The position numbers and the translations under genes are program-made. A DNA stretch of 64,000 nucleotides, from assembly GCA_001797315.1 (NCBI GenBank), contig MGPC01000018.1, positions 124,001-188,000 of the forward strand, written 5' to 3'. This DNA is from Curvibacter sp. GWA2_64_110 (GTDB lineage: Bacteria > Pseudomonadota > Gammaproteobacteria > Burkholderiales > Burkholderiaceae_C). The notes under the pieces are model-generated. The model was not told the origin of the DNA and did not search any database. It saw nothing but the letters and a program-made list of their open reading frames with translations. Positions 1 to 64,000 of this stretch are shown piece by piece. Every line of letters starts with the position of its first letter. Position 1 is the first letter of the stretch.

Positions 1-306
1 TTGCATCAGCAACTCGTTGAGGTAGTAGCCGGACAGCAGCGCCTCGCCGGTGGGCATGACATGCCCGCCCATCCACTCGGCACTCTTGAGGGTACGGACC
101 TCGGCGTCACCACCGAAGGCCAGCTGCAAAGGCTGCAGCGGCAGCAAGACCGGACGGAAACTGGAACTGGGCCGCTTGGCCCCCTTGGCCACCAGCGCGA
201 TACGGCCGTGGTGACGCGTGAACACGTCCAGGATCAGGCTGGACTCGCTCCAGTCATAGCGGTGCAGCACAAAGGCCGGTTCGTCTGAAATGCGCTTGGT
301 CGCCAT
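1..306 (-). CDS. recO: RecO, recombination mediator, N-terminal part (truncated by window edge)
   Basis: The reverse strand from an ATG at 306 encodes 102 residues beginning [20 protein letters not shown], followed by a stretch with [12 protein letters not shown] and [10 protein letters not shown]. This matches the N-terminal OB-fold of RecO, which loads RecA onto SSB-coated DNA with RecR. The position directly downstream of era is the standard betaproteobacterial arrangement. The C-terminal zinc-finger half lies outside the window. A gap of about 130 bp with a GC-rich repeat-like segment separates it from era. Confidence 0.9.
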
Positions 307-364
307 CGCCCGGTACTCCGAACGCCAGGGACGCTTACCAGCGAACGCCGCGGAACTGGCTTTG

Positions 365-432
365 CCAGGCCGCTGGCGTTGCCCCCTGCAAGGGGGGGGG
401 CGGAGCGACACGCAGTGCGCGCAGCCTGGGGG
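365..432. repeat. GC-rich intergenic repeat-like segment between era and recO
   Basis: The gap between the two genes holds a CCCCCTGC/AAGGGGGGGG inverted block followed by a GC-rich tail ending in CTGGGGG. It resembles the GC-rich intergenic segments common in Comamonadaceae (from memory, not searched). A related CCCCCAAGGGG block lies near 19510-19560. It could act as an RNA hairpin between era and recO, but the transcriptional effect is unknown. Confidence 0.35.
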
Positions 433-437
433 TGTTC

Positions 438-1409
438 CTACTCATACCCGAAAGAGCGCACGCGGGCCTCGTCGTCTGCCCAGCCGGAACGCACCTTGAC
501 CCAGAGTTCCAGAAATACCTTGGCATCCATCAGCTTCTCGAGCTCGACCCGGGTCTCGGTGCCGATGCGCTTGATGCGCTCGCCCTTGTCGCCGATCACC
601 ATGGCCTTGTGGCCTTCGCGCTCCACCACGATGGTGGCGGCGATCCTGACCAGGCGCTTCTGGCCCTTGCGGCCCGCTTCTTCCTCGAACTTGTCGATCA
701 CCACGGTCGAGGTGTAGGGCAGCTCGTCGCCGGTCAGGCGGAACAGCTTTTCACGCACGGTCTCCGAGGCCAGGAATTTCTCGCTGCGGTCGGTCAGCTC
801 GTCTTCGGCATACCACCAGTCCTGCTCGGGCAGGTATTTCTCGCAGATGCCCAGCAGGCGCTCGATGTCCTTGGCGTTCTTGGCCGACATCGGCACGAAT
901 TCGGCAAACGGATGGCGCTGCTGCATCTCCTGCAGCCACGGCGCAATCTCGGCGCGGCGGTTCACCGTGTCGAGCTTGTTGGCCACCAGCAGGGTGGGGA
1001 TGTCCTTGTTCAAAAGGGCCAGCACCTTGGCATCGGCCTGGTTGAACATGCCGGCCTCCACCACGTACAGGATCAGGTCCACATCGCCCACCGCGCCCAT
1101 CACCGTCTTGTTGAGGGAACGGTTCAGCGCGTTGTTGTGGCGGGTCTGGAAACCCGGGGTGTCGACAAACACGAACTGGGTCGCACCCTGGGTACGCATG
1201 CCGGTGATGCGGTGGCGCGTGGTCTGTGCCTTGCGCGAGGTGATGCTGATCTTCTGACCCACCAGCGCATTGAGCAGGGTGGATTTGCCCACATTGGGTT
1301 TGCCGACGATGGCCACCAGGCCGCAGCGCCGCGCCCCGGCTTGCGCGTCATTCTGGCCGCTGAGCCCCGTGGAATCTTCGCTATCAGCTACTGAATTCAT
1401 AGCATTCAT
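438..1409 (-). CDS. era: GTPase Era
   Basis: The 323-aa protein has the P-loop GKPNVGKST (about 36-44), DTPGF (83-87), NKLD (144-147) and a C-terminal KH domain with [13 protein letters not shown]. Era binds the 3' end of 16S rRNA and acts in 30S maturation. Its start overlaps the rnc stop by 4 bases (ATGA), so translation is probably coupled. The first eight codons are built from a dispersed 17-bp repeat core that ends three bases from the start codon. This gives a non-conserved N-terminal tail of about 28 residues ahead of the G domain. A second in-frame ATG (codon 4) lies inside that core. Confidence 0.97.
1380..1409 (-). repeat. Dispersed 17-bp-core element, copy 1 (era start)
   Basis: On the minus strand the core GCTATGAATTCAGTAGC occupies 1403-1387 and is followed by TGATAGC. 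It matches the cores at 24943 and 43921 at 15 of 17 positions. It encodes era codons 3-8 in frame. The inverted half-sites GCTAT / GTAGC can pair. Confidence 0.7.
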
Positions 1410-2098
1410 GACTTGCCTTGGGTCTTGATCGTCTGCAGCATGGCGGCGGCGGCGGCCTGCTCGCCGGCCCGGCGCGAGCCGCCAATGCCACGCTCGACCA
1501 GCTGCAATTCGGGAATTTCACATTCGACATCGAAGGTCTGCTTGTGCGCCACGCCCAGCGTGGCCACCACGCGGTAGAGCGGCAGTTTCATCTTGCGCCC
1601 CTGCAGCCATTCCTGCAACTCGGTCTTGGGGTCCTTGGCGCTGGCCTGCATCTGCGGGTTGATTTCGACCGCCTGGAACAGGCGCTGCACCAGCGCCTGG
1701 GCCGCCGCATAACCGGCATCCAGATAGACGGCGCCCAGCACCGCTTCCAGCGCATCGGCCAGGATGGAGGGCCGCTTGTGGCCGCCGGAACGCACCTCGC
1801 CTTCGCCCAGCCGCACCACACCGGGCAGGCCCAGTTCCACCGCCAGCTGGTGCAGGGTGTCCTGCTTGACCAGGTTGGCGCGGATGCGCGAGAGGTCGCC
1901 CTCCGGCAGGGCGCGCAGGCGCTCGTACAGCAGGTGCGCCACCGACAGGTTGAGCACCGAGTCGCCGAGGAATTCGAGACGTTCGTTGTGGTCGGCCGAA
2001 AAGCTGCGGTGCGTAACGGCACGCGTCAGCAGCGACGGATCGGAGAAGGAATGCTGCAAGCGGGCTTGCAACGCAGAAAGGCCATCAGACACAGGCAT
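1406..2098 (-). CDS. rnc: Ribonuclease III
   Basis: The 230-aa protein carries the RNase III signature [12 protein letters not shown] (38-49), a second catalytic helix with [16 protein letters not shown], and a C-terminal double-stranded-RNA-binding domain ending in [15 protein letters not shown]. It cleaves double-stranded RNA, including the 30S rRNA precursor. It sits between DUF4845 and era in a tightly packed minus-strand operon and overlaps era by 4 bases. Length and motifs are normal for the family. Confidence 0.97.
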
Positions 2099-2106
2099 CC
2101 ATCACG

Positions 2107-2490
2107 CTATTTGGAACGACCGGCGTACTTGAGGGTCAGCCAGGCCGGGCCGGCGAGGTGGATTTCGCGCTGGTAGGCGAAACTCACCACCACCTTGTCG
2201 CCCTCTTTGGTGACTTCGAGATCCTTGCCGCTGATGGACTTGATGTCGTCGATCTGGGCCGCCTTGTCGAAGATGGCCCGCACTTCCGGCACCGTATTGC
2301 CGTCACGCGCCTTGTTGACGGCCTTGTTCACCGCCTGGTACTCGATCAGCGTCGGCACGACCTGGGCGGCCACCACACCGAGCACGGCCAGCACGGCGCC
2401 GACGAACAGCAGCCCCAGGAAGGTGATGCCGCGCTGAGCCGACTTGCGTTGTCCCTTCATAGCTTTCCCCATGGTATGTTGCATGGCCAT
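2107..2490 (-). CDS. DUF4845 family membrane-anchored protein
   Basis: The 127-aa protein has a short basic N-terminus, one hydrophobic segment (about residues 18-40, FLGLLFVGAVLAVLGVVAAQ) and a small soluble domain ending LTLKYAGRSK. The family has no assigned function. It is conserved between lepB and rnc in betaproteobacteria. The N-terminal pattern (RGITFLGLL) resembles a pseudopilin-type segment. The lepB stop and this start share one base (TGATG), which suggests coupled translation. The ATG at codon 11 (MKGQRKS) is an alternative start. Confidence 0.8.
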   Translation of the reverse strand: MAMQHTMGKAMKGQRKSAQRGITFLGLLFVGAVLAVLGVVAAQVVPTLIEYQAVNKAVNKARDGNTVPEVRAIFDKAAQIDDIKSISGKDLEVTKEGDKVVVSFAYQREIHLAGPAWLTLKYAGRSK

Positions 2491-3454
2491 CAGTTGAATG
2501 AGCCAATGCGTTTCAGGTTGCTGAAATTCATCCAGACAAAGAAGGCCTTGCCCACGATGTTCTGGTCCGGCACAAAGCCCCAGAAACGCGAATCGAGCGA
2601 ATTATCGCGATTGTCGCCCATCATGAAGTAGTGGCCCGCGGGCACCTTGCACACCACGCCCTCGATGCTGTAGCGGCAGCTGTCGCGGTACGGAAACTCC
2701 TCCACGCCCGGGATGAAAGCCGGGCGTTCGTCATCGGTCAGGATGCGGTGCCGGGCGGCACCGAGCGACTCCTCGTACTGCTTGAAGTAACGCATGGCGC
2801 TTTCGTCGAAGAACTCGGGCACCGCGCTGGTGGCCACCGGCTGGCCGTTGATGGTCAGACGCTTGTTCAGGTAGGCCACCTCGTCGCCCGGCACGCCGAC
2901 CACACGCTTGATGTAGTCCAGGCTCGGCTTCGGGGGGTAGCGGAACACCATGATGTCGCCGCGTTCGACCTTGTTGCCTTCGGTGATCTTGGTGTTGATC
3001 ACCGGCAGGCGCACGCCGTAATGGAATTTGTTCACCAGGATCAGGTCGCCCACCAGCAAGGTCGGGATCATGGAGCCGGACGGAATCTTGAACGGTTCGA
3101 ACAGGAAGGAGCGCAGCAGAAAGACCGCCAGGATCACCGGAAACAGACCGGCGGTCCAGTCCAGCCACCAGGGCTGCATCAGCAGCTTCTCGCGCGCCGG
3201 CGCGATGTTGCTGTCGACCTGGGTGATGCCCAGCTTGTTCAGATCGGTGCTGCGCTGCAGCGCCTCGGCTTCGAGCTTGGCCGCCGCCTGCTGACGCTGC
3301 GGCAGGAAGTAGAAACGTTCGGCCAGCCAGTACAGGCCGGTGATGACGGTGGCCAGGAACAGCAGCAGGGCAAAGTTACCCTCGATGACGCCGAAGTACC
3401 AGGAGCCGGCATAACCGGCAAAGGCGGCGAGGATGATGGTGGTGAGGAACTGCA

Positions 3455-3455
<1 letters not shown>
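2490..3455 (-). CDS. lepB: Signal peptidase I
   Basis: The 321-aa protein has N-terminal membrane segments (about 1-20, 27-45 and 103-118). The S26 motifs follow: PSGSMIPTL with nucleophile Ser128, YIKRVVGVPGD with the general-base Lys183, and GDNRDNSLDSR near the C-terminus. It removes signal peptides at the periplasmic face of the inner membrane. Start and stop overlap lepA and DUF4845 by one base each (TGATG), typical of a translationally coupled lepA-lepB operon. Confidence 0.97.
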
Positions 3456-5266
<1,811 letters not shown>

Positions 5267-5310
5267 CAACGGAAACGCTTAAGTGATTGAATTAAAACGG
5301 CGCAGAAAAG

Positions 5311-5342
5311 AAAAAAGGGCGCGTCGAGTTGTGACGCGCCCT
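5311..5342 (-). terminator. Hairpin plus T-run in the lepA leader
   Basis: On the minus strand AGGGCGCGTC and GACGCGCCCT form a perfect 10-bp stem with a 7-base loop, followed directly by TTTTTTCTTTT. It has the form of an intrinsic terminator but ends only about 45 bases before the lepA start. It either backs up the mucD terminator or acts as an attenuator for lepA. Confidence 0.7.
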
Positions 5343-5457
5343 AAACCAACAATCTATGGCAACTGCGATAGTTGGAGCTTCATTGTAGGCAAAAAGCCTG
5401 GTCCGTACAGCCCGAAAATCAGTCGCCAAGGGTCGTTGCAGCGCAGCAACAAGGAAT

Positions 5458-5525
5458 TTATACACAGCTTATCAACATTCTTCAGTGGAGAGATTCTGGA
5501 CAACTTGTGGGCGATCTGTGGATCG
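5458..5525. promoter_or_regulatory. DnaA-box cluster
   Basis: TTATACACA at 5458-5466 is a perfect match to the consensus TTATNCACA. TTATCAACA at 5469-5477 has one mismatch. Two weaker inverted boxes (TGTGGGCGA at 5506 and TGTGGATCG at 5517) follow. Adjacent AT-rich DNA makes the region oriC-like, although dnaA, dnaN and rpmH are not nearby. Confidence 0.45.
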
Positions 5526-5721
5526 TCTCAGTCCGGCTCTACCCCATCTCGTATCGTGGATTAGCAACTTTTCAATATGCCTGTAATCCTCAATCTGAGG
5601 ACTCCATTCTAACCAATTTAAGCAAATCAACAGAAAAAAGTTAGTAATCACAAACTATTTTGAAGTCTCAAGGAGGGCGAAAAATTTAAAAAAATAATTT
5701 TTTACTGCCCTCACATCCGAC

Positions 5722-5756
5722 AAAAACCCCCAAACCCGAGTCGGGGTTGGGGGTTT
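5722..5756 (-). terminator. Intrinsic terminator downstream of mucD
   Basis: AAAACCCCCAAACCC pairs with GGGGTTGGGGGTTTT around a short loop. On the minus strand the stem is followed by TTTTTG. It lies 23 bases past the mucD stop codon. Confidence 0.85.
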
Positions 5757-5778
5757 TGGGTGTCGGCCTGTGGCCTGT

Positions 5779-7242
5779 TCAGCGTACCGGACGGATCACC
5801 GCGTACTGCGCCCAGTCGCCACGCCGAAACAGCACATTGATGGGTTTGCCCTTGTCGAGCCGTCCCAGCACGGCCTCGAACTCGCGCACGCTGCCCACCT
5901 CGACATTGGCCACCGCCAGAATGACGTCGCCTTCGCGCAAGCCGGCCCGGGCGGCGGCCTCGGTGGCGGCGTTCACCAGCACGCCGCCCTTGAGCTTGAG
6001 TTCCTTCTTCTGCGCCTCCGTCAAATCGGCCACGAGCAGACCGAGCGATTGGGCGGCACCACTGATACGCGGCTTTTCCTCACGTTCCTTGCGCGCCGGC
6101 TTGTCGGCCTCGACCTCGCCGATGGTCACGCTCAGGTCCTTGGTGCTGCCGCGGCGGAACACGGTCAAGGGACTGCGCGTGCCGGGCTTGATGTTGCCCA
6201 CCAGGCGCGGCAAGTCGGTCGATTTCTCGATCACCTTGCCGTCGAACTTGAGGATGATGTCGCCGGCTTCCACGCCCGCCTTCTCGGCCGGCGAGCCGCT
6301 CTCCACGCCGCGCACCAGGGCGCCCTGCGGCTTGCCCAGCCCGATGGCCTCGGCCACCTCCTTGGTCACCTGGTCGATCTGCACGCCGATGCGCCCGCGC
6401 GTCACCCGGCCGCTGGCGCGCAGCTGCTCGCTCACACGGATGGCCTCGTCGATCGGGATGGCGAAGGCGATGCCCATATACCCCCCGGAGCGCGAATAGA
6501 TCTGGCTGTTGATGCCCACCACCTCGCCGCGCATATTGATCAGCGGGCCGCCCGAATTGCCGGGGTTGATGGCCACATCGGTCTGAATGAAAGGCAGGTA
6601 GTCCCCCGTGTCGCGCTGCTTGGCGCTCACGATGCCGGCCGTCACCGAGTTCTCCAGGCCGAAGGGCGATCCAATGGCCATGACCCACTCGCCGACCTTC
6701 AGCCGGTTCACGTCGCCGATCTTCACCGCCGGCAGACCACTGGCCTCGATCTTCACCACCGCCACATCGGTGCGCTTGTCGGCCCCGACCAGGCGGGCCT
6801 TGAACTCGCGCTTGTCGGTCAGCGTGACGATCATCTCGTCGGCCCCGTCGACCACGTGCGCATTGGTCATGATGAAGCCATCGGCCGACAGGATGAAGCC
6901 GGAACCGACGCCGCGCGGCTGCTCTTCCTCCTGCGGCTGATTGGAGCGCGGCCCCTGCTGGCGCGGCGGCATGTTGGGAACCGGCAGACCGAAGCGGCGG
7001 AAGAACTCCAGCATCTCCTCGTCCACGCCGCTGCCGTTGCTGGGACGCACCGTGACTTTCTCGATGGTGCGGATATTGACCACCGACGGCCCCACCTGCT
7101 CCACCAGGTCGGTGAAATCCGGCAGCACACGCGTTTGCGCCGTAGCGGCCTGCGCCGGCAGCAGCAGCGCTGACACAGCGGCCAGAACCGCCCCCAGCCA
7201 GAGGGTTGAACGCAGTTTTTGACTTGCGATACCAAACATCAT
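5779..7242 (-). CDS. mucD: DegP/MucD-family periplasmic serine protease
   Basis: The 487-aa HtrA-family protein has an N-terminal signal sequence (about 1-36). A trypsin-like domain carries His129 (TNAHVV), Asp159 (RTDVAV) and Ser230 (NPGNSGGPL), and two PDZ domains follow. It degrades or refolds damaged envelope proteins. The start at 7242 (MMFGIASQK) was chosen because GAGAGG precedes it and the signal peptide follows; the frame stays open for 66 more codons upstream. It follows rseB in the rpoE-rseA-rseB cluster, which fits sigma-E control. Confidence 0.93.
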   Translation of the reverse strand: MMFGIASQKLRSTLWLGAVLAAVSALLLPAQAATAQTRVLPDFTDLVEQVGPSVVNIRTIEKVTVRPSNGSGVDEEMLEFFRRFGLPVPNMPPRQQGPRSNQPQEEEQPRGVGSGFILSADGFIMTNAHVVDGADEMIVTLTDKREFKARLVGADKRTDVAVVKIEASGLPAVKIGDVNRLKVGEWVMAIGSPFGLENSVTAGIVSAKQRDTGDYLPFIQTDVAINPGNSGGPLINMRGEVVGINSQIYSRSGGYMGIAFAIPIDEAIRVSEQLRASGRVTRGRIGVQIDQVTKEVAEAIGLGKPQGALVRGVESGSPAEKAGVEAGDIILKFDGKVIEKSTDLPRLVGNIKPGTRSPLTVFRRGSTKDLSVTIGEVEADKPARKEREEKPRISGAAQSLGLLVADLTEAQKKELKLKGGVLVNAATEAAARAGLREGDVILAVANVEVGSVREFEAVLGRLDKGKPINVLFRRGDWAQYAVIRPVR

Positions 7243-7303
7243 CGACCTCTCATTGACAAAAAACCATCGCCCGGAACAAAGACGCCAGAACGAACATAAG
7301 GCT

Positions 7304-8371
7304 TCATTTCTTCCGCTCAAGCCCCTGGGCAAACGCCTGCAGCGTCGGCCCCGGTACCTCGCCCACCACCGTGAGCCACCAGCCGCCATCCTTGTTGCTG
7401 CTTTTGTCCGCCATGCGCCGCAGCAGGGTATGCGTCGCACCCATCGCCATCAGGCCTTCGGCGCCATGGCGGCGACGATCGAAGGGCTCGATGAACAGCG
7501 ACACCGAAGCCAGTCCGTCGGAAAACACCCACTGCACCAGCGGGTCAGAGGATTGGGCATCGGTACCGGCGGGACGCCGGTAGCAGCTCATGGGCCGGAA
7601 GCCGGGCACGGGGCTCTTGAGCTGCCAGCCCTCGGCCGCCGCCGTGGTCTTGACCAGTTCCGGCTTTTCCAGCTTGTAGCCTTCGGTGTTGCGCATCATC
7701 TGCGTCAGCTTGTCCATGCTGACCGGCACATCCAGCTGAAGCTCGGAGAAAGCCACCTGCTCGAGCACGTGACCGTCCAGATCGAGCGTCTGCAGCTTGA
7801 CGACCAGGCCGGTCTTTTTCTCGCTCCAGATGCGGTAGCCGAAGCGCAGCTTGTCCTTGGGCGCCAGCTGCACCACGTCGGCCTCGAAACCGGCCACCCG
7901 CTCGCTGCCCTGCGCGCGCGCGCTGTAGAACTGGTCGATGGCGCTGTCGGGCGACTTGAGCAGGTGCGGGAACAGGCCCAGCGACTCGCGCTTTTCCGTC
8001 ACTGCCACCTTGCTCTGCGGCGAGAAGGTAATGACCTCGTCGTTGCGGCGGAAGGTGGAGCGCGGCGTGCCGGAAAGCGATTCCACACGCTCGATCTGCT
8101 TCTCGCCATCACACACATGCCAGATGCGCGAACTCGCCATGGCGCCACCGGAAGACACCACCAGCGTGCCGATGTAGGCGCGCCGGCGCGAAGCCTCGTG
8201 CAGGCGCATCAGCCAGTCGGTGATGCTGCGCTCGGCCGCAGCGTTGGTGGCAGCGGCCTCGGTTGATCCGCCGGCGGTTTGCGCCTGGCCGCCCAAGCCG
8301 GCCAGCAGCAGGACACTGGCCAGCAGCAGGCGAAACATGGAAATGGGGTTCATGCGGAACAGGTCGCTCAT
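7304..8371 (-). CDS. rseB: RseB/MucB, periplasmic regulator of sigma-E
   Basis: The 355-aa protein has a signal peptide (MFRLLLASVLLLAGLGG, from about residue 12) and the two-domain MucB/RseB fold: a lipoprotein-like N-terminal domain with SITDWLMRLHEASRRRAYIG and a smaller C-terminal domain. RseB binds the periplasmic part of RseA and shields it from proteolysis until envelope stress. It lies between rseA and mucD. ATG codons at 8371, 8353 and 8338 are all possible starts. Confidence 0.9.
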   Translation of the reverse strand: MSDLFRMNPISMFRLLLASVLLLAGLGGQAQTAGGSTEAAATNAAAERSITDWLMRLHEASRRRAYIGTLVVSSGGAMASSRIWHVCDGEKQIERVESLSGTPRSTFRRNDEVITFSPQSKVAVTEKRESLGLFPHLLKSPDSAIDQFYSARAQGSERVAGFEADVVQLAPKDKLRFGYRIWSEKKTGLVVKLQTLDLDGHVLEQVAFSELQLDVPVSMDKLTQMMRNTEGYKLEKPELVKTTAAAEGWQLKSPVPGFRPMSCYRRPAGTDAQSSDPLVQWVFSDGLASVSLFIEPFDRRRHGAEGLMAMGATHTLLRRMADKSSNKDGGWWLTVVGEVPGPTLQAFAQGLERKK

Positions 8372-8391
8372 GCCATGCAGCTTTCGGTCAT

Positions 8392-9015
8392 TCAGCGGGC
8401 TGGCCGCTCGTAGGTGGCATTGCGCACGAAACCGGCCGGCATCTGCAGCGCCGAGGTACCGCCAAACTGCTGGTGCGCCGCCAGCAGCTGATCCAGGCGC
8501 GGGTCGCGGATCATGGCCTGTGCCGCCTCGGCAACGACAGGCTGCACTGGCGCGCCCGCCTGGGCCAGCTGGTCGCCCCCCTGCGCCGTGCCGTAGGACG
8601 AGGCCAGCTGCCAGCCGACCACCATCACGGCCGCCAGCGAGGCGAAACCGGCCACCAGCTTCCAGCGCAGGCTGGCGTCGTTGACACCTGGATCTTCTGC
8701 ATGATTTCGGCCAGAGGCGCTTGATGCATATGCGCCAACAGCTATCAATTCAATAGCATTCTGAGACTGGAGCGCCGGGTTTTCCTGCTGCAGACGCTGG
8801 CGCAAGCGGGCGGCAAAGGCTGCGTCGCGCGTACCGTCGGCGGCCAGTTCATCCGAGCGCAGCACATCGCCCACCAGATGGTAGGCCTGCCACTGGGCAC
8901 GGGCGTCCTCGCTGTGCTCGATCAGGGCCAAGGCACGCGCGAACTCCTCGCCGCGCAGTTGTCCATCTGCCAGGGCCGAAACCAGTTCACGCGTCTTCGA
9001 CATGTCTTGCGTCAT
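8392..9015 (-). CDS. rseA: RseA/MucA, anti-sigma-E factor
   Basis: The 207-aa inner-membrane protein has an N-terminal anti-sigma domain (RELVSALADGQLRGEEF, then WQAYHLVGDVLRSDEL), a membrane segment at about 117-136 and a periplasmic tail. It holds RpoE inactive. The cytoplasmic linker at about 86-101 (NAIELIAVGAYASSAS) is encoded by a copy of the dispersed repeat, so the linker is probably an in-frame insertion. It is followed by rseB. Confidence 0.92.
   Translation of the reverse strand: MTQDMSKTRELVSALADGQLRGEEFARALALIEHSEDARAQWQAYHLVGDVLRSDELAADGTRDAAFAARLRQRLQQENPALQSQNAIELIAVGAYASSASGRNHAEDPGVNDASLRWKLVAGFASLAAVMVVGWQLASSYGTAQGGDQLAQAGAPVQPVVAEAAQAMIRDPRLDQLLAAHQQFGGTSALQMPAGFVRNATYERPAR
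8716..8757. repeat. Dispersed 17-bp-core element, copy 2 (inside rseA)
   Basis: The core GCTATCAATTCAATAGC (8741-8757) is nearly palindromic. Next to it GGCGCTTGATGCATATGCGCC contains another inverted repeat. It is read in frame as the RseA linker (AIELIAV then GAYASSA). The flank GCGCATATGCATCAAG resembles the flank of the copy at 24943. Confidence 0.7.
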
Positions 9016-9037
9016 CTTCCACTACCTCAGTTTCGTC

Positions 9038-9664
9038 TTACCAGCGCTTGCCGGACTGGTGTTCCAGCAGCGGCCGCACCCGCGCCGAAATGGCCTCGCG
9101 CGCCCGGAAGATCCGGGACCGCACGGTGCCGATCGGGCAATCCATGGCGGCGGCGATGTCCTCATAACTCAGCCCTTCGATTTCGCGCAGCGTCACCGCC
9201 TGGCGCAAATCCTCGGGCAGGGCCTCCATGGCCGCATTGACGGCTTGCACAATCTCATTGGCCGCCAGTACCGATTCCGGCGTTTCATCTGTCGTTGGTT
9301 CGTTTCCGGGGCGGGAAGTTTCATCTTCCTCGTCGCCGGACCGAAAAGCGGCCTCCGTCACCAGCGGATCGCGCTTGAGCTCCAGCAGGAACTTCTTTGC
9401 CGTGTTCACCGCAATGCGGTACAGCCAGGTGTAGAACTGGGCATCGCCGCGGAACTGGTGCAGCGCCCGGTAGGCCCGGATGAAGGTTTCCTGGGCAATG
9501 TCCTCCACCAGATCGGTGTCGCGCACCATGCGGCCGATCAGGCGCTGGATGCGGCGCTGGTACTTGACGACCAGCAGCTCGAACGCATGCTGATCCCCGG
9601 CCAGCGTGCGCTCGACCAGCAGCCCATCGCTGTTGTCAACGGCCGGCTGAGCAGACTCCTTCAT
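9038..9664 (-). CDS. rpoE: RNA polymerase sigma factor RpoE (ECF)
   Basis: The 208-aa ECF sigma factor has region 2 (DLVEDIAQETFIRAYRALHQF) and region 4 (LREIEGLSYEDIAAAMDCPI, then GTVRSRIFRARE). It directs the envelope-stress regulon. The ATG at 9664 overlaps the upstream ygfX-like stop by 4 bases (ATGA). The frame is open further upstream, but that stretch is the ygfX-like gene in another frame, so the longer form was rejected. It is followed by rseA, rseB and mucD. Confidence 0.96.
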   Translation of the reverse strand: MKESAQPAVDNSDGLLVERTLAGDQHAFELLVVKYQRRIQRLIGRMVRDTDLVEDIAQETFIRAYRALHQFRGDAQFYTWLYRIAVNTAKKFLLELKRDPLVTEAAFRSGDEEDETSRPGNEPTTDETPESVLAANEIVQAVNAAMEALPEDLRQAVTLREIEGLSYEDIAAAMDCPIGTVRSRIFRAREAISARVRPLLEHQSGKRW

Positions 9665-10146
9665 GCGCGCCCTGGGCCGGCATGCGTCAACCCGTCGGCT
9701 CCCGCGCCAGAATGACCGGCGCCGGCGCGCGAAGCACGCGACCACAAGGCCCGGCGCAGCGCGTCCCAGCGGGTCGGCTCGGTCGTGCGCGCCAGCCAGA
9801 GCCAGCGCGAAGCGCCGGCATGCGGCCGGAACGCCAGCAAGACCCACGGCTGGAAATCCAGCGCCGGGCGCACCGTACCGCTCAGACTGTTGCTGCCGAC
9901 CTGCCAGGTCCACTGCTGGCCGTCCCAGCGCAAGCTGCCCCCGGGCGCCGCCCGCAGGCTGCGCAGGGCCAGCAGGACGGTCAGCAGCCACAGCAGCAAG
10001 GCCAGCCCCTGCGGCCAGCCGATGCGGCCGGCGTCCCGGATCCAGAGCGCGCAGACAGCGGCTCCCAGCCCCGACAGCACCAGCGTCAGCCAGCCCTGCA
10101 TGTGACAACGCCCCACCGGATAAGTAACCGCTGGGGCGCTGTGCAT
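9661..10146 (-). CDS. YgfX/CptA-like small membrane protein
   Basis: From ATG 10146 this encodes about 161 aa with two adjacent hydrophobic segments near the N-terminus (GWLTLVLSGLGAAVCALWI and GLALLLWLLTVLLALRSL). A soluble tail has LRWDGQQWTW, a hallmark of YgfX-like proteins. The relationship is inferred from architecture and this motif. It lies 22 bases after fabF and overlaps rpoE by 4, linking the two operons. The role is unknown here; some family members affect cell shape or act with SdhE-like proteins. Confidence 0.6.
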   Translation of the reverse strand: MHSAPAVTYPVGRCHMQGWLTLVLSGLGAAVCALWIRDAGRIGWPQGLALLLWLLTVLLALRSLRAAPGGSLRWDGQQWTWQVGSNSLSGTVRPALDFQPWVLLAFRPHAGASRWLWLARTTEPTRWDALRRALWSRASRAGAGHSGAGADGLTHAGPGRA

Positions 10147-10168
10147 GCTGAAACTCCGGCTGGGCGCG

Positions 10169-11413
10169 TCAGACGCGCTTGAAAACAAGCGTACCGTTGG
10201 TTCCGCCAAAACCGAAGTTGTTCTTCACCGCCACGTCGATCTTCATGTCACGCGCCGTGTTGGCGCAGTAGTCGAGATCGCACTCGGGGTCCTGATTGAA
10301 GATGTTGATGGTCGGCGGGCTCTTCTGGTGATGAAGCGCCAGCACCGTGAACACCGATTCGATGCCACCGGCGCCACCCAGCAGGTGTCCGGTCATGGAC
10401 TTGGTGGAATTGACCACGGTCTTCTTGGCATGGTCACCCAGTGCGGCCTTGATGGCGTTGGTTTCGTTGAGGTCGCCCAGCGGCGTGGAGGTGCCGTGCG
10501 CGTTGAGATAGTCCACCTGGTCGGCATTGATGCCGGCGTTGCGCAAGGCTGCCACCATGGCACGGCGCGGGCCGTCCATATTGGGCGCCGTCATGTGGCC
10601 GGCGTCGGCGCTCATGCCGAAACCGCTCAGCTCGGCGTAGATCTTGGCGCCGCGCGCCTTGGCATGCTCGTACTCTTCCAGCACCATGACACCGGCGCCC
10701 TCGCCCAGCACAAAGCCGTCGCGGTCCTTGTCCCAGGGACGGGAGGAGGTCTTCGGATCGTCGTTGCGGGTGGAGAGCGCGCGCATGGCGGCAAAACCGC
10801 CCACGCCCAGCGGCGAAACCGTGGCTTCGGAACCGCCGGCGATCATGACGTCGGCATCGCCGTATTCGATCATGCGGCCGGCATCACCGATGTTGTGCAG
10901 GCCGGTGGTACAGGCCGTCACGATGGCGAGATTGGGGCCCTTGAAGCCGAAACGCATCGAGACATGACCCGAAATCATGTTGATGATGGACGCCGGCACG
11001 AAAAAGGGAGAAATCCGGCGCGGCCCGCGGTTGGTCAGCTCGGCATGGGTGTTCTCGATCAGCGGCAGGCCGCCAATGCCGGAGCCGATCATGCAGCCGA
11101 TACGGCAGGCCAGCTCTTCGTCCAGCGCCTCGCCCGTGGGCAGGCCGGCATCCGCCACGGCTTGAACCGCCGCTGCAATGCCGTAATGGATGAAGGTGTC
11201 CATCGTGCGCGCTTCTTTGGAGCCGATGTACGAATCGAGGTCAAAGCCCTTCACTTCGCCGGCAATCTTGCAGGCGAAGTTGGTGGAATCGAACTTGGTG
11301 ATCAGGTCAATGCCGGACTGCCCGGCCAGCAGATTGGACCAGGCCTCGGCCACGGTATTACCCACAGGGCTGATACAGCCCAGACCTGTTACGACAACGC
11401 GACGACGGGACAT
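10169..11413 (-). CDS. fabF: 3-oxoacyl-ACP synthase II
   Basis: The 414-aa condensing enzyme starts [19 protein letters not shown]. It has active-site Cys168 in [14 protein letters not shown] and the two catalytic histidines in [11 protein letters not shown] and [12 protein letters not shown]. It elongates acyl-ACP with malonyl-ACP. The segment CTTG differs slightly from the more common CATG. It follows acpP after an unusually long, structured 114-bp gap. Confidence 0.97.
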
Positions 11414-11448
11414 AGATTTCTGTGTTTGCTACAAAAACTGGAGCCACC

Positions 11449-11518
11449 GTGAGCGGCGCGCCGATCCGGCACCCGACCGCTCACAGGGCTGGGCGGTACG
11501 CCACGCTGGACGTACCGC
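11449..11518. other. Two hairpins in the acpP-fabF intercistronic gap
   Basis: GTGAGCGG (11449-11456) pairs with CCGCTCAC (11477-11484), and GCGGTACG (11493-11500) pairs with CGTACCGC (11511-11518). Both stems are perfect 8-mers. There is no T-run, so they look like RNA processing or stabilising hairpins that could uncouple abundant acpP mRNA from fabF. Confidence 0.5.
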
Positions 11519-11527
11519 AAGGAACCA

Positions 11528-11866
<339 letters not shown>

Positions 11867-12613
11867 TTACATAAACATGCCGCCGTTGACGTGCAGTTCC
11901 TGCCCCGTCACATAACCGGCCTGCGGCGACGCCAGGTAGGCCACGGCATGCGCGATGTCGGCCGGCTTGCCCAGATGACCCAGCGGAATCTGGCTCAGCA
12001 GCGCCTTCTGTTGTTCGTCCGGCAGGTGCGCCGTCATGTCGGTCTCGATGAAACCCGGCGCCACGCAATTGACCGTGATGGTACGCGAACCGAGTTCACG
12101 CGCCAGGGCACGCGTCATGCCGGCCACGCCGGCCTTGGCCGCAGCGTAGTTGGCCTGGCCCGGGTTGCCCGATGCGCCGACCACCGAGGTGATGCTGATG
12201 ATACGGCCGTAGCGTTGCTTCATCATCGGGCGGATGACGGCGCGGCTCAGGCGGAACACCGCCTTGAGGTTGGTGTCGAGCACCTCGTCCCACTCGCCGT
12301 CCTTCATGCGCATGGCCAGATTGTCGCGCGTGATGCCGGCGTTGTTGACCAGCACGTGCAGCGCGCCCTGCTCCTTGACGATGGCCTCGATCAGGGCCTC
12401 GCAGCCGGCGGCATCGTTGACATTGAGCTTGACGCCCTTGCAGCCGTTGAACTCGGCCAGTGCCGCGCTGATCTTCTCGGCCCCTTCGTCGCTGGTGGCG
12501 GTGCCGATGACCTTGAGGCCGCGGTGCGCCAGTTCATGGGCAATGGCGGCGCCGATACCGCGCGAAGCGCCGGTCACCAAGGCCACCTGGCCCTCAAATC
12601 TGGTTTCACTCAT
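11867..12613 (-). CDS. fabG: 3-oxoacyl-ACP reductase
   Basis: The 248-aa short-chain dehydrogenase has TGASRGIGAAIA (nucleotide binding), NNAGITRDN and a catalytic triad with Ser in SITSVVGASG and YAAAK. It reduces 3-oxoacyl-ACP with NADPH. The ATG overlaps the fabD stop by 4 bases. Length and motifs are canonical. Confidence 0.97.
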   Translation of the reverse strand: MSETRFEGQVALVTGASRGIGAAIAHELAHRGLKVIGTATSDEGAEKISAALAEFNGCKGVKLNVNDAAGCEALIEAIVKEQGALHVLVNNAGITRDNLAMRMKDGEWDEVLDTNLKAVFRLSRAVIRPMMKQRYGRIISITSVVGASGNPGQANYAAAKAGVAGMTRALARELGSRTITVNCVAPGFIETDMTAHLPDEQQKALLSQIPLGHLGKPADIAHAVAYLASPQAGYVTGQELHVNGGMFM

Positions 12614-13560
12614 ACAAGAATCCCCTTCACTTCCGCCAGCGTGGCCGGGTCATACAGGGCGGCACCGGTCAGTTCGGCATCGATGCGTTTGACCATGCCG
12701 GCCAGCACCTTGCCCGGGCCGCATTCGACGATGGTGGTGATGCCGCGCGCCTTGATGGCCTGCACGCACTCGACCCAGCGCACCGGGCCGAAAGCCTGGC
12801 GGTACAGGGCGTCGCGGATGCGGTCGGCGTCGGTCTCCACCGCCACGTCGATGTTGTTGATCAACGCCATCTGCGGTTCGGCGAACGCCACCGCTTCCAG
12901 CCGCTCGCGCAGCTTCTCGGCTGCCGGCTTCATCAGGCTGGAATGGAACGGTGCCGACACCGGCAGCGGCAGGGCACGCTTGGCGCCATTGGCCTTCAGC
13001 ACCTCGCAGGCCTTTTCCACCGCGGCCTTGGAGCCGGCGATCACGGTCTGCGCCGGATCGTTGAAATTGACCGCCTCGACCACTTCCGCGGAACCGGCAC
13101 CGAAGGATTGTGTCACCTCGGCACAACCGGCGATGACCTTGGCCGCTTCCATGCCGAGAATGGCCGCCATGGCGCCGGTACCCACCGGCACCGCTTCCTG
13201 CATGGCCTGGGCGCGCAGGCGCACCAGCGGCGTGGCCTGGGCCAGCGTCAGCACACCGGCGGCCACCATGGCCGAGTACTCGCCCAGCGAATGGCCGGCG
13301 ACGGCTGCCGGTGCCACGCCGGTCTCGCTCATCCAGACGCGGTAGGCCGCCACCGCCGCCACCAGCATCACCGGCTGGGTGTTGGTGGTCAGGGCCAGCG
13401 CTTCCTTGGGACCTTCCTTGATCAGCTTGGCCACGTCCTCGCCCAGGGCGTCGGACGCTTCCTTCAGGGTTTCGAGCACCACCGGGTGGTCGCCCCAGCC
13501 GTCGAGCATGCCGACCGACTGCGAGCCCTGACCGGGGAAGACAAAAGCAAACGGTTTCAT
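12610..13560 (-). CDS. fabD: Malonyl-CoA:ACP transacylase
   Basis: The 316-aa protein begins MKPFAFVFPGQGSQSVGM and has the nucleophile Ser91 in GHSLGEYSA. It transfers malonyl from CoA to ACP. It overlaps fabG by 4 bases and lies 63 bases downstream of fabH. Confidence 0.97.
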   Translation of the reverse strand: MKPFAFVFPGQGSQSVGMLDGWGDHPVVLETLKEASDALGEDVAKLIKEGPKEALALTTNTQPVMLVAAVAAYRVWMSETGVAPAAVAGHSLGEYSAMVAAGVLTLAQATPLVRLRAQAMQEAVPVGTGAMAAILGMEAAKVIAGCAEVTQSFGAGSAEVVEAVNFNDPAQTVIAGSKAAVEKACEVLKANGAKRALPLPVSAPFHSSLMKPAAEKLRERLEAVAFAEPQMALINNIDVAVETDADRIRDALYRQAFGPVRWVECVQAIKARGITTIVECGPGKVLAGMVKRIDAELTGAALYDPATLAEVKGILV

Positions 13561-13623
13561 CGTGATTCGTCAGAAAGAGTGGGTTGATTCAGGCTTCAGG
13601 CCTTGCTGCATGTGCGCCAGGCG

Positions 13624-14601
13624 CTACATGGTCAGTAGCACCGAGCCCCAGGTGAAGCCGCCGCCCACACCTTCGAGCATGACCAGTTGACCCGGCTTGA
13701 CCTGGCCGCCGCGCACCGCGGCGTCCAGCGCCAGCGGAATCGAGGCGGCGGAGGTATTGCCGTGCTGGTCGACGGTCACGATGACCTTGTCCATAGACAG
13801 CTTGAGCTTCCTGGCCGTGCTCTGCATGATGCGGATGTTGGCCTGGTGCGGGATCAGCCAGTCGATGTCGCCGTCCTGCTTGCCGGCCTTGGCCAGCGAG
13901 GCCCGGGCGGTCTCCTCCAGCACGCCGACCGCCAGCTTGAAGACGGCCTGGCCGTCCATCTTGAGCACCGGGTCGCCCAGCACGTTGCCGCCCGAGACAT
14001 GGCCCGGCACGCACAGGATGCCGACATGCTTGCCATCGGCATGCAGATCGCTGGCCAGGATACCCGGCTTGTCGGAGGCCTCCAGCACCACGGCACCGGC
14101 GCCGTCACCGAACAGCACGCAGGTGGTGCGGTCCTTGAAATCGAGGATGCGCGAGAACACCTCAGCACCGATCACGAGCGCCTTGCTGGCCGCGCCGGTC
14201 TGGATCATGGCGTCGGCCAGGGTCAGGGCATAGATGAAGCCGCTGCAGACCGCCTGCACATCAAAAGCAGGGCAGCCATGGGCACCCAGCTTGTTCTGCA
14301 GAATGCAGGCCGTGGAGGGGAACACCATGTCCGGCGTGGACGTGGCCACAACGATCAGGTCGATGTCCTGGGCCTGCAGGCCGGCGGCCTGCAGGGCATT
14401 GCGGGCTGCGGCTGCTGCCAGGTCGCTGCTGCACTCATCGGGTGCAGCGAAGTGCCGGGCACGGATGCCGGTGCGCTCGACAATCCAGTCGTCGGAAGTC
14501 TCCACCCCTTGGGTAGCCAGTTCGGCCACCAGTTGGGCATTGCTCAGGCGGCGGGACGGCAGGTAGCTGCCGGTACCAGTGATGCGGGAATAACGTCTCA
14601 T
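13624..14601 (-). CDS. fabH: 3-oxoacyl-ACP synthase III
   Basis: From ATG 14601 the protein is 325 aa ([18 protein letters not shown]). Catalytic Cys119 lies in [12 protein letters not shown], His in IPHQANIRI and Asn in [10 protein letters not shown]. It starts fatty-acid synthesis by condensing an acyl-CoA with malonyl-ACP. The frame is open 13 codons further upstream (MAWPVPGKP), but the chosen start matches the family's N-terminus. Confidence 0.96.
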
Positions 14602-14655
14602 GAATAGTTCTGTTGGTTTGCCCGGCACCGGCCAGGCCATGACCGAAGTTGCCGG

Positions 14656-15678
14656 CTACTCCGCGCTGGCAACACCAAGCAACGGAGCCGCATGCGCGAT
14701 GCGGGCCTGGACCCGGTCGAGCAGCTTGTTACGGGCTGCATCATACGCGCGGTTCAAGGCCTGCTCAAAAGCGAAGGCGTCTGCCGAGCCATGGCTCTTG
14801 AACACCAGGCCACGCAGGCCAAGCAGTGCTGCGCCATTGTAGCGCCGGTGATCCATTCGCCTTTTAAAGACAGAAAGCACTGGATAAGCACAGATAGCAG
14901 CAAATTTGGTGAAGATATTGCGCGAAAACTCTTGCTTAAGGAAACTACCAATCATCGAGGCCAAGCCTTCGCTGGTCTTGAGGGCCACATTGCCGACAAA
15001 ACCGTCGCAGACCACGATATCGGTTGTTCCCTTGAAAATATCGTTGCCTTCGACGTTGCCAAAAAAATTCAGATCACCGGAATTGGATGCCAATCGAAGC
15101 AGTTCACCCGATTTTTTGATGATTTCATTACCTTTGATAACTTCTTCGCCAATGTTGAGCAAGCCCACCGAAGGATTCTGGTCATCATTGAGAACCGACA
15201 CCAGCGCGGAGCCCATGACAGCGAACTGGAGCAGGTGCTCGGCCGTGCAGTCCACATTGGCCCCCAGATCGAGCACCGTGGTACCGCCGCCCTTGGCATT
15301 GGGAATTTGTGCCGCAATGGCCGGACGGTCGATTCCGTCCACGGTCTTGAGAAGGTAACGGGCAATCGCCATCAGCGCACCGGTATTGCCGGCCGAGACC
15401 GCCGCCTGGGCAGCGCCGTCCTTGACCTGCTGGATGGCCACGCGCATGGACGAATCCTTTTTGCGGCGCAGCGCCACCTCGATCGGGTCGTCCATGCCGA
15501 CGACTTCGGTCGCCGCCACCACACGGGCGTGCGGATGCTGCAGGCCGGTCAGGCTGTCGGGCAGACCCACCAGCAACAACTCGGCGTCGGGATGATGTTC
15601 GAGGAAATGGCGGCACGCAGCCAGCGTGACGCGGGGGCCGTGATCGCCCCCCATGCAGTCAACAGCGATCGTGATCAT
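14656..15678 (-). CDS. plsX: Phosphate acyltransferase PlsX
   Basis: The 340-aa protein begins [15 protein letters not shown], the PlsX signature, and has [17 protein letters not shown] and [13 protein letters not shown] motifs. It makes acyl-phosphate from acyl-ACP for phospholipid synthesis. It sits between rpmF and fabH as in most proteobacteria. Local GC is somewhat lower around 14880-15130 than in the fab genes. Confidence 0.97.
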
Positions 15679-15735
15679 GGGCAGGCAGCGCGATCAGGCG
15701 CATGAAAACCGGGAGCGGTCGGCATCATCAAGACA

Positions 15736-15771
15736 AAGGCCCGAAGCTACTGCTTGGTAGCATCGGGCCTT
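15736..15771 (-). terminator. Strong hairpin between rpmF and plsX
   Basis: AAGGCCCGAAGCTAC (15736-15750) pairs with GTAGCATCGGGCCTT (15757-15771) with one internal mismatch and a 6-base loop. Only a weak T-tract follows on the minus strand (TTTGTCTTG). It is probably a partial terminator or processing site that lowers plsX-fab expression relative to L32. Confidence 0.65.
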
Positions 15772-15787
15772 GGGCAGTCAGGCTTGA

Positions 15788-15970
15788 TCAGGCTTCAGAC
15801 TTGGTCTTGAGCACCTGGCGGCCACGGTAGAAACCGTTCGGGCTGATGTGGTGGCGCAGATGGGTTTCGCCGGTGGTGGGTTCCACAGCGATGCCGGGCA
15901 CGTTCAGTGCGTTGTGCGAACGGTGCATACCGCGCTTGGAGGGCGACTTTTTGTTTTGCTGGACGGCCAT
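15788..15970 (-). CDS. rpmF: 50S ribosomal protein L32
   Basis: The 60-aa basic protein begins [20 protein letters not shown] and continues with [17 protein letters not shown]. This is canonical bL32 of the form without the four zinc-binding cysteines. It lies between yceD and plsX, and the strong hairpin downstream separates it from the lipid genes. Confidence 0.97.
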
Positions 15971-16068
15971 GATCGGCTCCTGGTCTTATGCCATGCGGAC
16001 ACCGCACAGCAGGGGTTGTTCAATAAGGTTGGTGGGTCTGCGCAGGTTGGGTCTGCGCGAAGCCTTGA

Positions 16069-16074
16069 ATTATA
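16069..16074 (-). promoter_or_regulatory. Candidate -10 box for rpmF-plsX-fab transcription
   Basis: A perfect TATAAT on the minus strand lies about 100 bases before the rpmF start. The -35 region is poor. The resulting leader of about 90 nt contains a direct repeat of GGTCTGCGC. Confidence 0.45.
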
Positions 16075-16112
16075 GCCTAACTGGTTGATTTTGCGCCAGT
16101 TTCCAAACCGCC

Positions 16113-16661
16113 TCAGTTGGACTTGCCGCCCTTGAGCCCGGCCAGGGCCGCAAAGGGGTTGGGTTTGCTGGCTTGCGCGGCGTCGAAATCGGCGTCCTGG
16201 GCGGCCAGCTTGACCACGGTCGGGCACACGTCATGACGCGGCACCACAGGCCACTCCATCAGCAGTTCGTCCTCGATCAGCTCATGGAGATTGAAGTCGC
16301 GGCTCAAGGCCAGCACGTCTTCCTCGGCCTCCTCGTCCTCGGCTTCCGCCTGCTCTTCTGTCGCGACGAAGCGGAAGGTGCGGTCCACCGCCAGCGCCAT
16401 GTCGACCGGCCCCAGGCAGCGCTGACAGGTCAGCGGCAGGGTCACCTGCGCGTTCAAATGCAGCCAGACCTGGGCCAAGCCGCTGGCATCGACCCGCATC
16501 TCGCCGTGCGCCTCCCATTGCACCGGTCGGTCAGCGCCCTGGCCGCCGGCTTCCTCCAGCAAACGCGGGTATTTCGATAAAGGATCCTGACCGGACAGGA
16601 CGGCGCCGGCCTTGGCGAAGGCCTTGACGTCGAGCCGGCTGGCAACAAACTCATGTGACAT
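16113..16661 (-). CDS. yceD: YceD/DUF177 family protein
   Basis: From ATG 16661 this encodes 182 aa. The central CQRCLGPVD and the acidic run EQAEAEDEEAEEDV are typical of DUF177. The family is linked with 23S rRNA accumulation and is conserved upstream of rpmF. Only 25 bp separate it from divergent maf, so the two promoters must overlap. Confidence 0.92.
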   Translation of the reverse strand: MSHEFVASRLDVKAFAKAGAVLSGQDPLSKYPRLLEEAGGQGADRPVQWEAHGEMRVDASGLAQVWLHLNAQVTLPLTCQRCLGPVDMALAVDRTFRFVATEEQAEAEDEEAEEDVLALSRDFNLHELIEDELLMEWPVVPRHDVCPTVVKLAAQDADFDAAQASKPNPFAALAGLKGGKSN

Positions 16662-16686
16662 GCCGGCAGTGTAAGAGAATCGGCGC

Positions 16687-17298
16687 ATGATCGAATCAGC
16701 CAACCGACAACTCATCCTGGGTTCGACCTCGCCTTATCGGCGCGAACTGCTGGCACGCCTGCGCCTGCCCTTCGACGTGGCCTCGCCCGACGTCGATGAA
16801 ACCCCGCAGCCCGGCGAAACCCCGCGCGACCTGGCCTGCCGCCTGGCGCTGGCCAAGGCGCACGCCGTGGCCGCCCGCTTCCCCGCCGCGGTGGTGATCG
16901 GCTCCGACCAGGTGGCCGACCTCGACGGCCAGCCCTTGGGCAAACCCGGCACGCACGAGCGCGCCGTGGCCCAGCTGCGCCAGATGCGCGGAAAAACCGT
17001 GGTGTTCCAGACCGCCGTGGCCGTGGTCTGCCATGACACCGGCTTTGAGCAGGTGGATCTGGCGCCGGTGCGCGTGCGCTTTCGCGACCTGGGCGACGCC
17101 GAGATCGAGGCCTACCTGCGCGCCGAAACCCCCTACGACTGCGCCGGCAGCGCCAAGAGCGAAGGCCTGGGCATCACGCTGCTGGCATCGATCGAAAATG
17201 ACGACCCCACCGCCCTGGTCGGCCTGCCCCTGATCCGCACCGCCGGCCTGCTGCGCGCCGCCGGCCTGGCCTTGCTCCCACCGCAGAAAGCCGCCTGA
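16687..17298 (+). CDS. maf: Maf-family nucleotide pyrophosphatase (YceF type)
   Basis: The 203-aa protein has the Maf motifs LILGSTSPYRRELL (9-22), VIGSDQVADLDG and GKPGTHERA. The family hydrolyses modified or non-canonical nucleotides to monophosphates; YceF-type members prefer 7-methyl-GTP. The position beside yceD-rpmF is the same as for E. coli yceF. The stop overlaps the next gene's ATG (TGATG), so the two are coupled. Confidence 0.92.
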   Translation: MIESANRQLILGSTSPYRRELLARLRLPFDVASPDVDETPQPGETPRDLACRLALAKAHAVAARFPAAVVIGSDQVADLDGQPLGKPGTHERAVAQLRQMRGKTVVFQTAVAVVCHDTGFEQVDLAPVRVRFRDLGDAEIEAYLRAETPYDCAGSAKSEGLGITLLASIENDDPTALVGLPLIRTAGLLRAAGLALLPPQKAA

Positions 17299-18062
17299 TG
17301 AGCGCTGCCACAGGAAAGCTCTACTTGGTGCCGGCACCACTCGACTTCGGTTGTGCCACACAAACGCCGCTGACCGAGGTGCTGCCCCTGGGCACGCTGG
17401 CCGTGGCCGCCCGGCTGCAGCACTGGGTGTGCGAAAACGCCAAGAGCGCGCGCGCCTACCTCAAACGCGTCAATGAACTTCACCCCCTGCCCTGCCCCAT
17501 TCAGGCGTTGCAGATCCAGGAGCTGCCGCGCGAGGTGCACAAGAAGGGCGACCACGGCGGCACCTTCGACGCCCGCCCACTGCTGGGTGCGGCCCTGGCC
17601 GGCCACGATGTCGGCCTGCTCAGCGAAGCCGGCATGCCGGCGGTGGCCGACCCGGGGTCCTCGGTGGTGCGCGCCGCACACGATCTGGGAATTGAAGTCG
17701 TCCCTCTGGTCGGCCCGGTGTCACTGCTGCTGGCGCTGGCCGCCAGCGGCCTGTCGGGCCAGCACTTCGCTTTTGTGGGTTACCTGCCGCAAGAAGCGGC
17801 AGCACGCGCGCAGCGCATCAAGGAACTCGAAACGCTGGTGCAAAAAACCGGGCAGACCCAGCTCTTCATCGAGACGCCCTACCGCAATACCGCCCTGCTG
17901 GATGCGCTGCTCAAGACCCTGCAAGCCACCACGCGGCTGGCGGTGAGCAGCGGCCTCACGCTGGCGAACGCACAAAGCCGCAGCGGCAGCGCCAAGCAGT
18001 GGAAACAGCACGGCTGGACGCTCGACAACGACACGCCCGCCGTCTTTGCCATCGGGCGCTGA
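17298..18062 (+). CDS. SAM-dependent methyltransferase, RsmI/tetrapyrrole-methylase family
   Basis: The 254-aa protein starts with KLYLVPAPLDFG and has GLLSEAGMPAVADPGS and VVPLVGPVSLLLALAASGL, which match the tetrapyrrole-methylase fold of RsmI. The N-terminus (VPAPLDFG instead of VATPIGNL) and the FIETPYRN motif suggest the RsmI-related paralogue common in betaproteobacteria, not RsmI itself. The substrate is unknown. It is translationally coupled to maf. Confidence 0.8.
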   Translation: MSAATGKLYLVPAPLDFGCATQTPLTEVLPLGTLAVAARLQHWVCENAKSARAYLKRVNELHPLPCPIQALQIQELPREVHKKGDHGGTFDARPLLGAALAGHDVGLLSEAGMPAVADPGSSVVRAAHDLGIEVVPLVGPVSLLLALAASGLSGQHFAFVGYLPQEAAARAQRIKELETLVQKTGQTQLFIETPYRNTALLDALLKTLQATTRLAVSSGLTLANAQSRSGSAKQWKQHGWTLDNDTPAVFAIGR

Positions 18063-18083
18063 CGCGACGCCCGATGGAGCAAC

Positions 18084-19124
18084 TCAGCGGAACGAGGGCA
18101 GCGTGCGCAGCGCCTTGACGGCGCCTTCACCGATGGCAGCGCCGAAACGCTTGACCAGGCGCTCGGCCACGTTATCGCGCCGGGTGTAGTCGACCACCTC
18201 TTCGGCCTTCACCACTTCGCGCGCCACGTAGTCGAGATTGCCAAGCTGGTCGGCCAGGCCAAGTTCGATGGCTTGCTGGCCGGTCCAGAACAGACCGCTG
18301 AACATCTCCGGCGATTCCTTCAGGCGCTGGCCGCGCCCGGCCTTGACCACGGTGATGAACTGCTGGTGGATCTGGTCCAGCATGGTCTGCGTGTAGACAC
18401 GCTGCTTCTCGGTCTGCGGGCTGAAGGGGTCGAGAAAACCCTTGTTCTCGCCGGCCGTCATCAGGCGGCGCTCGATGCCGAGTTTGTCCATCAGGCCGGT
18501 GAAGCCGAAACCGTCCATCAGCACGCCGATGCTGCCCACGATGCTGGCCTTGTCGACATAGATCCGGTCGGCCGACACGGCGATGTAATAAGCCGCCGAG
18601 GCCGCCGCCTCTTCCACCACGGCATAGACCGGCTTCTTGTGCTTGGCCTTCAGGCGCCGGATCTCGTCGTTGATGATGCCGGCCTGCACCGGGCTGCCGC
18701 CGGGCGAATTGATCAGCAGCACGATAGCCTGGGCGCCATGGTCCTCGAAAGCGCTGCGGATGGACGACACGATCAGCTCGGCGCTGGCCTCGGTGCCGGA
18801 GGCAATCTCGCCCTGGATCTCCACCAGTGCGGTGTGCGGCGTGCTGACGTTCTTGGTCGGCCCCCCCAGACCGAAGCCGATCCAGACCAGCACGGCGATG
18901 AACACCAGCCAGCTGAGGCGCCCGATCAGGCGGAAACGGCGCGCCGCGCGCTGTTCCGCCAGGGCCGCAAAGGCCAGCTTCTCGATGACGCTGCGCTCCC
19001 AGCCCGGCGCTTCGGCAGTGCCTTCCTTTGCTCCGTTTTTGATAGCCGCTTGCGCAGTATCAGCGGCATCCTGTGGGATTTTTCGCATCTCGTCGTGGGT
19101 TTCGGGGCGGTTGGAATCATTCAT
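18084..19124 (-). CDS. sppA: Signal peptide peptidase SppA-type S49 protease
   Basis: The 346-aa protein has a cytoplasmic N-terminal tail, one membrane anchor (about 70-88) and an S49 protease domain with LLINSPGGSPVQAG, EEAAASAAYYIAV (nucleophile serine near 177) and DKASIVGSIGV. This is the short single-domain form. It digests cleaved signal peptides in the membrane. Residues 20-33 (AADTAQAAIKNGAK) are encoded by a copy of the dispersed repeat. The Rieske gene ends one base upstream. Confidence 0.9.
   Translation of the reverse strand: MNDSNRPETHDEMRKIPQDAADTAQAAIKNGAKEGTAEAPGWERSVIEKLAFAALAEQRAARRFRLIGRLSWLVFIAVLVWIGFGLGGPTKNVSTPHTALVEIQGEIASGTEASAELIVSSIRSAFEDHGAQAIVLLINSPGGSPVQAGIINDEIRRLKAKHKKPVYAVVEEAAASAAYYIAVSADRIYVDKASIVGSIGVLMDGFGFTGLMDKLGIERRLMTAGENKGFLDPFSPQTEKQRVYTQTMLDQIHQQFITVVKAGRGQRLKESPEMFSGLFWTGQQAIELGLADQLGNLDYVAREVVKAEEVVDYTRRDNVAERLVKRFGAAIGEGAVKALRTLPSFR
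19030..19068 (-). repeat. Dispersed 17-bp-core element, copy 3 (inside sppA)
   Basis: On the minus strand the core is GCTATCAAAAACGGAGC (19046-19030), preceded by GCTGATACTGCGCAAGCG. This is the A-rich subtype, matching copies at 29055, 37419 and 45777. It is read in frame in the cytoplasmic tail of SppA. Confidence 0.65.
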
Positions 19125-19125
19125 G

Positions 19126-19494
19126 TCAGAACTCGACAGGTTTCAGGTTGTAGGCAGTATGCCAGTGCACGACACCGTCGTGTTCGGAGAGAGGAATCTT
19201 GGCCAGGCCGCCGCGGCACGGCCCGCCGCGGCAGGCCCCGGTGTCGGGCGCATAGACCGCACCATGGGTGGCGCACATCAGCCAGCGCCCGGTCGGGTCG
19301 AAAAAATGGTCGGGCTGGTAGTCCATTTCCATCGCCACATGGGTGCAGCGGTTCACATAGGCATGTGCCTGGCCCTCGAAGCGGATGGCAAAGGCGCGGC
19401 AGGTCTGCCCGTGGTAGACCACGTCGAAGGGCACGGCCAGACCGCTGTCCTGCAGCTCGTCGGCATTGCACAGGGGAATCAGGGACTCATTCAT
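19126..19494 (-). CDS. Rieske [2Fe-2S] protein
   Basis: The 122-aa single-domain protein has the ligand pairs CTH (Cys50, His52) and CATHG (Cys74, His77). It resembles the stand-alone Rieske ferredoxins of NirD/NAD-dioxygenase type. No oxygenase subunit is nearby, so its redox partner is not evident. It directly precedes sppA and was probably co-transcribed from a promoter in the 19495-19662 gap. Confidence 0.9.
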   Translation of the reverse strand: MNESLIPLCNADELQDSGLAVPFDVVYHGQTCRAFAIRFEGQAHAYVNRCTHVAMEMDYQPDHFFDPTGRWLMCATHGAVYAPDTGACRGGPCRGGLAKIPLSEHDGVVHWHTAYNLKPVEF

Positions 19495-19504
19495 AACGCT
19501 CAGG

Positions 19505-19590
19505 CGTATGCCGGCTGCCGGGCCGCCCCAAGGCCGGCAACGGCCCCCAAGGGGCTGAAGCCTGCGGCTCCGAGCCTGCCTGCGCAGGCT
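19505..19590. repeat. GC-rich intergenic repeat-like segment
   Basis: The gap between the HAD phosphatase and Rieske genes carries GCCGGGCCGCC, CCCCCAAGGGGC and CTGCCTGCGCAGGC, each able to fold. It resembles the era-recO segment at 365-432. No gene was found here. Confidence 0.35.
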
Positions 19591-19662
19591 GGGACAGGCT
19601 GAAGAGGTGTCGCGTCTCGCGGCGCCACGTCCAGGGAGTACACACAGTGACGACCGTGGGAG

Positions 19663-20337
19663 CTAAGCATTTTTCAACAGCCAGTCGTGCAGGTCGCGCA
19701 CCGAATGCGCCACAAAACGTGGCTGCAGCGCCTGGAAGGCCTCGGGTTCATGCGCGCCGTAGCTCACGCCGACACCGACGCAGCCGGCGTTGAGCGCCAT
19801 CTGCAGGTCGTGCGTGGTGTCACCGATCATCAGCGTGCGCTCCGGCTCGACGCCGAACTCGCGCATCAGCTCCTGCAGCATGCGCGGATGCGGCTTGCCG
19901 GCGGTCTCGTCGGCCGTGCGCGAAGTGTTGAACATGCCCTTGAGCTCCACCGTCTGCAGCGCCTCGTCCAGGCCGCGGCGGCTTTTCCCGGTGGCCACCG
20001 CCAGCCAGTGGTGACGCGCCTTGAGGTCGGCCAGCAGTGCCAGCACGCCGTCGAACAGGCTGATGTCGTTCTGGTGCGCCAGGTAATGGTGGCGGTAGCG
20101 TACCCCCAGTTCGGGGTACTTGTCGGCCGGCACGTCGGGCGCGGCATGCGCCAGCGCCTGCATCAGCGCCATGCCGATCACATAGGAGGCCTGCTCGTCA
20201 CTCGGCACGGTGCCGCCGACATCGCGCACCGCCAGCTGGATGCAGCGCGTGATGATTTTCGTGGAGTCGAACAGCGTGCCGTCCCAGTCGAAAGCGATCA
20301 GGTCAAACTGCCGGGGGCGGAAAGCGGATTCAGACAT
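19663..20337 (-). CDS. HAD-family hydrolase, phosphoglycolate-phosphatase-like
   Basis: The 224-aa protein has HAD motif I FDWDGTLFDS (about residues 15-24), motif II VATGKSRRG, a Lys in AGKPHPRM and motif IV IGDTTHDLQMA, with a helical cap domain. The substrate is probably a small phosphate ester such as phosphoglycolate, but this cannot be settled from sequence. The start at 20337 lies inside the rluC 3' end (8-base overlap), so the two are one transcription unit. Confidence 0.85.
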   Translation of the reverse strand: MSESAFRPRQFDLIAFDWDGTLFDSTKIITRCIQLAVRDVGGTVPSDEQASYVIGMALMQALAHAAPDVPADKYPELGVRYRHHYLAHQNDISLFDGVLALLADLKARHHWLAVATGKSRRGLDEALQTVELKGMFNTSRTADETAGKPHPRMLQELMREFGVEPERTLMIGDTTHDLQMALNAGCVGVGVSYGAHEPEAFQALQPRFVAHSVRDLHDWLLKNA

Positions 20338-21370
20338 GGACGGACATGGCATGGGCCAGAAACTTGTCGAGTTCAGGGGGCAGCGGCGCCAGCAGTTCGA
20401 TGCGCTCGCCGCTGGCCGGATGGTTGAACTGTAACCGCCACGCGTGCAGGAACATGCGCTTGAGCGCCGCGCCATCGGCCTGTTTTTGCAACGTTTTGTT
20501 CAGTTCGAAGTCGCCGTACTTGTCGTCGCCGACGATGGGCAGGCCCTCGGAAGCCAGGTGCACCCGGATCTGGTGTGTGCGGCCGGTCTTGATGGTGACT
20601 TCCAGCAAGGAATACCCCTGGGTCGCCGGTCCCACCGGAGCGGACGAGCGCTCCTTCACCTTGACCAGCGTCACCGACTTCATGCCGTCCGGGTCGTCCT
20701 TGGCCACCACCTTGACGCGTCGCTCGCCGTCTTCCAGCAGGTATTTGTGCAGCGGCTTGTCCAGCACCTTCTTGTTGGCCGGCCACTGCCCGGCCACCAG
20801 TGCCAGATAGGTCTTGCCGGTCTCGCGCTCGCGGAACTGGTCCTGCAGAGCCTTCAGCGCACTGCGCTTCTTGGCCACCAGCAGGATGCCGCTGGTTTCA
20901 CGGTCGAGCCGGTGCACCAGCTCCAGGAACTTGGCCTGCGGCCGCGCCATGCGCAGCTGCTCGATGACGCCAAAACTCACGCCCGAGCCGCCATGCACCG
21001 CCACGCCGGCCGGCTTGTTGACGGCCAGCACCGCCTCGTCCTCGAACAGCACCGGGAACTCGCGTGCCGGCGCGCCGCGCGCCACCAGCCCAGCCATGGT
21101 CTCGGCCTTTTCCGTCGCCCGCTCCGACAGGCGCACCGGCGGTACGCGCACCACGTCGCCGGCCTCGACCCGCGTATCCGCAGAGGCACGACCTTTGTTA
21201 ACCCTCACTTCGCCGCTGCGGATGATGCGGTAGACGTGGGTCTTGGGCACCCCCTTGAGCTGGCGCAGCAGGAAGTTGTCCAGGCGCTGACCGGCCGACT
21301 CCTCGTCGACTTCCACTGATTTGACCTGGGGCGCACTGGCGGGCAATTTGCCCCCTATAATGTGTTTCAC
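20330..21370 (-). CDS. rluC: 23S rRNA pseudouridine synthase RluC
   Basis: The 346-aa protein has an S4 RNA-binding domain (QRLDNFLLRQLKGVPKTHVY) and the RluA-family catalytic motif HRLDRETSG with the nucleophile Asp. RluC modifies 23S rRNA positions 955, 2504 and 2580 in E. coli. It is divergent from rne, as in most gammaproteobacteria and betaproteobacteria. The start shown is a GTG at 21370. It overlaps a TATAAT box on the opposite strand, and a TTG eight codons in is an alternative. Confidence 0.93.
   Translation of the reverse strand: MKHIIGGKLPASAPQVKSVEVDEESAGQRLDNFLLRQLKGVPKTHVYRIIRSGEVRVNKGRASADTRVEAGDVVRVPPVRLSERATEKAETMAGLVARGAPAREFPVLFEDEAVLAVNKPAGVAVHGGSGVSFGVIEQLRMARPQAKFLELVHRLDRETSGILLVAKKRSALKALQDQFRERETGKTYLALVAGQWPANKKVLDKPLHKYLLEDGERRVKVVAKDDPDGMKSVTLVKVKERSSAPVGPATQGYSLLEVTIKTGRTHQIRVHLASEGLPIVGDDKYGDFELNKTLQKQADGAALKRMFLHAWRLQFNHPASGERIELLAPLPPELDKFLAHAMSVHV
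21356..21361 (+). promoter_or_regulatory. Candidate -10 box of the rne promoter
   Basis: A perfect TATAAT on the plus strand points toward rne and would give a leader of about 500 nt. The -35 is weak. A TTGACC at 21321 is too far away to pair with it. Confidence 0.45.
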
Positions 21371-21866
21371 TAGCGACGCGCTGTAAGTGGTTGATTTGTC
21401 TGGAGTTTAGTCCACATGACGCCACCAGCCACGCTGGAAGGTCGATGTCACCGCCCGTTTTGTACGCAGACCGCAAGCCAGTTGCTTGCCGTGGCCAGCA
21501 GGACGGAGGGCGTAACCGACGCATTGAAACACTGATACGGAATACCCAAGTCTGCCAGCACCTTGCTGGCAGACGGATCAAAGCGAAATGTTTGTGTTGA
21601 TGAGTCTGATCCTCACCTGCCTGCGGCGCTGCTTTGCGCTGTTTGATGGCATGGATCGGCCGTCAGTGCCCGCCACGCGGGCGCAAAGAGCTGCCAAACC
21701 GGCGGCCACTCCACAACCTGTTCCCCTCGCCCTCATCCACGCGCCTACACTGCGGCTCACCCTCTGAGCCTGCGGTTCTCCGGCAATTCCCTTCGTTTCA
21801 CGGCGTCAGTTCAGGCATCGTTTGCCCGCTATGGGCATGTGAACTGAAGAAAAAGGAAAGCAAGCC
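21371..21866 (+). ncRNA. Long 5' leader of rne (probable autoregulatory UTR)
   Basis: No gene was recognised in these ~500 bases between divergent rluC and rne. The leader includes a perfect 10-bp, 3-base-loop hairpin (TCTGCCAGCA / TGCTGGCAGA, 21551-21573). By analogy with E. coli, where a 361-nt rne leader is cleaved by RNase E itself, this is inferred to be a feedback element. The Shine-Dalgarno AGGAAAG lies just before the ATG. Confidence 0.55.
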
Positions 21867-24803
21867 ATGAAACGCATGCTGATCAACGCCACGCAGCCGG
21901 AAGAGCGCCGCCTGGCGATCGTGGATGGGCAGAAACTGCTCGACTACGAAATCGAAATCGAAGGGCGCGAACAGCGCAAGGGCAATATCTACAAGGCCGT
22001 CGTCACGCGCGTCGAACCTTCCCTGGAAGCCTGCTTCGTCGACTACGGCGAAGACCGCCACGGCTTCCTGCCGTTCAAGGAAATCTCCAAGCAGTATTTC
22101 CAGCAGGGTGTCTCGGTCAGCCAGGCGCGCATCCAGGACGCCATCAAGGAAGGCCAGGAACTGCTGGTGCAGGTCGAGAAGGAAGAGCGCGGCAACAAGG
22201 GCGCCGCCCTGACCACCTTCATCTCGCTGGCCGGCCGCTACGTGGTGCTGATGCCCAACAACCCGCGCGGCGGCGGCGTCTCGCGCCGCATCGAAGGCGA
22301 TGACCGCGCCGAACTGAAGGAAGCGCTCGACCAGCTCGAGTATCCCAACGGCATGAGCATCATCGCGCGCACTGCCGGCATCGGCCGCAGCGCGCCCGAA
22401 CTGCAGTGGGACCTGAACTACCTGCTCAAGCTGTGGAACGCCATTGACGGCGCGACCAAAGGCGCCAAGGGCGCCTTCCTGATCTACCAGGAATCGAGCC
22501 TGGTGATCCGCGCCATCCGCGACTACTTCAACAACGACATCGGCGACATCCTGATCGATACCGACGACGTGTACGACCAGGCGCAGCAGTTCATGGCGCA
22601 CGTCATGCCCGAGCATGCTGCCCGCGTGAAGCGCTACCGTGACGACGCGCCGCTGTTCTCGCGCTTCCAGATCGAGCACCAGATCGAATCGGCCTACGCC
22701 CGCACCGTGACGCTGCCCAGCGGCGGCGCCATCGTGATCGACCACACCGAAGCGCTGGTGTCGGTGGACGTCAACTCGGCGCGCGCCATCAAGGGCGGCG
22801 ACATCGAGGAAACCGCCACCCGCACCAACCTGGAAGCTGCCGACGAAGTGGCACGCCAGATGCGCCTGCGCGACCTCGGCGGCCTGATCGTGATCGACTT
22901 CATCGACATGGAAGAAAGCCGCAACCGCCGCGACGTGGAAAACCGCCTGCGCGATGCGCTGCGCCAGGACCGTGCCCGCGTGCAGTTCGGCACCATCAGC
23001 AAATTCGGCCTGATGGAGATGAGCCGCCAGCGTCTGCGCCCGGCCCTCTCCGAAGGTGCCTCCATCCCCTGCCCGCGTTGCGGCGGCTCCGGCCACATCC
23101 GCGACACCGAAAGCTCGGCACTGCAGATCCTGCGCATCATCCAGGAAGAGGCGCAGAAGGACAACACCGCCTCGGTGCTGTGCCAGGTGCCGGTGGACGT
23201 TGCCTCCTTCCTGCTCAACGAGAAGCGCACCGAGATCGCCAAGATCGAACTCAAGCAGCGCATCAACGTGCTGATGGTGCCCAACAAGTCGCTCGAGACG
23301 CCGAACTACAAGCTCGAACGCCTCAAGCACGACGATCCGCGCCTGGACAACATCGAAGCCAGCTACAAGATGGCCGAGGAAGTGGAAGACCCGACCTCGG
23401 TCACGCGTCGCTCGCAGGAGCCGACCAACAAGCAGACCCCGGTCATCAAGGGCGTGCTGCCCGATGCGCCAGCACCGATCGTGGCACCGAAGCCGGCCGC
23501 TCAAGTTCCGCAGGCCGCCAAACCGGCCCAGGCAGCCAAGCCGGCCGCCGCTGCTGCAGCCAGCCCGGGCTTCTTCGGCTGGCTCAAGAGCCTGTTCGGC
23601 ACTGCGCCGGCCGCCGAGCCGGCCAAGACCGGCGAGAAGAAAGACGAACGCCGCGAGGGTCGCGGCGGCCGTGGCGGCGAAGGCCGCGGTCGGGGTGAAG
23701 GTCGCGGCGAAGGCCGTGGCGAGGGTGGTCGTCCGGAAGGACGCGGCGAAGGCCGTGGCCGCGGCGGACGGGGTGGTCGTGGCGGCGAAGGTCGCGGCGG
23801 CCGTGGCGAACGCCAGGGCCAGCGCGGCGAGGCTGACAACAAGGCCGTGCCGGCAGAATCCGCTGTCCAGGGCACGGACGCCACCAAGACGGAGCAGCGC
23901 CAGGAGCGCGCACCGCGCAACGGCGAGCAGCGTGGCCGCGGTGAACGTGGCGAAGGTCGTACCGAGCAAGGCGAACGCGGTGAGCGCGCGGAACAACGCG
24001 GCCCCCGTGGCGAGCGCTCCGAACAGCGCCCCCCCCGCGCTGAACGCGGCGAACGTGCCGAGCGAGGCGAGGGCCGTGGCGAACGCGCCGAGCGCGGAGA
24101 ACGTGCTGAACGCGGTGAGGGTCGTGGTGAACGCCGCGAGCGCCCGCCGCGCCAGGATGACAACCGCCAGCAGCCGGTTGAGGAAGTGCGTCTGAACGGC
24201 GAAGCCGCCGTGGCAGAACAAGTGGCGGCGGTCGCAGCAGCGGACACCCCGGTGGCGGTCGAAGCGCAGCAAGGCGCTGAAGCCGTGGCTCGCCCCGAAG
24301 GCGAAGGCAGCAACGGCCAGCGTGAACGCCGTTCGCGCGACCGCTATGGCCGCGACCGCCAGCGCGGCGAACGTGGAGAGCGTGGTGAACGCCAGGAACG
24401 CGCACCGCAGGAAGCCGCCGCAACGGAAACGCTGCCGGTGACGCAAGCGGCAAGCGCTCCGGCAGCGTCCGCGCCTGCCGTGGCTGAAACCCGTGCTGCC
24501 GCCACGGCTGCACCGGCCCCTGCCACCGCTGCGCGCGCCCTGCCGCGCGTGCAGTCCTATGCGCTGCCGCTGGGCGAACTGAACCAGATTGCCGACGGCG
24601 CCGGCCTGCAGTGGGTCAACTCCGATGCGGACAAGGTGGCCGCCGTGCAGGCTGCCATCGCTGCCGAGCCCAAGCCGGTGCATGTGCCGCGCGAGCGCCC
24701 GGCGCCGGTGGTGATCGACGAGGGTCCGCTGATCCTGGTCGAGACGCGCAAGGATCTGCGCGACCTGAACCTGCCGTTTGAGCAGCAGCCTGTGCAGAGC
24801 TGA
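21867..24803 (+). CDS. rne: Ribonuclease E
   Basis: The 978-aa protein starts [20 protein letters not shown]. It has the S1 domain, the DNase-I-like catalytic domain with [10 protein letters not shown] and VIDFIDMEE (catalytic aspartates), and the zinc-link [11 protein letters not shown]. The C-terminal half is disordered, with an Ala/Pro-rich linker and long Arg-Gly-Glu repeats (about residues 590-765 and 820-860). The last ~80 residues form a conserved-looking tail ([18 protein letters not shown]). The RG-rich arm is the expected scaffold for RNA and degradosome partners. Confidence 0.97.
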
Positions 24804-24822
24804 GCTTCAACTTGACTGACTG

Positions 24823-24853
24823 AAAAGGGCGCCTTCGGGTGCCCTTTTCTTTT
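24823..24853 (+). terminator. Intrinsic terminator of rne
   Basis: AAAAGGGCGCC-TTCG-GGTGCCCTTTT forms a stem with a stable UUCG tetraloop, followed by a T-rich tail (TTTTCTTTT). It starts 19 bases after the stop codon. Confidence 0.9.
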
Positions 24854-24942
24854 GTGTTTGATGAAGTCTTTTGCTGTGCAACGATGTCGGGATGTGCGCC
24901 CGACACCCTGGCCCGGTCAGGCACAGCAGAACAACACCAAAC

Positions 24943-24986
24943 GCTACGAATTCAATAGCTATTCGCGCAATACCAACAGGGCTCAA
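24943..24986. repeat. Dispersed 17-bp-core element, copy 4 (intergenic)
   Basis: The core GCTACGAATTCAATAGC (24943-24959) is followed by TATTCGCGCAATACCAACAGG. The flank aligns with the flank of the rseA copy after allowing small gaps. This copy is not translated in any recognised gene. Confidence 0.65.
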
Positions 24987-24993
24987 GGCACAA

Positions 24994-25018
24994 AAAAGCC
25001 CGCAAGCAGCGGGCTTTT
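24994..25018 (-). terminator. Intrinsic terminator downstream of the GGDEF-like gene
   Basis: AAAAGCCCGC / GCGGGCTTTT form a perfect 10-bp stem with a 5-base loop. On the minus strand the tail reads TTTTTTG. It would end the hem operon transcript. Confidence 0.85.
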
Positions 25019-25040
25019 CCATGCTGCACTGGGCAGCCAC

Positions 25041-26117
25041 TCAGAAAATATCCACCGCCCCGGTGCGCGCGACTTCGCCAAAGAAACCGCGCCGCACCAG
25101 ATCGAGATGGCTGCACACCTTGTCGCGGCCATTTTTCTGCGCGAAATCGATCGCCTGCTCGGCCCGCTCCAGCGCCGTGCTGGGCGAGTCGTCGGCCAGG
25201 ATGCGCGTGAAGCCGGCGCAGAGGGTGACACGTCCGACCTGCGGGAAGCTGAACTTCTCGACATTGAGCCGCAGGCGCTCGAACGCGCCGAAGGCCAGCG
25301 CCTCGTCCGGGCAATGAAAGAGCGCGGCAAACTGGTCGCCGCCGAAACGGTAAAGGCGGTCCTGGGCCCGGAAGGTGTTGCTCATCAGACGCGCCACCAG
25401 CAGTGTGACCTCTTCCATGATGAGATGGCCGTGCTTGTCGCTCAGCAGCGGGAAGTTGTCGATGACGATGGTGCCCAGCCAGTAGTTGGGCGGCACACGG
25501 TGGCGCCGCTCCTGGCCGATGCTGCCGGGCGCGGACGCCTGCAGGGCGTTGTCCATCACACCGTCCAGCTCCTCCAGCACGGCGCTGTAGAAGGCATCGT
25601 CGAGCGACTTGCGGTTGAGCAGGCCGGTCAGCGCATCACGGTCGCTGTAGGCCAGCAGCGTGTACATGTTGCGGTAGATGTGATGCAACTGGCTGATGGT
25701 TTCCAGCGCCTCTTCCGTCAGGGGTGCTGCCGAGTGGATCTCAAGCACCCCCTGCTCCTCGTCGGCACGCGCCTCCGTGAACAGCGGGAAATAAGTCTTG
25801 CGCGGCCCGTCTTCGCCGGCCCAGGCCACTTCGATCTTGTCGCGGCTCTGGATGCAGCGCAGCCGGTCCGGTGCGTCTTCCAGCCGCGGCAGGCGGCTGA
25901 CCTCAACGCGCAGCGGATCAACCACCTTGCCGCCGCCACGCGCGTCGAGCGAGACCACGTCGAGCCAGCGCCGGATGCCGTCCTCGCTGGTCACGCGCGC
26001 GATCAGCACGCGCTGGATGGAAACCAGATCAATCAACGCCTTCGCCAGAGTGAGCTCCAGCAAGTCACGATCACGGTGATCGGTCAGCTTGATGAGGTGT
26101 TCGGTCAGGGTTGCCAT
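25041..26117 (-). CDS. GGDEF-domain protein with degenerate signature
   Basis: The 358-aa protein has an N-terminal GAF-like region (about 1-135) and a GGDEF domain beginning DALTGLLNRK (161-170). The A-site reads FGGDQF (258-263) instead of GG[D/E]EF, and the segment usually GHxxGDxxL reads GHLIMEEVTLL. These changes make full diguanylate cyclase activity doubtful; it may bind GTP or act as a sensor. It lies 31 bases after hemY and probably belongs to the hem operon. No EAL domain is present. Confidence 0.85.
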   Translation of the reverse strand: MATLTEHLIKLTDHRDRDLLELTLAKALIDLVSIQRVLIARVTSEDGIRRWLDVVSLDARGGGKVVDPLRVEVSRLPRLEDAPDRLRCIQSRDKIEVAWAGEDGPRKTYFPLFTEARADEEQGVLEIHSAAPLTEEALETISQLHHIYRNMYTLLAYSDRDALTGLLNRKSLDDAFYSAVLEELDGVMDNALQASAPGSIGQERRHRVPPNYWLGTIVIDNFPLLSDKHGHLIMEEVTLLVARLMSNTFRAQDRLYRFGGDQFAALFHCPDEALAFGAFERLRLNVEKFSFPQVGRVTLCAGFTRILADDSPSTALERAEQAIDFAQKNGRDKVCSHLDLVRRGFFGEVARTGAVDIF

Positions 26118-26148
26118 GAACCCATGATAGCGGGGAACGGCCGCGGCG

Positions 26149-27432
26149 TCACGCCTGGGCGGCGTTGCGCCAGGCCTCGGCCGCAGCCGGCGCATCCTCA
26201 CGCTGCTCGGCCAGCAGGGCCAGGGCACGCCAGGCATTGCGTTTGAGTGCCGGCTCACGCTGTTGCGCCAGCGACTGCCGCAGCAACTGCTGCGCCTTGC
26301 CCCACAGGCCCAGGCGCATGCAGGCCACGCCCGCCAGGTACTGCAGCAAGGCATCACCCGGATTGGCCATCTGCGCCGCCTCGATACGCGTGAGCCAGGC
26401 CGCATCCGGCGTTCCTTCGGCCTGGGCAAAGCTGCGTTCGAGCACCTGCACCAGCCGCAGGCGCTGTTCGGGCATCAGCGCCGAGCCGGGCCGCACCATC
26501 TGCTCCCAGACCGGCAGCAGCCACTGCTGGACCAGGCTGACCTGGCCGCCCAGGAACAGCATGCGTTCGGCCGCCAGAAGGACCACCTCGGGCATGCTGC
26601 GCTCCGTCGCATCGAGTTGGCCCCAGGCCTTGTTCAATTGCGTCGGATCGTGCGCCGCCTGCACCAGCTCCACCGCCAGCCCGCGCACGATGCTGTGCGC
26701 CGCCGCCTCGGAGAAGGCGCGGTGCTTGCCCAGCAGGCGCGCCGTCTCCAGCGCCGCCTGGGTGCGCCGGGCCAGCCGGGCCACCTTGAAACGCAGGCGC
26801 AGTGCCAGGGTGCGCCGGGCGACACCCTGCGGCAACTCGTCGAGCCGCTGCAAGGCCGTCTGCACATCGCGGTCGTCAAAGGCCCAGCGCGCCGCGCGCA
26901 GCTGCAGGCCTTCGCGCAATTCCTGCTCCTCGCGGCGCGAGGCGTGCGGCAGCTCCAGCGCCTGCCGGACATGTTCGTCACGCGCGGCCTTGTCTTGCAG
27001 CGCGTGGGCACTCTCGGCCGCCAGCAGATGGGCCACGGCGCGCAGCCGGTTGCCGTAGGGCAGCTCATGCTCGCTGCCGGTCAGGGCACGTTCCTGCTCC
27101 AGCACACCTTGCGCCGCCTTGCGCGCACGGAGGAAACGGCCCGCCGCCAGGTGCGACAGCGTGTCGATCAGTCCGACCTGCATGGCACGTTCCTGGTGCT
27201 GGATGCGCCAGCGCCGCGCCTCGCCCGGCAGCGACAGCAGCACCGCCAGCGCCCGCAGCGCGGCATACACCACAAAAAACAGGCCCACCAGCGCCAGCAG
27301 CACCAGGTTGAGCGAGAGGTCGAGACGGTAAGGCGGCCAGAACACGGTGATCGTGCCCTGGTTGTTGCCGGCGAACAGGGCCGTGGCCACCGCGATGGCG
27401 AACAGCGCCAGGAACCAGAGGATGGCACGCAT
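26149..27432 (-). CDS. hemY: HemY-family inner-membrane TPR protein
   Basis: The 427-aa protein has two N-terminal membrane segments (LWFLALFAIAVATALFAGNN, and about 38-68) followed by helical TPR-like repeats (for example about 345-410). HemY is conserved at the end of hemCDX operons, but its molecular role is not settled. It starts two bases after the hemX stop. This is not the protoporphyrinogen oxidase also called HemY in Bacillus. Confidence 0.9.
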   Translation of the reverse strand: MRAILWFLALFAIAVATALFAGNNQGTITVFWPPYRLDLSLNLVLLALVGLFFVVYAALRALAVLLSLPGEARRWRIQHQERAMQVGLIDTLSHLAAGRFLRARKAAQGVLEQERALTGSEHELPYGNRLRAVAHLLAAESAHALQDKAARDEHVRQALELPHASRREEQELREGLQLRAARWAFDDRDVQTALQRLDELPQGVARRTLALRLRFKVARLARRTQAALETARLLGKHRAFSEAAAHSIVRGLAVELVQAAHDPTQLNKAWGQLDATERSMPEVVLLAAERMLFLGGQVSLVQQWLLPVWEQMVRPGSALMPEQRLRLVQVLERSFAQAEGTPDAAWLTRIEAAQMANPGDALLQYLAGVACMRLGLWGKAQQLLRQSLAQQREPALKRNAWRALALLAEQREDAPAAAEAWRNAAQA

Positions 27433-27434
27433 GC

Positions 27435-28526
27435 TTATCTGCCCGCGGCCGCCGTGGCCAGCGCGGCCAGCGTCTCATCGACGCGCGGCAGTTCCAGCGT
27501 CTTCATCTGGCCCTGCATCTGCAGCAGCAGGCTGGCGGCGGTCTGCGTCTTGCGCGATGTCGGGTCGAAATACTTGCCGAGCGAGGCCGAGGCCGAGGCC
27601 AGGTCGGCCCGGGCGGAATCGAGCTGGCGCGACAACAGGCCCAGGCGGGCATTGAGCAGCTTGAGCTTGAAGTTCTCGCGCAGGAAGAAGGATTGCTCGG
27701 GCGACAGCAGCGCGGCTTCGGGCTGTTCGATGCGGCTCACGCGCACCAGGCCGCGCACCTCATCGCCCATCAGCCGCAGGCTGCGCTGCCACCAGCTGGA
27801 CACGCTGTCCTCGCGGCGCGGCTTGAGGCCGGCCGCAGCGCCGGGCGCCGTGGCCGTGGCCACCGCGTTGGCCAACGGCAGTTCATCGGCCAGGCGCACC
27901 AGTTCGTCCATCTTGACCAGCAGCGCCGGCGTGTCGGAGACGGTGGTGGCCTTGATGCGCGCCACGTCGCGCGCGATGGCGCGCTGCAAGGGCGTCAGGC
28001 GCGGCTGGGCGGCGCGCGTGACACGCTGCTCCGCCGTCTTCAGCGCCGCCAGCAGCGGCTCGACGCTGCCGGTGAGCTGGGCCTGCTGCTGCGCCAGGCG
28101 GATGGCCGATTCGATGTCGACCACCAGGTTCTCGTCGCGCGAGCGCGACAGGCTCTGCATCAATTCTTCCAGCTGGGTGCGCTGCAGCGCCACTTCGCTC
28201 AGGCGCGACTCCATCACCGCCAGCCGGGCCGCCAGTTCGCGCGCCTGCTCCTGCGCCTGGCGGGCCAGGGTGCGTGCCTCGACGGCATGGGCGCCCGAGT
28301 CGGCGCTCTGGTGCGCCAGTTGCTCCTGGGTGGCCGACAGGCGCTGCCACAGCAGGGCGCTGAGCAACAGCGCCAGCAGGGCCACGGCGCCGAGCGCCAG
28401 CACCAGGCTGCGCGCCACCGGCTGATGAGTGGTCGGCAGCGCAGGCGCGGCCGCCGGCATCACGGTGTCCGCGGCAGGGGCTGCACCGGCAGGCGCAGAG
28501 GATTCGGCATTCGGCTCGGGATTCAT
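27435..28526 (-). CDS. hemX: HemX-family membrane protein
   Basis: The 363-aa protein has an Ala/Pro-rich N-terminus, one membrane segment (about 41-62, SLVLALGAVALLALLLSALLW), a coiled-coil stretch (about 63-125) and a periplasmic-type helical domain. It has been called an uroporphyrinogen-III C-methyltransferase by position, but it lacks methyltransferase motifs. The start at 28526 overlaps hemD by 4 bases; the longer frame upstream lies wholly inside hemD. Confidence 0.88.
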   Translation of the reverse strand: MNPEPNAESSAPAGAAPAADTVMPAAAPALPTTHQPVARSLVLALGAVALLALLLSALLWQRLSATQEQLAHQSADSGAHAVEARTLARQAQEQARELAARLAVMESRLSEVALQRTQLEELMQSLSRSRDENLVVDIESAIRLAQQQAQLTGSVEPLLAALKTAEQRVTRAAQPRLTPLQRAIARDVARIKATTVSDTPALLVKMDELVRLADELPLANAVATATAPGAAAGLKPRREDSVSSWWQRSLRLMGDEVRGLVRVSRIEQPEAALLSPEQSFFLRENFKLKLLNARLGLLSRQLDSARADLASASASLGKYFDPTSRKTQTAASLLLQMQGQMKTLELPRVDETLAALATAAAGR

Positions 28527-29323
28527 TGCATCGATTCTATCGAGGCCTTGATGTCGGCCAAGGCCGGCCGTGACTCGCACACCACACCGAAGCCGGCCTG
28601 CCGCGCCGCCGCCGCGATGCGCGGGTGGGTGGCGACGGCACGCGCGGCACGCCAGCTTTGGCTTGGCAGACAGGCCAGCAGGTTGTGCACGGCCTCGCTG
28701 CTGCTGAAGAGCCAGACCGAACCATCGGCAGCGGCCTCGGCGGCGAGTTGCTGTTGCGCCGCATCGAACTGCGGCCGGGCGCGCTGGTAGGCAACGACAA
28801 AATCCGCCGTCGCCCCGGCCTCGGCCAGGCGCCGGGCCAGCCAGTCGCGGCCGCTGCCGACACCCGTGTCGGCGCTCTGGGCGTCACCACCGCGCACGAT
28901 CAGCACCCGGTCGCCCGGCTGCACCTGCGGGCCGACCACCTGCCACAGGGCTTCGGAATCGAACTGCGCCGCATCACTGGCCGGCGCATCGATGCGCTCG
29001 GGCGCCACGCCGGCACGCAGCAAAGCCTTGGTGGTGCCGGGCCCAGGCGACCATGCTCTCGTTTTGATAGCGGCTCCCTCAGCAAATACGCCGCCAAGAG
29101 CCTTATTTGATGCAAAAAAACCAGCCACCGCGTTGGCGCTGACGAACATCACGCCGGCATAAGCGGCGGCGGCCAGTTGCTGCCAGGCGTGCGCCAGCGC
29201 CGCCGGTTCGGGAGCCGAACGGATGTCGATCAGCGGGAGGGCCTGCGCCGGCAGGCCGGCGGCCGACAGTTCGCGGACCCAGTCCTGCGACTCGCGCTGC
29301 GGCCGGGTCACGATGACGCGCAT
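28523..29323 (-). CDS. hemD: Uroporphyrinogen-III synthase
   Basis: The 266-aa protein has the loose HemD pattern: VIVTRPQRESQDW at the start, MFVSANAVAGFF, WSPGPGTTKALLRAG, GDRVLIVRGG and WLFSSSEAVHNL. It closes hydroxymethylbilane into uroporphyrinogen III. Residues of about 71-88 (SNKALGGVFAEGAAIK) are extra relative to my expectation for the family and are encoded by a copy of the dispersed repeat, right before the conserved WSPGPGT. It starts three bases after the hemC stop. Confidence 0.92.
   Translation of the reverse strand: MRVIVTRPQRESQDWVRELSAAGLPAQALPLIDIRSAPEPAALAHAWQQLAAAAYAGVMFVSANAVAGFFASNKALGGVFAEGAAIKTRAWSPGPGTTKALLRAGVAPERIDAPASDAAQFDSEALWQVVGPQVQPGDRVLIVRGGDAQSADTGVGSGRDWLARRLAEAGATADFVVAYQRARPQFDAAQQQLAAEAAADGSVWLFSSSEAVHNLLACLPSQSWRAARAVATHPRIAAAARQAGFGVVCESRPALADIKASIESMQ
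29055..29110 (-). repeat. Dispersed 17-bp-core element, copy 5 (inside hemD)
   Basis: On the minus strand the core is GCTATCAAAACGAGAGC (29071-29055), preceded by an AT-richer stretch (GCATCAAATAAGGCTCTTGG). It is read in frame as a surface-loop-like insertion in HemD. The codon use of this stretch is visibly less GC-rich than the flanking gene. Confidence 0.65.
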
Positions 29324-29325
29324 GG

Positions 29326-30267
29326 TCAGTCGGCGTCCGGTGCGCTATCGACCAGCAGCGAACCACCGGCGCGCAACACCCCGGCCTTGAGGTGGGCCGC
29401 CACCTGTTCGCCCAAGGCGGCGGCGGCGGCCAGGTCGGCCACCGCGGCGGTGGCCGCGGAGTGCACCAGCGGAATGCGGCCATCCGGGTCGCCCCAGGCG
29501 GCGTCAATCTGCAATTGCTCGCCCTGCAGGCGGGCATAGGCGGCCAGCGGCATGGAGCAGCTGCCGCCCATGGCGCGGCTCACGGCGCGCTCGGCCGCCA
29601 CGCGCAGCCAGGTCATCTGGTGCACCAGCGGCGCCAGGGCCTGCTGCACATCCAGGCGGTCGCTGCGGATCTCAATCCCCAGCGCGCCCTGGCCGGCGGC
29701 CGGCAGCATCTCGCCCGGCGCAAAGACGGCGCGGATGCGGCTTTCCAGCCCCAGGCGCTTCAACCCAGCCGCCGCCAGCACGATGGCGTCGTACTGGCCA
29801 TCATCGAGCTTGCGCAAACGGGTGTCGAGGTTGCCGCGCAGCGGCTCGATCTTCAGGTCCGGCCGCAGTGCGCGCAGCAGCGCCACGCGGCGCAGGCTGG
29901 AGGTGCCCACCACCGCGCCTTGCGGCAAGGCGGCCAGGCTGGCGTACTGGGGAGAGACAAAAGCGTCGTGCGGGTCTTCGCGCTCCATGACGCAGGCCAA
30001 GGCAAAACCCGCGGGCAGTTCCATCGGCACGTCTTTGAGCGAATGCACGGCCAGGTCGGCACGGCCTTCTTCCAGTGCGACTTCCAGTTCCTTGACGAAC
30101 AGGCCCTTGCCGCCGACCTTGCTCAGGGAGCGGTCGAGGATCTGGTCGCCCTTGGTCGTCATGCCCAGCAGGGTGACCTGGTGGCCGTGCTGTTCGAGCA
30201 GGGCTTTGACGTGCTCGGCCTGCCACAGGGCAAGTCGGCTCTCTCGGGTTGCAATCGTCAAATTCAT
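29326..30267 (-). CDS. hemC: Porphobilinogen deaminase
   Basis: The 313-aa protein starts [20 protein letters not shown]. It has [29 protein letters not shown] and [10 protein letters not shown] motifs, and Cys237 in [11 protein letters not shown], which holds the dipyrromethane cofactor. It assembles four porphobilinogens into hydroxymethylbilane. The start at 30267 fits the family; the frame stays open for 41 further codons upstream. It is divergent from ppc across a 131-bp gap. Confidence 0.97.
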
Positions 30268-30398
30268 CAGCTTCGTCGCCTTGCTCAGGTCGTAACCTGT
30301 TGGTAATTCATCAGGCCCCGGAAGGCCATCCATCAGTGAGCCAAGGATGCTAGCATGGCTTCGCATTCCTATCCTCAACCCGACTGCCAACCCGTCAG

Positions 30399-33215
30399 AT
30401 GAAAACAGAACGCGCGCCCGCCAATGCCCGAAAAACCAGAGACAACGAGCGCCCGCTGGTGGAAGACATCCGCCTGCTCGGCCGCATCCTCGGCGATGTC
30501 ATCCGCGAACAGGAGGGCGTGATCGCCTTCGAACTGATCGAGCAGATCCGCAAGCTCTCGGTCGCCTTCCGCCGCGACGCCGACCACGAGGCCGACAAGG
30601 CGCTGAAAAAGCTGCTCAAGGGCCTGAGCGACGACCAGACGGTCAGCGTCATCCGCGCCTTCACCTATTTCAGCCACCTGGCCAACTTGGCCGAGGACCG
30701 GCACCACATCCGCCGCCGCGCCATCCACGAGCGCGCCGGCAATTCGCAGGAAGGCAGCATCGACGTGGCGCTGTCGCGCCTGCGCTGGGCCGGCATCGGG
30801 CCCAAGGCCATTGTGAACACGCTGGCGCACAGCTACCTCTCGCCGGTGCTCACCGCGCACCCGACCGAGGTGCAGCGCAAGAGCATCCTGGACGCCGAGC
30901 GCGACATCGCCCGCCTGCTGACGCAACGCGACGAGATCAAGGCGCGCGCCGTCGGCGTCGACCCGAAGAAGGACATGCTGACGCCGCGCGAACTGGCCGC
31001 CAACGAAGCCCAGCTGCGTGCCCGCGTGCTGCAGCTGTGGCAGACGCGCCTGGTGCGCAGCAGCAAGCTCACCGTGACCGACGAGATCGACAACGCCCTG
31101 AGCTATTACGAGCCGACCTTTCTGCGCGAGATTCCGGCGCTCTATGCCGAACTGGAGCGCGAGTTGGGCAACCAGCACGTGCACAGCTTTTTGCGCATGG
31201 GCCACTGGATCGGCGGCGACCGCGACGGCAACCCGAATGTGACGGCGCAGACCATGGCCCAGGCCGTGAGCCGCCAGGCCGATGTAGCGCTGCGCTTTTA
31301 CCTGACCGAAGTCCATCTGCTCGGCGCCGAACTGTCGCTGTCCGGCCTGCTGGTGGGCTGCAGCCCCGAGATGCAGGCACTGGCCGACGCCTCGCCCGAT
31401 ACCAGCGAACACCGCAAGGACGAACCCTACCGCCGTGCGCTGATCGGCATCTACGCCCGGCTGGCCGCCACCCTCACCGCGCTCACCGGCGGCGAAGCGA
31501 CCCGCCATGCCGTGGCACCGCAGAACCCCTACCGAGACGCCGCCGAGTTCCTGGCCGACCTGCGCACCATCGAAGCCTCGCTGCTGTCGCGCCACGGCGC
31601 CACGCTGACGCAGCAGCGCCTGCGCCCGCTGATGCGCGCGGTCGACGTGTTCGGCTTCCATCTGGCTACGCTCGATCTGCGCCAGAGCTCGGACAAGCAC
31701 GAAGAAGTGATAACCGAACTGCTGGCCACGGCGCGCATCGAGTCGCAGTACAGCCGCCTGGACGAAAACGCCAAGCGCGCCCTGCTGTTGCGCCTGCTGG
31801 CCGACGCACGGCCCTTGCGCGTGGTCGGTGCCAGCTACAGCGCCCACACCCAGAGCGAGCTGGCGGTGTTCGAGACGGCGCGCACGCTGCGCCAGCGCTT
31901 CGGTGCCCAGGCCATCCGCCACTACATCATCAGCCACACCGAAACGGTGAGCGACCTGCTCGAAGTGCTGCTGCTGCAAAAGGAAGTGGGCCTGCTGCAC
32001 GGCACGCTGGATGACGTGGCCTGCAAAGCCGACCTGATCGTGGTGCCGCTGTTCGAAACCATCGAAGACCTGCGCAACGCCGCGCCCATCATGCGCGACT
32101 ACTACGCCCTGCCCGGCATCCGCGCCATGGTCCAGCGCAGCGGCGGCGAGCAGGACATCATGCTCGGCTACTCCGACAGCAACAAGGACGGCGGCATCTT
32201 CACCAGCAACTGGGAGCTGTACCGCACCGAGATCGCGCTGGTCGAGCTGTTCGACCAACTGGCTCCCATTCAGCTGCGCCTGTTCCACGGCCGCGGCGGC
32301 ACGGTGGGGCGCGGCGGCGGCCCGAGCTACCAGGCCATCCTGGCCCAGCCCCCGGGCACGGTGCGCGGCCAGATCCGCTTGACCGAACAAGGCGAGGTGA
32401 TCGCCTCCAAATACGCCAACCCCGAGATCGGCCGGCGCAACCTGGAAACGCTGGTGGCCGCCACGTTGGAAGCCACGCTGCTGCAGCCCACCAAGCCAGC
32501 CGCCAAAGCCTATCTGGAGGCGGCGGAAGCCCTGTCGCGCGCCAGCATGGCGGCCTACCGCGCGCTGGTGTACGACACCGCCGGTTTTGCCGACTATTTC
32601 TTCGGTGCCACGCCGATCCGCGAGATTGCCGAACTCAACATCGGCTCGCGCCCGGCCTCGCGCAAGGCAACGCAGAAGATCGAAGACCTGCGCGCCATTC
32701 CCTGGGGCTTCAGCTGGGGCCAGTGCCGCCTGACGCTGCCGGGCTGGTACGGCTTTGGTTCGGCGGTGGAAAGCTTCCTGAATGCCGACGGGCCGAAGGG
32801 CCACAAGGAGCGGCTGGCGCTGCTGCAGAAGATGGCACGCCAGTGGCCCTTCTTCAAGGCGCTGCTGTCCAACATGGACATGGTGCTGGCCAAGAGCGAC
32901 CTGGCCCTGGGCTCGCGCTATGCCGAACTGGTGGGCGACGGCAAGCTGCGCAAGAAGGTGTTCACACAGATCGAAGCCGAATGGCAGCGCACCGTGCAGG
33001 CGCTGGCGCAGCTCACCGGCGAGAAGCAGCGCTTGGCCGGCAACGCCGCGCTGCAGCGCTCCATCCGCCACCGCTTCCCCTACATCGACCCGCTGCACCA
33101 CCTGCAGGTGGAACTGATGCGGCGCTACCGCGCCGGTCAGAGCGACGAGCGCGTGCGGCGAGGCATCCACATCTCGATCAACGGCATTGCGGCGGGCTTG
33201 CGGAATACAGGCTGA
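30399..33215 (+). CDS. ppc: Phosphoenolpyruvate carboxylase
   Basis: The 938-aa protein has the active-site motifs [36 protein letters not shown] and [14 protein letters not shown], and ends in NTG, the conserved C-terminus. It makes oxaloacetate from PEP and bicarbonate. No clear Shine-Dalgarno sequence precedes the ATG. Being divergent from hemC is a common betaproteobacterial layout. Confidence 0.97.
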
Positions 33216-33219
33216 ACGT

Positions 33220-33399
33220 ATGCTTCGAATTATCAGCTGGTCAGCATTTATTACCTACGCTCTGTACATCGTCTTAATGCTTTGGTGGTATGCCAAAAAG
33301 AACTCTCACTTAGAGAAAAGCATCTTGATTGTGGGATCCCTTGCGGTATTCGCAGTAATGGTGATCTGGCCGGGTTACGTGTTGATCAAAGAGCTTTAA
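33220..33399 (+). CDS. Small two-helix membrane protein, unknown
   Basis: From ATG 33220, four bases after the ppc stop, this encodes 59 aa with two hydrophobic segments (WSAFITYALYIVLMLWWYA and SILIVGSLAVFAVMVIWPGYV) separated by KKNSHLEKS. I do not recognise a family. Base composition is much more AT-rich than ppc and the que genes, and codon choice differs (TTA, ATT, TCA), which suggests a recently acquired or orphan gene. It may be translated by reinitiation after ppc. Confidence 0.6.
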   Translation: MLRIISWSAFITYALYIVLMLWWYAKKNSHLEKSILIVGSLAVFAVMVIWPGYVLIKEL

Positions 33400-33435
33400 C
33401 TCTTTAGAACGCCGTCACCGCGTGCCTTTTGTCCA

Positions 33436-33798
33436 TCAAGGCCGATACACGCACTTGTCCCCAATCGCGTGCCGCTCCACCATCACCGCTGACAGGCCCG
33501 GAATCTTGGGCTTGAGCGCCTTCCAGATGTAGGTGCACAGGTTCTCCAGCGTGGCCGGGCCCAGGCCTTGCACCTCGTCGAGGAAGTGGTGGTCCAGCTG
33601 CTCGCGCAGGGCATTCACCTCGCGCCGGATGTAGCCCAGGTCCATCACCATGCCGTTCTCGGCCGCCGGCTCGCCGCGCACGAACACTTCGGCGTAGTAG
33701 GTGTGGCCGTGCACGCGTTTGCTGCCCTCGGCCTCGATCTCGCGGCGCAGGGTGTGGGCGGCATCAAAGAAGAAACGCTGGCTGATCTCGTACATCAT
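33436..33798 (-). CDS. queD: 6-carboxytetrahydropterin synthase family (QueD-like)
   Basis: The ~120-aa protein has FFFDAAHTLRR (His15) and VHGHTYY (two further zinc-ligand histidines), LDHHFLDEV and a C-terminal SAVMVERHAIGDKCVYRP. It would act in preQ0 synthesis together with QueE, whose stop overlaps its start by 4 bases. The position of the catalytic Cys (E. coli Cys27, four residues before HGH) is taken by Ser/Lys (GSKRVHGH), so the chemistry may rely on another residue or the protein belongs to a QueD subtype. Confidence 0.88.
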   Translation of the reverse strand: MMYEISQRFFFDAAHTLRREIEAEGSKRVHGHTYYAEVFVRGEPAAENGMVMDLGYIRREVNALREQLDHHFLDEVQGLGPATLENLCTYIWKALKPKIPGLSAVMVERHAIGDKCVYRP

Positions 33799-34430
33799 CG
33801 AATTCCGATCATCTTGTGCGACTGGATGCCCAGTCGCCACTGGGGGTGCTGCTGGCAGTAGGCAATCGCCTGCGCCGTGTTCTGTTCGCGCTGCGGCCCG
33901 TCCATCGGCTGCAAAAAGAAATGCTCGAAGGCCAGGCCCGCGAACTGTGCCGGGTCCACGCCCGGCTGCGGGTAGACCAGCTTGAGCTCGCTGCCCGTCT
34001 TTTGCACCACCTCGGCCTGGTCCTTCGGGCTGACGCAGATCCAGTCCAGCCCCGGTGGCGCCGGCAGGGTGCCGTTGGTTTCCACCGCAATGGTGAAGCC
34101 GCGCGCATGCAGGGCGGCGGTGAGCGCCTCGTCCACCTGCAGCAGCGGCTCGCCGCCGGTCAGCACCACGTAGCGGCCGGCCTGGCCCGCAGGCTCCCAG
34201 GCGCGTTCAATCGCATCGGCCAGCGCCTCGGCAGTCGTGAACTTGCCGCCGCCGGTGCCGTCGGTACCCACGAAGTCGGTGTCGCAGAACCTGCAGACCG
34301 CCGTGGCCCGGTCTTCCTCGCGCCCGCTCCAGAGATTGCAGCCGGCAAAACGGCAGAACACCGCCGCCCGGCCGGACTGCGCGCCCTCGCCTTGCAGCGT
34401 GTAGAAGATCTCCTTGACCGCGTAAGTCAT
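33795..34430 (-). CDS. queE: 7-carboxy-7-deazaguanine synthase
   Basis: The 211-aa radical-SAM protein has YTLQGEGAQSGRAAVF and the cysteines AGC-x14-CRFC, the CX14CX2C cluster motif typical of QueE from Burkholderia. LTGGEPLLQVD is the SAM-binding loop. It converts carboxytetrahydropterin to 7-carboxy-7-deazaguanine on the way to queuosine. It is translationally coupled to queD. The later enzyme queF lies separately at 45797. Confidence 0.95.
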   Translation of the reverse strand: MTYAVKEIFYTLQGEGAQSGRAAVFCRFAGCNLWSGREEDRATAVCRFCDTDFVGTDGTGGGKFTTAEALADAIERAWEPAGQAGRYVVLTGGEPLLQVDEALTAALHARGFTIAVETNGTLPAPPGLDWICVSPKDQAEVVQKTGSELKLVYPQPGVDPAQFAGLAFEHFFLQPMDGPQREQNTAQAIAYCQQHPQWRLGIQSHKMIGIR

Positions 34431-34542
34431 GCCTAGCCCTGAAACATGCAAAGGGATGATTTTCGCAGGTTGGGCCAGCGCCGGTTTGCGCTGACGCAGA
34501 TGACCCAGCGGCAATACCCCGCCGATGGGACAGGATTAGATC

Positions 34543-34571
34543 TTGTTGTTGAGAATGATTCTCATTATACT
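34543..34571 (+). promoter_or_regulatory. Promoter with embedded Fur box
   Basis: TTGTTG (34543-34548) and TATACT (34566-34571) are spaced by 17 bases. The spacer and -10 contain GAGAATGATTCTCATTATA (34551-34569), a close match to the Fur consensus GATAATGATAATCATTATC with a central palindrome. Iron-loaded Fur binding here would block the promoter. The downstream ATG is at 34608. Confidence 0.8.
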
Positions 34572-34607
34572 TTCATCAACCGTCACACATCCAACCCGGA
34601 GCCCACC

Positions 34608-34937
34608 ATGCCCCTACCCGATGATGAACTCGCCGTACCCTGCCTGGAAGCCCTGGTGGCCGGCACTTTCGCCCTCATGACCTGCTGGGCCGCGCCGGCT
34701 GCCCAGGCGGCCACCAGCCCCGGGCGGCAGCGCCTGCTGATGGCGCGCAAGATCGTCTCCAACCTGTTCTTCCTCAAGACCCATCCGCATGCCAGCCCGG
34801 CCCTGCGCCAGGTCATGGCCAATGCCCATGCGCGCTGGGTTGCCGTGTGCAACGCCGCCGGCCATGACAAGACCCCCGTCATGGCGGCCGAGCTGTGCGC
34901 CGCCATGCCGCCCGAAGCAGCCGGCCTGTTGCACTGA
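34608..34937 (+). CDS. Fur-controlled 109-aa protein, unknown
   Basis: The 109-aa protein has four cysteines (12, 26, 81, 97), a hydrophobic N-terminal stretch (about 14-35) and helical, Ala-rich character. I recognise no domain. It is the first gene after a strong Fur box, with GGAG seven bases before the ATG, and lies 15 bases upstream of a DUF2325 gene. That setting suggests a role under iron limitation, perhaps as partner of the DUF2325 protein. It is not an obvious transporter or siderophore enzyme. Confidence 0.75.
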   Translation: MPLPDDELAVPCLEALVAGTFALMTCWAAPAAQAATSPGRQRLLMARKIVSNLFFLKTHPHASPALRQVMANAHARWVAVCNAAGHDKTPVMAAELCAAMPPEAAGLLH

Positions 34938-34952
34938 GCCAGGAGGCGACCC

Positions 34953-36203
34953 ATGTGCCAAGCCAAACCCGACCCGCTGCAATCCGCCCTGGCCGCCGCG
35001 CTGCCCTACACGCAACCGCAGCGCATGCCGTCCACCCCAGCGCCGCAAGGCTCGCGCCGGCGGCGGCTGTGGGAACTCGACGGCCATGCCTTCTGCCCGG
35101 TGGTGGGCGTCTGCCTGCCGATCCCGCTGCTGCGGCGCCTGGCCGACCGCACGCTGGGCGACATGACGAGCTGCAGCGACTACGAAGTGCACTGCACCGT
35201 GGTCACCGAGTGCAAGCGCCGCACGCCCATGGCCGAGGCGCTGCAGAAGGAACTGGAACGGCGCTTCGGGCTGGTGGTGAACGCGGCCGCCCAGCTCAAG
35301 CACAGCGAGGCGCTGGCCGCCTGGTGGCGTGACGCCGCCGCCAGCGCCGACTGGGCCGGCGCCCTGTGGGCCACGCTGACGCACCCGCGCTGCACGCCCG
35401 AGCTGGCGCACCGCGTGCTGGGCGAGGCGCACATGCTGCAGCACCAGGTAGGCATGGCGACACGCGCCGACCTGACGCGCCTGGATGCCCTGGCACATGA
35501 AAACGCGGTACTGACGCGTGAACTGGCCGCCGCCCAATACCGCAGCCGCAACCAGGCGGCCGAATTCGCCCTGCGTCTGGAGCAACAGCAAAGCGAGTTG
35601 ATCCGCGTGCGCGCCGAACTGCTGCGCGCCACGACGGAACTGCAGCAGCAGCGCGAACAACTGGCTGCGCAGGAACAGGCCGCCCCCGGTCTGCGCGAGC
35701 GCATGGAGCTCACACAACAGAACCGGCAGCAAAACGAGCAGCTCCAGCACCTGCAGCGCACCTTGCTGCAAGCGCAGCAGGAGACCGAGCGCCAGCGCCG
35801 GCGCGCCGAAGAAGCCGAGGCGCAAACCGAACAACTGCGCAGCCGCCCCTTGGCCGAACCCGCCAGCCCAGGGTGCAGCGCCACGCCGCAGCTGTGCGAG
35901 CGTGCAGTGCTGTGTGTCGGCGGCCGCACGGCCAGCGTGCCGATCTACCGCCAGGTGATCGAGCACACCGGCGCGCGTTTCCTGCACCACGACGGCGGCG
36001 AGGAAGACAACGCCAGCCAGCTCGACGCCACCCTGGCCGCGGCCGACCTGGTGATCTGCCAGAGCGGCTGCATCAGCCACAACGCCTACTGGCGCGTGAA
36101 GGACCATTGCAAACGGACCGGCAAGCAATGCGTGTTTGTGGAGACGCCGAGCCGGGCGGCGCTGGAGCGGGCGTTGGCGGAAGTGGCGTTGCCGGCCTCC
36201 TGA
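34953..36203 (+). CDS. DUF2325-domain protein with Cys/His-rich N-terminus
   Basis: The 416-aa protein has three parts. Residues 40-165 are rich in potential metal ligands (Cys48, Cys54, Cys74, His80, Cys81, Cys87, His144, Cys147, and EAHMLQHQ with His160 and His164). Residues 170-298 are a Gln/Glu/Arg-rich coiled coil. Residues 318-408 form the DUF2325 domain (LCVGGRTASVPIYRQVIEHT, then ICQSGCISHNAYWRVK). The function of DUF2325 is not established. A perfect AGGAGG precedes the start. Fur control makes a metal-related sensor or stress role the best inference. Confidence 0.8.
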   Translation: MCQAKPDPLQSALAAALPYTQPQRMPSTPAPQGSRRRRLWELDGHAFCPVVGVCLPIPLLRRLADRTLGDMTSCSDYEVHCTVVTECKRRTPMAEALQKELERRFGLVVNAAAQLKHSEALAAWWRDAAASADWAGALWATLTHPRCTPELAHRVLGEAHMLQHQVGMATRADLTRLDALAHENAVLTRELAAAQYRSRNQAAEFALRLEQQQSELIRVRAELLRATTELQQQREQLAAQEQAAPGLRERMELTQQNRQQNEQLQHLQRTLLQAQQETERQRRRAEEAEAQTEQLRSRPLAEPASPGCSATPQLCERAVLCVGGRTASVPIYRQVIEHTGARFLHHDGGEEDNASQLDATLAAADLVICQSGCISHNAYWRVKDHCKRTGKQCVFVETPSRAALERALAEVALPAS

Positions 36204-36215
36204 CCCCGGCTTTTT
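36191..36215 (+). terminator. Weak candidate terminator of the DUF2325 operon
   Basis: GCCGG / CCGGC can pair across the stop codon, followed by TTTTTG. The stem is only 5 bp. Confidence 0.3.
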
Positions 36216-36243
36216 GCTTATGGCCCTGACGGGGCACTCAATG

Positions 36244-37005
36244 TCAACGCGACTCCGGCGTCTCCCGCGCATACGCCTCTTTCAGATGTACCGGCTTGGC
36301 CGCGCGCTTGCGCATGCGGATGTTGAGCATCTCCACCACGACCGAGAAGGCCATGGCGAAGTAGACATAACCCTTGGGCACGTGGTGGTCGAAGCCCTCG
36401 GCGATCAGCAGCACGCCGACCAGCACCAGGAAGGACAACGCCAGCATCTTGACGGTCGGATGCTGGGACACGAATTCGCCTATCGCACCGGCGAACACCA
36501 TCATGAGACCGACCGAGGCGATCACCGCCGCGATCATCACCGCCAGTTCCGACACCATCCCCACCGCGGTGATGATGGAATCGAGCGAGAACACGATGTC
36601 CACGATCATGATCTGCAGGATCACGGCGCCGAAAGTGGCCTTCACCGCCTTGGACGCGTGGCCTTCCTCGCCTTCGAGCGACTGGTGGATTTCGCCCACG
36701 CTTTTCCAGAGCAGGAACAGGCCACCGCAAATCAGGATCAGGTCACGGCCCGAAATCGCCTGCCCGAGCAGCGTGAACAGCGGCGCCACCAGACCGATGA
36801 TCCACGACAGCACCAGCAGCAGGCCGATGCGCATGAACATCGCCATGAACAGGCCCAGGCGGCGCGCCAGCGCCTGCTTCTCCGGCGGCAGCTTGTCCAC
36901 CAGAATGGAGATGAACACGATGTTGTCGATGCCCAGCACCAGCTCCAGCGCGGTCAGCGTGGCAAACGCAATCCAGGCCTGCGGGTCGGTCAATAGCTCC
37001 AGCAT
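36244..37005 (-). CDS. TerC-family integral membrane protein
   Basis: The 253-aa protein has about seven hydrophobic segments and the TerC signatures ALELVLGIDNIVFISI (18-33) and VFSLDSIITAVGM. These acidic, membrane-embedded motifs are conserved in family members linked to manganese export during protein secretion. It resembles YgdQ/YoaE-type proteins without the CBS domains. It lies downstream of the LytTR regulator (31-base gap) on the same strand and may be co-transcribed with it. Confidence 0.88.
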   Translation of the reverse strand: MLELLTDPQAWIAFATLTALELVLGIDNIVFISILVDKLPPEKQALARRLGLFMAMFMRIGLLLVLSWIIGLVAPLFTLLGQAISGRDLILICGGLFLLWKSVGEIHQSLEGEEGHASKAVKATFGAVILQIMIVDIVFSLDSIITAVGMVSELAVMIAAVIASVGLMMVFAGAIGEFVSQHPTVKMLALSFLVLVGVLLIAEGFDHHVPKGYVYFAMAFSVVVEMLNIRMRKRAAKPVHLKEAYARETPESR

Positions 37006-37035
37006 GGCATCTCCTCGGTCAGGGTCGAAAGAAAA

Positions 37036-37779
37036 TCAGAGCGAGGCAATCGCTTCCCGCACTGCCGACAACTGCCGCCGTGACACCGACAGCAATTCAT
37101 CGATGCCGATCAGCCGCACCGCCCAGCCCTCGCCCTCCTCCGGGTCGTAGTGCTTCTCCAGCGCGCGCACGGCGCGCCGGGCCACCAGGGCGTTGCGGTG
37201 AATGCGCATGAACTGCGCCGGGTATTTCTCTTCCAGCTCGCTCAGCGAGCCGTCGAGGATGTAGCTCTTGGCCGCGGTGCGCACGGTGATGTATTTCAGC
37301 TCAGCCTTGAAGTACAGCACCTCGGCCAGCGGTACGCGCTCGGTGCGGCCGCGTTCCTGGATCACCAGGCATTCTTCAGGAAAATCGGGCCCCAGCCCTT
37401 TCCCTGCTTGCGCCAGCCGCTCTACTTTTTGTAGCGCCTGTTGCAAGCGCTCCAGCCGCACCGGCTTGGTCAGGTAGTCCACGGCCTCGATCTCGAAGGC
37501 CTGCACTGCGTGCTCGGCGTGCGCGGTGACGAACACGATGGCCGGCGGCTTGGGGAGTTCGCGCAGGGTGCGCGCCAGCGTCAGGCCGTCGGCGCCGGGC
37601 ATGTGGATGTCGAGCAGGGCGACGTCGAATGCCTGCTGGCGCAGCAGTTCGATGGCTTGGATGGCATTGGCGGCCTCGCCGGCCACACTGACCGCCGGGC
37701 TGCTGCAGTCGCCCAGCAGGGTGCGCAGCCGGGCGCGCGCCAGGGATTCGTCGTCGACGATCAGGGCCTGTAATGTCAT
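37036..37779 (-). CDS. LytTR-family response regulator (AlgR-like)
   Basis: The 247-aa protein has a receiver domain (acidic pocket VDDE, phospho-acceptor Asp57 in LLDIHMPG, Lys in TKPVR) and a C-terminal LytTR DNA-binding domain (VLYFKAELKYITVRT, FMRIHRNALV). The inter-domain linker at about 110-121 (ALQKVERLAQAG) is encoded by a copy of the dispersed repeat. It overlaps the histidine-kinase gene by 4 bases, so the two are a cognate pair. Target genes cannot be read from the sequence. Confidence 0.93.
   Translation of the reverse strand: MTLQALIVDDESLARARLRTLLGDCSSPAVSVAGEAANAIQAIELLRQQAFDVALLDIHMPGADGLTLARTLRELPKPPAIVFVTAHAEHAVQAFEIEAVDYLTKPVRLERLQQALQKVERLAQAGKGLGPDFPEECLVIQERGRTERVPLAEVLYFKAELKYITVRTAAKSYILDGSLSELEEKYPAQFMRIHRNALVARRAVRALEKHYDPEEGEGWAVRLIGIDELLSVSRRQLSAVREAIASL
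37419..37435 (-). repeat. Dispersed 17-bp-core element, copy 6 (regulator linker)
   Basis: On the minus strand the core is GCTACAAAAAGTAGAGC, followed by GGCTGGCGCAAGC. It is the A-rich subtype and lies exactly at the linker between receiver and LytTR domains. This is the weakest of the eight copies. Confidence 0.5.
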
Positions 37780-38810
37780 GCCGGCACCTCGATGCGCACC
37801 TGGAACACGCCGTCTTTCAGCACATGGCGGAACTGGCCCTGTACGTCGTGCAGCAGGTGCAGGCGGTCGCGCACGTTGTCGAGCGCTACACCATGGCCCT
37901 GCGCGCCGGGGCCGGCCGGCACGGTGTTGGTGACCTTGATCACCACGTTGGCGCCGCGCCGACGGGTGGAGATGCGGATCTGCGCGCCCTCCGGGCTGGG
38001 CTCAACGCCGTGGTGCACCGCGTTTTCCAGCAGCGGCTGCAGCAGCAGCGGCGGCAGGCGCGCGGCGTCGGCGGCCGGGTCGAGCGCCCACTCCAGCCGC
38101 AGGCGTTCGCCGAAGCGCACCTGCTCGATTTCCAGGTAATGCCGCGCCAGTGCAATCTCCTCGGCCAGCGTGACGGACTCGCCCTGGTCTGCCAAGGCAT
38201 GGCGGAACAGGTCGCTCAGGTCTTCCAGCAGCGCCTCGGCCCGCGCCGGCTCGGCACGCACCAGGGCGATGGCGCTGTTGAGGGTGTTGAAGAGGAAGTG
38301 CGGCCGGATGCGCGACTGCAGCTCGGCCAGCCGCGCCGTGGTGGCCGCCGGCGTCTTGCCGCGTTCGCGCAGGGCCAGCGCCCCCACCCCGGCGCCGGCG
38401 AGCAGGGCGCCGCTGGCGGCGCTGGCCAGCCAGGGCGGCACTTCAAGCAGGCCGGACATCACCAGCAGGCCACAGCCGTACAGGCCGGCCACGGCGCCCA
38501 GCGCCACGGCCGCGGCGTACTGGCCCGGCACCGGCAGGCGCGCCAGCAGGCGCCGGCCCGCGCAGGCCACCACCAGCCAGACCACCGTGGCCGGCAGGGC
38601 GGCGCCGGTGTAGAGCGACAGGCGGATCAGCCAGTCGACGAAGCTGGCGGCGCCGAACAGGGCCGCCACCGCCACCACCAGCTCGACGAACAGCACGGCA
38701 CGCAGGGCCACACCGACCTGGCAGGCGTTGAACAAGGGCGCCGGCACGGCAGATACCGCCGGCTCGGGGGCCAGTTCCTGGAAGGTCGATAAAATCTGGG
38801 TATCTTTCAT
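37776..38810 (-). CDS. LytS/AlgZ-type sensor histidine kinase
   Basis: The 344-aa protein has four hydrophobic segments in the first ~145 residues. The His-kinase motif [13 protein letters not shown] follows (phospho-acceptor His171), then an ATPase domain with [14 protein letters not shown]. It is of the short type without a large sensory domain, like AlgZ. The start at 38810 was chosen over an ATG eight codons upstream. It is divergent from argH across 146 bp. Confidence 0.92.
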
Positions 38811-38956
38811 GCAGCGGATGGCAGGACCAGCCAAAGGGACCAGTCCACAAGGGCCAGGACCCGATTATTGGTGAAGTCCGGCCCCCTGCACAATCTGTAT
38901 TCATCCGACGTATTCACACGACAATGGGGTCCCCGCCCCATCCACCGCACGGCCCC

Positions 38957-40390
<1,434 letters not shown>

Positions 40391-40403
40391 AGGAGCCCGC
40401 ACC

Positions 40404-40871
40404 ATGAGCACCGCCACCACGCTTGCCTGGTCGCCCGAACTGGCGCTGGGCGACGCCCGCACCGACACCACACACGAGGAATTCGTCGAGCTGGTCAACG
40501 CCACCTCGGCCGCTGCGCCCGAAGCCCGGCTCGCGCTCTACCAGGAGTTGGTCCGTCACACGGTGGAACATTTCGCGCAGGAAGAACGCTGGATGACGGC
40601 CTGCGGCATCCCGCCCGATTTCTGCCACTTCTCGCAGCACAACAGCGTGCTGGAAGTGATGCGCGAAGTCGAACGCCGCGCACTCATCGGCGAGACGGCC
40701 CTGATCGACTCGATGCTCGAAGCGCTGGTGGAATGGTTCCCCCAGCACGCCCAGAGCATGGACGCCGGGCTGGTGAGCTACCTGGCGGAAAAGGGCTTCG
40801 ACACCGCCAGCGAAACCTTCAACAACAACACCCCCAACGAGACGACAGGAGTTCCTTCATGCCACCCGTGA
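40404..40871 (+). CDS. Bacteriohemerythrin
   Basis: The 155-aa protein has all seven di-iron ligands of hemerythrin in order: His24, His56, Glu60, His75, His79 (HFSQH), His115 and Asp120 (HAQSMD). It would bind O2 reversibly. AGGAG precedes the ATG, 13 bases after argH. The last 13 bases overlap the start of the following FMN-dependent dehydrogenase, whose Shine-Dalgarno lies inside this gene, so expression is probably coupled. The C-terminal ~25 residues are low-complexity (FNNNTPNETTG). Confidence 0.92.
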   Translation: MSTATTLAWSPELALGDARTDTTHEEFVELVNATSAAAPEARLALYQELVRHTVEHFAQEERWMTACGIPPDFCHFSQHNSVLEVMREVERRALIGETALIDSMLEALVEWFPQHAQSMDAGLVSYLAEKGFDTASETFNNNTPNETTGVPSCHP

Positions 40872-42019
40872 TCACCAACATCGAAGACCTGCGCGTGCTG
40901 GCGCAAAAACGCGTGCCGCGCATGTTCTACGACTACGCTGACAGCGGCTCCTGGACCGAGAGCACCTACCGCGCCAATGAAAGCGACTTCCAGAAGATCA
41001 AGCTGCGCCAGCGCGTGGCCGTCAACATGGAAGGCCGCACCACACGCAGCACCATGGTCGGCCAGGAGGTGGCGATGCCGGTGGCCATTGCCCCGGTGGG
41101 CCTGACCGGCATGCAGCACGCCGACGGCGAGATCATGGCGGCGCGCGCGGCCAAGGCCTTCGGCATCCCGTTCACGCTCTCGACCATGAGCATCTGCTCG
41201 ATCGAGGACGTGGCCAAGGGCACCGACGGCCACCCGTTCTGGTTCCAGCTCTACGTCATGAAGGACCGCGACTTCATCGAGCGCCTGATCGACCGCGCCA
41301 AGGCGGCCAACTGCTCGGCGCTGGTCGTGACGCTGGACCTGCAGATCCTGGGCCAGCGCCACAAGGACCTGAAGAACGGCCTGAGCGCACCGCCCAAGCT
41401 GACCATCGCCAACATGATCAACATCGCCACCAAGCCGCGCTGGGCACTGGGCATGCTGGGCACGCCGCGGCGCCAGTTCGGCAACATCGTCGGCCACGTC
41501 AAGGGCGTGGAGAACATGGGCTCGCTCTCGGCCTGGACGGCGCAGCAGTTCGACCCGCGCCTGAACTGGGGCGACGTGGAATGGATCAAGAAGCGCTGGG
41601 GCGGCAAGCTCATCCTCAAGGGCATCCAGGACGTGGAAGACGCCCGCCTGGCGGTGGACAGCGGCGCCGATGCGCTGATCGTCTCCAACCACGGCGGCCG
41701 CCAGCTCGACGGCGCGGAGTCCAGCATCAACGCGCTGCCGGCCATCGTCGAAGCGGTGGGCAATCGCATCGAGGTGCACATGGACGGCGGCATCCGCTCC
41801 GGCCAGGACGTGCTCAAGGCGCGCGCCCTGGGTGCCAAGGGCACCTACATCGGCCGCTCCATGGTCTACGGCCTGGGCGCCATGGGCGAGGCCGGCGTGG
41901 CCAAGGCGCTGCAGATCATCCGCAACGAGCTCGACCTCACCATGGCCTTCTGCGGCCACACCGACATCAACACGGTGGACCGCAGCATCCTGCTGCCGGG
42001 CACCTACCCGACGGCCTGA
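40859..42019 (+). CDS. lldD: FMN-dependent alpha-hydroxy acid dehydrogenase (L-lactate dehydrogenase-like)
   Basis: The 386-aa TIM-barrel protein has PVAIAPVGLTGMQHADGE, the active-site stretch LIVSNHGGRQLDGAESS (His and Arg) and VHMDGGIRSGQDVLKA for FMN phosphate binding. It oxidises L-lactate or a related 2-hydroxy acid and passes electrons to quinone or O2. It is coupled to the bacteriohemerythrin gene. The symbol is by family similarity; glycolate or mandelate cannot be excluded as substrate. Confidence 0.85.
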   Translation: MPPVITNIEDLRVLAQKRVPRMFYDYADSGSWTESTYRANESDFQKIKLRQRVAVNMEGRTTRSTMVGQEVAMPVAIAPVGLTGMQHADGEIMAARAAKAFGIPFTLSTMSICSIEDVAKGTDGHPFWFQLYVMKDRDFIERLIDRAKAANCSALVVTLDLQILGQRHKDLKNGLSAPPKLTIANMINIATKPRWALGMLGTPRRQFGNIVGHVKGVENMGSLSAWTAQQFDPRLNWGDVEWIKKRWGGKLILKGIQDVEDARLAVDSGADALIVSNHGGRQLDGAESSINALPAIVEAVGNRIEVHMDGGIRSGQDVLKARALGAKGTYIGRSMVYGLGAMGEAGVAKALQIIRNELDLTMAFCGHTDINTVDRSILLPGTYPTA

Positions 42020-42041
42020 TCGTCTGGCACAAGGTGCAGGC

Positions 42042-42626
42042 TCAAGCGGCCTGCACCTCCAGCTGGTACAGACCCCAGGGGCACTGGGCGAAGCGCTCGG
42101 GCAGCGGCTTGGTCGCCATGTCGGGGTAGCGGTCGGCATCGAACACGGCCCACAGCGGACCCAGGCCGCCCAGCGCCATCGGCTGGCCATCCAGATGGGT
42201 GGCGACGATGAAGCGGTACTGGCGCGCCTGCGCCAGGCTCAGTGTGACGGTGTAGCCGTCAACGGCGCGCATCAGCAGCCTGGCACCCTCGCCCACGGCC
42301 GCGCCGGTTGCTTTCACCACGTCGCTCAGCAGCGGCCCTTGGAGCGTGTGCACCTTGGCGTCGTATTCCAGCGTGGGGCGGATGGTGACGGCCGGTAGGC
42401 GGCTGAGGGCATCGAAGTCGAACACATGCGCCTTGTCGAACGTGATCTGCTGCTTGGCCATCATCTGGTCCAGTGCCTTGTCGAGCGGGCCACGGTTGCC
42501 GCGGCCGATGGCGCCGGTGACGGTCAGCAGGCCGGGGCCACCGCGATGGCGGCGGGCCGGGGCGGCCAGGGCCGGGATGGACAAGGTCGCGCTGCCGACA
42601 GCGGCCAGAAAATCGCGTTTTTTCAT
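42042..42626 (-). CDS. Small secreted protein with molybdopterin-oxidoreductase-like domain
   Basis: The 194-aa protein has an N-terminal signal (MKKRDFLAAVGSATLSIPAL) and a domain resembling the sulfite-oxidase molybdopterin-binding fold (GPLLSDVVKATGA, LLMRAVDGYTVTLSL, ATHLDGQPM). The usual molybdenum-ligand Cys segment is absent; the only Cys is near the C-terminus (FAQCPWGLYQLEV). It may therefore not carry Moco. It is convergent with the preceding dehydrogenase gene and divergent from dinB. Confidence 0.7.
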   Translation of the reverse strand: MKKRDFLAAVGSATLSIPALAAPARRHRGGPGLLTVTGAIGRGNRGPLDKALDQMMAKQQITFDKAHVFDFDALSRLPAVTIRPTLEYDAKVHTLQGPLLSDVVKATGAAVGEGARLLMRAVDGYTVTLSLAQARQYRFIVATHLDGQPMALGGLGPLWAVFDADRYPDMATKPLPERFAQCPWGLYQLEVQAA

Positions 42627-42687
42627 GTCAACTCCTGAGCGGGGGTGGGACAGCATCGCGCTGCATTCTGCGCGCTATGCTTGGCCG

Positions 42688-43959
42688 GTGTCTACTTCAC
42701 CCGCGTCTGCCCCGCCCCCGCCGCGCCCGATCCGCCGCATCGCCCACCTCGACATGGATGCGTTCTACGCCTCGGTCGAGCTGCTGCGCTACCCGCAGCT
42801 CAAGGGCCTGCCGGTGGTCATCGGCGGCAGCCGTCGCCGGCCTGACGACGCCCTGCTGCAACAGTACACCGAGGTGCTGCTGTCCGAGATTCCCGTCGCA
42901 GCATTTCCACTGTTGAAGGACTACACCGGTCGCGGCGTCATCACCACCGCCACCTATCCGGCGCGCCAGTTCGGCGTCGGCTCGGCCATGGGCCTGATGA
43001 AAGCCGCCAAGCTGTGCCCGCAGGCCATCCTGCTGCCGGTGGACTTCGACGAGTACCGCCAGTACTCGCGCCGGTTCAAGGACGTCATCACCGAGATCGC
43101 GCCGCTGATGGAAGACCGTGGCGTGGACGAGGTCTACATCGATTTCACCGAGGTGCCCGGCGGCCAGCGCGACGGCGGGCGCACCCTGGCGCGGCTGATC
43201 CAGAAAAGCATCCTGGAGGCCACCGGCCTGACCTGCTCCATCGGCGTGGCACCCAACAAGCTGCTGGCCAAGATGGCAAGCGAGTTCAACAAGCCCAAGG
43301 GCATTTCCATCGTCCTGCCGGACGATCTGCAGACACTGATCTGGCCGCTGCCCTGCCGCAAGATCAACGGCGTCGGCCCCAAGACCGACGTCAAGCTGCA
43401 GACACACGGCATCCACACCATCGGCGAACTGGCAGCACGCGAACCGGTCTGGCTGGTGGAACACTTCGGCAAAAGCTACGGCGCCTGGCTGCATGAGGCG
43501 GCCTGGGGCCGCGACGAGCGGCCGGTGGTGACCGAGAGCGAACCGGTGTCGGTGAGCCGCGAAACGACGTTTGAGCGCGACCTGCACGCCGTGCGCGACA
43601 AGGCCGAGCTGGGCGCCGTCTTCACCTGGCTGTGCGAGCGCGTGGCGGCCGACCTGCAACGCAAAGGTTATGTGGGCAAGACCATCGGCATCAAGCTGCG
43701 CTACGACGACTTCAAGAGCGTGACGCGCGACCAGACCATCGCCCACTACACGGCGGACGCCAAGACCATCCGCCAGGCCGCCGGCCAGTGCCTCAAGCGT
43801 GTGGACCTGACGCGCCGGCTGCGCCTGCTGGGGGTGCGGGTGGGCTCGCTGCTGCGCTCGGACGAGGCGCCGGATTTGATACCAAAACAGGCCTCAGACC
43901 TTACCAATGCTGCGCTGATAGCTATGGATTCAGGAGCAAAAACCGGGTCGCTGTTCTGA
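42688..43959 (+). CDS. dinB: DNA polymerase IV
   Basis: The 423-aa Y-family polymerase has the metal-binding HLDMDAF (Asp22, Asp24), EDRGVDEVYID, IGVAPNKLLAKMAS and NGVGPKTDVKL. It copies damaged templates. A GTG at 42688 was taken as start because the family N-terminus follows; an in-frame ATG at 42625 is possible but overlaps the preceding divergent gene. An insertion at about 48-78 (RRRPDDALLQQYTEVLLSEI onward) appears typical of the betaproteobacterial form. The last ~30 residues come from the dispersed repeat, replacing a clear beta-clamp motif. Confidence 0.92.
   Translation: MSTSPASAPPPPRPIRRIAHLDMDAFYASVELLRYPQLKGLPVVIGGSRRRPDDALLQQYTEVLLSEIPVAAFPLLKDYTGRGVITTATYPARQFGVGSAMGLMKAAKLCPQAILLPVDFDEYRQYSRRFKDVITEIAPLMEDRGVDEVYIDFTEVPGGQRDGGRTLARLIQKSILEATGLTCSIGVAPNKLLAKMASEFNKPKGISIVLPDDLQTLIWPLPCRKINGVGPKTDVKLQTHGIHTIGELAAREPVWLVEHFGKSYGAWLHEAAWGRDERPVVTESEPVSVSRETTFERDLHAVRDKAELGAVFTWLCERVAADLQRKGYVGKTIGIKLRYDDFKSVTRDQTIAHYTADAKTIRQAAGQCLKRVDLTRRLRLLGVRVGSLLRSDEAPDLIPKQASDLTNAALIAMDSGAKTGSLF
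43876..43940 (+). repeat. Dispersed 17-bp-core element, copy 7 (dinB 3' end)
   Basis: The core GCTATGGATTCAGGAGC (43921-43937) is preceded by GCTGCGCTGATA and by an AT-richer stretch with TTTGATACCAAAACAGG. It is read in frame as the DinB C-terminal tail (AALIAMDSGAKTG) up to the stop. Confidence 0.65.
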
Positions 43960-43984
43960 ACCTGAGGGGCGCGGGTCAGCACCG

Positions 43985-44013
43985 TTGACAGAAGCTGACG
44001 CCAAACTTACATT
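43985..44013 (+). promoter_or_regulatory. Sigma-70-type promoter before the 92-aa gene
   Basis: TTGACA (43985-43990) and TACATT (44008-44013) are separated by exactly 17 bases. The Shine-Dalgarno AGGAGG and ATG follow at 44026-44039. Confidence 0.55.
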
Positions 44014-44036
44014 GAGACCTCGTTCAGGAGGTCCCC

Positions 44037-44315
44037 ATGAACCACCCCCTCACGCTGATGGAAATCCATCGCATCAAGCGATGGCATGTGGCGCACCGGG
44101 CCGAGCACCCGCTGGAATACGAGTTGTGGGATGCCGTGCTTTGCCTGTGGCTGATGGGCTGGGTCGGCTGGTTGCCGGCCTTCGCGCTCGATGCGCTCTG
44201 GGCTTGCCCGCTGTGCCTGCTGGGCATGGGCACACCGCGGCTGTACGTGGCCTGGCGCCGGCACGCGCACCGGCTGCAGCGCCTGCGGTGCGACTGGCTC
44301 GGCAGCGCCAGCTAA
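44037..44315 (+). CDS. Small membrane-associated protein, unknown
   Basis: The 92-aa protein begins MNHPLTLMEIHRIKRWHVAH. It has one or two hydrophobic segments (about 29-62, including LWLMGWVGWLPAFALDALWA) and a basic C-terminus rich in Arg and His. The family is not recognised. A perfect AGGAGG and a well-spaced promoter precede it, which makes it a convincing gene. It is convergent with the next gene, with only 4 bases between the stops. Confidence 0.7.
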   Translation: MNHPLTLMEIHRIKRWHVAHRAEHPLEYELWDAVLCLWLMGWVGWLPAFALDALWACPLCLLGMGTPRLYVAWRRHAHRLQRLRCDWLGSAS

Positions 44316-44319
44316 CGCT

Positions 44320-44775
44320 TCAAGCCACCTCGATGTCGTCCTGATGGTTGGCCACGTGAAACGCGTGGGCCAGGGCGAAATCGGCCCGGCTCAGCGCCCC
44401 ATAGGCAAAGTGCGGTTGGAGCGCACCGGTGTGGGCCTGGAAGCGCGTGACCGCCGCGCGCAGGCGAGCCGCGCCGGGCTGCCAGTCCTCCAGCTGCGCC
44501 AGCGCTGGTGCGCCAGGAATCGGCTCCGTCAGGCCGTGGCTCATGCGGCCACGCCACTTGAAAAAGGCAAAGGCCGCCGAGCCGGCGGTGGCTTGGAACA
44601 GCGCGCTTTTCGGTGCGGGGAAACCATCCAGGCTCATCTCGATGCTTTGCGCCAGGTGCTCGAGCACGGCCCGCATCGTCCACGCATTGGTGCTGCGCAC
44701 CCGGGTGGCACGCTCGAGCCGGTCGAGCCAGCGCAGCACGTCGTCCAGGGATTGAACTTTAGGAATGTCGGCCAT
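44320..44775 (-). CDS. DUF1569 (DinB-like four-helix) family protein
   Basis: From ATG 44775, which has a good GGAGG four bases upstream, this encodes 151 aa. WTMRAVLEHLAQSIEMSLDG and the C-terminal HAFHVANHQDDI give the paired histidines expected of the DinB/YfiT-like metal-binding helical fold seen in DUF1569. A longer form from 44829 would add a Tat-like leader (MNRRHYLVLQTSLLAGG), seen in some family members; the two starts cannot be separated here. The function is unknown. Confidence 0.72.
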   Translation of the reverse strand: MADIPKVQSLDDVLRWLDRLERATRVRSTNAWTMRAVLEHLAQSIEMSLDGFPAPKSALFQATAGSAAFAFFKWRGRMSHGLTEPIPGAPALAQLEDWQPGAARLRAAVTRFQAHTGALQPHFAYGALSRADFALAHAFHVANHQDDIEVA

Positions 44776-44916
44776 GGCGCCTCCGGCGAGCAAGCTCGTC
44801 TGTAGAACAAGGTAGTGTCTGCGATTCATCGTGAAGGGCGCCGTGTTTCGCGCAGGTGACTGTCGAAGAACGGCCCGCTCGATTACAGTTTAACCATCCC
44901 TACTGCCGCTGCCGCC

Positions 44917-45753
44917 ATGAACTGCTTCACGCTCACCGTCACCGACCACATCGCCCACCTGGTGCTGAACCGCCCGGAGGCGATGAACACCATGCACCCG
45001 CTGTTCTGGCGCGAGCTCGACGCCGTGCTGATGCAGCTGCACGCCAGCGGCGAGGCGCGCGTGCTGGTCATCAGCAGCACCGGCAAGCACTTCAGTGCCG
45101 GCATGGCGCTGGAAACCTTCAGCGGCGCGGTGCAACTGAACGACAAGACACCCGAGGGCCGCGCCGCCGTCTTCGACCTGCTGACCGACATGCAGGCCAC
45201 CTTCACCAAGCTGGAGACGCTGCGCATCCCGGTGATCGCCGCCATCCAGGGCGGCTGCATCGGCGGCGCAGTGGACATGGTGAGCGCCTGCTGCCTGCGC
45301 TACGCCACGCGTGATGCCTTCTTCTGCATCCAGGAAATCAACATCGGCATGGTGGCCGACGTCGGCACGCTGCAACGGCTGCCCAAGCTCATGCCGCTGG
45401 GCGTGGTGAAGGAGCTGGCCTACACCGGCCGCCGCCTGCCGGCAGCGCAGGCGCTCGGTTACGGCCTGGTGAACCAGGTGTTCGACACACCGGAAGCGCT
45501 GCTGGCCGCTGCGCTGCAGACGGCCCAGGAGATTGCGACCAAGCCGCCGGTGGCGATCTGGGGCACCAAGCAGGCACTGCACTACGCACGCGACCACGGC
45601 GTCGACGACGCGCTCAAGCAGATGGGCTGGCTGCAGGGCGCGATCTGGAGCAATAAGCATGTGCTGGAGGCCGTGACGGCCATGAAGGAAAAGCGCGGCG
45701 GCAACTTCCCGCCGCTGGCGCCACTGCAATCCTTCAAGGAAATTGGCCAGTAG
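44917..45753 (+). CDS. Delta(3,5)-delta(2,4)-dienoyl-CoA isomerase-like enoyl-CoA hydratase/isomerase
   Basis: The 278-aa crotonase-fold protein has the oxyanion-hole segment HFSAGMALETF and QGGCIGGAVDMVSACC. The stretch EINIGMVADVGTLQRLP closely resembles mammalian ECH1. The three ECH1 catalytic acids (Asp in GAVDMV, Glu in IQEIN, Asp in VADVG) are all present, so the isomerase reaction in unsaturated fatty-acid oxidation is more likely than plain hydration. It stands alone and is convergent with queF. Confidence 0.82.
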   Translation: MNCFTLTVTDHIAHLVLNRPEAMNTMHPLFWRELDAVLMQLHASGEARVLVISSTGKHFSAGMALETFSGAVQLNDKTPEGRAAVFDLLTDMQATFTKLETLRIPVIAAIQGGCIGGAVDMVSACCLRYATRDAFFCIQEINIGMVADVGTLQRLPKLMPLGVVKELAYTGRRLPAAQALGYGLVNQVFDTPEALLAAALQTAQEIATKPPVAIWGTKQALHYARDHGVDDALKQMGWLQGAIWSNKHVLEAVTAMKEKRGGNFPPLAPLQSFKEIGQ

Positions 45754-45767
45754 CCCTTGCCGAATAA

Positions 45768-45806
45768 GCGCCAGAAGCTAATTTTTTGATAGCAAACTAC
45801 TGGCGC
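45768..45806. repeat. Dispersed 17-bp-core element, copy 8 (queF stop)
   Basis: The core GCTAATTTTTTGATAGC (45777-45793; GCTATCAAAAAATTAGC on the minus strand) is enclosed by GCGCCAG (45768-45774) and CTGGCGC (45800-45806), which pair. The queF stop codon (45799-45797) and its last codon lie inside. The hairpin with T and A runs could serve as a bidirectional terminator for the two convergent genes. Confidence 0.7.
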
Positions 45807-46654
45807 GCCGTGCGCACGTTGGCCGGCAGCGCCTGCGGATGGCTGGTGCGCCAGGGGTTGATGTCCAGCCCGCCGCGCCGGGTGTAGCGCGCATAGACCG
45901 TCAGCTTGGCCGGCTTGCAGCGCGTCCACACGTCCATGAAGATGCGCTCCACGCACTGCTCGTGGAACTCGTTGTGGTTGCGAAAGCTCACGATGTACTG
46001 CAACAGACCTTCCTGCTCGATCTGTGGCCCGCTGTAGCTGATCTGCACGCTGGCCCAGTCGGGCTGGCCGGTCACCAGGCAGTTGCTCTTGAGCAGGTTG
46101 CTGGTCAGCACCTCGCTGACCGGCTGCTCGTCGAAGGCGGCCGTCAGCAACTCGGGCGCCGGCGTGTACTGCGTGCACTCCACCTCCAGCCGGTCCAGGT
46201 TCAGGCCGTCGAGTTCGTGGATCGGCTCGCGGTCGAACAGCTCGGGTCCGATCAGCTTGACGCCCACCGTGCCCGTCTTGTCCGAGCCGCGCCACACCGC
46301 CTCGCTGATGTCGGCGCGAATACGTGCTTGGACCTCGGCCGCATCGGCAAACTTGGTGTTGTTGAAGCTGTTGAGGTAGAGCTTGAAGGACTTGCTCTCC
46401 ACGATGTTGGGCGTCTCGCACGGCACGGTGATGTGCGCCAGCGCCACCTGCGGCTTGCCGCGCGCATTCAGCCAGCTCAGCTCGTAGGCCGTCCACAGGT
46501 CGGCGCCGAGGAAAGGCAGCGTGGCCCCCTCATTGATGTTGAGGCCAATCTCTTCGCGTTTGGCGATGCGGGCGATCGGGTAGAGCAGCGCGGCGTCGTA
46601 CTGGTCGACATACGGGACCGCCTTGCCGAGCAGGGAGTTTTCGGGTGTGGTCAT
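45797..46654 (-). CDS. queF: NADPH-dependent 7-cyano-7-deazaguanine reductase
   Basis: The 285-aa protein is the long, two-domain QueF type. It has the conserved [16 protein letters not shown] with the catalytic Cys and Asp, and [15 protein letters not shown] for NADPH/substrate binding. It reduces preQ0 to preQ1 for queuosine. It is about 11 kb from queD-queE. Its 3' end runs into a repeat-derived hairpin. Confidence 0.96.
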
Positions 46655-46668
46655 TTGCGTGCTCCTGT

Positions 46669-47445
46669 TCAGTCCTGCAGCTTGCGGCGGAAGACAAGAC
46701 GATCAGGCACCGAGGCCGCAGCATCGAAGGCATAACCTTCCAGATTGAACTTCTCCAGCTGCTTCGGCGTGCTGACGCGGTGGGTGGCGGCGTAGCGTGC
46801 CATCAGGCCGCGCGCGCGCTTGGCCAGGAAGCTGATGATCTTGTACTTGCCGCCCTTGTAGTCTTCAAACACGCATCCGATCACGCGTGCCTTCAGGACC
46901 TTCTGGTCGACCGACTTGAAATACTCCTGCGACGCCAGGTTCACTACCACCGGCGTCTTGTCGGCCTGCAGGCGCTGGTTCAGATAATCGGCAATCTGGG
47001 TGCCCCAGAACTTGTAGAGGTTGTTGCCTTTTGCGTTGGCCAGCTGGGTACCCATCTCCAGCCGGTAGGGCTGCATCCAGTCCAGCGGCCGCAGCACGCC
47101 GTACAGGCCGCTCAGGATGCAGACATGCTCCTGCGCCCAGGCCAGATCGTCGGCCTTGAGCGTCCGGGCGTCCAGACCTTCGTAGACATCGCCGTTGAAG
47201 GCCAGCACCGCCTGCTTGGCGTTCTTGGCTGTGAACTTCGGGCTCCAGGCCTGGTAGCGCGCCACGTTCAGGCCCGACAGCGCATCGCTGAGACTCATCA
47301 GCTCGGCAATGTCCTGCGGCGACTTCTCACGCAGCAGGCCGATCAGCTCGGCCGACTGCTTGACGAACAGCGGCTGCGTGTGCGGCACGTCGCCGGCGGG
47401 GGTGTCGTAGTCGAGGGATTTGGCGGGAGACAACAAAAAGAGCAT
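46669..47445 (-). CDS. yaaA: YaaA/DUF328 family peroxide-stress protein
   Basis: The 258-aa protein starts [13 protein letters not shown] and contains [24 protein letters not shown] and [12 protein letters not shown], all typical of YaaA. In E. coli YaaA lowers free iron during H2O2 stress and binds DNA. The ATG at 47445 matches the family N-terminus; three codons further upstream are open. It lies 14 bases before queF and may share its transcript. Confidence 0.93.
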
Positions 47446-47487
47446 GACAGACAATTCAAGGGCGGGAAAATGAAAGTAAGAAGCCGC

Positions 47488-48261
47488 TTACTTCAGCGAC
47501 TGCAGGTGACGGAACTGGGTGGTCGCATTGAATTCATTGCCCCGCTCCCTGCGCTTGTACTGCAGCAGATCGCCGGTCTTGAATATCGTGCCTTGCATCG
47601 CGAAGTCCTGCTTGACGATGAAAGTATCCCATTCTTCAATGTGATCCAGCACATCACTTCGATAAACCACCAAGCGCCCGCCTTGCCGCAACTCCCAGGT
47701 GGCGACCAGGGGATTCTTGCGCTGGGGTGCCACATCGGCTGCCGTGACAAACGGACAAGCCACCTGTCCCAGGATTTGCGCGACGCGCATCTCGTTGGGT
47801 TCGAAAAAAGCAACCGATTCACATTTCATCACCAGCCCTCCCGGGCGAGGCGCCTGTACTTGCGGACCATAGCGCAACTTCTGAGAAGACTCCGGGTAGA
47901 CCCAAGCCCCCAGAATGTCAGCCGCCACGGCGGTACGCAGCTCTGTGCGGTTGGGCGAGAAGGGGCAAGGGTATTTGGACCACATGGCGCGAGCAACCTT
48001 CTCATTGCCCGTCTGGTCGACAGCAGCCAGTTCCGGCTGATCGGCGAGCAACTCCCGCCGCACATCGAAGACCGTCGAGGCGCGCTGCAGGCAAATGGTT
48101 TTGCCGCCATGGGTCTTGAGCATGTAAAGCACATGGTAGGCCAGAGCATCCGGTGTTTCTGTCTGCGCAAGTACCAGCGGCGACATGATGGCCAAGCCCA
48201 GCAGCGCCGAAATCCGGAAAAGACGAGCCAGGATATTCATCGTCGCTGTCTGTTTTCTCAT
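47488..48261 (-). CDS. Secreted protein of unknown function
   Basis: The 257-aa protein has a signal peptide (hydrophobic ARLFRISALLGLAIMSPLVLAQ, cleavage after about residue 33) and five cysteines after it, several likely to form disulphides in the periplasm. No domain was recognised. GC content is lower than in neighbours and no close operon partner exists. ATG codons at 48261 and 48240 are both plausible; AAGGG lies about ten bases before the first. Confidence 0.7.
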   Translation of the reverse strand: MRKQTATMNILARLFRISALLGLAIMSPLVLAQTETPDALAYHVLYMLKTHGGKTICLQRASTVFDVRRELLADQPELAAVDQTGNEKVARAMWSKYPCPFSPNRTELRTAVAADILGAWVYPESSQKLRYGPQVQAPRPGGLVMKCESVAFFEPNEMRVAQILGQVACPFVTAADVAPQRKNPLVATWELRQGGRLVVYRSDVLDHIEEWDTFIVKQDFAMQGTIFKTGDLLQYKRRERGNEFNATTQFRHLQSLK

Positions 48262-48314
48262 GAATGATTTTCCCTTCTTAGTACGTTCTCGTCTGGATTG
48301 GATAATTCAACAAC

Positions 48315-49034
48315 ATGCTCAGCCTTCTCTATCAGGACGATTATCTAGTAGCCATCGACAAGCCGCCCGGCCTGCTGGTGCACCGCACGGGCCTGGATGC
48401 CGGAGAAACGCAATTTGCCCTGCAGCTGCTGCGCGACCAGCTCGGCCGCCCGGTCTGGCCGGCGCACCGGCTCGACAAGGGCACCAGCGGCGTGCTGCTG
48501 TTCGCGCTGGATGCCGACACGGCCAGACGGCTGGGCCAGGCCTTCGAGGCGCCGGACCAGGTGCAGAAGACCTACCTCGCCGTGGTACGCGGCTGGCCAG
48601 CCGCCTCCGGCCTGATCGACCACCCGCTCAAGCGCATGGAAGACGATGCCCGCCCGGGACGGGATGAGGTGCAGGACGCGCAGACGCGTTACCGCACACT
48701 GGCGCATTACGAGCTGCCGCTGCCCTACGGCAACTTCCCGACCACGCGCTGCGCCCTGGTGGAGCTGCAACCGCTGACGGGCCGGCGGCACCAGCTGCGC
48801 CGCCACCTGAAGCACATTGCGCACCCGATCATCGGTGACGCCACCCATGGCAAGGGGCCTCTGAATCGGGCCGTGGCCGAGCGGCTGGGGGTGCAGCGGC
48901 TGTGGCTTCACGCCCAGCGACTTACGCTCCGTCATCCGGTGACAAACACGCCCTTGGCCATCGAGGCGGCTGCGGGCATCGAATGGTCACGATGGACTGC
49001 GCCGATGGACCACCCACCCGAGCAGCAAGGCTAA
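48315..49034 (+). CDS. truC: RluA-family pseudouridine synthase, TruC-like
   Basis: The 239-aa protein has the catalytic HRLDKGTSGVLLF (Asp) and LTGRRHQLRRHLKHIAHPI, starts directly with the catalytic domain and lacks an S4 domain. This matches TruC, which makes pseudouridine 65 in tRNA. The TGA overlaps the convergent sulfatase stop by 4 bases. Confidence 0.88.
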   Translation: MLSLLYQDDYLVAIDKPPGLLVHRTGLDAGETQFALQLLRDQLGRPVWPAHRLDKGTSGVLLFALDADTARRLGQAFEAPDQVQKTYLAVVRGWPAASGLIDHPLKRMEDDARPGRDEVQDAQTRYRTLAHYELPLPYGNFPTTRCALVELQPLTGRRHQLRRHLKHIAHPIIGDATHGKGPLNRAVAERLGVQRLWLHAQRLTLRHPVTNTPLAIEAAAGIEWSRWTAPMDHPPEQQG

Positions 49035-50356
49035 CGCTGCGGCATGTCCTTGTAGGAATAGCCCAGACTGACTGTCGCATCCGCCGGGATCGGCGGCATG
49101 CTGGCGTTCCAGTCTTCCCAGGCCTGCCGCATCGCCGCCAGACGCTCCGGCTGCTTCCCGCCCAGGTTGGCGCGCTCACGCTCGTCGGCAGGGAGGTTGA
49201 ACAGGTAGTCGTGGCCGTCCACGCGCAGGTACTTCCAGTCGCCGTCGCGCAAGGCGCGCTGGCCGCGGTGGTTCATGCGCCAGTGCAGCGGGCGCGCAAA
49301 CTCCCTCCCCTCCGTTTGCAGCACCGGCAGCAGTGACGCGCCGTCCAGCGGGTAGGCCGCGTCAGCCTCAGTGCCGGCAGCGGCGAGCATGGTCGCCGAC
49401 CAGTCCATGGTCATGCAGTGCTGCGTGCTGGTGCGGCCGGGCTGGATGACCGCCGGCCAGTGCGCGATCCACGGCACGCGGATGCCGCCTTCGGTCAGGT
49501 CCATCTTGCCGCCCACCAGCGGCCAGTTGTCGGAGAAGCGCTCGCCGCCGTTGTCGCTGGTGAAGACGATGAGGGTGTCGTCGAGCAGGCCCTCTTTCTT
49601 CAGCGCCTCCACCACCCAGCCGATGCCCTCGTCCATGTGGTGGATCATGCGGCGGTAGGTGTGGATGTTGCCGCCGTGCAGGTGAAAGAGGTTGTCCTTC
49701 ACGTCGCGCGCCACCGCCTCGTCCTCACGTGTTTCCCACGGCCAGTGCGGTGCGGTGTAGTGCAGGCTCAAGAAGAACGGCGTGCCGCTGCGCGCGCCGG
49801 GCGCCATGCGTTCGATGTAGTCCACCGACCGTTGGGACAGCAGGTCGGTCAGGTAACCCTCTTCCTGCTTCTCCTCTTCGCCGAACCACAGGTCGTGCTG
49901 GCCGGTGCCGCTGCAGTGGCTGAAGTAGTCCACACCGCCGGACATGGGGCCGAAGAACTCTTCGTAACCCGAGCGCAGCGGGCCGAAGGCCGGCGGGTAG
50001 CCCAGGTGCCATTTGCCGATGAGCGCGGTGCGGTAGCCGCTGGCGTGCAGCAATGAGGGCAGCGTGGGATGCTCGGGCGGCAGGCCCAGCGTGGTGCTGC
50101 CGCGGCTGCGGCTGTTGATGGGCTCCTCCGCCGCGCCGCGCAGGCGGTACTGGTAGCGCGCCGTGATCATGGCAAAGCGCGTGGGCGAGCACACCGGCGA
50201 ATTGGAATAACCCTGGGTGAATTTCAGGCCGTTCGCGGCCAGCGTATCGAGCACCGGCGAGACCGGGCCGAACGCAGCGTCGCGGCCGCCGTAGCAGCCG
50301 AGGTCGGCAAAGCCGAGGTCGTCGGCCACGATGTAGAGGATATTGGGACGTTTCAT
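49031..50356 (-). CDS. Arylsulfatase-type sulfatase
   Basis: The 441-aa protein starts MKRPNILYIVADDLG (metal-binding Asp12, Asp13). It has CSPTRFAMITARY with Cys56, the residue converted to formylglycine, and GKWHLGY and FTSDNGG further on. There is no signal peptide, so it may act in the cytoplasm. It overlaps the upstream Bug receptor by 4 bases, which suggests that a sulfated or aromatic-sulfate ligand is imported and hydrolysed. No formylglycine-generating enzyme is seen in the window. Confidence 0.9.
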   Translation of the reverse strand: MKRPNILYIVADDLGFADLGCYGGRDAAFGPVSPVLDTLAANGLKFTQGYSNSPVCSPTRFAMITARYQYRLRGAAEEPINSRSRGSTTLGLPPEHPTLPSLLHASGYRTALIGKWHLGYPPAFGPLRSGYEEFFGPMSGGVDYFSHCSGTGQHDLWFGEEEKQEEGYLTDLLSQRSVDYIERMAPGARSGTPFFLSLHYTAPHWPWETREDEAVARDVKDNLFHLHGGNIHTYRRMIHHMDEGIGWVVEALKKEGLLDDTLIVFTSDNGGERFSDNWPLVGGKMDLTEGGIRVPWIAHWPAVIQPGRTSTQHCMTMDWSATMLAAAGTEADAAYPLDGASLLPVLQTEGREFARPLHWRMNHRGQRALRDGDWKYLRVDGHDYLFNLPADERERANLGGKQPERLAAMRQAWEDWNASMPPIPADATVSLGYSYKDMPQR

Positions 50357-51339
50357 TCGACTTTCATGTCCGTCTTGGCAATGACGCGCTGGTAGCGCGC
50401 CGACAGGTCGGCCAGGCGTTTGCTGGCCGCGGCCCCGACAAGGCCTTCGTAGGCCATGTCGAGCTGCTTGAGGCGGGCCTGGAACTCGGGCTTGGCCAGC
50501 GCCTCGGCAAAGCCGCGCTGCAGCAACCGCACCACGGGCTCGGGCGTGGCAACCGGCACCATGGCCAGATAGAGCACCTCCTGCTCCAGCGCCTTCAGGC
50601 CGGCCTCGGCCACGGTCGGCACTTCGGGCGCCAGCGGCGAGCGCTGCCGGCTGGTGACGGCCAGTGCCGTGATCTTGCCCGCCTTCACATGCGGCAGCAT
50701 GCCCGGCGTGGCCAGCACGCCGGCATCCACCTCGCCCGACAGCACGGCCGTAACGGCCGGCGTGTTGCCCTTGTAGGGGATGTGGCTGATCTTCAGGCCG
50801 GTGACGTCGTTCATCACCGCCACCGCCAGATGGCCGGGGCTGCCGTTGCCGCCGGAGCTGAAGTTGAGCGTGCGCTTTTTGCCCAGTTCGATGAGTTCGC
50901 CCACCGTCTTCACACCGACCGACGGATGCGCGCCGATCAGCAGGCCGGAAGACGCCATCACCATCACCGGCTTGAGATCGGCCGGATTGAAGGGCATGGT
51001 CTTGTAGATGTGCGGGTTCACCGTGAAGGCGGTGTCGATGCCGAACAGCACGGTGTAGCCGTCGGCCGGACTCTTGGCCACGAGGTCGGCGCCCACGTTG
51101 CCGCCGGCACCGGGTTTGTTGTCGACGATGAAGGGTTGCCTGAGCGTGGACTGCAGGTGCTCGGCAATGGCACGCGCCAGGATGTCGGACGGCCCGCCGG
51201 GCGGGAAGTTGTTGACGAACTTCACACCTTTGACGGGGTAGGCACCCTGCGCCAGGCCGGCACACGGCCACAGGCCCGCGCCGGCCAGCAGAACGGCCCC
51301 CAACAGGGAACGGGAAAGCACACGGACAGCCATCTTCAT
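50353..51339 (-). CDS. Bug-family periplasmic receptor 1 (tripartite tricarboxylate type)
   Basis: The 328-aa protein has a signal peptide (about 1-31) and Bug features: VKFVNNFPPGGPSDILAR, VDNKPGAGGNVGADLVAKS, DGYTVLF and HIPYKGNTPAV. Such receptors capture small carboxylates, usually for TctAB permeases; no permease is encoded here. It overlaps the sulfatase start by 4 bases and follows a second Bug gene. Confidence 0.92.
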   Translation of the reverse strand: MKMAVRVLSRSLLGAVLLAGAGLWPCAGLAQGAYPVKGVKFVNNFPPGGPSDILARAIAEHLQSTLRQPFIVDNKPGAGGNVGADLVAKSPADGYTVLFGIDTAFTVNPHIYKTMPFNPADLKPVMVMASSGLLIGAHPSVGVKTVGELIELGKKRTLNFSSGGNGSPGHLAVAVMNDVTGLKISHIPYKGNTPAVTAVLSGEVDAGVLATPGMLPHVKAGKITALAVTSRQRSPLAPEVPTVAEAGLKALEQEVLYLAMVPVATPEPVVRLLQRGFAEALAKPEFQARLKQLDMAYEGLVGAAASKRLADLSARYQRVIAKTDMKVE

Positions 51340-51345
51340 GGTGAT

Positions 51346-52302
51346 TTACTCCAGCGTGACACCGGCGGCCTTGATCGGCTTTTCCCAGCGGGCCAGGTCG
51401 GCACGCTGGGCGGCAGCGAGTTGTTGCGAGGTTGAACCGATCGGTTCGTAGCCCAGGGCGAGGAACTTGCTGCGCACCGCCGGTTGCTGCACGGCGTGCA
51501 TGATGGACTGCTCCAGCCGCGCCAGCACCTCGGGCTTGAGCCCGACCGGGCCGTACATGGCGAACCAGGCGGTGGCCTCCATGTCGATGCCCTGTTCTTT
51601 CAACGTCGGCACCTCGAGCACCTGCGGGTCGCGCTGCAACCCGGTGACGGCAATCACGCGCACCTTGCCGCTGCGGTGCAGTTCGGCCGTCTCGGACACG
51701 ACGTCGAACTTGTAGCCGATGTGGCCGCCCAACAGCGCGTTGTTGGCCGGCGCGCCGCCCTGGAAAGGAATGTGGTTGAGCTTCACCCCGGTGCTCTGCT
51801 CCAGCAGCACGCCGAGAAAGTGCGGCACGGTGCCGGCGCCGGCCGTGCCATAACTGCCACTGGCCGGGTCGGCCTTGATCTTGGCAATCATCTCGGCCAG
51901 GTTCTTCACGTTGCTGGCCGGGCCGGACACCAGGCCGAACTGGAAGCGTGCGAGCTGCGAGATGGGCGTGAAGTCCTTGACCGCGTCGTAGTCGAGCTTC
52001 TTGTAGACGTGCGGGAACATCACCATCGGCCCACTGGGCAACACGATGACGGTCTGGCCGTCGGGCTTGGCATTCTTCACCTGCGTCAAGGCCACGCGGC
52101 CGCCGGCGCCGACCCGGTTCTCGACGATGACCGAACTGAAGTCGTTTTGCATGGCCGTGGCCAGCAGCCGGGCCAGCACGTCAGCCGAGCCGCCGGGCGC
52201 AAAACCGACCAGGATCTTGAGGCTGGGCTTGTCCTGGGCGGCGGCGCCCAGCGCGCAGGCCAGCGTCGCGCAAGCCAGCAGCAGGCGGGCATATCGGTTC
52301 AT
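51346..52302 (-). CDS. Bug-family periplasmic receptor 2
   Basis: The 318-aa protein has a signal peptide (about 1-22) and the family motifs LVGFAPGGSADVLARLLA, VENRVGAGGRVALTQ and HIPFQGGAPANNALL. It lies six bases upstream of receptor 1 and is the first gene of the operon, with GGAGAC before the ATG. The two receptors differ clearly in sequence and so probably bind different ligands. Confidence 0.92.
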   Translation of the reverse strand: MNRYARLLLACATLACALGAAAQDKPSLKILVGFAPGGSADVLARLLATAMQNDFSSVIVENRVGAGGRVALTQVKNAKPDGQTVIVLPSGPMVMFPHVYKKLDYDAVKDFTPISQLARFQFGLVSGPASNVKNLAEMIAKIKADPASGSYGTAGAGTVPHFLGVLLEQSTGVKLNHIPFQGGAPANNALLGGHIGYKFDVVSETAELHRSGKVRVIAVTGLQRDPQVLEVPTLKEQGIDMEATAWFAMYGPVGLKPEVLARLEQSIMHAVQQPAVRSKFLALGYEPIGSTSQQLAAAQRADLARWEKPIKAAGVTLE

Positions 52303-52372
52303 GGTGTCTCCTCGTGGTGTGCACCCAGACGGAATGCCGTGTGCTTGCCATGGGACTCTAGAGGCCGGACAA

Positions 52373-52389
52373 TTGATTGTTCTAATCAA
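52373..52389. promoter_or_regulatory. Candidate MarR operator
   Basis: TTGATT-GTTCT-AATCAA is a perfect 6-bp inverted repeat with a 5-base spacer, the size expected of a MarR dimer site. It lies in the 108-bp divergent promoter region between the Bug/sulfatase operon and the marR-type gene, 22 bases before the regulator's ATG. Confidence 0.6.
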
Positions 52390-52410
52390 CTATCCACCTC
52401 GGAAACCCTG

Positions 52411-52938
52411 ATGTCCGTCAAGCCTCGCCTGCTTCGCCCCGTGGGGCTGGACGATTTCCTGCTGTACCGGCTCAGCCGCCTGCTGGGCACCGCCGGCACC
52501 CTGGTGATCCGTCTGTGCGAAGGGCAGTACGGCATCACCCGGCGCGAATGGCGCTTGCTCGAATTGCTGCTGCGCCATGCACCGGTACCGCCATCCCGGC
52601 TGGCGGAACTGGCCCAGCTGGACCGGGCGCGCACCTCGCGCGCCCTGAGTTCGCTGGTCGCCAAGAAACTGGTCACCCGCACCACGCAGCCGGCAGACCG
52701 GCGCCAGGCCGTGCTGGGGCTGACCGAGGCGGGCCACAAGCTGTGCGCGTCGCTGCTGCCACAGGTGCGGGCGCTGAACCTGGAACTGCTGGACGACCTG
52801 GGCGCCGACGAGGTGGCCGTGCTCGATCGTGTGCTGGACCGCCTACAGGCCCGCGCGAGTGAGCTCATCGAACAGCACAGCGACTTTCCCAAGGCCGACC
52901 GCCGGCGCGGCGGGCGCTCGCGGCCGGCGCTGGGCTAG
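52411..52938 (+). CDS. MarR-family transcriptional regulator
   Basis: The 175-aa protein has a winged-helix domain with GITRREWRLLELLLRH, LAQLDRARTSRALSSLVAKK and RTTQPADRRQAVLGLT, canonical for MarR. Divergent placement and the palindrome in the shared promoter suggest it represses the Bug/sulfatase operon and itself, with an aromatic or carboxylate effector. The C-terminal tail is basic. Confidence 0.92.
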   Translation: MSVKPRLLRPVGLDDFLLYRLSRLLGTAGTLVIRLCEGQYGITRREWRLLELLLRHAPVPPSRLAELAQLDRARTSRALSSLVAKKLVTRTTQPADRRQAVLGLTEAGHKLCASLLPQVRALNLELLDDLGADEVAVLDRVLDRLQARASELIEQHSDFPKADRRRGGRSRPALG

Positions 52939-52953
52939 CGCAAGACGCCAGGG

Positions 52954-54621
52954 TCAGGGCAGGCGGCGCAACGCGTCCAGCGTCTCCGTCTCGGTGCGGT
53001 AGAGCCGGTGGCCGGGGCCAGCCAACTGCCAGCCGGCCTGCAGCAGCGTGCGCTCCACCGGCAGCTTCATGCCGCTGACGTGCAGCAGCACGCCCTGCTC
53101 CTGCAACTGCTTGCAAAGCTTGAGCCAGGTGTCCACGCCGGTGGCGTCGATGTGGCCGATGGGCTGCGCGAAAAGACAGACGTGGCGCGTATCGGGATGC
53201 TGGGCAAGGTACTCCACCACCGCGCGCTCAAACTCGGCCGCGGCGGCGAAATCCAGCGCCGCGTCCATGCGCAGGGCATAGGTGTCGGGCGCCAGCGGCG
53301 GCAGTTTCCAGAGATGGCGGTCGCGCAGGCTGCCGTCCGGGTGCAGTCCTACCTCGATGATGCGCGGATGCAGGCGCTGGTAGAGGAAGGCACTCAGCGA
53401 CATCAGCACGCCGGCCAGCACCCCCCAGTAGAGCTGGGGCGAAACCAGCAGGGTGATGAGGAAGGTAGTTCCCGAAGTGATGGCCTCCACGCGGGCGATG
53501 CGCCACAGCCGCAGGAATTCGCGCGGCTTGAGCAGGCCCATCACGGCAGCGACCACGATGGCAGCCAGCACCGCCTGCGGCACGTGATGCAGCACCGGGA
53601 TCAGCACCCAGAGCGCGAGCACCACGACCCCGGCCGAGAACACCGTGGCCCAGCCGGTCCGGGCGCCGGCGTAAAGGTTGAGCGCCGAACGCGAGAAGGA
53701 GGAACTGGTGGGAAAGGCACCGCTCAGGCCCGCCGCCAGCTTGCCCAGGCCCTGGCCGATCAGGTCCTGGTCCTGGTCCCAGCGCGTGCCGCGGCGCTCG
53801 TTGTCCACCTTGGCACTGGAGGCCGTTTCAAGAAAGCTCACCAGGGTGATGACCAGCGTGGGCAGCAGCAACTGGCCCAGCACGTCCAGATCGGGCAGGG
53901 CCGGTAGCGCCAGGGCCGGCAACCCGGCCGGCAGCGCCCCCACCACGCGGCCGCCGCCGGCCTCGAAGTCCAGCAGCGCCGACAGGCCGGCAGCGCCCAG
54001 CACGATCAGCAGCACCGAGGGAAAAGCCGGGCGCCAGCGGCGCGCCGCCAGCAGCAGAACCAGCGTACCCAGACCGAAAGCCAGCGACGGCAGGTGCCAG
54101 GCCTGTCGCCCGGTCGAAACCAGCTGGCGCCAGTCCTGCAGGCCCAGCATGTCGGGCAACTGCGAGCCGATGATGAGCAGCGCTGCAGCCTGGGTGAAGG
54201 CTGTGAGCACCGGGGCATTAACGAGATTGAGCAGCCAGCCGAAGCGCATGAAACCCAGCACCATCTGCAGCAGGCCCGAGAGCAGTGCCAACCAGACCGC
54301 CAGCTGAACCCACTGCGCCGAACCGGGCGGGGCCAGGTCCGTGAGGCCCGCGCTCACCAGCAGGCAGGTCAGCGCCGTCGGCCCGACCGAGAGCCGCGTG
54401 GAGGCGCTGAAGAGCACCGCCAGCAGGGCTGGCAGGATGGAGGCGTAGATGCCAGTGACGGGCGGCATGCCCGCGAGCACCGCATAGGCGACGCCCTGGG
54501 GAATCACCATCAGGCCGACGGCCAGGCCGGCCAGGGCTTCGCTGCGCAGCAGCTCCGCCGTGGGGCGCGGCCAGTGGAGGAAGGGCAGGAGCTTATGCAG
54601 ACGGGACGAAGTCGACGACAT
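52954..54621 (-). CDS. SulP-family anion transporter with STAS domain
   Basis: The 555-aa protein has about 10-12 hydrophobic segments, including the SulP signature region VGLMVIPQGVAYAVLAGMPP, VTGIYASILPALL and SFLETASSAKV. A C-terminal STAS domain (about 440-545) contains IGHIDATGVDTW. It may carry sulfate, bicarbonate or dicarboxylates. The nearby sulfatase makes sulfate tempting, but the two are on separate transcripts. Confidence 0.9.
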   Translation of the reverse strand: MSSTSSRLHKLLPFLHWPRPTAELLRSEALAGLAVGLMVIPQGVAYAVLAGMPPVTGIYASILPALLAVLFSASTRLSVGPTALTCLLVSAGLTDLAPPGSAQWVQLAVWLALLSGLLQMVLGFMRFGWLLNLVNAPVLTAFTQAAALLIIGSQLPDMLGLQDWRQLVSTGRQAWHLPSLAFGLGTLVLLLAARRWRPAFPSVLLIVLGAAGLSALLDFEAGGGRVVGALPAGLPALALPALPDLDVLGQLLLPTLVITLVSFLETASSAKVDNERRGTRWDQDQDLIGQGLGKLAAGLSGAFPTSSSFSRSALNLYAGARTGWATVFSAGVVVLALWVLIPVLHHVPQAVLAAIVVAAVMGLLKPREFLRLWRIARVEAITSGTTFLITLLVSPQLYWGVLAGVLMSLSAFLYQRLHPRIIEVGLHPDGSLRDRHLWKLPPLAPDTYALRMDAALDFAAAAEFERAVVEYLAQHPDTRHVCLFAQPIGHIDATGVDTWLKLCKQLQEQGVLLHVSGMKLPVERTLLQAGWQLAGPGHRLYRTETETLDALRRLP

Positions 54622-54699
54622 GGGCAGGCGAAAAGATTGCCCCGAGTTTAGACCCGCCCAGGAAGGGGCCGGGACAGACCCGGCCCGGTCGAAGGTGGG

Positions 54700-55305
54700 C
54701 TACTTCAGGTCGCCCGCCAGCGAGGCCAGCGTTTCAGCGTTGATGGTCACGTGCGCCGGGTAGTGGGTGTGGTCGCAGCCGACTTTCACGCTGGCACCGG
54801 CCTTGACCGCGGCACGCATGGACGGCGTGAATTCGAAGCGCACGAAGTGCACGGCCGAGGTCTTCTCGTCGTTCTCGCGGTCCAGGTCTTCGTCGGCAAT
54901 GGCGTAGACGCGCTCATCGCCCTCGACCTCGACGAACATGCGGTCCTCCACACCGATCAGGCGCGCCAGCTCGCGCTTGCGCTCGCTGATGTCGGGGTAC
55001 TCGATCAGCAGGGTGGCTTTCCAGTTGCTGCCGTCGGGCACCAGCGGGGCGTAGGCCTCGATCTCCTGCAGGATGCCTTCCTCCTCGAAGATTTTCTCGA
55101 TGCGCAACATCTCCTGGATCTGGTAGCGGATGGTGGTCTCGGACTCGAACTGCAGGTTGATGTGCTCGCCCAGGTGCACGCTGCGCAACTGGCGGTGGGC
55201 CATGACCTCGGCCTTGTGCTCCTTGCGCCACTTGCTGTAGGTCTCCAGCGACATCAGGCTGTCGGGAGTGATCTTGCCAGTGAGTTGCATGTCCATCTTC
55301 CTCAT
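54700..55305 (-). CDS. DUF3501 family protein
   Basis: The 201-aa protein begins MRKMDMQLTGKITPDSLMSLETY and contains RSVHLGEHINLQFESETTIR and VKVGCDHTHYPAHVTI, which I associate with DUF3501. The function is unknown. It overlaps the Fe-S oxidoreductase gene by 4 bases (ATGA) and so is made with it; the family co-occurs with rubrerythrin and this Fe-S protein. A metal site through the Cys/His cluster near the end (CDHTHY) is possible. Confidence 0.8.
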   Translation of the reverse strand: MRKMDMQLTGKITPDSLMSLETYSKWRKEHKAEVMAHRQLRSVHLGEHINLQFESETTIRYQIQEMLRIEKIFEEEGILQEIEAYAPLVPDGSNWKATLLIEYPDISERKRELARLIGVEDRMFVEVEGDERVYAIADEDLDRENDEKTSAVHFVRFEFTPSMRAAVKAGASVKVGCDHTHYPAHVTINAETLASLAGDLK

Positions 55306-56651
55306 TTAATTCCGTAGGCCTTGCGCACCAGGCTAAGCGGATGTTGTAGTTCAGGCGCGCCCAGTCCGTTGACCTCGAAACCCTGCGCGATGTGGTGGCC
55401 GCCGAGCGGACAGTCGGAGCTGATGTAGTCGGGCTTGGCGCCGTCCTTCATGGTGGCCATGGCCTTGAACACCGGCTTGCCGATCTTCATGGCCTGCTGG
55501 TGGTAGGCCTTCTTGACGCCAAAGGTACCGGCGTGGCCCGAGCAGCGTTCGATCGTGTTGATCGTGGTGTCGGGGATCATCTTCAGCATTTCCTCGGTCT
55601 TCTTGCCGATGTTCTGCACCCGGCCGTGGCAGGGGATCTGGTAGCTCACATTGCCCAGCGGCGTGCTGAATTCGGTCTTGAGCAGGCCGTCGCGCTTGCG
55701 TGCCATCAGGTACTCGAACGGGTCCCACACGGCGTCCTTGACCAATTGCACATCGGCCTCGTCCGGATACATCAGCGGGATTTCCTGCTTGAACATCAGG
55801 GCGCAGCTCGGCACGGCGGCCAGAATGGCAAAACCATCCTTGGCGTAACGGGCCAGCACCGGGATGTTGACCTCCTTGCTGGCGTTGACGGCATCCAGGT
55901 CGCCCAACTCCAGCTTGGGCATGCCACAGCATTTTTCCTTCTCGACAATCACATACGGGATGTCGTTGTGGTCGAGGATCTTGAGCAGGTCATGGCCGAT
56001 GCCAGGTTCGTTGTAGTTGATGTAGCAGGTAGCGAAGATCGCCACCTTGCCCGGGGTCTTCTCGCCGTCCTTCACCACGCTGGCTTGCGCTTCGGGCGCG
56101 CCGGAGCGGAACTTCCGGGTGGCGAGCGAGGGCAGCCAGGCATCCTTGTCCACGCCGGCCACGCTTTTCATCAGACTGCGCATGACCCGGGTCTTGTTGA
56201 CGGCATTGGCGACCTGCACCACCACCGGGATGCCGGCGAACTGGCCATGCACGTCGGTGGAAGCCAGAAACCTCTCGGCGATGCCGACCTCACCCTTTTT
56301 GAACTTGATGGCCTTGGCACGCAGCATGGTGTGCGGGAAATCCAGGTTCCATTCGTGCGGCGGGGTGTACGGACACTTGGTCATGTAGCACAGGTCGCAC
56401 ATGTAGCACTGGTTCACCACCTGCCAGTAGTCCTTCTTGTCGACCCCATCGACTTCCATCGTCGAACTCTCGTCCACCAGATCGAACAGCGTGGGGAAGG
56501 CGCCGCACAGGCTGACACAGCGGCGGCAGCCGTGGCAGATGTCGAAGATGCGTTCCAACTCCTTGAAGCAGGAGGCCTCGTCGTAGAAGTCGGGGGTTTT
56601 CCAGTCCAGCGGATGTCGGGTCGGGGCTTCCAGGTTGCCTTCGCGTGCCAT
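55302..56651 (-). CDS. Fe-S oxidoreductase, GlpC/HdrD-like (two [4Fe-4S] and CCG-type domains)
   Basis: The 449-aa protein has two ferredoxin-like clusters, CHGCRRCVSLCG (39-50) and CYMCDLCYMTKCP (82-94). A C-terminal part has CCGMPKLELGD, CHGRVQNIG and CSGHAGTFG, related to the CCG domains of heterodisulfide reductase and glycerol-3-phosphate dehydrogenase subunit C. It would transfer electrons to or from rubrerythrin or a membrane pool (inferred from linkage). Three tandem hairpins lie directly before its start. Confidence 0.87.
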   Translation of the reverse strand: MAREGNLEAPTRHPLDWKTPDFYDEASCFKELERIFDICHGCRRCVSLCGAFPTLFDLVDESSTMEVDGVDKKDYWQVVNQCYMCDLCYMTKCPYTPPHEWNLDFPHTMLRAKAIKFKKGEVGIAERFLASTDVHGQFAGIPVVVQVANAVNKTRVMRSLMKSVAGVDKDAWLPSLATRKFRSGAPEAQASVVKDGEKTPGKVAIFATCYINYNEPGIGHDLLKILDHNDIPYVIVEKEKCCGMPKLELGDLDAVNASKEVNIPVLARYAKDGFAILAAVPSCALMFKQEIPLMYPDEADVQLVKDAVWDPFEYLMARKRDGLLKTEFSTPLGNVSYQIPCHGRVQNIGKKTEEMLKMIPDTTINTIERCSGHAGTFGVKKAYHQQAMKIGKPVFKAMATMKDGAKPDYISSDCPLGGHHIAQGFEVNGLGAPELQHPLSLVRKAYGIK

Positions 56652-56673
56652 GGCCAGTCCTTTGTCTCGTTAT

Positions 56674-56760
56674 GGTTGGAAAAAGAACTTTCGCAAGAAA
56701 ATTCTTTTTCCAACCACTACGCCTCGCGGCGTAGTGGGCGCCGATTGGAAATCAATCGGC
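56674..56760 (-). other. Three tandem perfect hairpins between rubrerythrin and the Fe-S gene
   Basis: Pair 1: GGTTGGAAAAAGAA (56674-56687) with TTCTTTTTCCAACC (56702-56715). Pair 2: CCACTACGCC (56714-56723) with GGCGTAGTGG (56728-56737). Pair 3: GCCGATTG (56740-56747) with CAATCGGC (56753-56760), overlapping the rubrerythrin stop. All stems are perfect. They fill the whole intercistronic gap. Confidence 0.8.
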
Positions 56761-57174
56761 GAGTTCTGCCAAAGCCTTGGCATAGCGGTTCGCATGCGAA
56801 CGCTCGGCCTTGGCCAGAGTCTCAAACCAGTCGGCGATTTCGTCAAAACCTTCCGAGCGGGCGGTCTTGGCCATGCCGGGGTACATGTCGGTGTACTCGT
56901 GGGTCTCGCCCGCCACCGCGGACTTGAGGTTGTCGCGGGTCGGGCCGATCGGCAGGCCGGTCGCCGGGTCGCCGGATTGCTCCAGGAACTCCAGGTGGCC
57001 GTGCGCGTGGCCGGTTTCGCCTTCGGCGGTGGATCGGAACAGCGCGGCCACATCGTTCTGGCCTTCAATGTCGGCCTTGTTGGCGAAGTACAGGTAACGG
57101 CGGTTGGCTTGGGACTCGCCAGCGAATGCGTCTTTCAGGCACCCTTCCGTCTTGGAACCTTTGAGTGTCGGCAT
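56752..57174 (-). CDS. Rubrerythrin-family di-iron protein (erythrin, no rubredoxin domain)
   Basis: The 140-aa four-helix protein has the paired ExxH-type ligands [12 protein letters not shown] (Glu20), [20 protein letters not shown] and [12 protein letters not shown], but no C-terminal rubredoxin CxxC pair. It would reduce peroxide with electrons from a separate donor, plausibly the Fe-S protein next in the operon. AAAGGAG precedes the ATG at 57174. It is the first gene of the rubrerythrin / Fe-S / DUF3501 unit. Confidence 0.92.
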
Positions 57175-57282
57175 GAATATCTCCTTTGAAAGTTGAAGAT
57201 CCGTCTCGCTTGCCTTGAACAGTTGCGTCAAAGACTTGGGCAGCGTAGACCCATTCAGGCCCCCGGTCTAATTGGCTCTTTC

Positions 57283-57297
57283 AATTCAGTGAATTGC
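57283..57297. promoter_or_regulatory. Perfect 15-bp palindrome in the rubrerythrin/VOC divergent region
   Basis: CAATTCA-G-TGAATTG is a perfect inverted repeat, followed at once by a partial copy (TTCACTATGAATTG). It is placed where an operator for the rubrerythrin promoter would be expected. The regulator is unknown. Confidence 0.5.
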
Positions 57298-57383
57298 CGT
57301 TCACTATGAATTGACGTTATTGCGATTCATTCTCAATAATCAGCCATCCCAGCGATCCGCGGCGCCTCCCGGAAGACCTCGGA

Positions 57384-57409
57384 GTTACGATACAGTAAAC
57401 GTATTACGG
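57384..57409. promoter_or_regulatory. Candidate operator upstream of the VOC gene
   Basis: TTACGATACAGTAAACGTAT contains ATAC and GTAT arms seven bases apart, in the style of TetR-type operators, about 35 bases before the VOC start. No regulator gene is adjacent on this side. Confidence 0.3.
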
Positions 57410-57441
57410 AATGGTGAACGAAGCGCCATGAAGGAGACTGC

Positions 57442-58086
57442 ATGACCAGCCCACTGAAAACCGACCGCCCCGCCCCGCCGCCGGCGCCGATCCAGCAACT
57501 GCACCACTACGCCTACCGTGCCAAGGATGCCGAGGAGACGCGGCATTTTTACGAGGACATCCTGGGCCTGCCGCTGTACCACATCATCCAGAGCGACTAC
57601 GTGCCCAGCACCGGCGAGTACTGCCCCTACACGCACTTTTTCTTCCGCCTGCAGGACGGCTCCTTTATCGCCTTCTTCGACCTGGGCGACGACCAGGCCG
57701 CAGCCCCCAGCCCCAACACGCCGCTGTGGGTCAACCACATCGCCTTTCGCCTCAATTCGCTGCCCGAACTGGAGGCCATGAAAGCCCGCCTGCAGGCGCA
57801 CGGCATCGAAGTGATCGGCGTGACCGACCACCACATCTTCAAGAGCATCTACTTCTTCGACCCCAACGGCGTGCGGCTCGAGCTCTCGGCCCAGGTGGCC
57901 GACGAGTTCCAGATGCTCAAGGAAAGCACCACCGCCCACACGCGGCTGAACGAATGGACGGCGCGCAAAGAGCAATGGCGCCGCGACCGCGCCGCCGGCA
58001 AGGTGGCGGCACCGCTCAAGCCGCAGCAGAACGACCGGCCCGAAGTAGCCGCCCGCGCCAATGCGCAGAAAGGCCCGGCATCATGA
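57442..58086 (+). CDS. VOC-superfamily (glyoxalase/extradiol-dioxygenase-like) protein
   Basis: The 214-aa protein has two betaalphabetabetabeta modules: LHHYAYRAKDAEETRHFYED (about 20-39) with a putative metal His, HFFFRLQDGSFIAFFDL, then VNHIAFRL and FFDPNGVRLELSA with a C-terminal Glu ligand. It would use a metal ion to open or rearrange an oxygenated ring or hydroxy compound. It overlaps the monooxygenase gene by 4 bases. The substrate is unknown. Confidence 0.87.
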   Translation: MTSPLKTDRPAPPPAPIQQLHHYAYRAKDAEETRHFYEDILGLPLYHIIQSDYVPSTGEYCPYTHFFFRLQDGSFIAFFDLGDDQAAAPSPNTPLWVNHIAFRLNSLPELEAMKARLQAHGIEVIGVTDHHIFKSIYFFDPNGVRLELSAQVADEFQMLKESTTAHTRLNEWTARKEQWRRDRAAGKVAAPLKPQQNDRPEVAARANAQKGPAS

Positions 58087-59789
58087 CCGCACCGTACCGT
58101 GAAACCGCCTACACCAACGGCTACGAGTTCACCCAGGGCGCCGGCTACGAGTTGCCCGAGTACCCCTTTACCGAACCACCCGAACTCAAACATGGTGAAG
58201 CCAAGCGTCACCCGATCGTGATCGTCGGCGCCGGCATCACCGGCCTGACCATGGCCTGCTGCCTGGCCAAGCTGGGCGTGCCGGCCGTGCTGCTCGACGA
58301 AGACAACACGGTGGGCGTCAAGGGTGCCTCCTCGCGCGGCATCTGCTACACGCAGAAGTCGCTGGAGATCTTCCAGCGTCTGGGCGTGTACGAACGCATC
58401 GCCGCCAAGGGCATCCAGTGGAGCGTGGGGCGCACCTTCGCCGGCAACGACGAGGTCTATTCCTTCGACCTGCGCCAGCAGAGCAACTTCGGCCTCTCGG
58501 CCCAGCCGCCCTTCATCAACATCCAGCAGTTCTACATCGAGGGCTATCTGGTCGAGCGCATCTATGGCCTGGGCCATGTGGACCTGCGCTGGAAATCGCG
58601 CGTGGTCGGCTTCAAGCAGCACGCGGACCATGCCACCCTCACGGTGGAGACGCCGGCCGGCAACTACCGCCTGCAGGCCGACCATGTGATCGACGCCAGC
58701 GGTTCGCACACGCCCTTTCACGGCTGGACCGGCGCCACCATGACCTCGCGCCGCGGCGACGACCGCTGGTGCATTGCCGATGTGCGCTTCAAGAACCATC
58801 CGCCCAAGGAGCGCCACACCTGGATCGAGGCGCCCTTCAACGGCAACCGCTCGGTCTGGCAGCACCTGATGGCCGACGATGTCTGGCGCATCGACTACCA
58901 GATGGAACCCAACGCCGATCCCGAAGTCGTGAGCCGCGAGGACGTGGTGCGCGAGCGCCTGCGCCAGCAGTTCGGTCCCGACGTCGAATACGAGATCGTC
59001 TGGGTCGGCCCCTACGCCTACCGTAGCCAGTGTCTGGACAAACTGCGCATTGGCAGCGTGTTCTTCATGGGCGACACGGCCAAGATCGTCAGCCCCTTCG
59101 GTGCGCGCGGCGGCAACACCGGCGTGGCCGATGCCGACAACCTGGCCTGGAAGCTGGCGGCCGTACTCAAGGGCCGCGCCCCGGCCAGCCTGCTGGACAG
59201 CTATCACGAGGAGCGGTTTGAGGCCGCGGCGCAGAACGTGCAGGTGACCAACCGCACGGCGCGTTTCCTGCGCCCGGCCGACGGCATGGAGCGCACCTTC
59301 CGCAGCGCCGCCATCAGCTTGGCGCGCCAGTACCCGTTCGCACGCCAGCTCATCAACACCGGCCGCATGGCCATGGCCAACAGCTACACCCGCTCCAGCA
59401 TCTGCGACCGCACCGGCGGCCTGTCGGTGCAGAACGTGAGCTTCCGCTGGCCGGACAACAGCCGCGGCACGGTCAACGAGCTGATCGAGTGGGCCGACGG
59501 CGACCTGCTGGTGCTGGTGTTCGGCGACATCTCGGCCGCCGCCAGCCAGCGTCTGCGCCAGTTGGCCAGCCAGGCGCCAGTGCGCTGCGTGCAGGTGCTG
59601 GGCCCGGACGGCCGTGCCCAGGCCCTTGAGCATGTGCGCGACCCGCAAGGTCACCTGCAAGGTGCCTGCCACGTGTTCGGCCATGCCTGGGCCCTGGTGC
59701 GTCCCGACGGCTACCTGGCCGCCACCGGCGAGAGTGTGGACGCCGATCTGATCCAGGCCATCGGACAGGCCCTGGGCTTGCAGTCTTGA
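58083..59789 (+). CDS. FAD-dependent aromatic monooxygenase
   Basis: The 568-aa protein has the dinucleotide-binding motif VIVGAGITGLTMACCLAKLG (46-65) and FMGDTAKIVSPFGARGGNTG, a DG/GD FAD motif of class A flavoprotein hydroxylases (PHBH/PheA/MhpA group). A C-terminal thioredoxin-like region follows. With the VOC protein and DUF2783 it probably forms a ring-hydroxylation and cleavage unit. The usual cofactor phrase GDAAH is replaced by GDTAK. Confidence 0.9.
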   Translation: MTAPYRETAYTNGYEFTQGAGYELPEYPFTEPPELKHGEAKRHPIVIVGAGITGLTMACCLAKLGVPAVLLDEDNTVGVKGASSRGICYTQKSLEIFQRLGVYERIAAKGIQWSVGRTFAGNDEVYSFDLRQQSNFGLSAQPPFINIQQFYIEGYLVERIYGLGHVDLRWKSRVVGFKQHADHATLTVETPAGNYRLQADHVIDASGSHTPFHGWTGATMTSRRGDDRWCIADVRFKNHPPKERHTWIEAPFNGNRSVWQHLMADDVWRIDYQMEPNADPEVVSREDVVRERLRQQFGPDVEYEIVWVGPYAYRSQCLDKLRIGSVFFMGDTAKIVSPFGARGGNTGVADADNLAWKLAAVLKGRAPASLLDSYHEERFEAAAQNVQVTNRTARFLRPADGMERTFRSAAISLARQYPFARQLINTGRMAMANSYTRSSICDRTGGLSVQNVSFRWPDNSRGTVNELIEWADGDLLVLVFGDISAAASQRLRQLASQAPVRCVQVLGPDGRAQALEHVRDPQGHLQGACHVFGHAWALVRPDGYLAATGESVDADLIQAIGQALGLQS

Positions 59790-59799
59790 GGAGCCGCAC

Positions 59800-59988
59800 A
59801 TGAAAACCACCCTGCATTTCCAGGATGCCGACACCTTCTACGAGCAGCTGCTCGACGCCCACACCGGCCTGGACCGCGAACAGTCCGAGCTGCTCAATGC
59901 CCGCCTGATCCTGCTGCTGGCCAACCAGATCGGCAACAGCGAGGTCTTGGCCGCCTGTGTCCAGGCGGCCAAGCAACCTCCGGGTTGA
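59800..59988 (+). CDS. DUF2783 small protein
   Basis: The 62-aa protein MKTTLHFQDADTFYEQLLDA continues with HTGLDREQSELLNARLILLL, typical of DUF2783. The family is small, helical and found beside FAD monooxygenase genes. It starts 10 bases after the monooxygenase stop with GAGG before the ATG, and its stop abuts the convergent AraC gene. It may be an accessory subunit or chaperone for the oxygenase (inference). Confidence 0.75.
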   Translation: MKTTLHFQDADTFYEQLLDAHTGLDREQSELLNARLILLLANQIGNSEVLAACVQAAKQPPG

Positions 59989-60987
59989 TCAACTGCCGGC
60001 GTTGGGCGGCTGTGCCGGCGATGCGCCGGTACGTGCGAACTGCGCCGGCGTCTGGCCGCTCCAGCGCCGAAAGGCGCGGGCAAAGGCGTTTTCATCCGAA
60101 AAGCCCAGCTTCTCGCTCACGACCGAGGCGGACTGGCCGCTGCGCAAGGCCTGCACCGCCATGTCATGCAGCAGCGTCTCGCGCAGCCCCTTGAACGAGA
60201 TAGCCTCCGCCGCCAGCTTGCGGTTGAGATGCCGCCCGCTCATGCCCAGCTGCTCGCCGATGCGTTCCTTGCCCCAGCGCGGATGCTCGCGGATCAGTTG
60301 CTGCACGCGCGCCGAGATGCTGCCCTGCTGGAGCGAGGCCAGCATGTCGTCGGCCAAGGCCCGCAAATGGGCGTGCAACTGCGTGCCGGCCTGGATCAGG
60401 CTGCAGTCGAGTTCGCTGGCGTCCATGCGCACGCCATTGGCAGGCTGGCCGAAACGCACCGGGCAACCCAGCAAGGCTTCGTAAGCGGCGACTTCGCCAC
60501 GCGGTGCATGCATGAAAAGCACCTCGCGGGGACGGAAGCGACCATTGGTCATCCAGCGCGCCAGGCTGATGACGCAGCCCAGCGCCGCCTCCACCCGCAG
60601 TTCGCGGCAGACCTCGTAATCCGGCGTGTAGCGCAGCACCACGCCCTGGGCATCCGTCACGATGTCGAAACGGGCGTTGTCGCCGATGATCGGTGCGTAC
60701 TCCGTCAGCACCTCCAGGCCGTCGCCCAGCGTGTCGCAGCTCAGCAGCAGCATGCCCACGATGTCCAGATGACCCGCCTGCAGATCGGTACCCACGCGCA
60801 GGGCTGCCAGCGGGTCGGCAGCAGCTTCGGCAAACAGCGCCCACAACGCATCCTGCTGCGCCATCGGCACCCGGCTGTGCTGCATCAGGGATTCGCGCAA
60901 GGGCTCGGGCAGGCTGACGCCCTGGCGCTGCGCGGCCTCGACAATGGCCTGGGTGAATCGGGCCGTAACGCTGTGTGAGTCTTGCAT
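59989..60987 (-). CDS. AraC-family transcriptional regulator
   Basis: The 332-aa protein has an N-terminal ligand-binding domain of the Arabinose_bd type found in OruR-like regulators (about 10-200) and a C-terminal double helix-turn-helix (IGEQLGMSGRHLNRKL, and ASVVSEKLGFSDENAFARAF, RRWSGQTPAQF). It is divergent from the transporter/SDR operon and likely activates it. Its effector is unknown; such regulators near SDR and bile-acid-symporter genes often respond to lipids or terpenoids. Confidence 0.92.
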   Translation of the reverse strand: MQDSHSVTARFTQAIVEAAQRQGVSLPEPLRESLMQHSRVPMAQQDALWALFAEAAADPLAALRVGTDLQAGHLDIVGMLLLSCDTLGDGLEVLTEYAPIIGDNARFDIVTDAQGVVLRYTPDYEVCRELRVEAALGCVISLARWMTNGRFRPREVLFMHAPRGEVAAYEALLGCPVRFGQPANGVRMDASELDCSLIQAGTQLHAHLRALADDMLASLQQGSISARVQQLIREHPRWGKERIGEQLGMSGRHLNRKLAAEAISFKGLRETLLHDMAVQALRSGQSASVVSEKLGFSDENAFARAFRRWSGQTPAQFARTGASPAQPPNAGS

Positions 60988-61011
60988 GGCGGTTGATGCC
61001 GATGGGTTGCC

Positions 61012-61052
61012 TGTCCCGAATTGATGTGTGCGTGTCCCGAATGATGCGGGAC
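61012..61052. promoter_or_regulatory. Candidate AraC-type operator with direct repeats
   Basis: TGTCCCGAATTGATG (61012-61026) and TGTCCCGAATGATG (61033-61046) are direct repeats 21 bases apart, two helical turns, as AraC-type proteins prefer. The second copy is extended by an inverted half GTCCCG...CGGGAC. Located in the divergent promoter region. Confidence 0.6.
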
Positions 61053-61151
61053 GACAGTCCGAGTTTGCCCTAAAGTTTCAGCAAGTAAAAAAAGACTTGG
61101 GGCAGCCATCACGGATGGGCCATCGAGTCTGCCAAAACGAGGAGACACATC

Positions 61152-62063
61152 ATGGCGCCCATTGACCAGGTGCAGCTGAGCTTCAACCCGCAGACCCTGA
61201 CCCTGCTGAACACGGTGCTGGGCCTGGTGATGTTCGGGGTGGCGCTGGAGCTGAAAGTCGACGACTTCAGGGCCGCACTGAAAACACCCAAGGCGCTGGC
61301 GCTGGGGCTGTTCGGCCATCACATCCTGTTTCCGGCCATGACCTATGTGCTGGTCTGGCTCCTGAACCCCATCCCCAGCATCGCGCTGGGCATGATCCTG
61401 GTCTCGTCCTGTCCGGCCGGCCACATTTCCAACTTCCTGGTGCATTACGCGAAGGGCAACACGGCGCTGTCGGTCAGCGTGAGCGCCTTGTCCACGGCGG
61501 TGGCCCTGGTCATGACACCGCTGAACTTCGCCTTCTGGGGCAGTCTGAGCCCGGTCACCAGCGGCCTGATGAAGCAGGTGGCCATGAGCCCCTGGGAAAT
61601 GCTGGAAGTCATCGTGCTGCTGCTGGGCGTGCCGCTGGTGCTGGGCATGTGGGTGGCGCGCCGCTACCCGGCCGTTGCGCAGCGCATCCGCAAGCCGATG
61701 AAGATCCTCTCGCTGTTGGTGCTGGTGGGCTTCATCGTCGGCGCGCTGGCGGCCAACTTCAAGCATTTCCTGGCCTACATCCAGTTCGTGTTGCTGGTGG
61801 TCTTCATCCACAACCTGTTGGCGCTGGTCACGGGCTACAGCCTGGCGACGGCCGTGGGGCTGCCGGAACGCGATCGCCGCGCCATCACCTTCGAGATGGG
61901 CATCCAGAATTCCGGACTGGGCCTGATCCTGATCTTCAACTTCTTCAACGGCCTGGGCGGCATGGCCATCGTCACAGCCTGGTGGGGCATCTGGCACATC
62001 GTGGCCGGCATGACACTCGCCACCTACTGGAAAAACCGCGCGCCTGACGGAGCCAGGTCATGA
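61152..62063 (+). CDS. Bile acid:sodium symporter-family transporter
   Basis: The 303-aa protein has about nine or ten hydrophobic segments and the family stretches ILVSSCPAGHISNFLVHYAKG and MGIQNSGLGL. It would move an organic anion (bile acid, pantothenate or similar) with sodium. GAGGAGA precedes the ATG. The stop overlaps the epimerase-like gene by 4 bases, so the product of import is probably processed by the two following SDR enzymes. Confidence 0.88.
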   Translation: MAPIDQVQLSFNPQTLTLLNTVLGLVMFGVALELKVDDFRAALKTPKALALGLFGHHILFPAMTYVLVWLLNPIPSIALGMILVSSCPAGHISNFLVHYAKGNTALSVSVSALSTAVALVMTPLNFAFWGSLSPVTSGLMKQVAMSPWEMLEVIVLLLGVPLVLGMWVARRYPAVAQRIRKPMKILSLLVLVGFIVGALAANFKHFLAYIQFVLLVVFIHNLLALVTGYSLATAVGLPERDRRAITFEMGIQNSGLGLILIFNFFNGLGGMAIVTAWWGIWHIVAGMTLATYWKNRAPDGARS

Positions 62064-63043
62064 GCGGACACCGCGTCCTGGTCACCGGCTCCGGTGGCTA
62101 TCTGGGCAGCCAGGTGTTGGCCCGGCTGGCGCAAGCGGACCTGCCGGACCGCCCGGCAGTGGTCGTTGCACTCGACATCCGGGAACCTTCGCAGCGCCTG
62201 CCCGGCGTGGACTATGCCGTGGCGGACATTCGTTCGCCTGCCGTCGCCGACCTCCTGGCCCGCCACCAGATCGACACCGTCGTGCACCTGGCGTCCATCG
62301 TCACGCCCGGGCGCAACAGCCGCCGCGACTTCGAATACGACGTGGATGTGAACGGCACCCGCAATGTGCTGCAGGCCTGCGTGCAGCACGGCGTGCGACG
62401 CATCATCGTGTCATCCAGCGGCGCGGCCTATGGCTACCATGCCGACAACCCGGCCTGGCTGACCGAAGACATGCCCCTGCGCGGCAACGAGGTCTTCGCC
62501 TACTCGCATCACAAGCGGCTGGTGGAGGAGATGCTGGCCGACTACCGCGTCCGCCATCCGGCGCTGGAGCAGGTGGTGCTGCGCATCGGCACCATCCTGG
62601 GCACGACGGTGCGCAACCAGATCACCAACCTGTTCGAGAAACCCCGCCTGCTGGCGATCGCCGGTTCGGAGAGCCCCTTCGTGTTCATCTGGGACCAGGA
62701 CGTGGTGGCCATCATCGTGCGCGCCATCGGCAACGGCCCGGCCGGCATCTACAACGTGGCCGGTGATGGTGCCCTGAGCCTGCGCGAGATTGCGGCGCGC
62801 CTGGGCAAGCCGCGCCTGGTGCTGCCGGCCTGGCTGCTGCAAGGCGCGCTGGCCGTGCTCAAGCCGCTGGGCCTGACGCAGTACGGGCCGGAGCAGCTGG
62901 ACTTTCTGCGCTACCGGCCGGTATTGCTCAACACGCGCCTGAAGACGGTGTTCGGCTACACGCCGTGCTACACCTCGGCCGAGGTGTTCGAGCTTTACCG
63001 CCAGGCACGCGCGGACACAACGCACGCGCGCTCGCCCACATGA
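62060..63043 (+). CDS. NAD-dependent epimerase/dehydratase-family SDR
   Basis: The 327-aa extended-SDR protein has TGSGGYLGSQV (nucleotide binding), VVHLASIVTPGRNS, SSSGAAYG and the catalytic YSHHK motif. Substrate is probably a sugar, sterol or terpenoid-type alcohol, but it cannot be assigned. It overlaps both neighbours by 4 bases. Confidence 0.87.
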   Translation: MSGHRVLVTGSGGYLGSQVLARLAQADLPDRPAVVVALDIREPSQRLPGVDYAVADIRSPAVADLLARHQIDTVVHLASIVTPGRNSRRDFEYDVDVNGTRNVLQACVQHGVRRIIVSSSGAAYGYHADNPAWLTEDMPLRGNEVFAYSHHKRLVEEMLADYRVRHPALEQVVLRIGTILGTTVRNQITNLFEKPRLLAIAGSESPFVFIWDQDVVAIIVRAIGNGPAGIYNVAGDGALSLREIAARLGKPRLVLPAWLLQGALAVLKPLGLTQYGPEQLDFLRYRPVLLNTRLKTVFGYTPCYTSAEVFELYRQARADTTHARSPT

Positions 63044-63855
63044 AACAGCGCAGCTTTCGGGACAAGGTTGTCGTCATCACCGGTGCCGCCGGCGGGCTCG
63101 GCCGCAGCCTGTGCCTGCGCTTCGGCGCAGCAGGCGCCCGCATCGCCGCCCTCGACCGCGATGCGGAAAGCCTGCAGGCCCTGGCGCGCGACCTGGCAGT
63201 GCAAGGCTGCGAGGTCCACACGCAACTCTGCGATGTGACCGATGCCGCCGCCTGCGCACAAACCATGCAGGCCATCCATGCGCGCTGGGGCCGTATCGAT
63301 GTCCTCGTCAACAATGCCGGCATCGCCCACCGCAGTGCCTTTGCCGCCACCCGCCTCGAAGTCATCCGCCGCGTCATGGACGTCAACTTCTTCGGTGCCG
63401 TGCATTGCACACACGCTGCCCTGGCCGATCTGCGCGCCGCACGCGGCTTGGTCATCACCATCTCCAGCGTCGCCGGTTTTTCCCCGCTGATCGGCCGCAC
63501 CGGCTACGCGGCGAGCAAGCATGCGCTGCATGGTTTTTTCGACAGCCTGCGCGCCGAGCTGGCCGACGACGGTGTTGGCGTCCTGCTGGTCTGCCCCTCG
63601 TTCATCGACACCGGCATCGACCGGGCCGCGCTGGGTGGCGACGGGCAACCCGCCGGCCACAGCCGCCTGACGACCGGCCGCCAGGCAACGCCGGACGAGG
63701 TGGCCCAGGCCATTCTCCAGGCCGCCTCACATGGAAAAACGCTGCTGCTTTTCAGTGCAACGGCCCGCCTGGCCTGGTGGCTGTCGCGCTGCTGGCCAGC
63801 CCGGTATGCCGCACTCATGCGGCGCCGTCTGCAAGGCGAGATTGCCGCCCCCTAA
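63040..63855 (+). CDS. Classical short-chain dehydrogenase/reductase
   Basis: The 271-aa protein has TGAAGGLGRSL (cofactor), NNAGIAHRSAF, the Ser in SSVAGFSPLIG and YAASK. It contains DR at positions 40-41 after the second strand, so NAD or NADP preference is unclear. The long C-terminus with a hydrophobic stretch (TARLAWWLSRCW) may associate with the membrane. ATG 63040 overlaps the preceding stop (ATGA); a longer open frame upstream was rejected. Confidence 0.87.
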   Translation: MKQRSFRDKVVVITGAAGGLGRSLCLRFGAAGARIAALDRDAESLQALARDLAVQGCEVHTQLCDVTDAAACAQTMQAIHARWGRIDVLVNNAGIAHRSAFAATRLEVIRRVMDVNFFGAVHCTHAALADLRAARGLVITISSVAGFSPLIGRTGYAASKHALHGFFDSLRAELADDGVGVLLVCPSFIDTGIDRAALGGDGQPAGHSRLTTGRQATPDEVAQAILQAASHGKTLLLFSATARLAWWLSRCWPARYAALMRRRLQGEIAAP

Positions 63856-63870
63856 AAAGAGGAGACTGAC

Positions 63871-64000
63871 ATGAAAAAATGTTTCGCGCACAACGCACCG
63901 CGGGCGGCCCTGGTCGCCGCCATGACGGGCCTGCTGGCGCTGGCCGGCTTGAACGCCCAGGCCCTGACGCTCAAGGTCCAGACCGAAGAGGGTCGGGCCG
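63871..64000 (+). CDS. Secreted protein N-terminus, possibly DUF1302-like (cut by window edge)
   Basis: Only 43 residues are visible: a basic start MKKCFAHNAPR, a hydrophobic core (AALVAAMTGLLALAGLNAQA) and the mature start LTLKVQTEEGRA. AGAGGAG precedes the ATG. The signal peptide is clear. The mature start is reminiscent of DUF1302 outer-membrane proteins that often follow such SDR/transporter clusters, but this is a weak inference from context. Confidence 0.6.
   Translation, partial: MKKCFAHNAPRAALVAAMTGLLALAGLNAQALTLKVQTEEGRA

What the first reader, a model, noticed from the sequence alone, without database searches (positions are those of the whole stretch)
1380..45806. Dispersed element with constant 17-bp core, mostly in frame inside proteins
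Eight segments share the frame GCTAY-N9-AGC with a common interior: GCTATGAATTCAGTAGC (1387), GCTATCAATTCAATAGC (8741), GCTACGAATTCAATAGC (24943), GCTATGGATTCAGGAGC (43921), and an A-rich subtype GCTATCAAAAACGGAGC (19030), GCTATCAAAACGAGAGC (29055), GCTACAAAAAGTAGAGC (37419), GCTATCAAAAAATTAGC (45777). Six are translated in frame, in places that tolerate inserts: the Era N-tail, RseA linker, SppA cytoplasmic tail, a HemD loop, the LytTR regulator linker and the DinB C-tail. This recalls the Rickettsia palindromic elements that insert into coding sequence. Constant spacing and repeated placement at protein linkers argue against chance, though GCTAY-N9-AGC alone is short enough to recur at random and only the interior and flanks make the case.
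Basis: partly seen in the sequence, partly recalled or inferred. Interest (0 to 1): 0.85.

Follow-up and report, generated by a model that had tools for sequence, protein, structure and literature searches.

The report
Genome-wide DNA signal in Comamonadaceae
A roughly 60-base DNA signal, repeated about 300 times around one bacterium's genome, keeps its core letters unchanged while its surroundings drift, and looks less like a jumping insert than like a self-recognition mark that cells could use when taking up DNA.

Summary
The 17-bp core GCTAY-N7-RTAGC is the left third of a directional element of about 60 bp with nearly fixed spacing: 37 copies in a 416-kb sample of this genome (about 300 per genome by extrapolation), none in reversed sequence. 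In relatives at about 90% identity the six outer core letters are unchanged in 51 of 51 orthologous alignments, while other element columns range from 53% to 98%. The palindrome shows no base-pair covariation and copies inside genes lie on both strands, which points to double-stranded DNA rather than an RNA hairpin. At FabD (other genera) and LytTR, orthologues without the element align with no element-sized gap, so the motif arose there by substitution. Over 200 family genomes the core is uneven: 59 hold 40-708 copies, 17 hold 11-39, 124 hold 0-10. The 3' part differs by lineage. Fragments were listed in 2017 as unexplained motifs of Acidovorax and Polaromonas. Best explanation: a protein-read genomic signal, most likely a DNA-uptake (self-recognition) sequence like those of Neisseriaceae and Pasteurellaceae; Acidovorax and Verminephrobacter transform with DNA specificity whose signal is unknown. 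Uptake was not tested. Chromosome-organising binding sites are the main rival.

The parts
1335..1409 (-). element copy at the rnc/era junction, codes the Era N-tail
   Evidence: 35.2 bits, E 2.1e-9; spanning alignment in G004; same site in other genera
8689..8763 (-). element copy in the rseA linker
   Evidence: 51.0 bits; present in G002, G004, G025; RseA 14 aa shorter in three element-poor congeners
   Evidence: 32.5 bits; present in G004 and G025; same site and strand in other genera
19029..19064 (+). decayed element copy opposite the N-tail of an SppA-like protease gene (strand inferred from relatives)
   Evidence: 9.1 bits here, orthologues 24.1 and 20.7 bits
24937..25011 (+). element copy between convergent genes
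   Evidence: 31.3 bits; present in G025
29049..29123 (+). element copy opposite hemD
   Evidence: 25.7 bits; G025 orthologue 33.4 bits; HemD 7 aa shorter in 3 of 3 congeners
37367..37441 (-). element copy in the linker of a LytTR response regulator gene
   Evidence: 35.6 bits; ungapped protein alignment to 3 of 3 element-poor congeners
43869..43943 (-). element copy opposite the C-tail of a DinB-type polymerase gene
   Evidence: 39.5 bits; present in G002, G004, G025
45725..45799 (-). element copy between queF and an enoyl-CoA hydratase gene (convergent)
   Evidence: 46.9 bits; present in G002, G004, G025

Best explanation
The element is a double-stranded DNA recognition signal of about 60 bp: a 17-bp palindrome GCTAY-N7-RTAGC followed at nearly fixed spacing by TGnTnGCGC, ACAAGGGCT, GGCC and ATTTGAT. 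It occurs about 300 times per genome and is read by a protein. Shown here: its core is conserved and fixed in place among relatives, it uses both strands of genes, it favours gene ends and permissive protein segments, it can arise in place by substitution, it is abundant in some genomes of the family and near absent from most others, and it is worded differently in different lineages. This would explain the species-specific natural transformation reported for Acidovorax and the sequence-specific one reported for Verminephrobacter.
For: 37 copies in 415,779 bases, reversed control 0; 33 of them align over 75 columns without a gap. Columns 7-9 and 21-23 identical in 51 of 51 orthologous alignments, other columns 0.53-0.98; all six letters kept in 50 of 50 element alignments against 174 of 318 control GCT-N11-AGC sites, 7 of 19 for non-coding controls. 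Of 46 relative copies with spanning synteny 44 have a copy of 20 bits or more here and 2 (one site) a decayed one. No covariation in the palindrome in 206 aligned copies. In genes 9 same strand, 7 opposite; 21 of 37 not wholly inside genes against 19% expected; 0 of 20 classified non-genic copies between divergent genes, 63 of 326 gene pairs being divergent. In-place origin at FabD and LytTR. Uneven distribution: 59 of 200 genomes with 40 or more cores, 124 with 0-10. Dialects by genome. No strand polarity or clustering among the best 150 matches of a complete relative. None found on the V. eiseniae conjugative plasmid. Passages of PMC4212676: A. temperans, A. facilis and V. eiseniae are naturally transformable; A. 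temperans was transformed only by own-species DNA; V. eiseniae uptake is called sequence specific. One text passage of PMC3630211: DUS sit in permissive regions, inside genes and as inverted pairs between genes.
Against: Uptake itself was not tested. The element is far longer than the 9-11 bp quoted for known uptake sequences and carries about 51 bits where 14.5 would locate it (inflated to some degree, since the copies were found with a profile of themselves). Density (1 per 11 kb) is lower than the roughly 1 per kb that I recall for Neisseria and Haemophilus. ComEC is present in 195 of 200 genomes, carriers and non-carriers alike, and one carrier (G088, 110 cores) has none detected. No candidate receptor was found. 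The near lack of turnover between close relatives is also what fixed protein-binding sites would show. Phage evidence is inconclusive: no blastn match in 50,697 phage records, but 55 viral-contig stretches hold an exact match and carry 74 copies in 501 kb in all. I did not see the chromosomes of V. eiseniae or A. temperans.
Confidence: 0.4

Rival explanations
1. Binding sites of a chromosome-organising (nucleoid) protein or protein complex, lost from some lineages together with the protein.
For: Dyad-symmetric core, nearly fixed spacing, core unchanged in 51 of 51 alignments and hardly any turnover; both strands and even spread; abundance in some genomes and near absence in others.
Against: About 51 bits against 14.5 needed; no bias along the complete chromosome of G029 among its best 150 matches; dialects in the 3' part need many coordinated changes for a fixed binding protein; no candidate protein found.
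Confidence: 0.33
2. An old mobile palindromic repeat (REP- or RPE-like) that spread by insertion and was later kept for a function.
For: Similarity over 60 bp, more than a binding site needs; fabH-fabD spacer 93-108 nt in 16 loci with the element, and 43-53 nt in 6 of the 51 without; RseA 14 aa and HemD 7 aa longer than in element-poor congeners. A Y1 transposase-domain gene is present in 49 of 51 carriers examined, of 59.
Against: In-place origin at FabD and LytTR; no missing site among relatives; carriers G068 and G176 have no Y1 match, while the 3 low-copy genomes examined all have one; this genome's Y1 gene is flanked by other inverted repeats; no covariation in the palindrome.
Confidence: 0.17
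3. An RNA-level element in 3' ends of transcripts, such as a terminator or mRNA stabiliser.
For: Copies favour gene ends and convergent spacers. In some dialects the 3' part forms a second inverted repeat (GCGCTTG-N5-CAAGCGC in a G029 copy, GCGCCCG-N5-CGGGCGC in a G114 copy, seen by eye), and columns 34-43 pair more often than expected (0.61 against 0.44).
Against: 7 of 16 copies inside genes lie opposite to the gene; the consensus fold of this genome's copies has 3 pairs, -0.42 kcal/mol and no compensatory change; palindrome pairs equal independence; no Rfam match at the elements.
Confidence: 0.06

Closest known systems
DNA uptake sequences (DUS) of Neisseriaceae and USS of Pasteurellaceae (passages of PMC3630211 and PMC4212676; the rest recalled)
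   Same: Genome-wide, both strands, permissive places in and between genes, lineage dialects; arises in place
   Different: About 60 bp with a 17-bp palindrome instead of a 9-12 bp core; lower density; uptake function untested
Spaced motifs GCTTAT(N)5AAGCG of Acidovorax ebreus and ATAGCT(N)22CAAAAG of Polaromonas naphthalenivorans (PMC5217627; passages and section 13 read)
   Same: Very probably fragments of this element in other dialects: 114 and 125 copies, mostly near gene ends, some in genes
   Different: Listed as potential novel motifs, without function, palindrome, dialects or a link between the two
Rickettsia palindromic elements (RPE; recalled, and mentioned in passages of PMC3733652)
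   Same: Found inside and between genes, tolerated in proteins
   Different: RPE insert as blocks and form long hairpins (recalled); here in-place origin at several sites and no hairpin support for the core
REP / GTAG repeats with RAYT transposases (PMC3733652, passages)
   Same: Short, palindromic, near gene ends, can supply a TAG stop
   Different: No GTAG- or CGTC-tagged hairpin seen; not tied to the Y1 transposase
BRE of Bordetella (PMC3110155, passages and section 14 read)
   Same: Also reported from Comamonadaceae genomes, some copies within genes
   Different: About 90 bp, 69% GC, tandem and variable in number in Bordetella; by its description a different repeat (its sequence was not seen)

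Membership tests
DNA uptake sequence (DUS/USS) | Strong genome-wide over-representation of one motif | tested here: met
   37 in 416 kb, control 0; 181 cores here, backward control 51
DNA uptake sequence (DUS/USS) | Both orientations, inside and between genes, at permissive places | tested here: met
DNA uptake sequence (DUS/USS) | Lineage dialects with an invariant core | tested here: met
   (copies were found with a profile trained on this genome)
DNA uptake sequence (DUS/USS) | Short core of 9-12 bp | tested here: not met
   17-bp palindrome plus about 40 bp, about 51 bits
DNA uptake sequence (DUS/USS) | Carriers have the uptake machinery (ComEC) | tested here: inconclusive
   58 of 59 carriers, but also 120 of 124 genomes with 0-10 cores
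DNA uptake sequence (DUS/USS) | DNA carrying it is taken up better | not testable with these tools
   bench test needed
DNA uptake sequence (DUS/USS) | Cognate minor-pilin receptor | not tested
Rickettsia palindromic element | Block insertion: clean element-sized indel against orthologues | tested here: not met
   (none at LytTR, FabH C-terminus, FabD; smaller differences at RseA, HemD; Era undecided)
Rickettsia palindromic element | Stable long stem-loop | tested here: not met
   (consensus -0.42 kcal/mol)
REP/RAYT | Cognate Y1 transposase present and flanked by the repeat | tested here: not met
   none in carriers G068 and G176; own gene flanked by other inverted repeats
Rfam families | Match to a described RNA family | tested here: not met
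   only two matches at E<=1, both below gathering score and away from the elements

The most novel reading that the evidence does not exclude
A third, independently evolved DNA-uptake self-recognition system, with a composite palindromic signal of about 60 bp, its own dialects and a reader not yet known, present in many Comamonadaceae and lost as a set in others; it is the missing signal behind species-specific transformation in Acidovorax and Verminephrobacter.
Probability: 0.38. Interest if true: 0.93.

Novelty: new variant of a known kind. Interest (0 to 1): 0.8.

Why it matters
Uptake sequences are well established, as far as I recall, only in Neisseriaceae and Pasteurellaceae. A third case of different architecture, in a family with transformable laboratory species, would make the origin, dialect change and loss of self-recognition signals directly testable. 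Either way it joins motifs listed as unexplained in 2017 and gives a marker of DNA from these bacteria, visible even in an integron cassette on enterobacterial plasmids.

Tried and rejected
RNA hairpin or terminator: single folds vary, consensus fold has 3 pairs, the palindrome shows no covariation; a weak excess of pairing at columns 33/34-43 remains and may reflect dialects. RAYT/REP link: Y1 survey and flanks negative. HxlR operator: paired GCTAC..GTAGC palindromes beside HxlR-like genes in two low-copy genomes (G136, G178) are probably local operators; no link shown. Chromosome polarity or clustering: none in G029 (best 150 matches only, p 0.43). ComEC as a discriminating gene: it does not discriminate. 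Era N-tail as an insertion test: undecided (distances 281-350 in 7 loci with the element, 230, 343 and 356 in 3 without). The fabH-fabD spacer test alone is ambiguous, because many of the 51 loci scored 'without' keep a full-length spacer, some with decayed or other-dialect copies. Copy numbers by covariance model in whole genomes are lower bounds (150 of 150 scored candidates matched; 81 scored per genome). Two papers gave nothing on this element: PMC2755013 (two passages) and PMC3110155. Dropped rows: of 38 listed copies 29 had a spanning alignment and one partial alignment was set aside; A1 holds 33 of the 37 copies, and the profile alignment of all 37 shows small indels, mostly in the last third; 15 of 61 relative copies had no spanning synteny; 8 of 59 carriers were not given. 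Against my reading: FabD core codons occur in 6 of 15 loci with 3 or more copies and in 4 of 48 with none (three of those four are Polaromonas, whose spacer at fabH-fabD holds a copy in another dialect); the window's own FabD lacks the core; 4 of the 8 FabD element matches score only 10-15 bits.
Full report
What is there. Reading outward shows a longer, directional unit. I took 352 kb of two other contigs of the same genome, and an iterated profile found 37 copies at E<=0.01 in 415,779 bases, with no hit in the reversed sequence: about 300 per 3.4-Mb genome by extrapolation. Thirty-three of the 37 were aligned with MAFFT: 75 columns, no gap, 63% mean identity, consensus TTGCTATnAAATnnATAGCTGnTnGCGCAnATnnnACAAGGGCTnnnGGCCGATTTGAT; the profile's own alignment of all 37 has small indels, mostly in the last third. 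Rfam has no match at the elements.

Context. Of the 37 copies, 16 lie inside genes, 12 overlap a gene end or start and 9 are between genes; random segments fall inside genes 81% of the time. Inside genes, 9 copies read with the gene and 7 against it; 8 of the 9 are in the phase that keeps the TAG of the palindrome out of frame. Of 20 classified non-genic copies (one more is at a contig edge), 12 lie between tandem and 8 between convergent genes, none between divergent ones, against 63 divergent pairs of 326 (gene calls are a simple GC3-based ORF caller). In the complete genome G029 the best 150 matches show no strand polarity and Poisson-like spread.

It is conserved, not decaying. Syntenic stretches of three relatives were fetched (flank identity 0.90). 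For 29 of 38 listed copies there were 51 spanning alignments. Columns 7-9 (GCT in nearly all copies) and 21-23 (AGC) are identical in all 51; other columns range from 0.53 to 0.98, the best being A14, T16, T20, C30 and T58-T59 at 0.96-0.98. With longer alignments, 50 of 50 element sites keep all six letters, against 174 of 318 control GCT-N11-AGC sites and 7 of 19 non-coding controls. In the other direction, of 46 relative copies with spanning synteny all have a counterpart here, though for two of them (one site, window 19029) it is a decayed copy of 9.1 bits. So no site is missing at this depth, and the motif is under constraint.

It is probably not an RNA structure. RNAalifold finds 3 pairs with no compensatory change. 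In 206 copies from many lineages the pairing frequency in the palindrome equals that expected from independent columns (for example 0.63 against 0.66); the only notable excess is at columns 33/34-43 of the lineage-variable 3' part (0.61 against 0.44 at best), where some dialects form a second inverted repeat. With both strands used inside genes, this points to reading of double-stranded DNA by a protein.

It can arise in place. In FabD of eight loci of other genera the profile finds the element (10-34 bits); the residues at its core (typically D-A-A-K-V-I-A-G-C-A-E-V-T) align without a gap to orthologues without the element, with length differences of about four residues only further downstream in some rows. 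Those loci spell them for example GCTGCAAAAGTAATAGCT, others typically GCCGCCAAGGTGATCGCC. The core is present in 6 of 15 loci with three or more copies and in 4 of 48 with none. In the LytTR regulator of the window the element codes a stretch that aligns without a gap to three of three element-poor congeners; FabH shows no insertion at its C-terminus in all three; DinB differs by one residue in the one congener whose alignment crosses the whole site; HemD is 7 and RseA 14 residues longer here, less than one element. This speaks against block insertion at several sites. Spacer lengths at fabH-fabD (93-108 nt in 16 loci with the element; 43-175 nt in 51 without, six of them 43-53) leave room for block gain there.

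Distribution. Eighty named loci around rseB place the window next to Curvibacter sp. PD_MW3, Curvibacter delicatus and a Hylemonella MAG. In 29 of the 80 loci (3-21 kb each) at least one copy is found at E<=0.05, several at the same sites and strand in Rhodoferax, Ramlibacter H39-3-26 and Comamonadaceae MAGs; the reversed control gives none. Over 200 genomes of the family the core GCTAY-N7-RTAGC is very uneven: 59 genomes have 40-708, 17 have 11-39, and 124 have 0-10, while the backward control pattern gives 16-149 everywhere; 41 of 126 genera hold a carrier, and in four genera one genome has it and another has few. One genome from each of 24 other families of the order gave a single weak match among them with the model of this genome. 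Dialects: the 3' part differs by genome, for example TGCTTGAGCA..CATGGGCTGATGGC in G083 and TGCTCCCGCgATATTCTATTGG in G107. Over columns 24-62 identity is 0.546 for the same site in different genomes (548 pairs), 0.481 for different sites in one genome (158) and 0.442 otherwise (4061): mostly vertical descent plus a weak genome-wide dialect, measured on copies found with a profile of this genome.

Mobile DNA. Blastn with two copies finds nothing in 50,697 phage records. Fifty-five stretches of viral contigs hold an exact match to a stricter pattern and carry 74 copies in 501 kb in all; these may include host flanks, so phage evidence is inconclusive. No copy was found on 31,000 bases of the V. 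eiseniae conjugative plasmid; two copies sit at the two ends of the cobN gene on a Diaphorobacter plasmid.

What is known. PMC5217627 (passages and section 13 read) lists GCTTAT(N)5AAGCG in Acidovorax ebreus (114 copies; 107 intergenic, of which 44 convergent, 4 divergent, 59 co-oriented) and ATAGCT(N)22CAAAAG in Polaromonas naphthalenivorans (125 copies, 18 in genes) as potential novel motifs without function; I take both as fragments of this element. PMC4212676 (passages) shows type IV pilus-dependent natural transformation in V. eiseniae, lowered only about 10-fold by up to a 1500-fold excess of salmon DNA, and transformation in two Acidovorax species, A. temperans only by its own species' DNA. 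PMC3630211 (one text passage) describes DUS in permissive, intragenic and inverted-pair intergenic positions. Searches for a described Comamonadaceae uptake sequence or palindromic repeat showed none in their listings (listings were capped, and the library misses most subscription journals).

Mechanism. Use of both strands, permissive placement, dialects around an invariant core, in-place origin and abundance in some lineages with near absence in others are together what a biased-uptake signal predicts, and the bacterial family has DNA-specific transformation with no known signal. A nucleoid-protein site network explains most of the same facts; against it stand the excess information (about 51 bits against 14.5) and the dialects. 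Against uptake stand the length, the low density, ComEC not telling carriers from others, and carrier G088 without a detected ComEC. I put uptake at about 0.40 and architecture at 0.33; that it is a selected DNA signal rather than a decaying insert I hold at about 0.85.

Noticed in passing
window 344-444 (+), and own contig C3:105528-105656 (L011:5528-5656): A second, GC-rich dispersed repeat of about 100 nt (89% identity between the two places), with many copies in G002, G004 and G025, the better ones at 84-98% identity. By description it may be the BRE of PMC3110155, whose sequence I could not see.
   Followed up: partly
L301 (NC_019286.1) 1495-1546: A copy of the element (30 bits) lies in a DUF1010 reading frame between qacEdelta1 and aac(6')-Ib, which looks like a class 1 integron cassette; 50 plasmid records match. 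It suggests that the cassette came from Comamonadaceae DNA.
   Followed up: partly
L302 7072-7800 (own contig C36): Y1 transposase-domain (RAYT-like) gene flanked by inverted copies of a GGGGTCAGATTCCAATTAT-like repeat, unrelated to the element; 52 of 54 genomes examined have such a domain, mostly one copy.
   Followed up: partly
L271 (G136:C12:212591-212638) and L260 (G178:C41:283384-283426): Paired GCTAC-N7-GTAGC palindromes beside HxlR-like regulator genes in two genera without the network; probably a local operator. The HxlR name is recalled, not from a family search.
   Followed up: partly
L362 20000 and 24133: Two element copies in opposite orientation at the two ends of cobN on a 242-kb Diaphorobacter plasmid.
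   Followed up: no
window 5191-5266 (+): Weak match to Rfam AsrC (32.5 bits, gathering score 111) antisense to the end of the ORF at 3455-5269.
   Followed up: no
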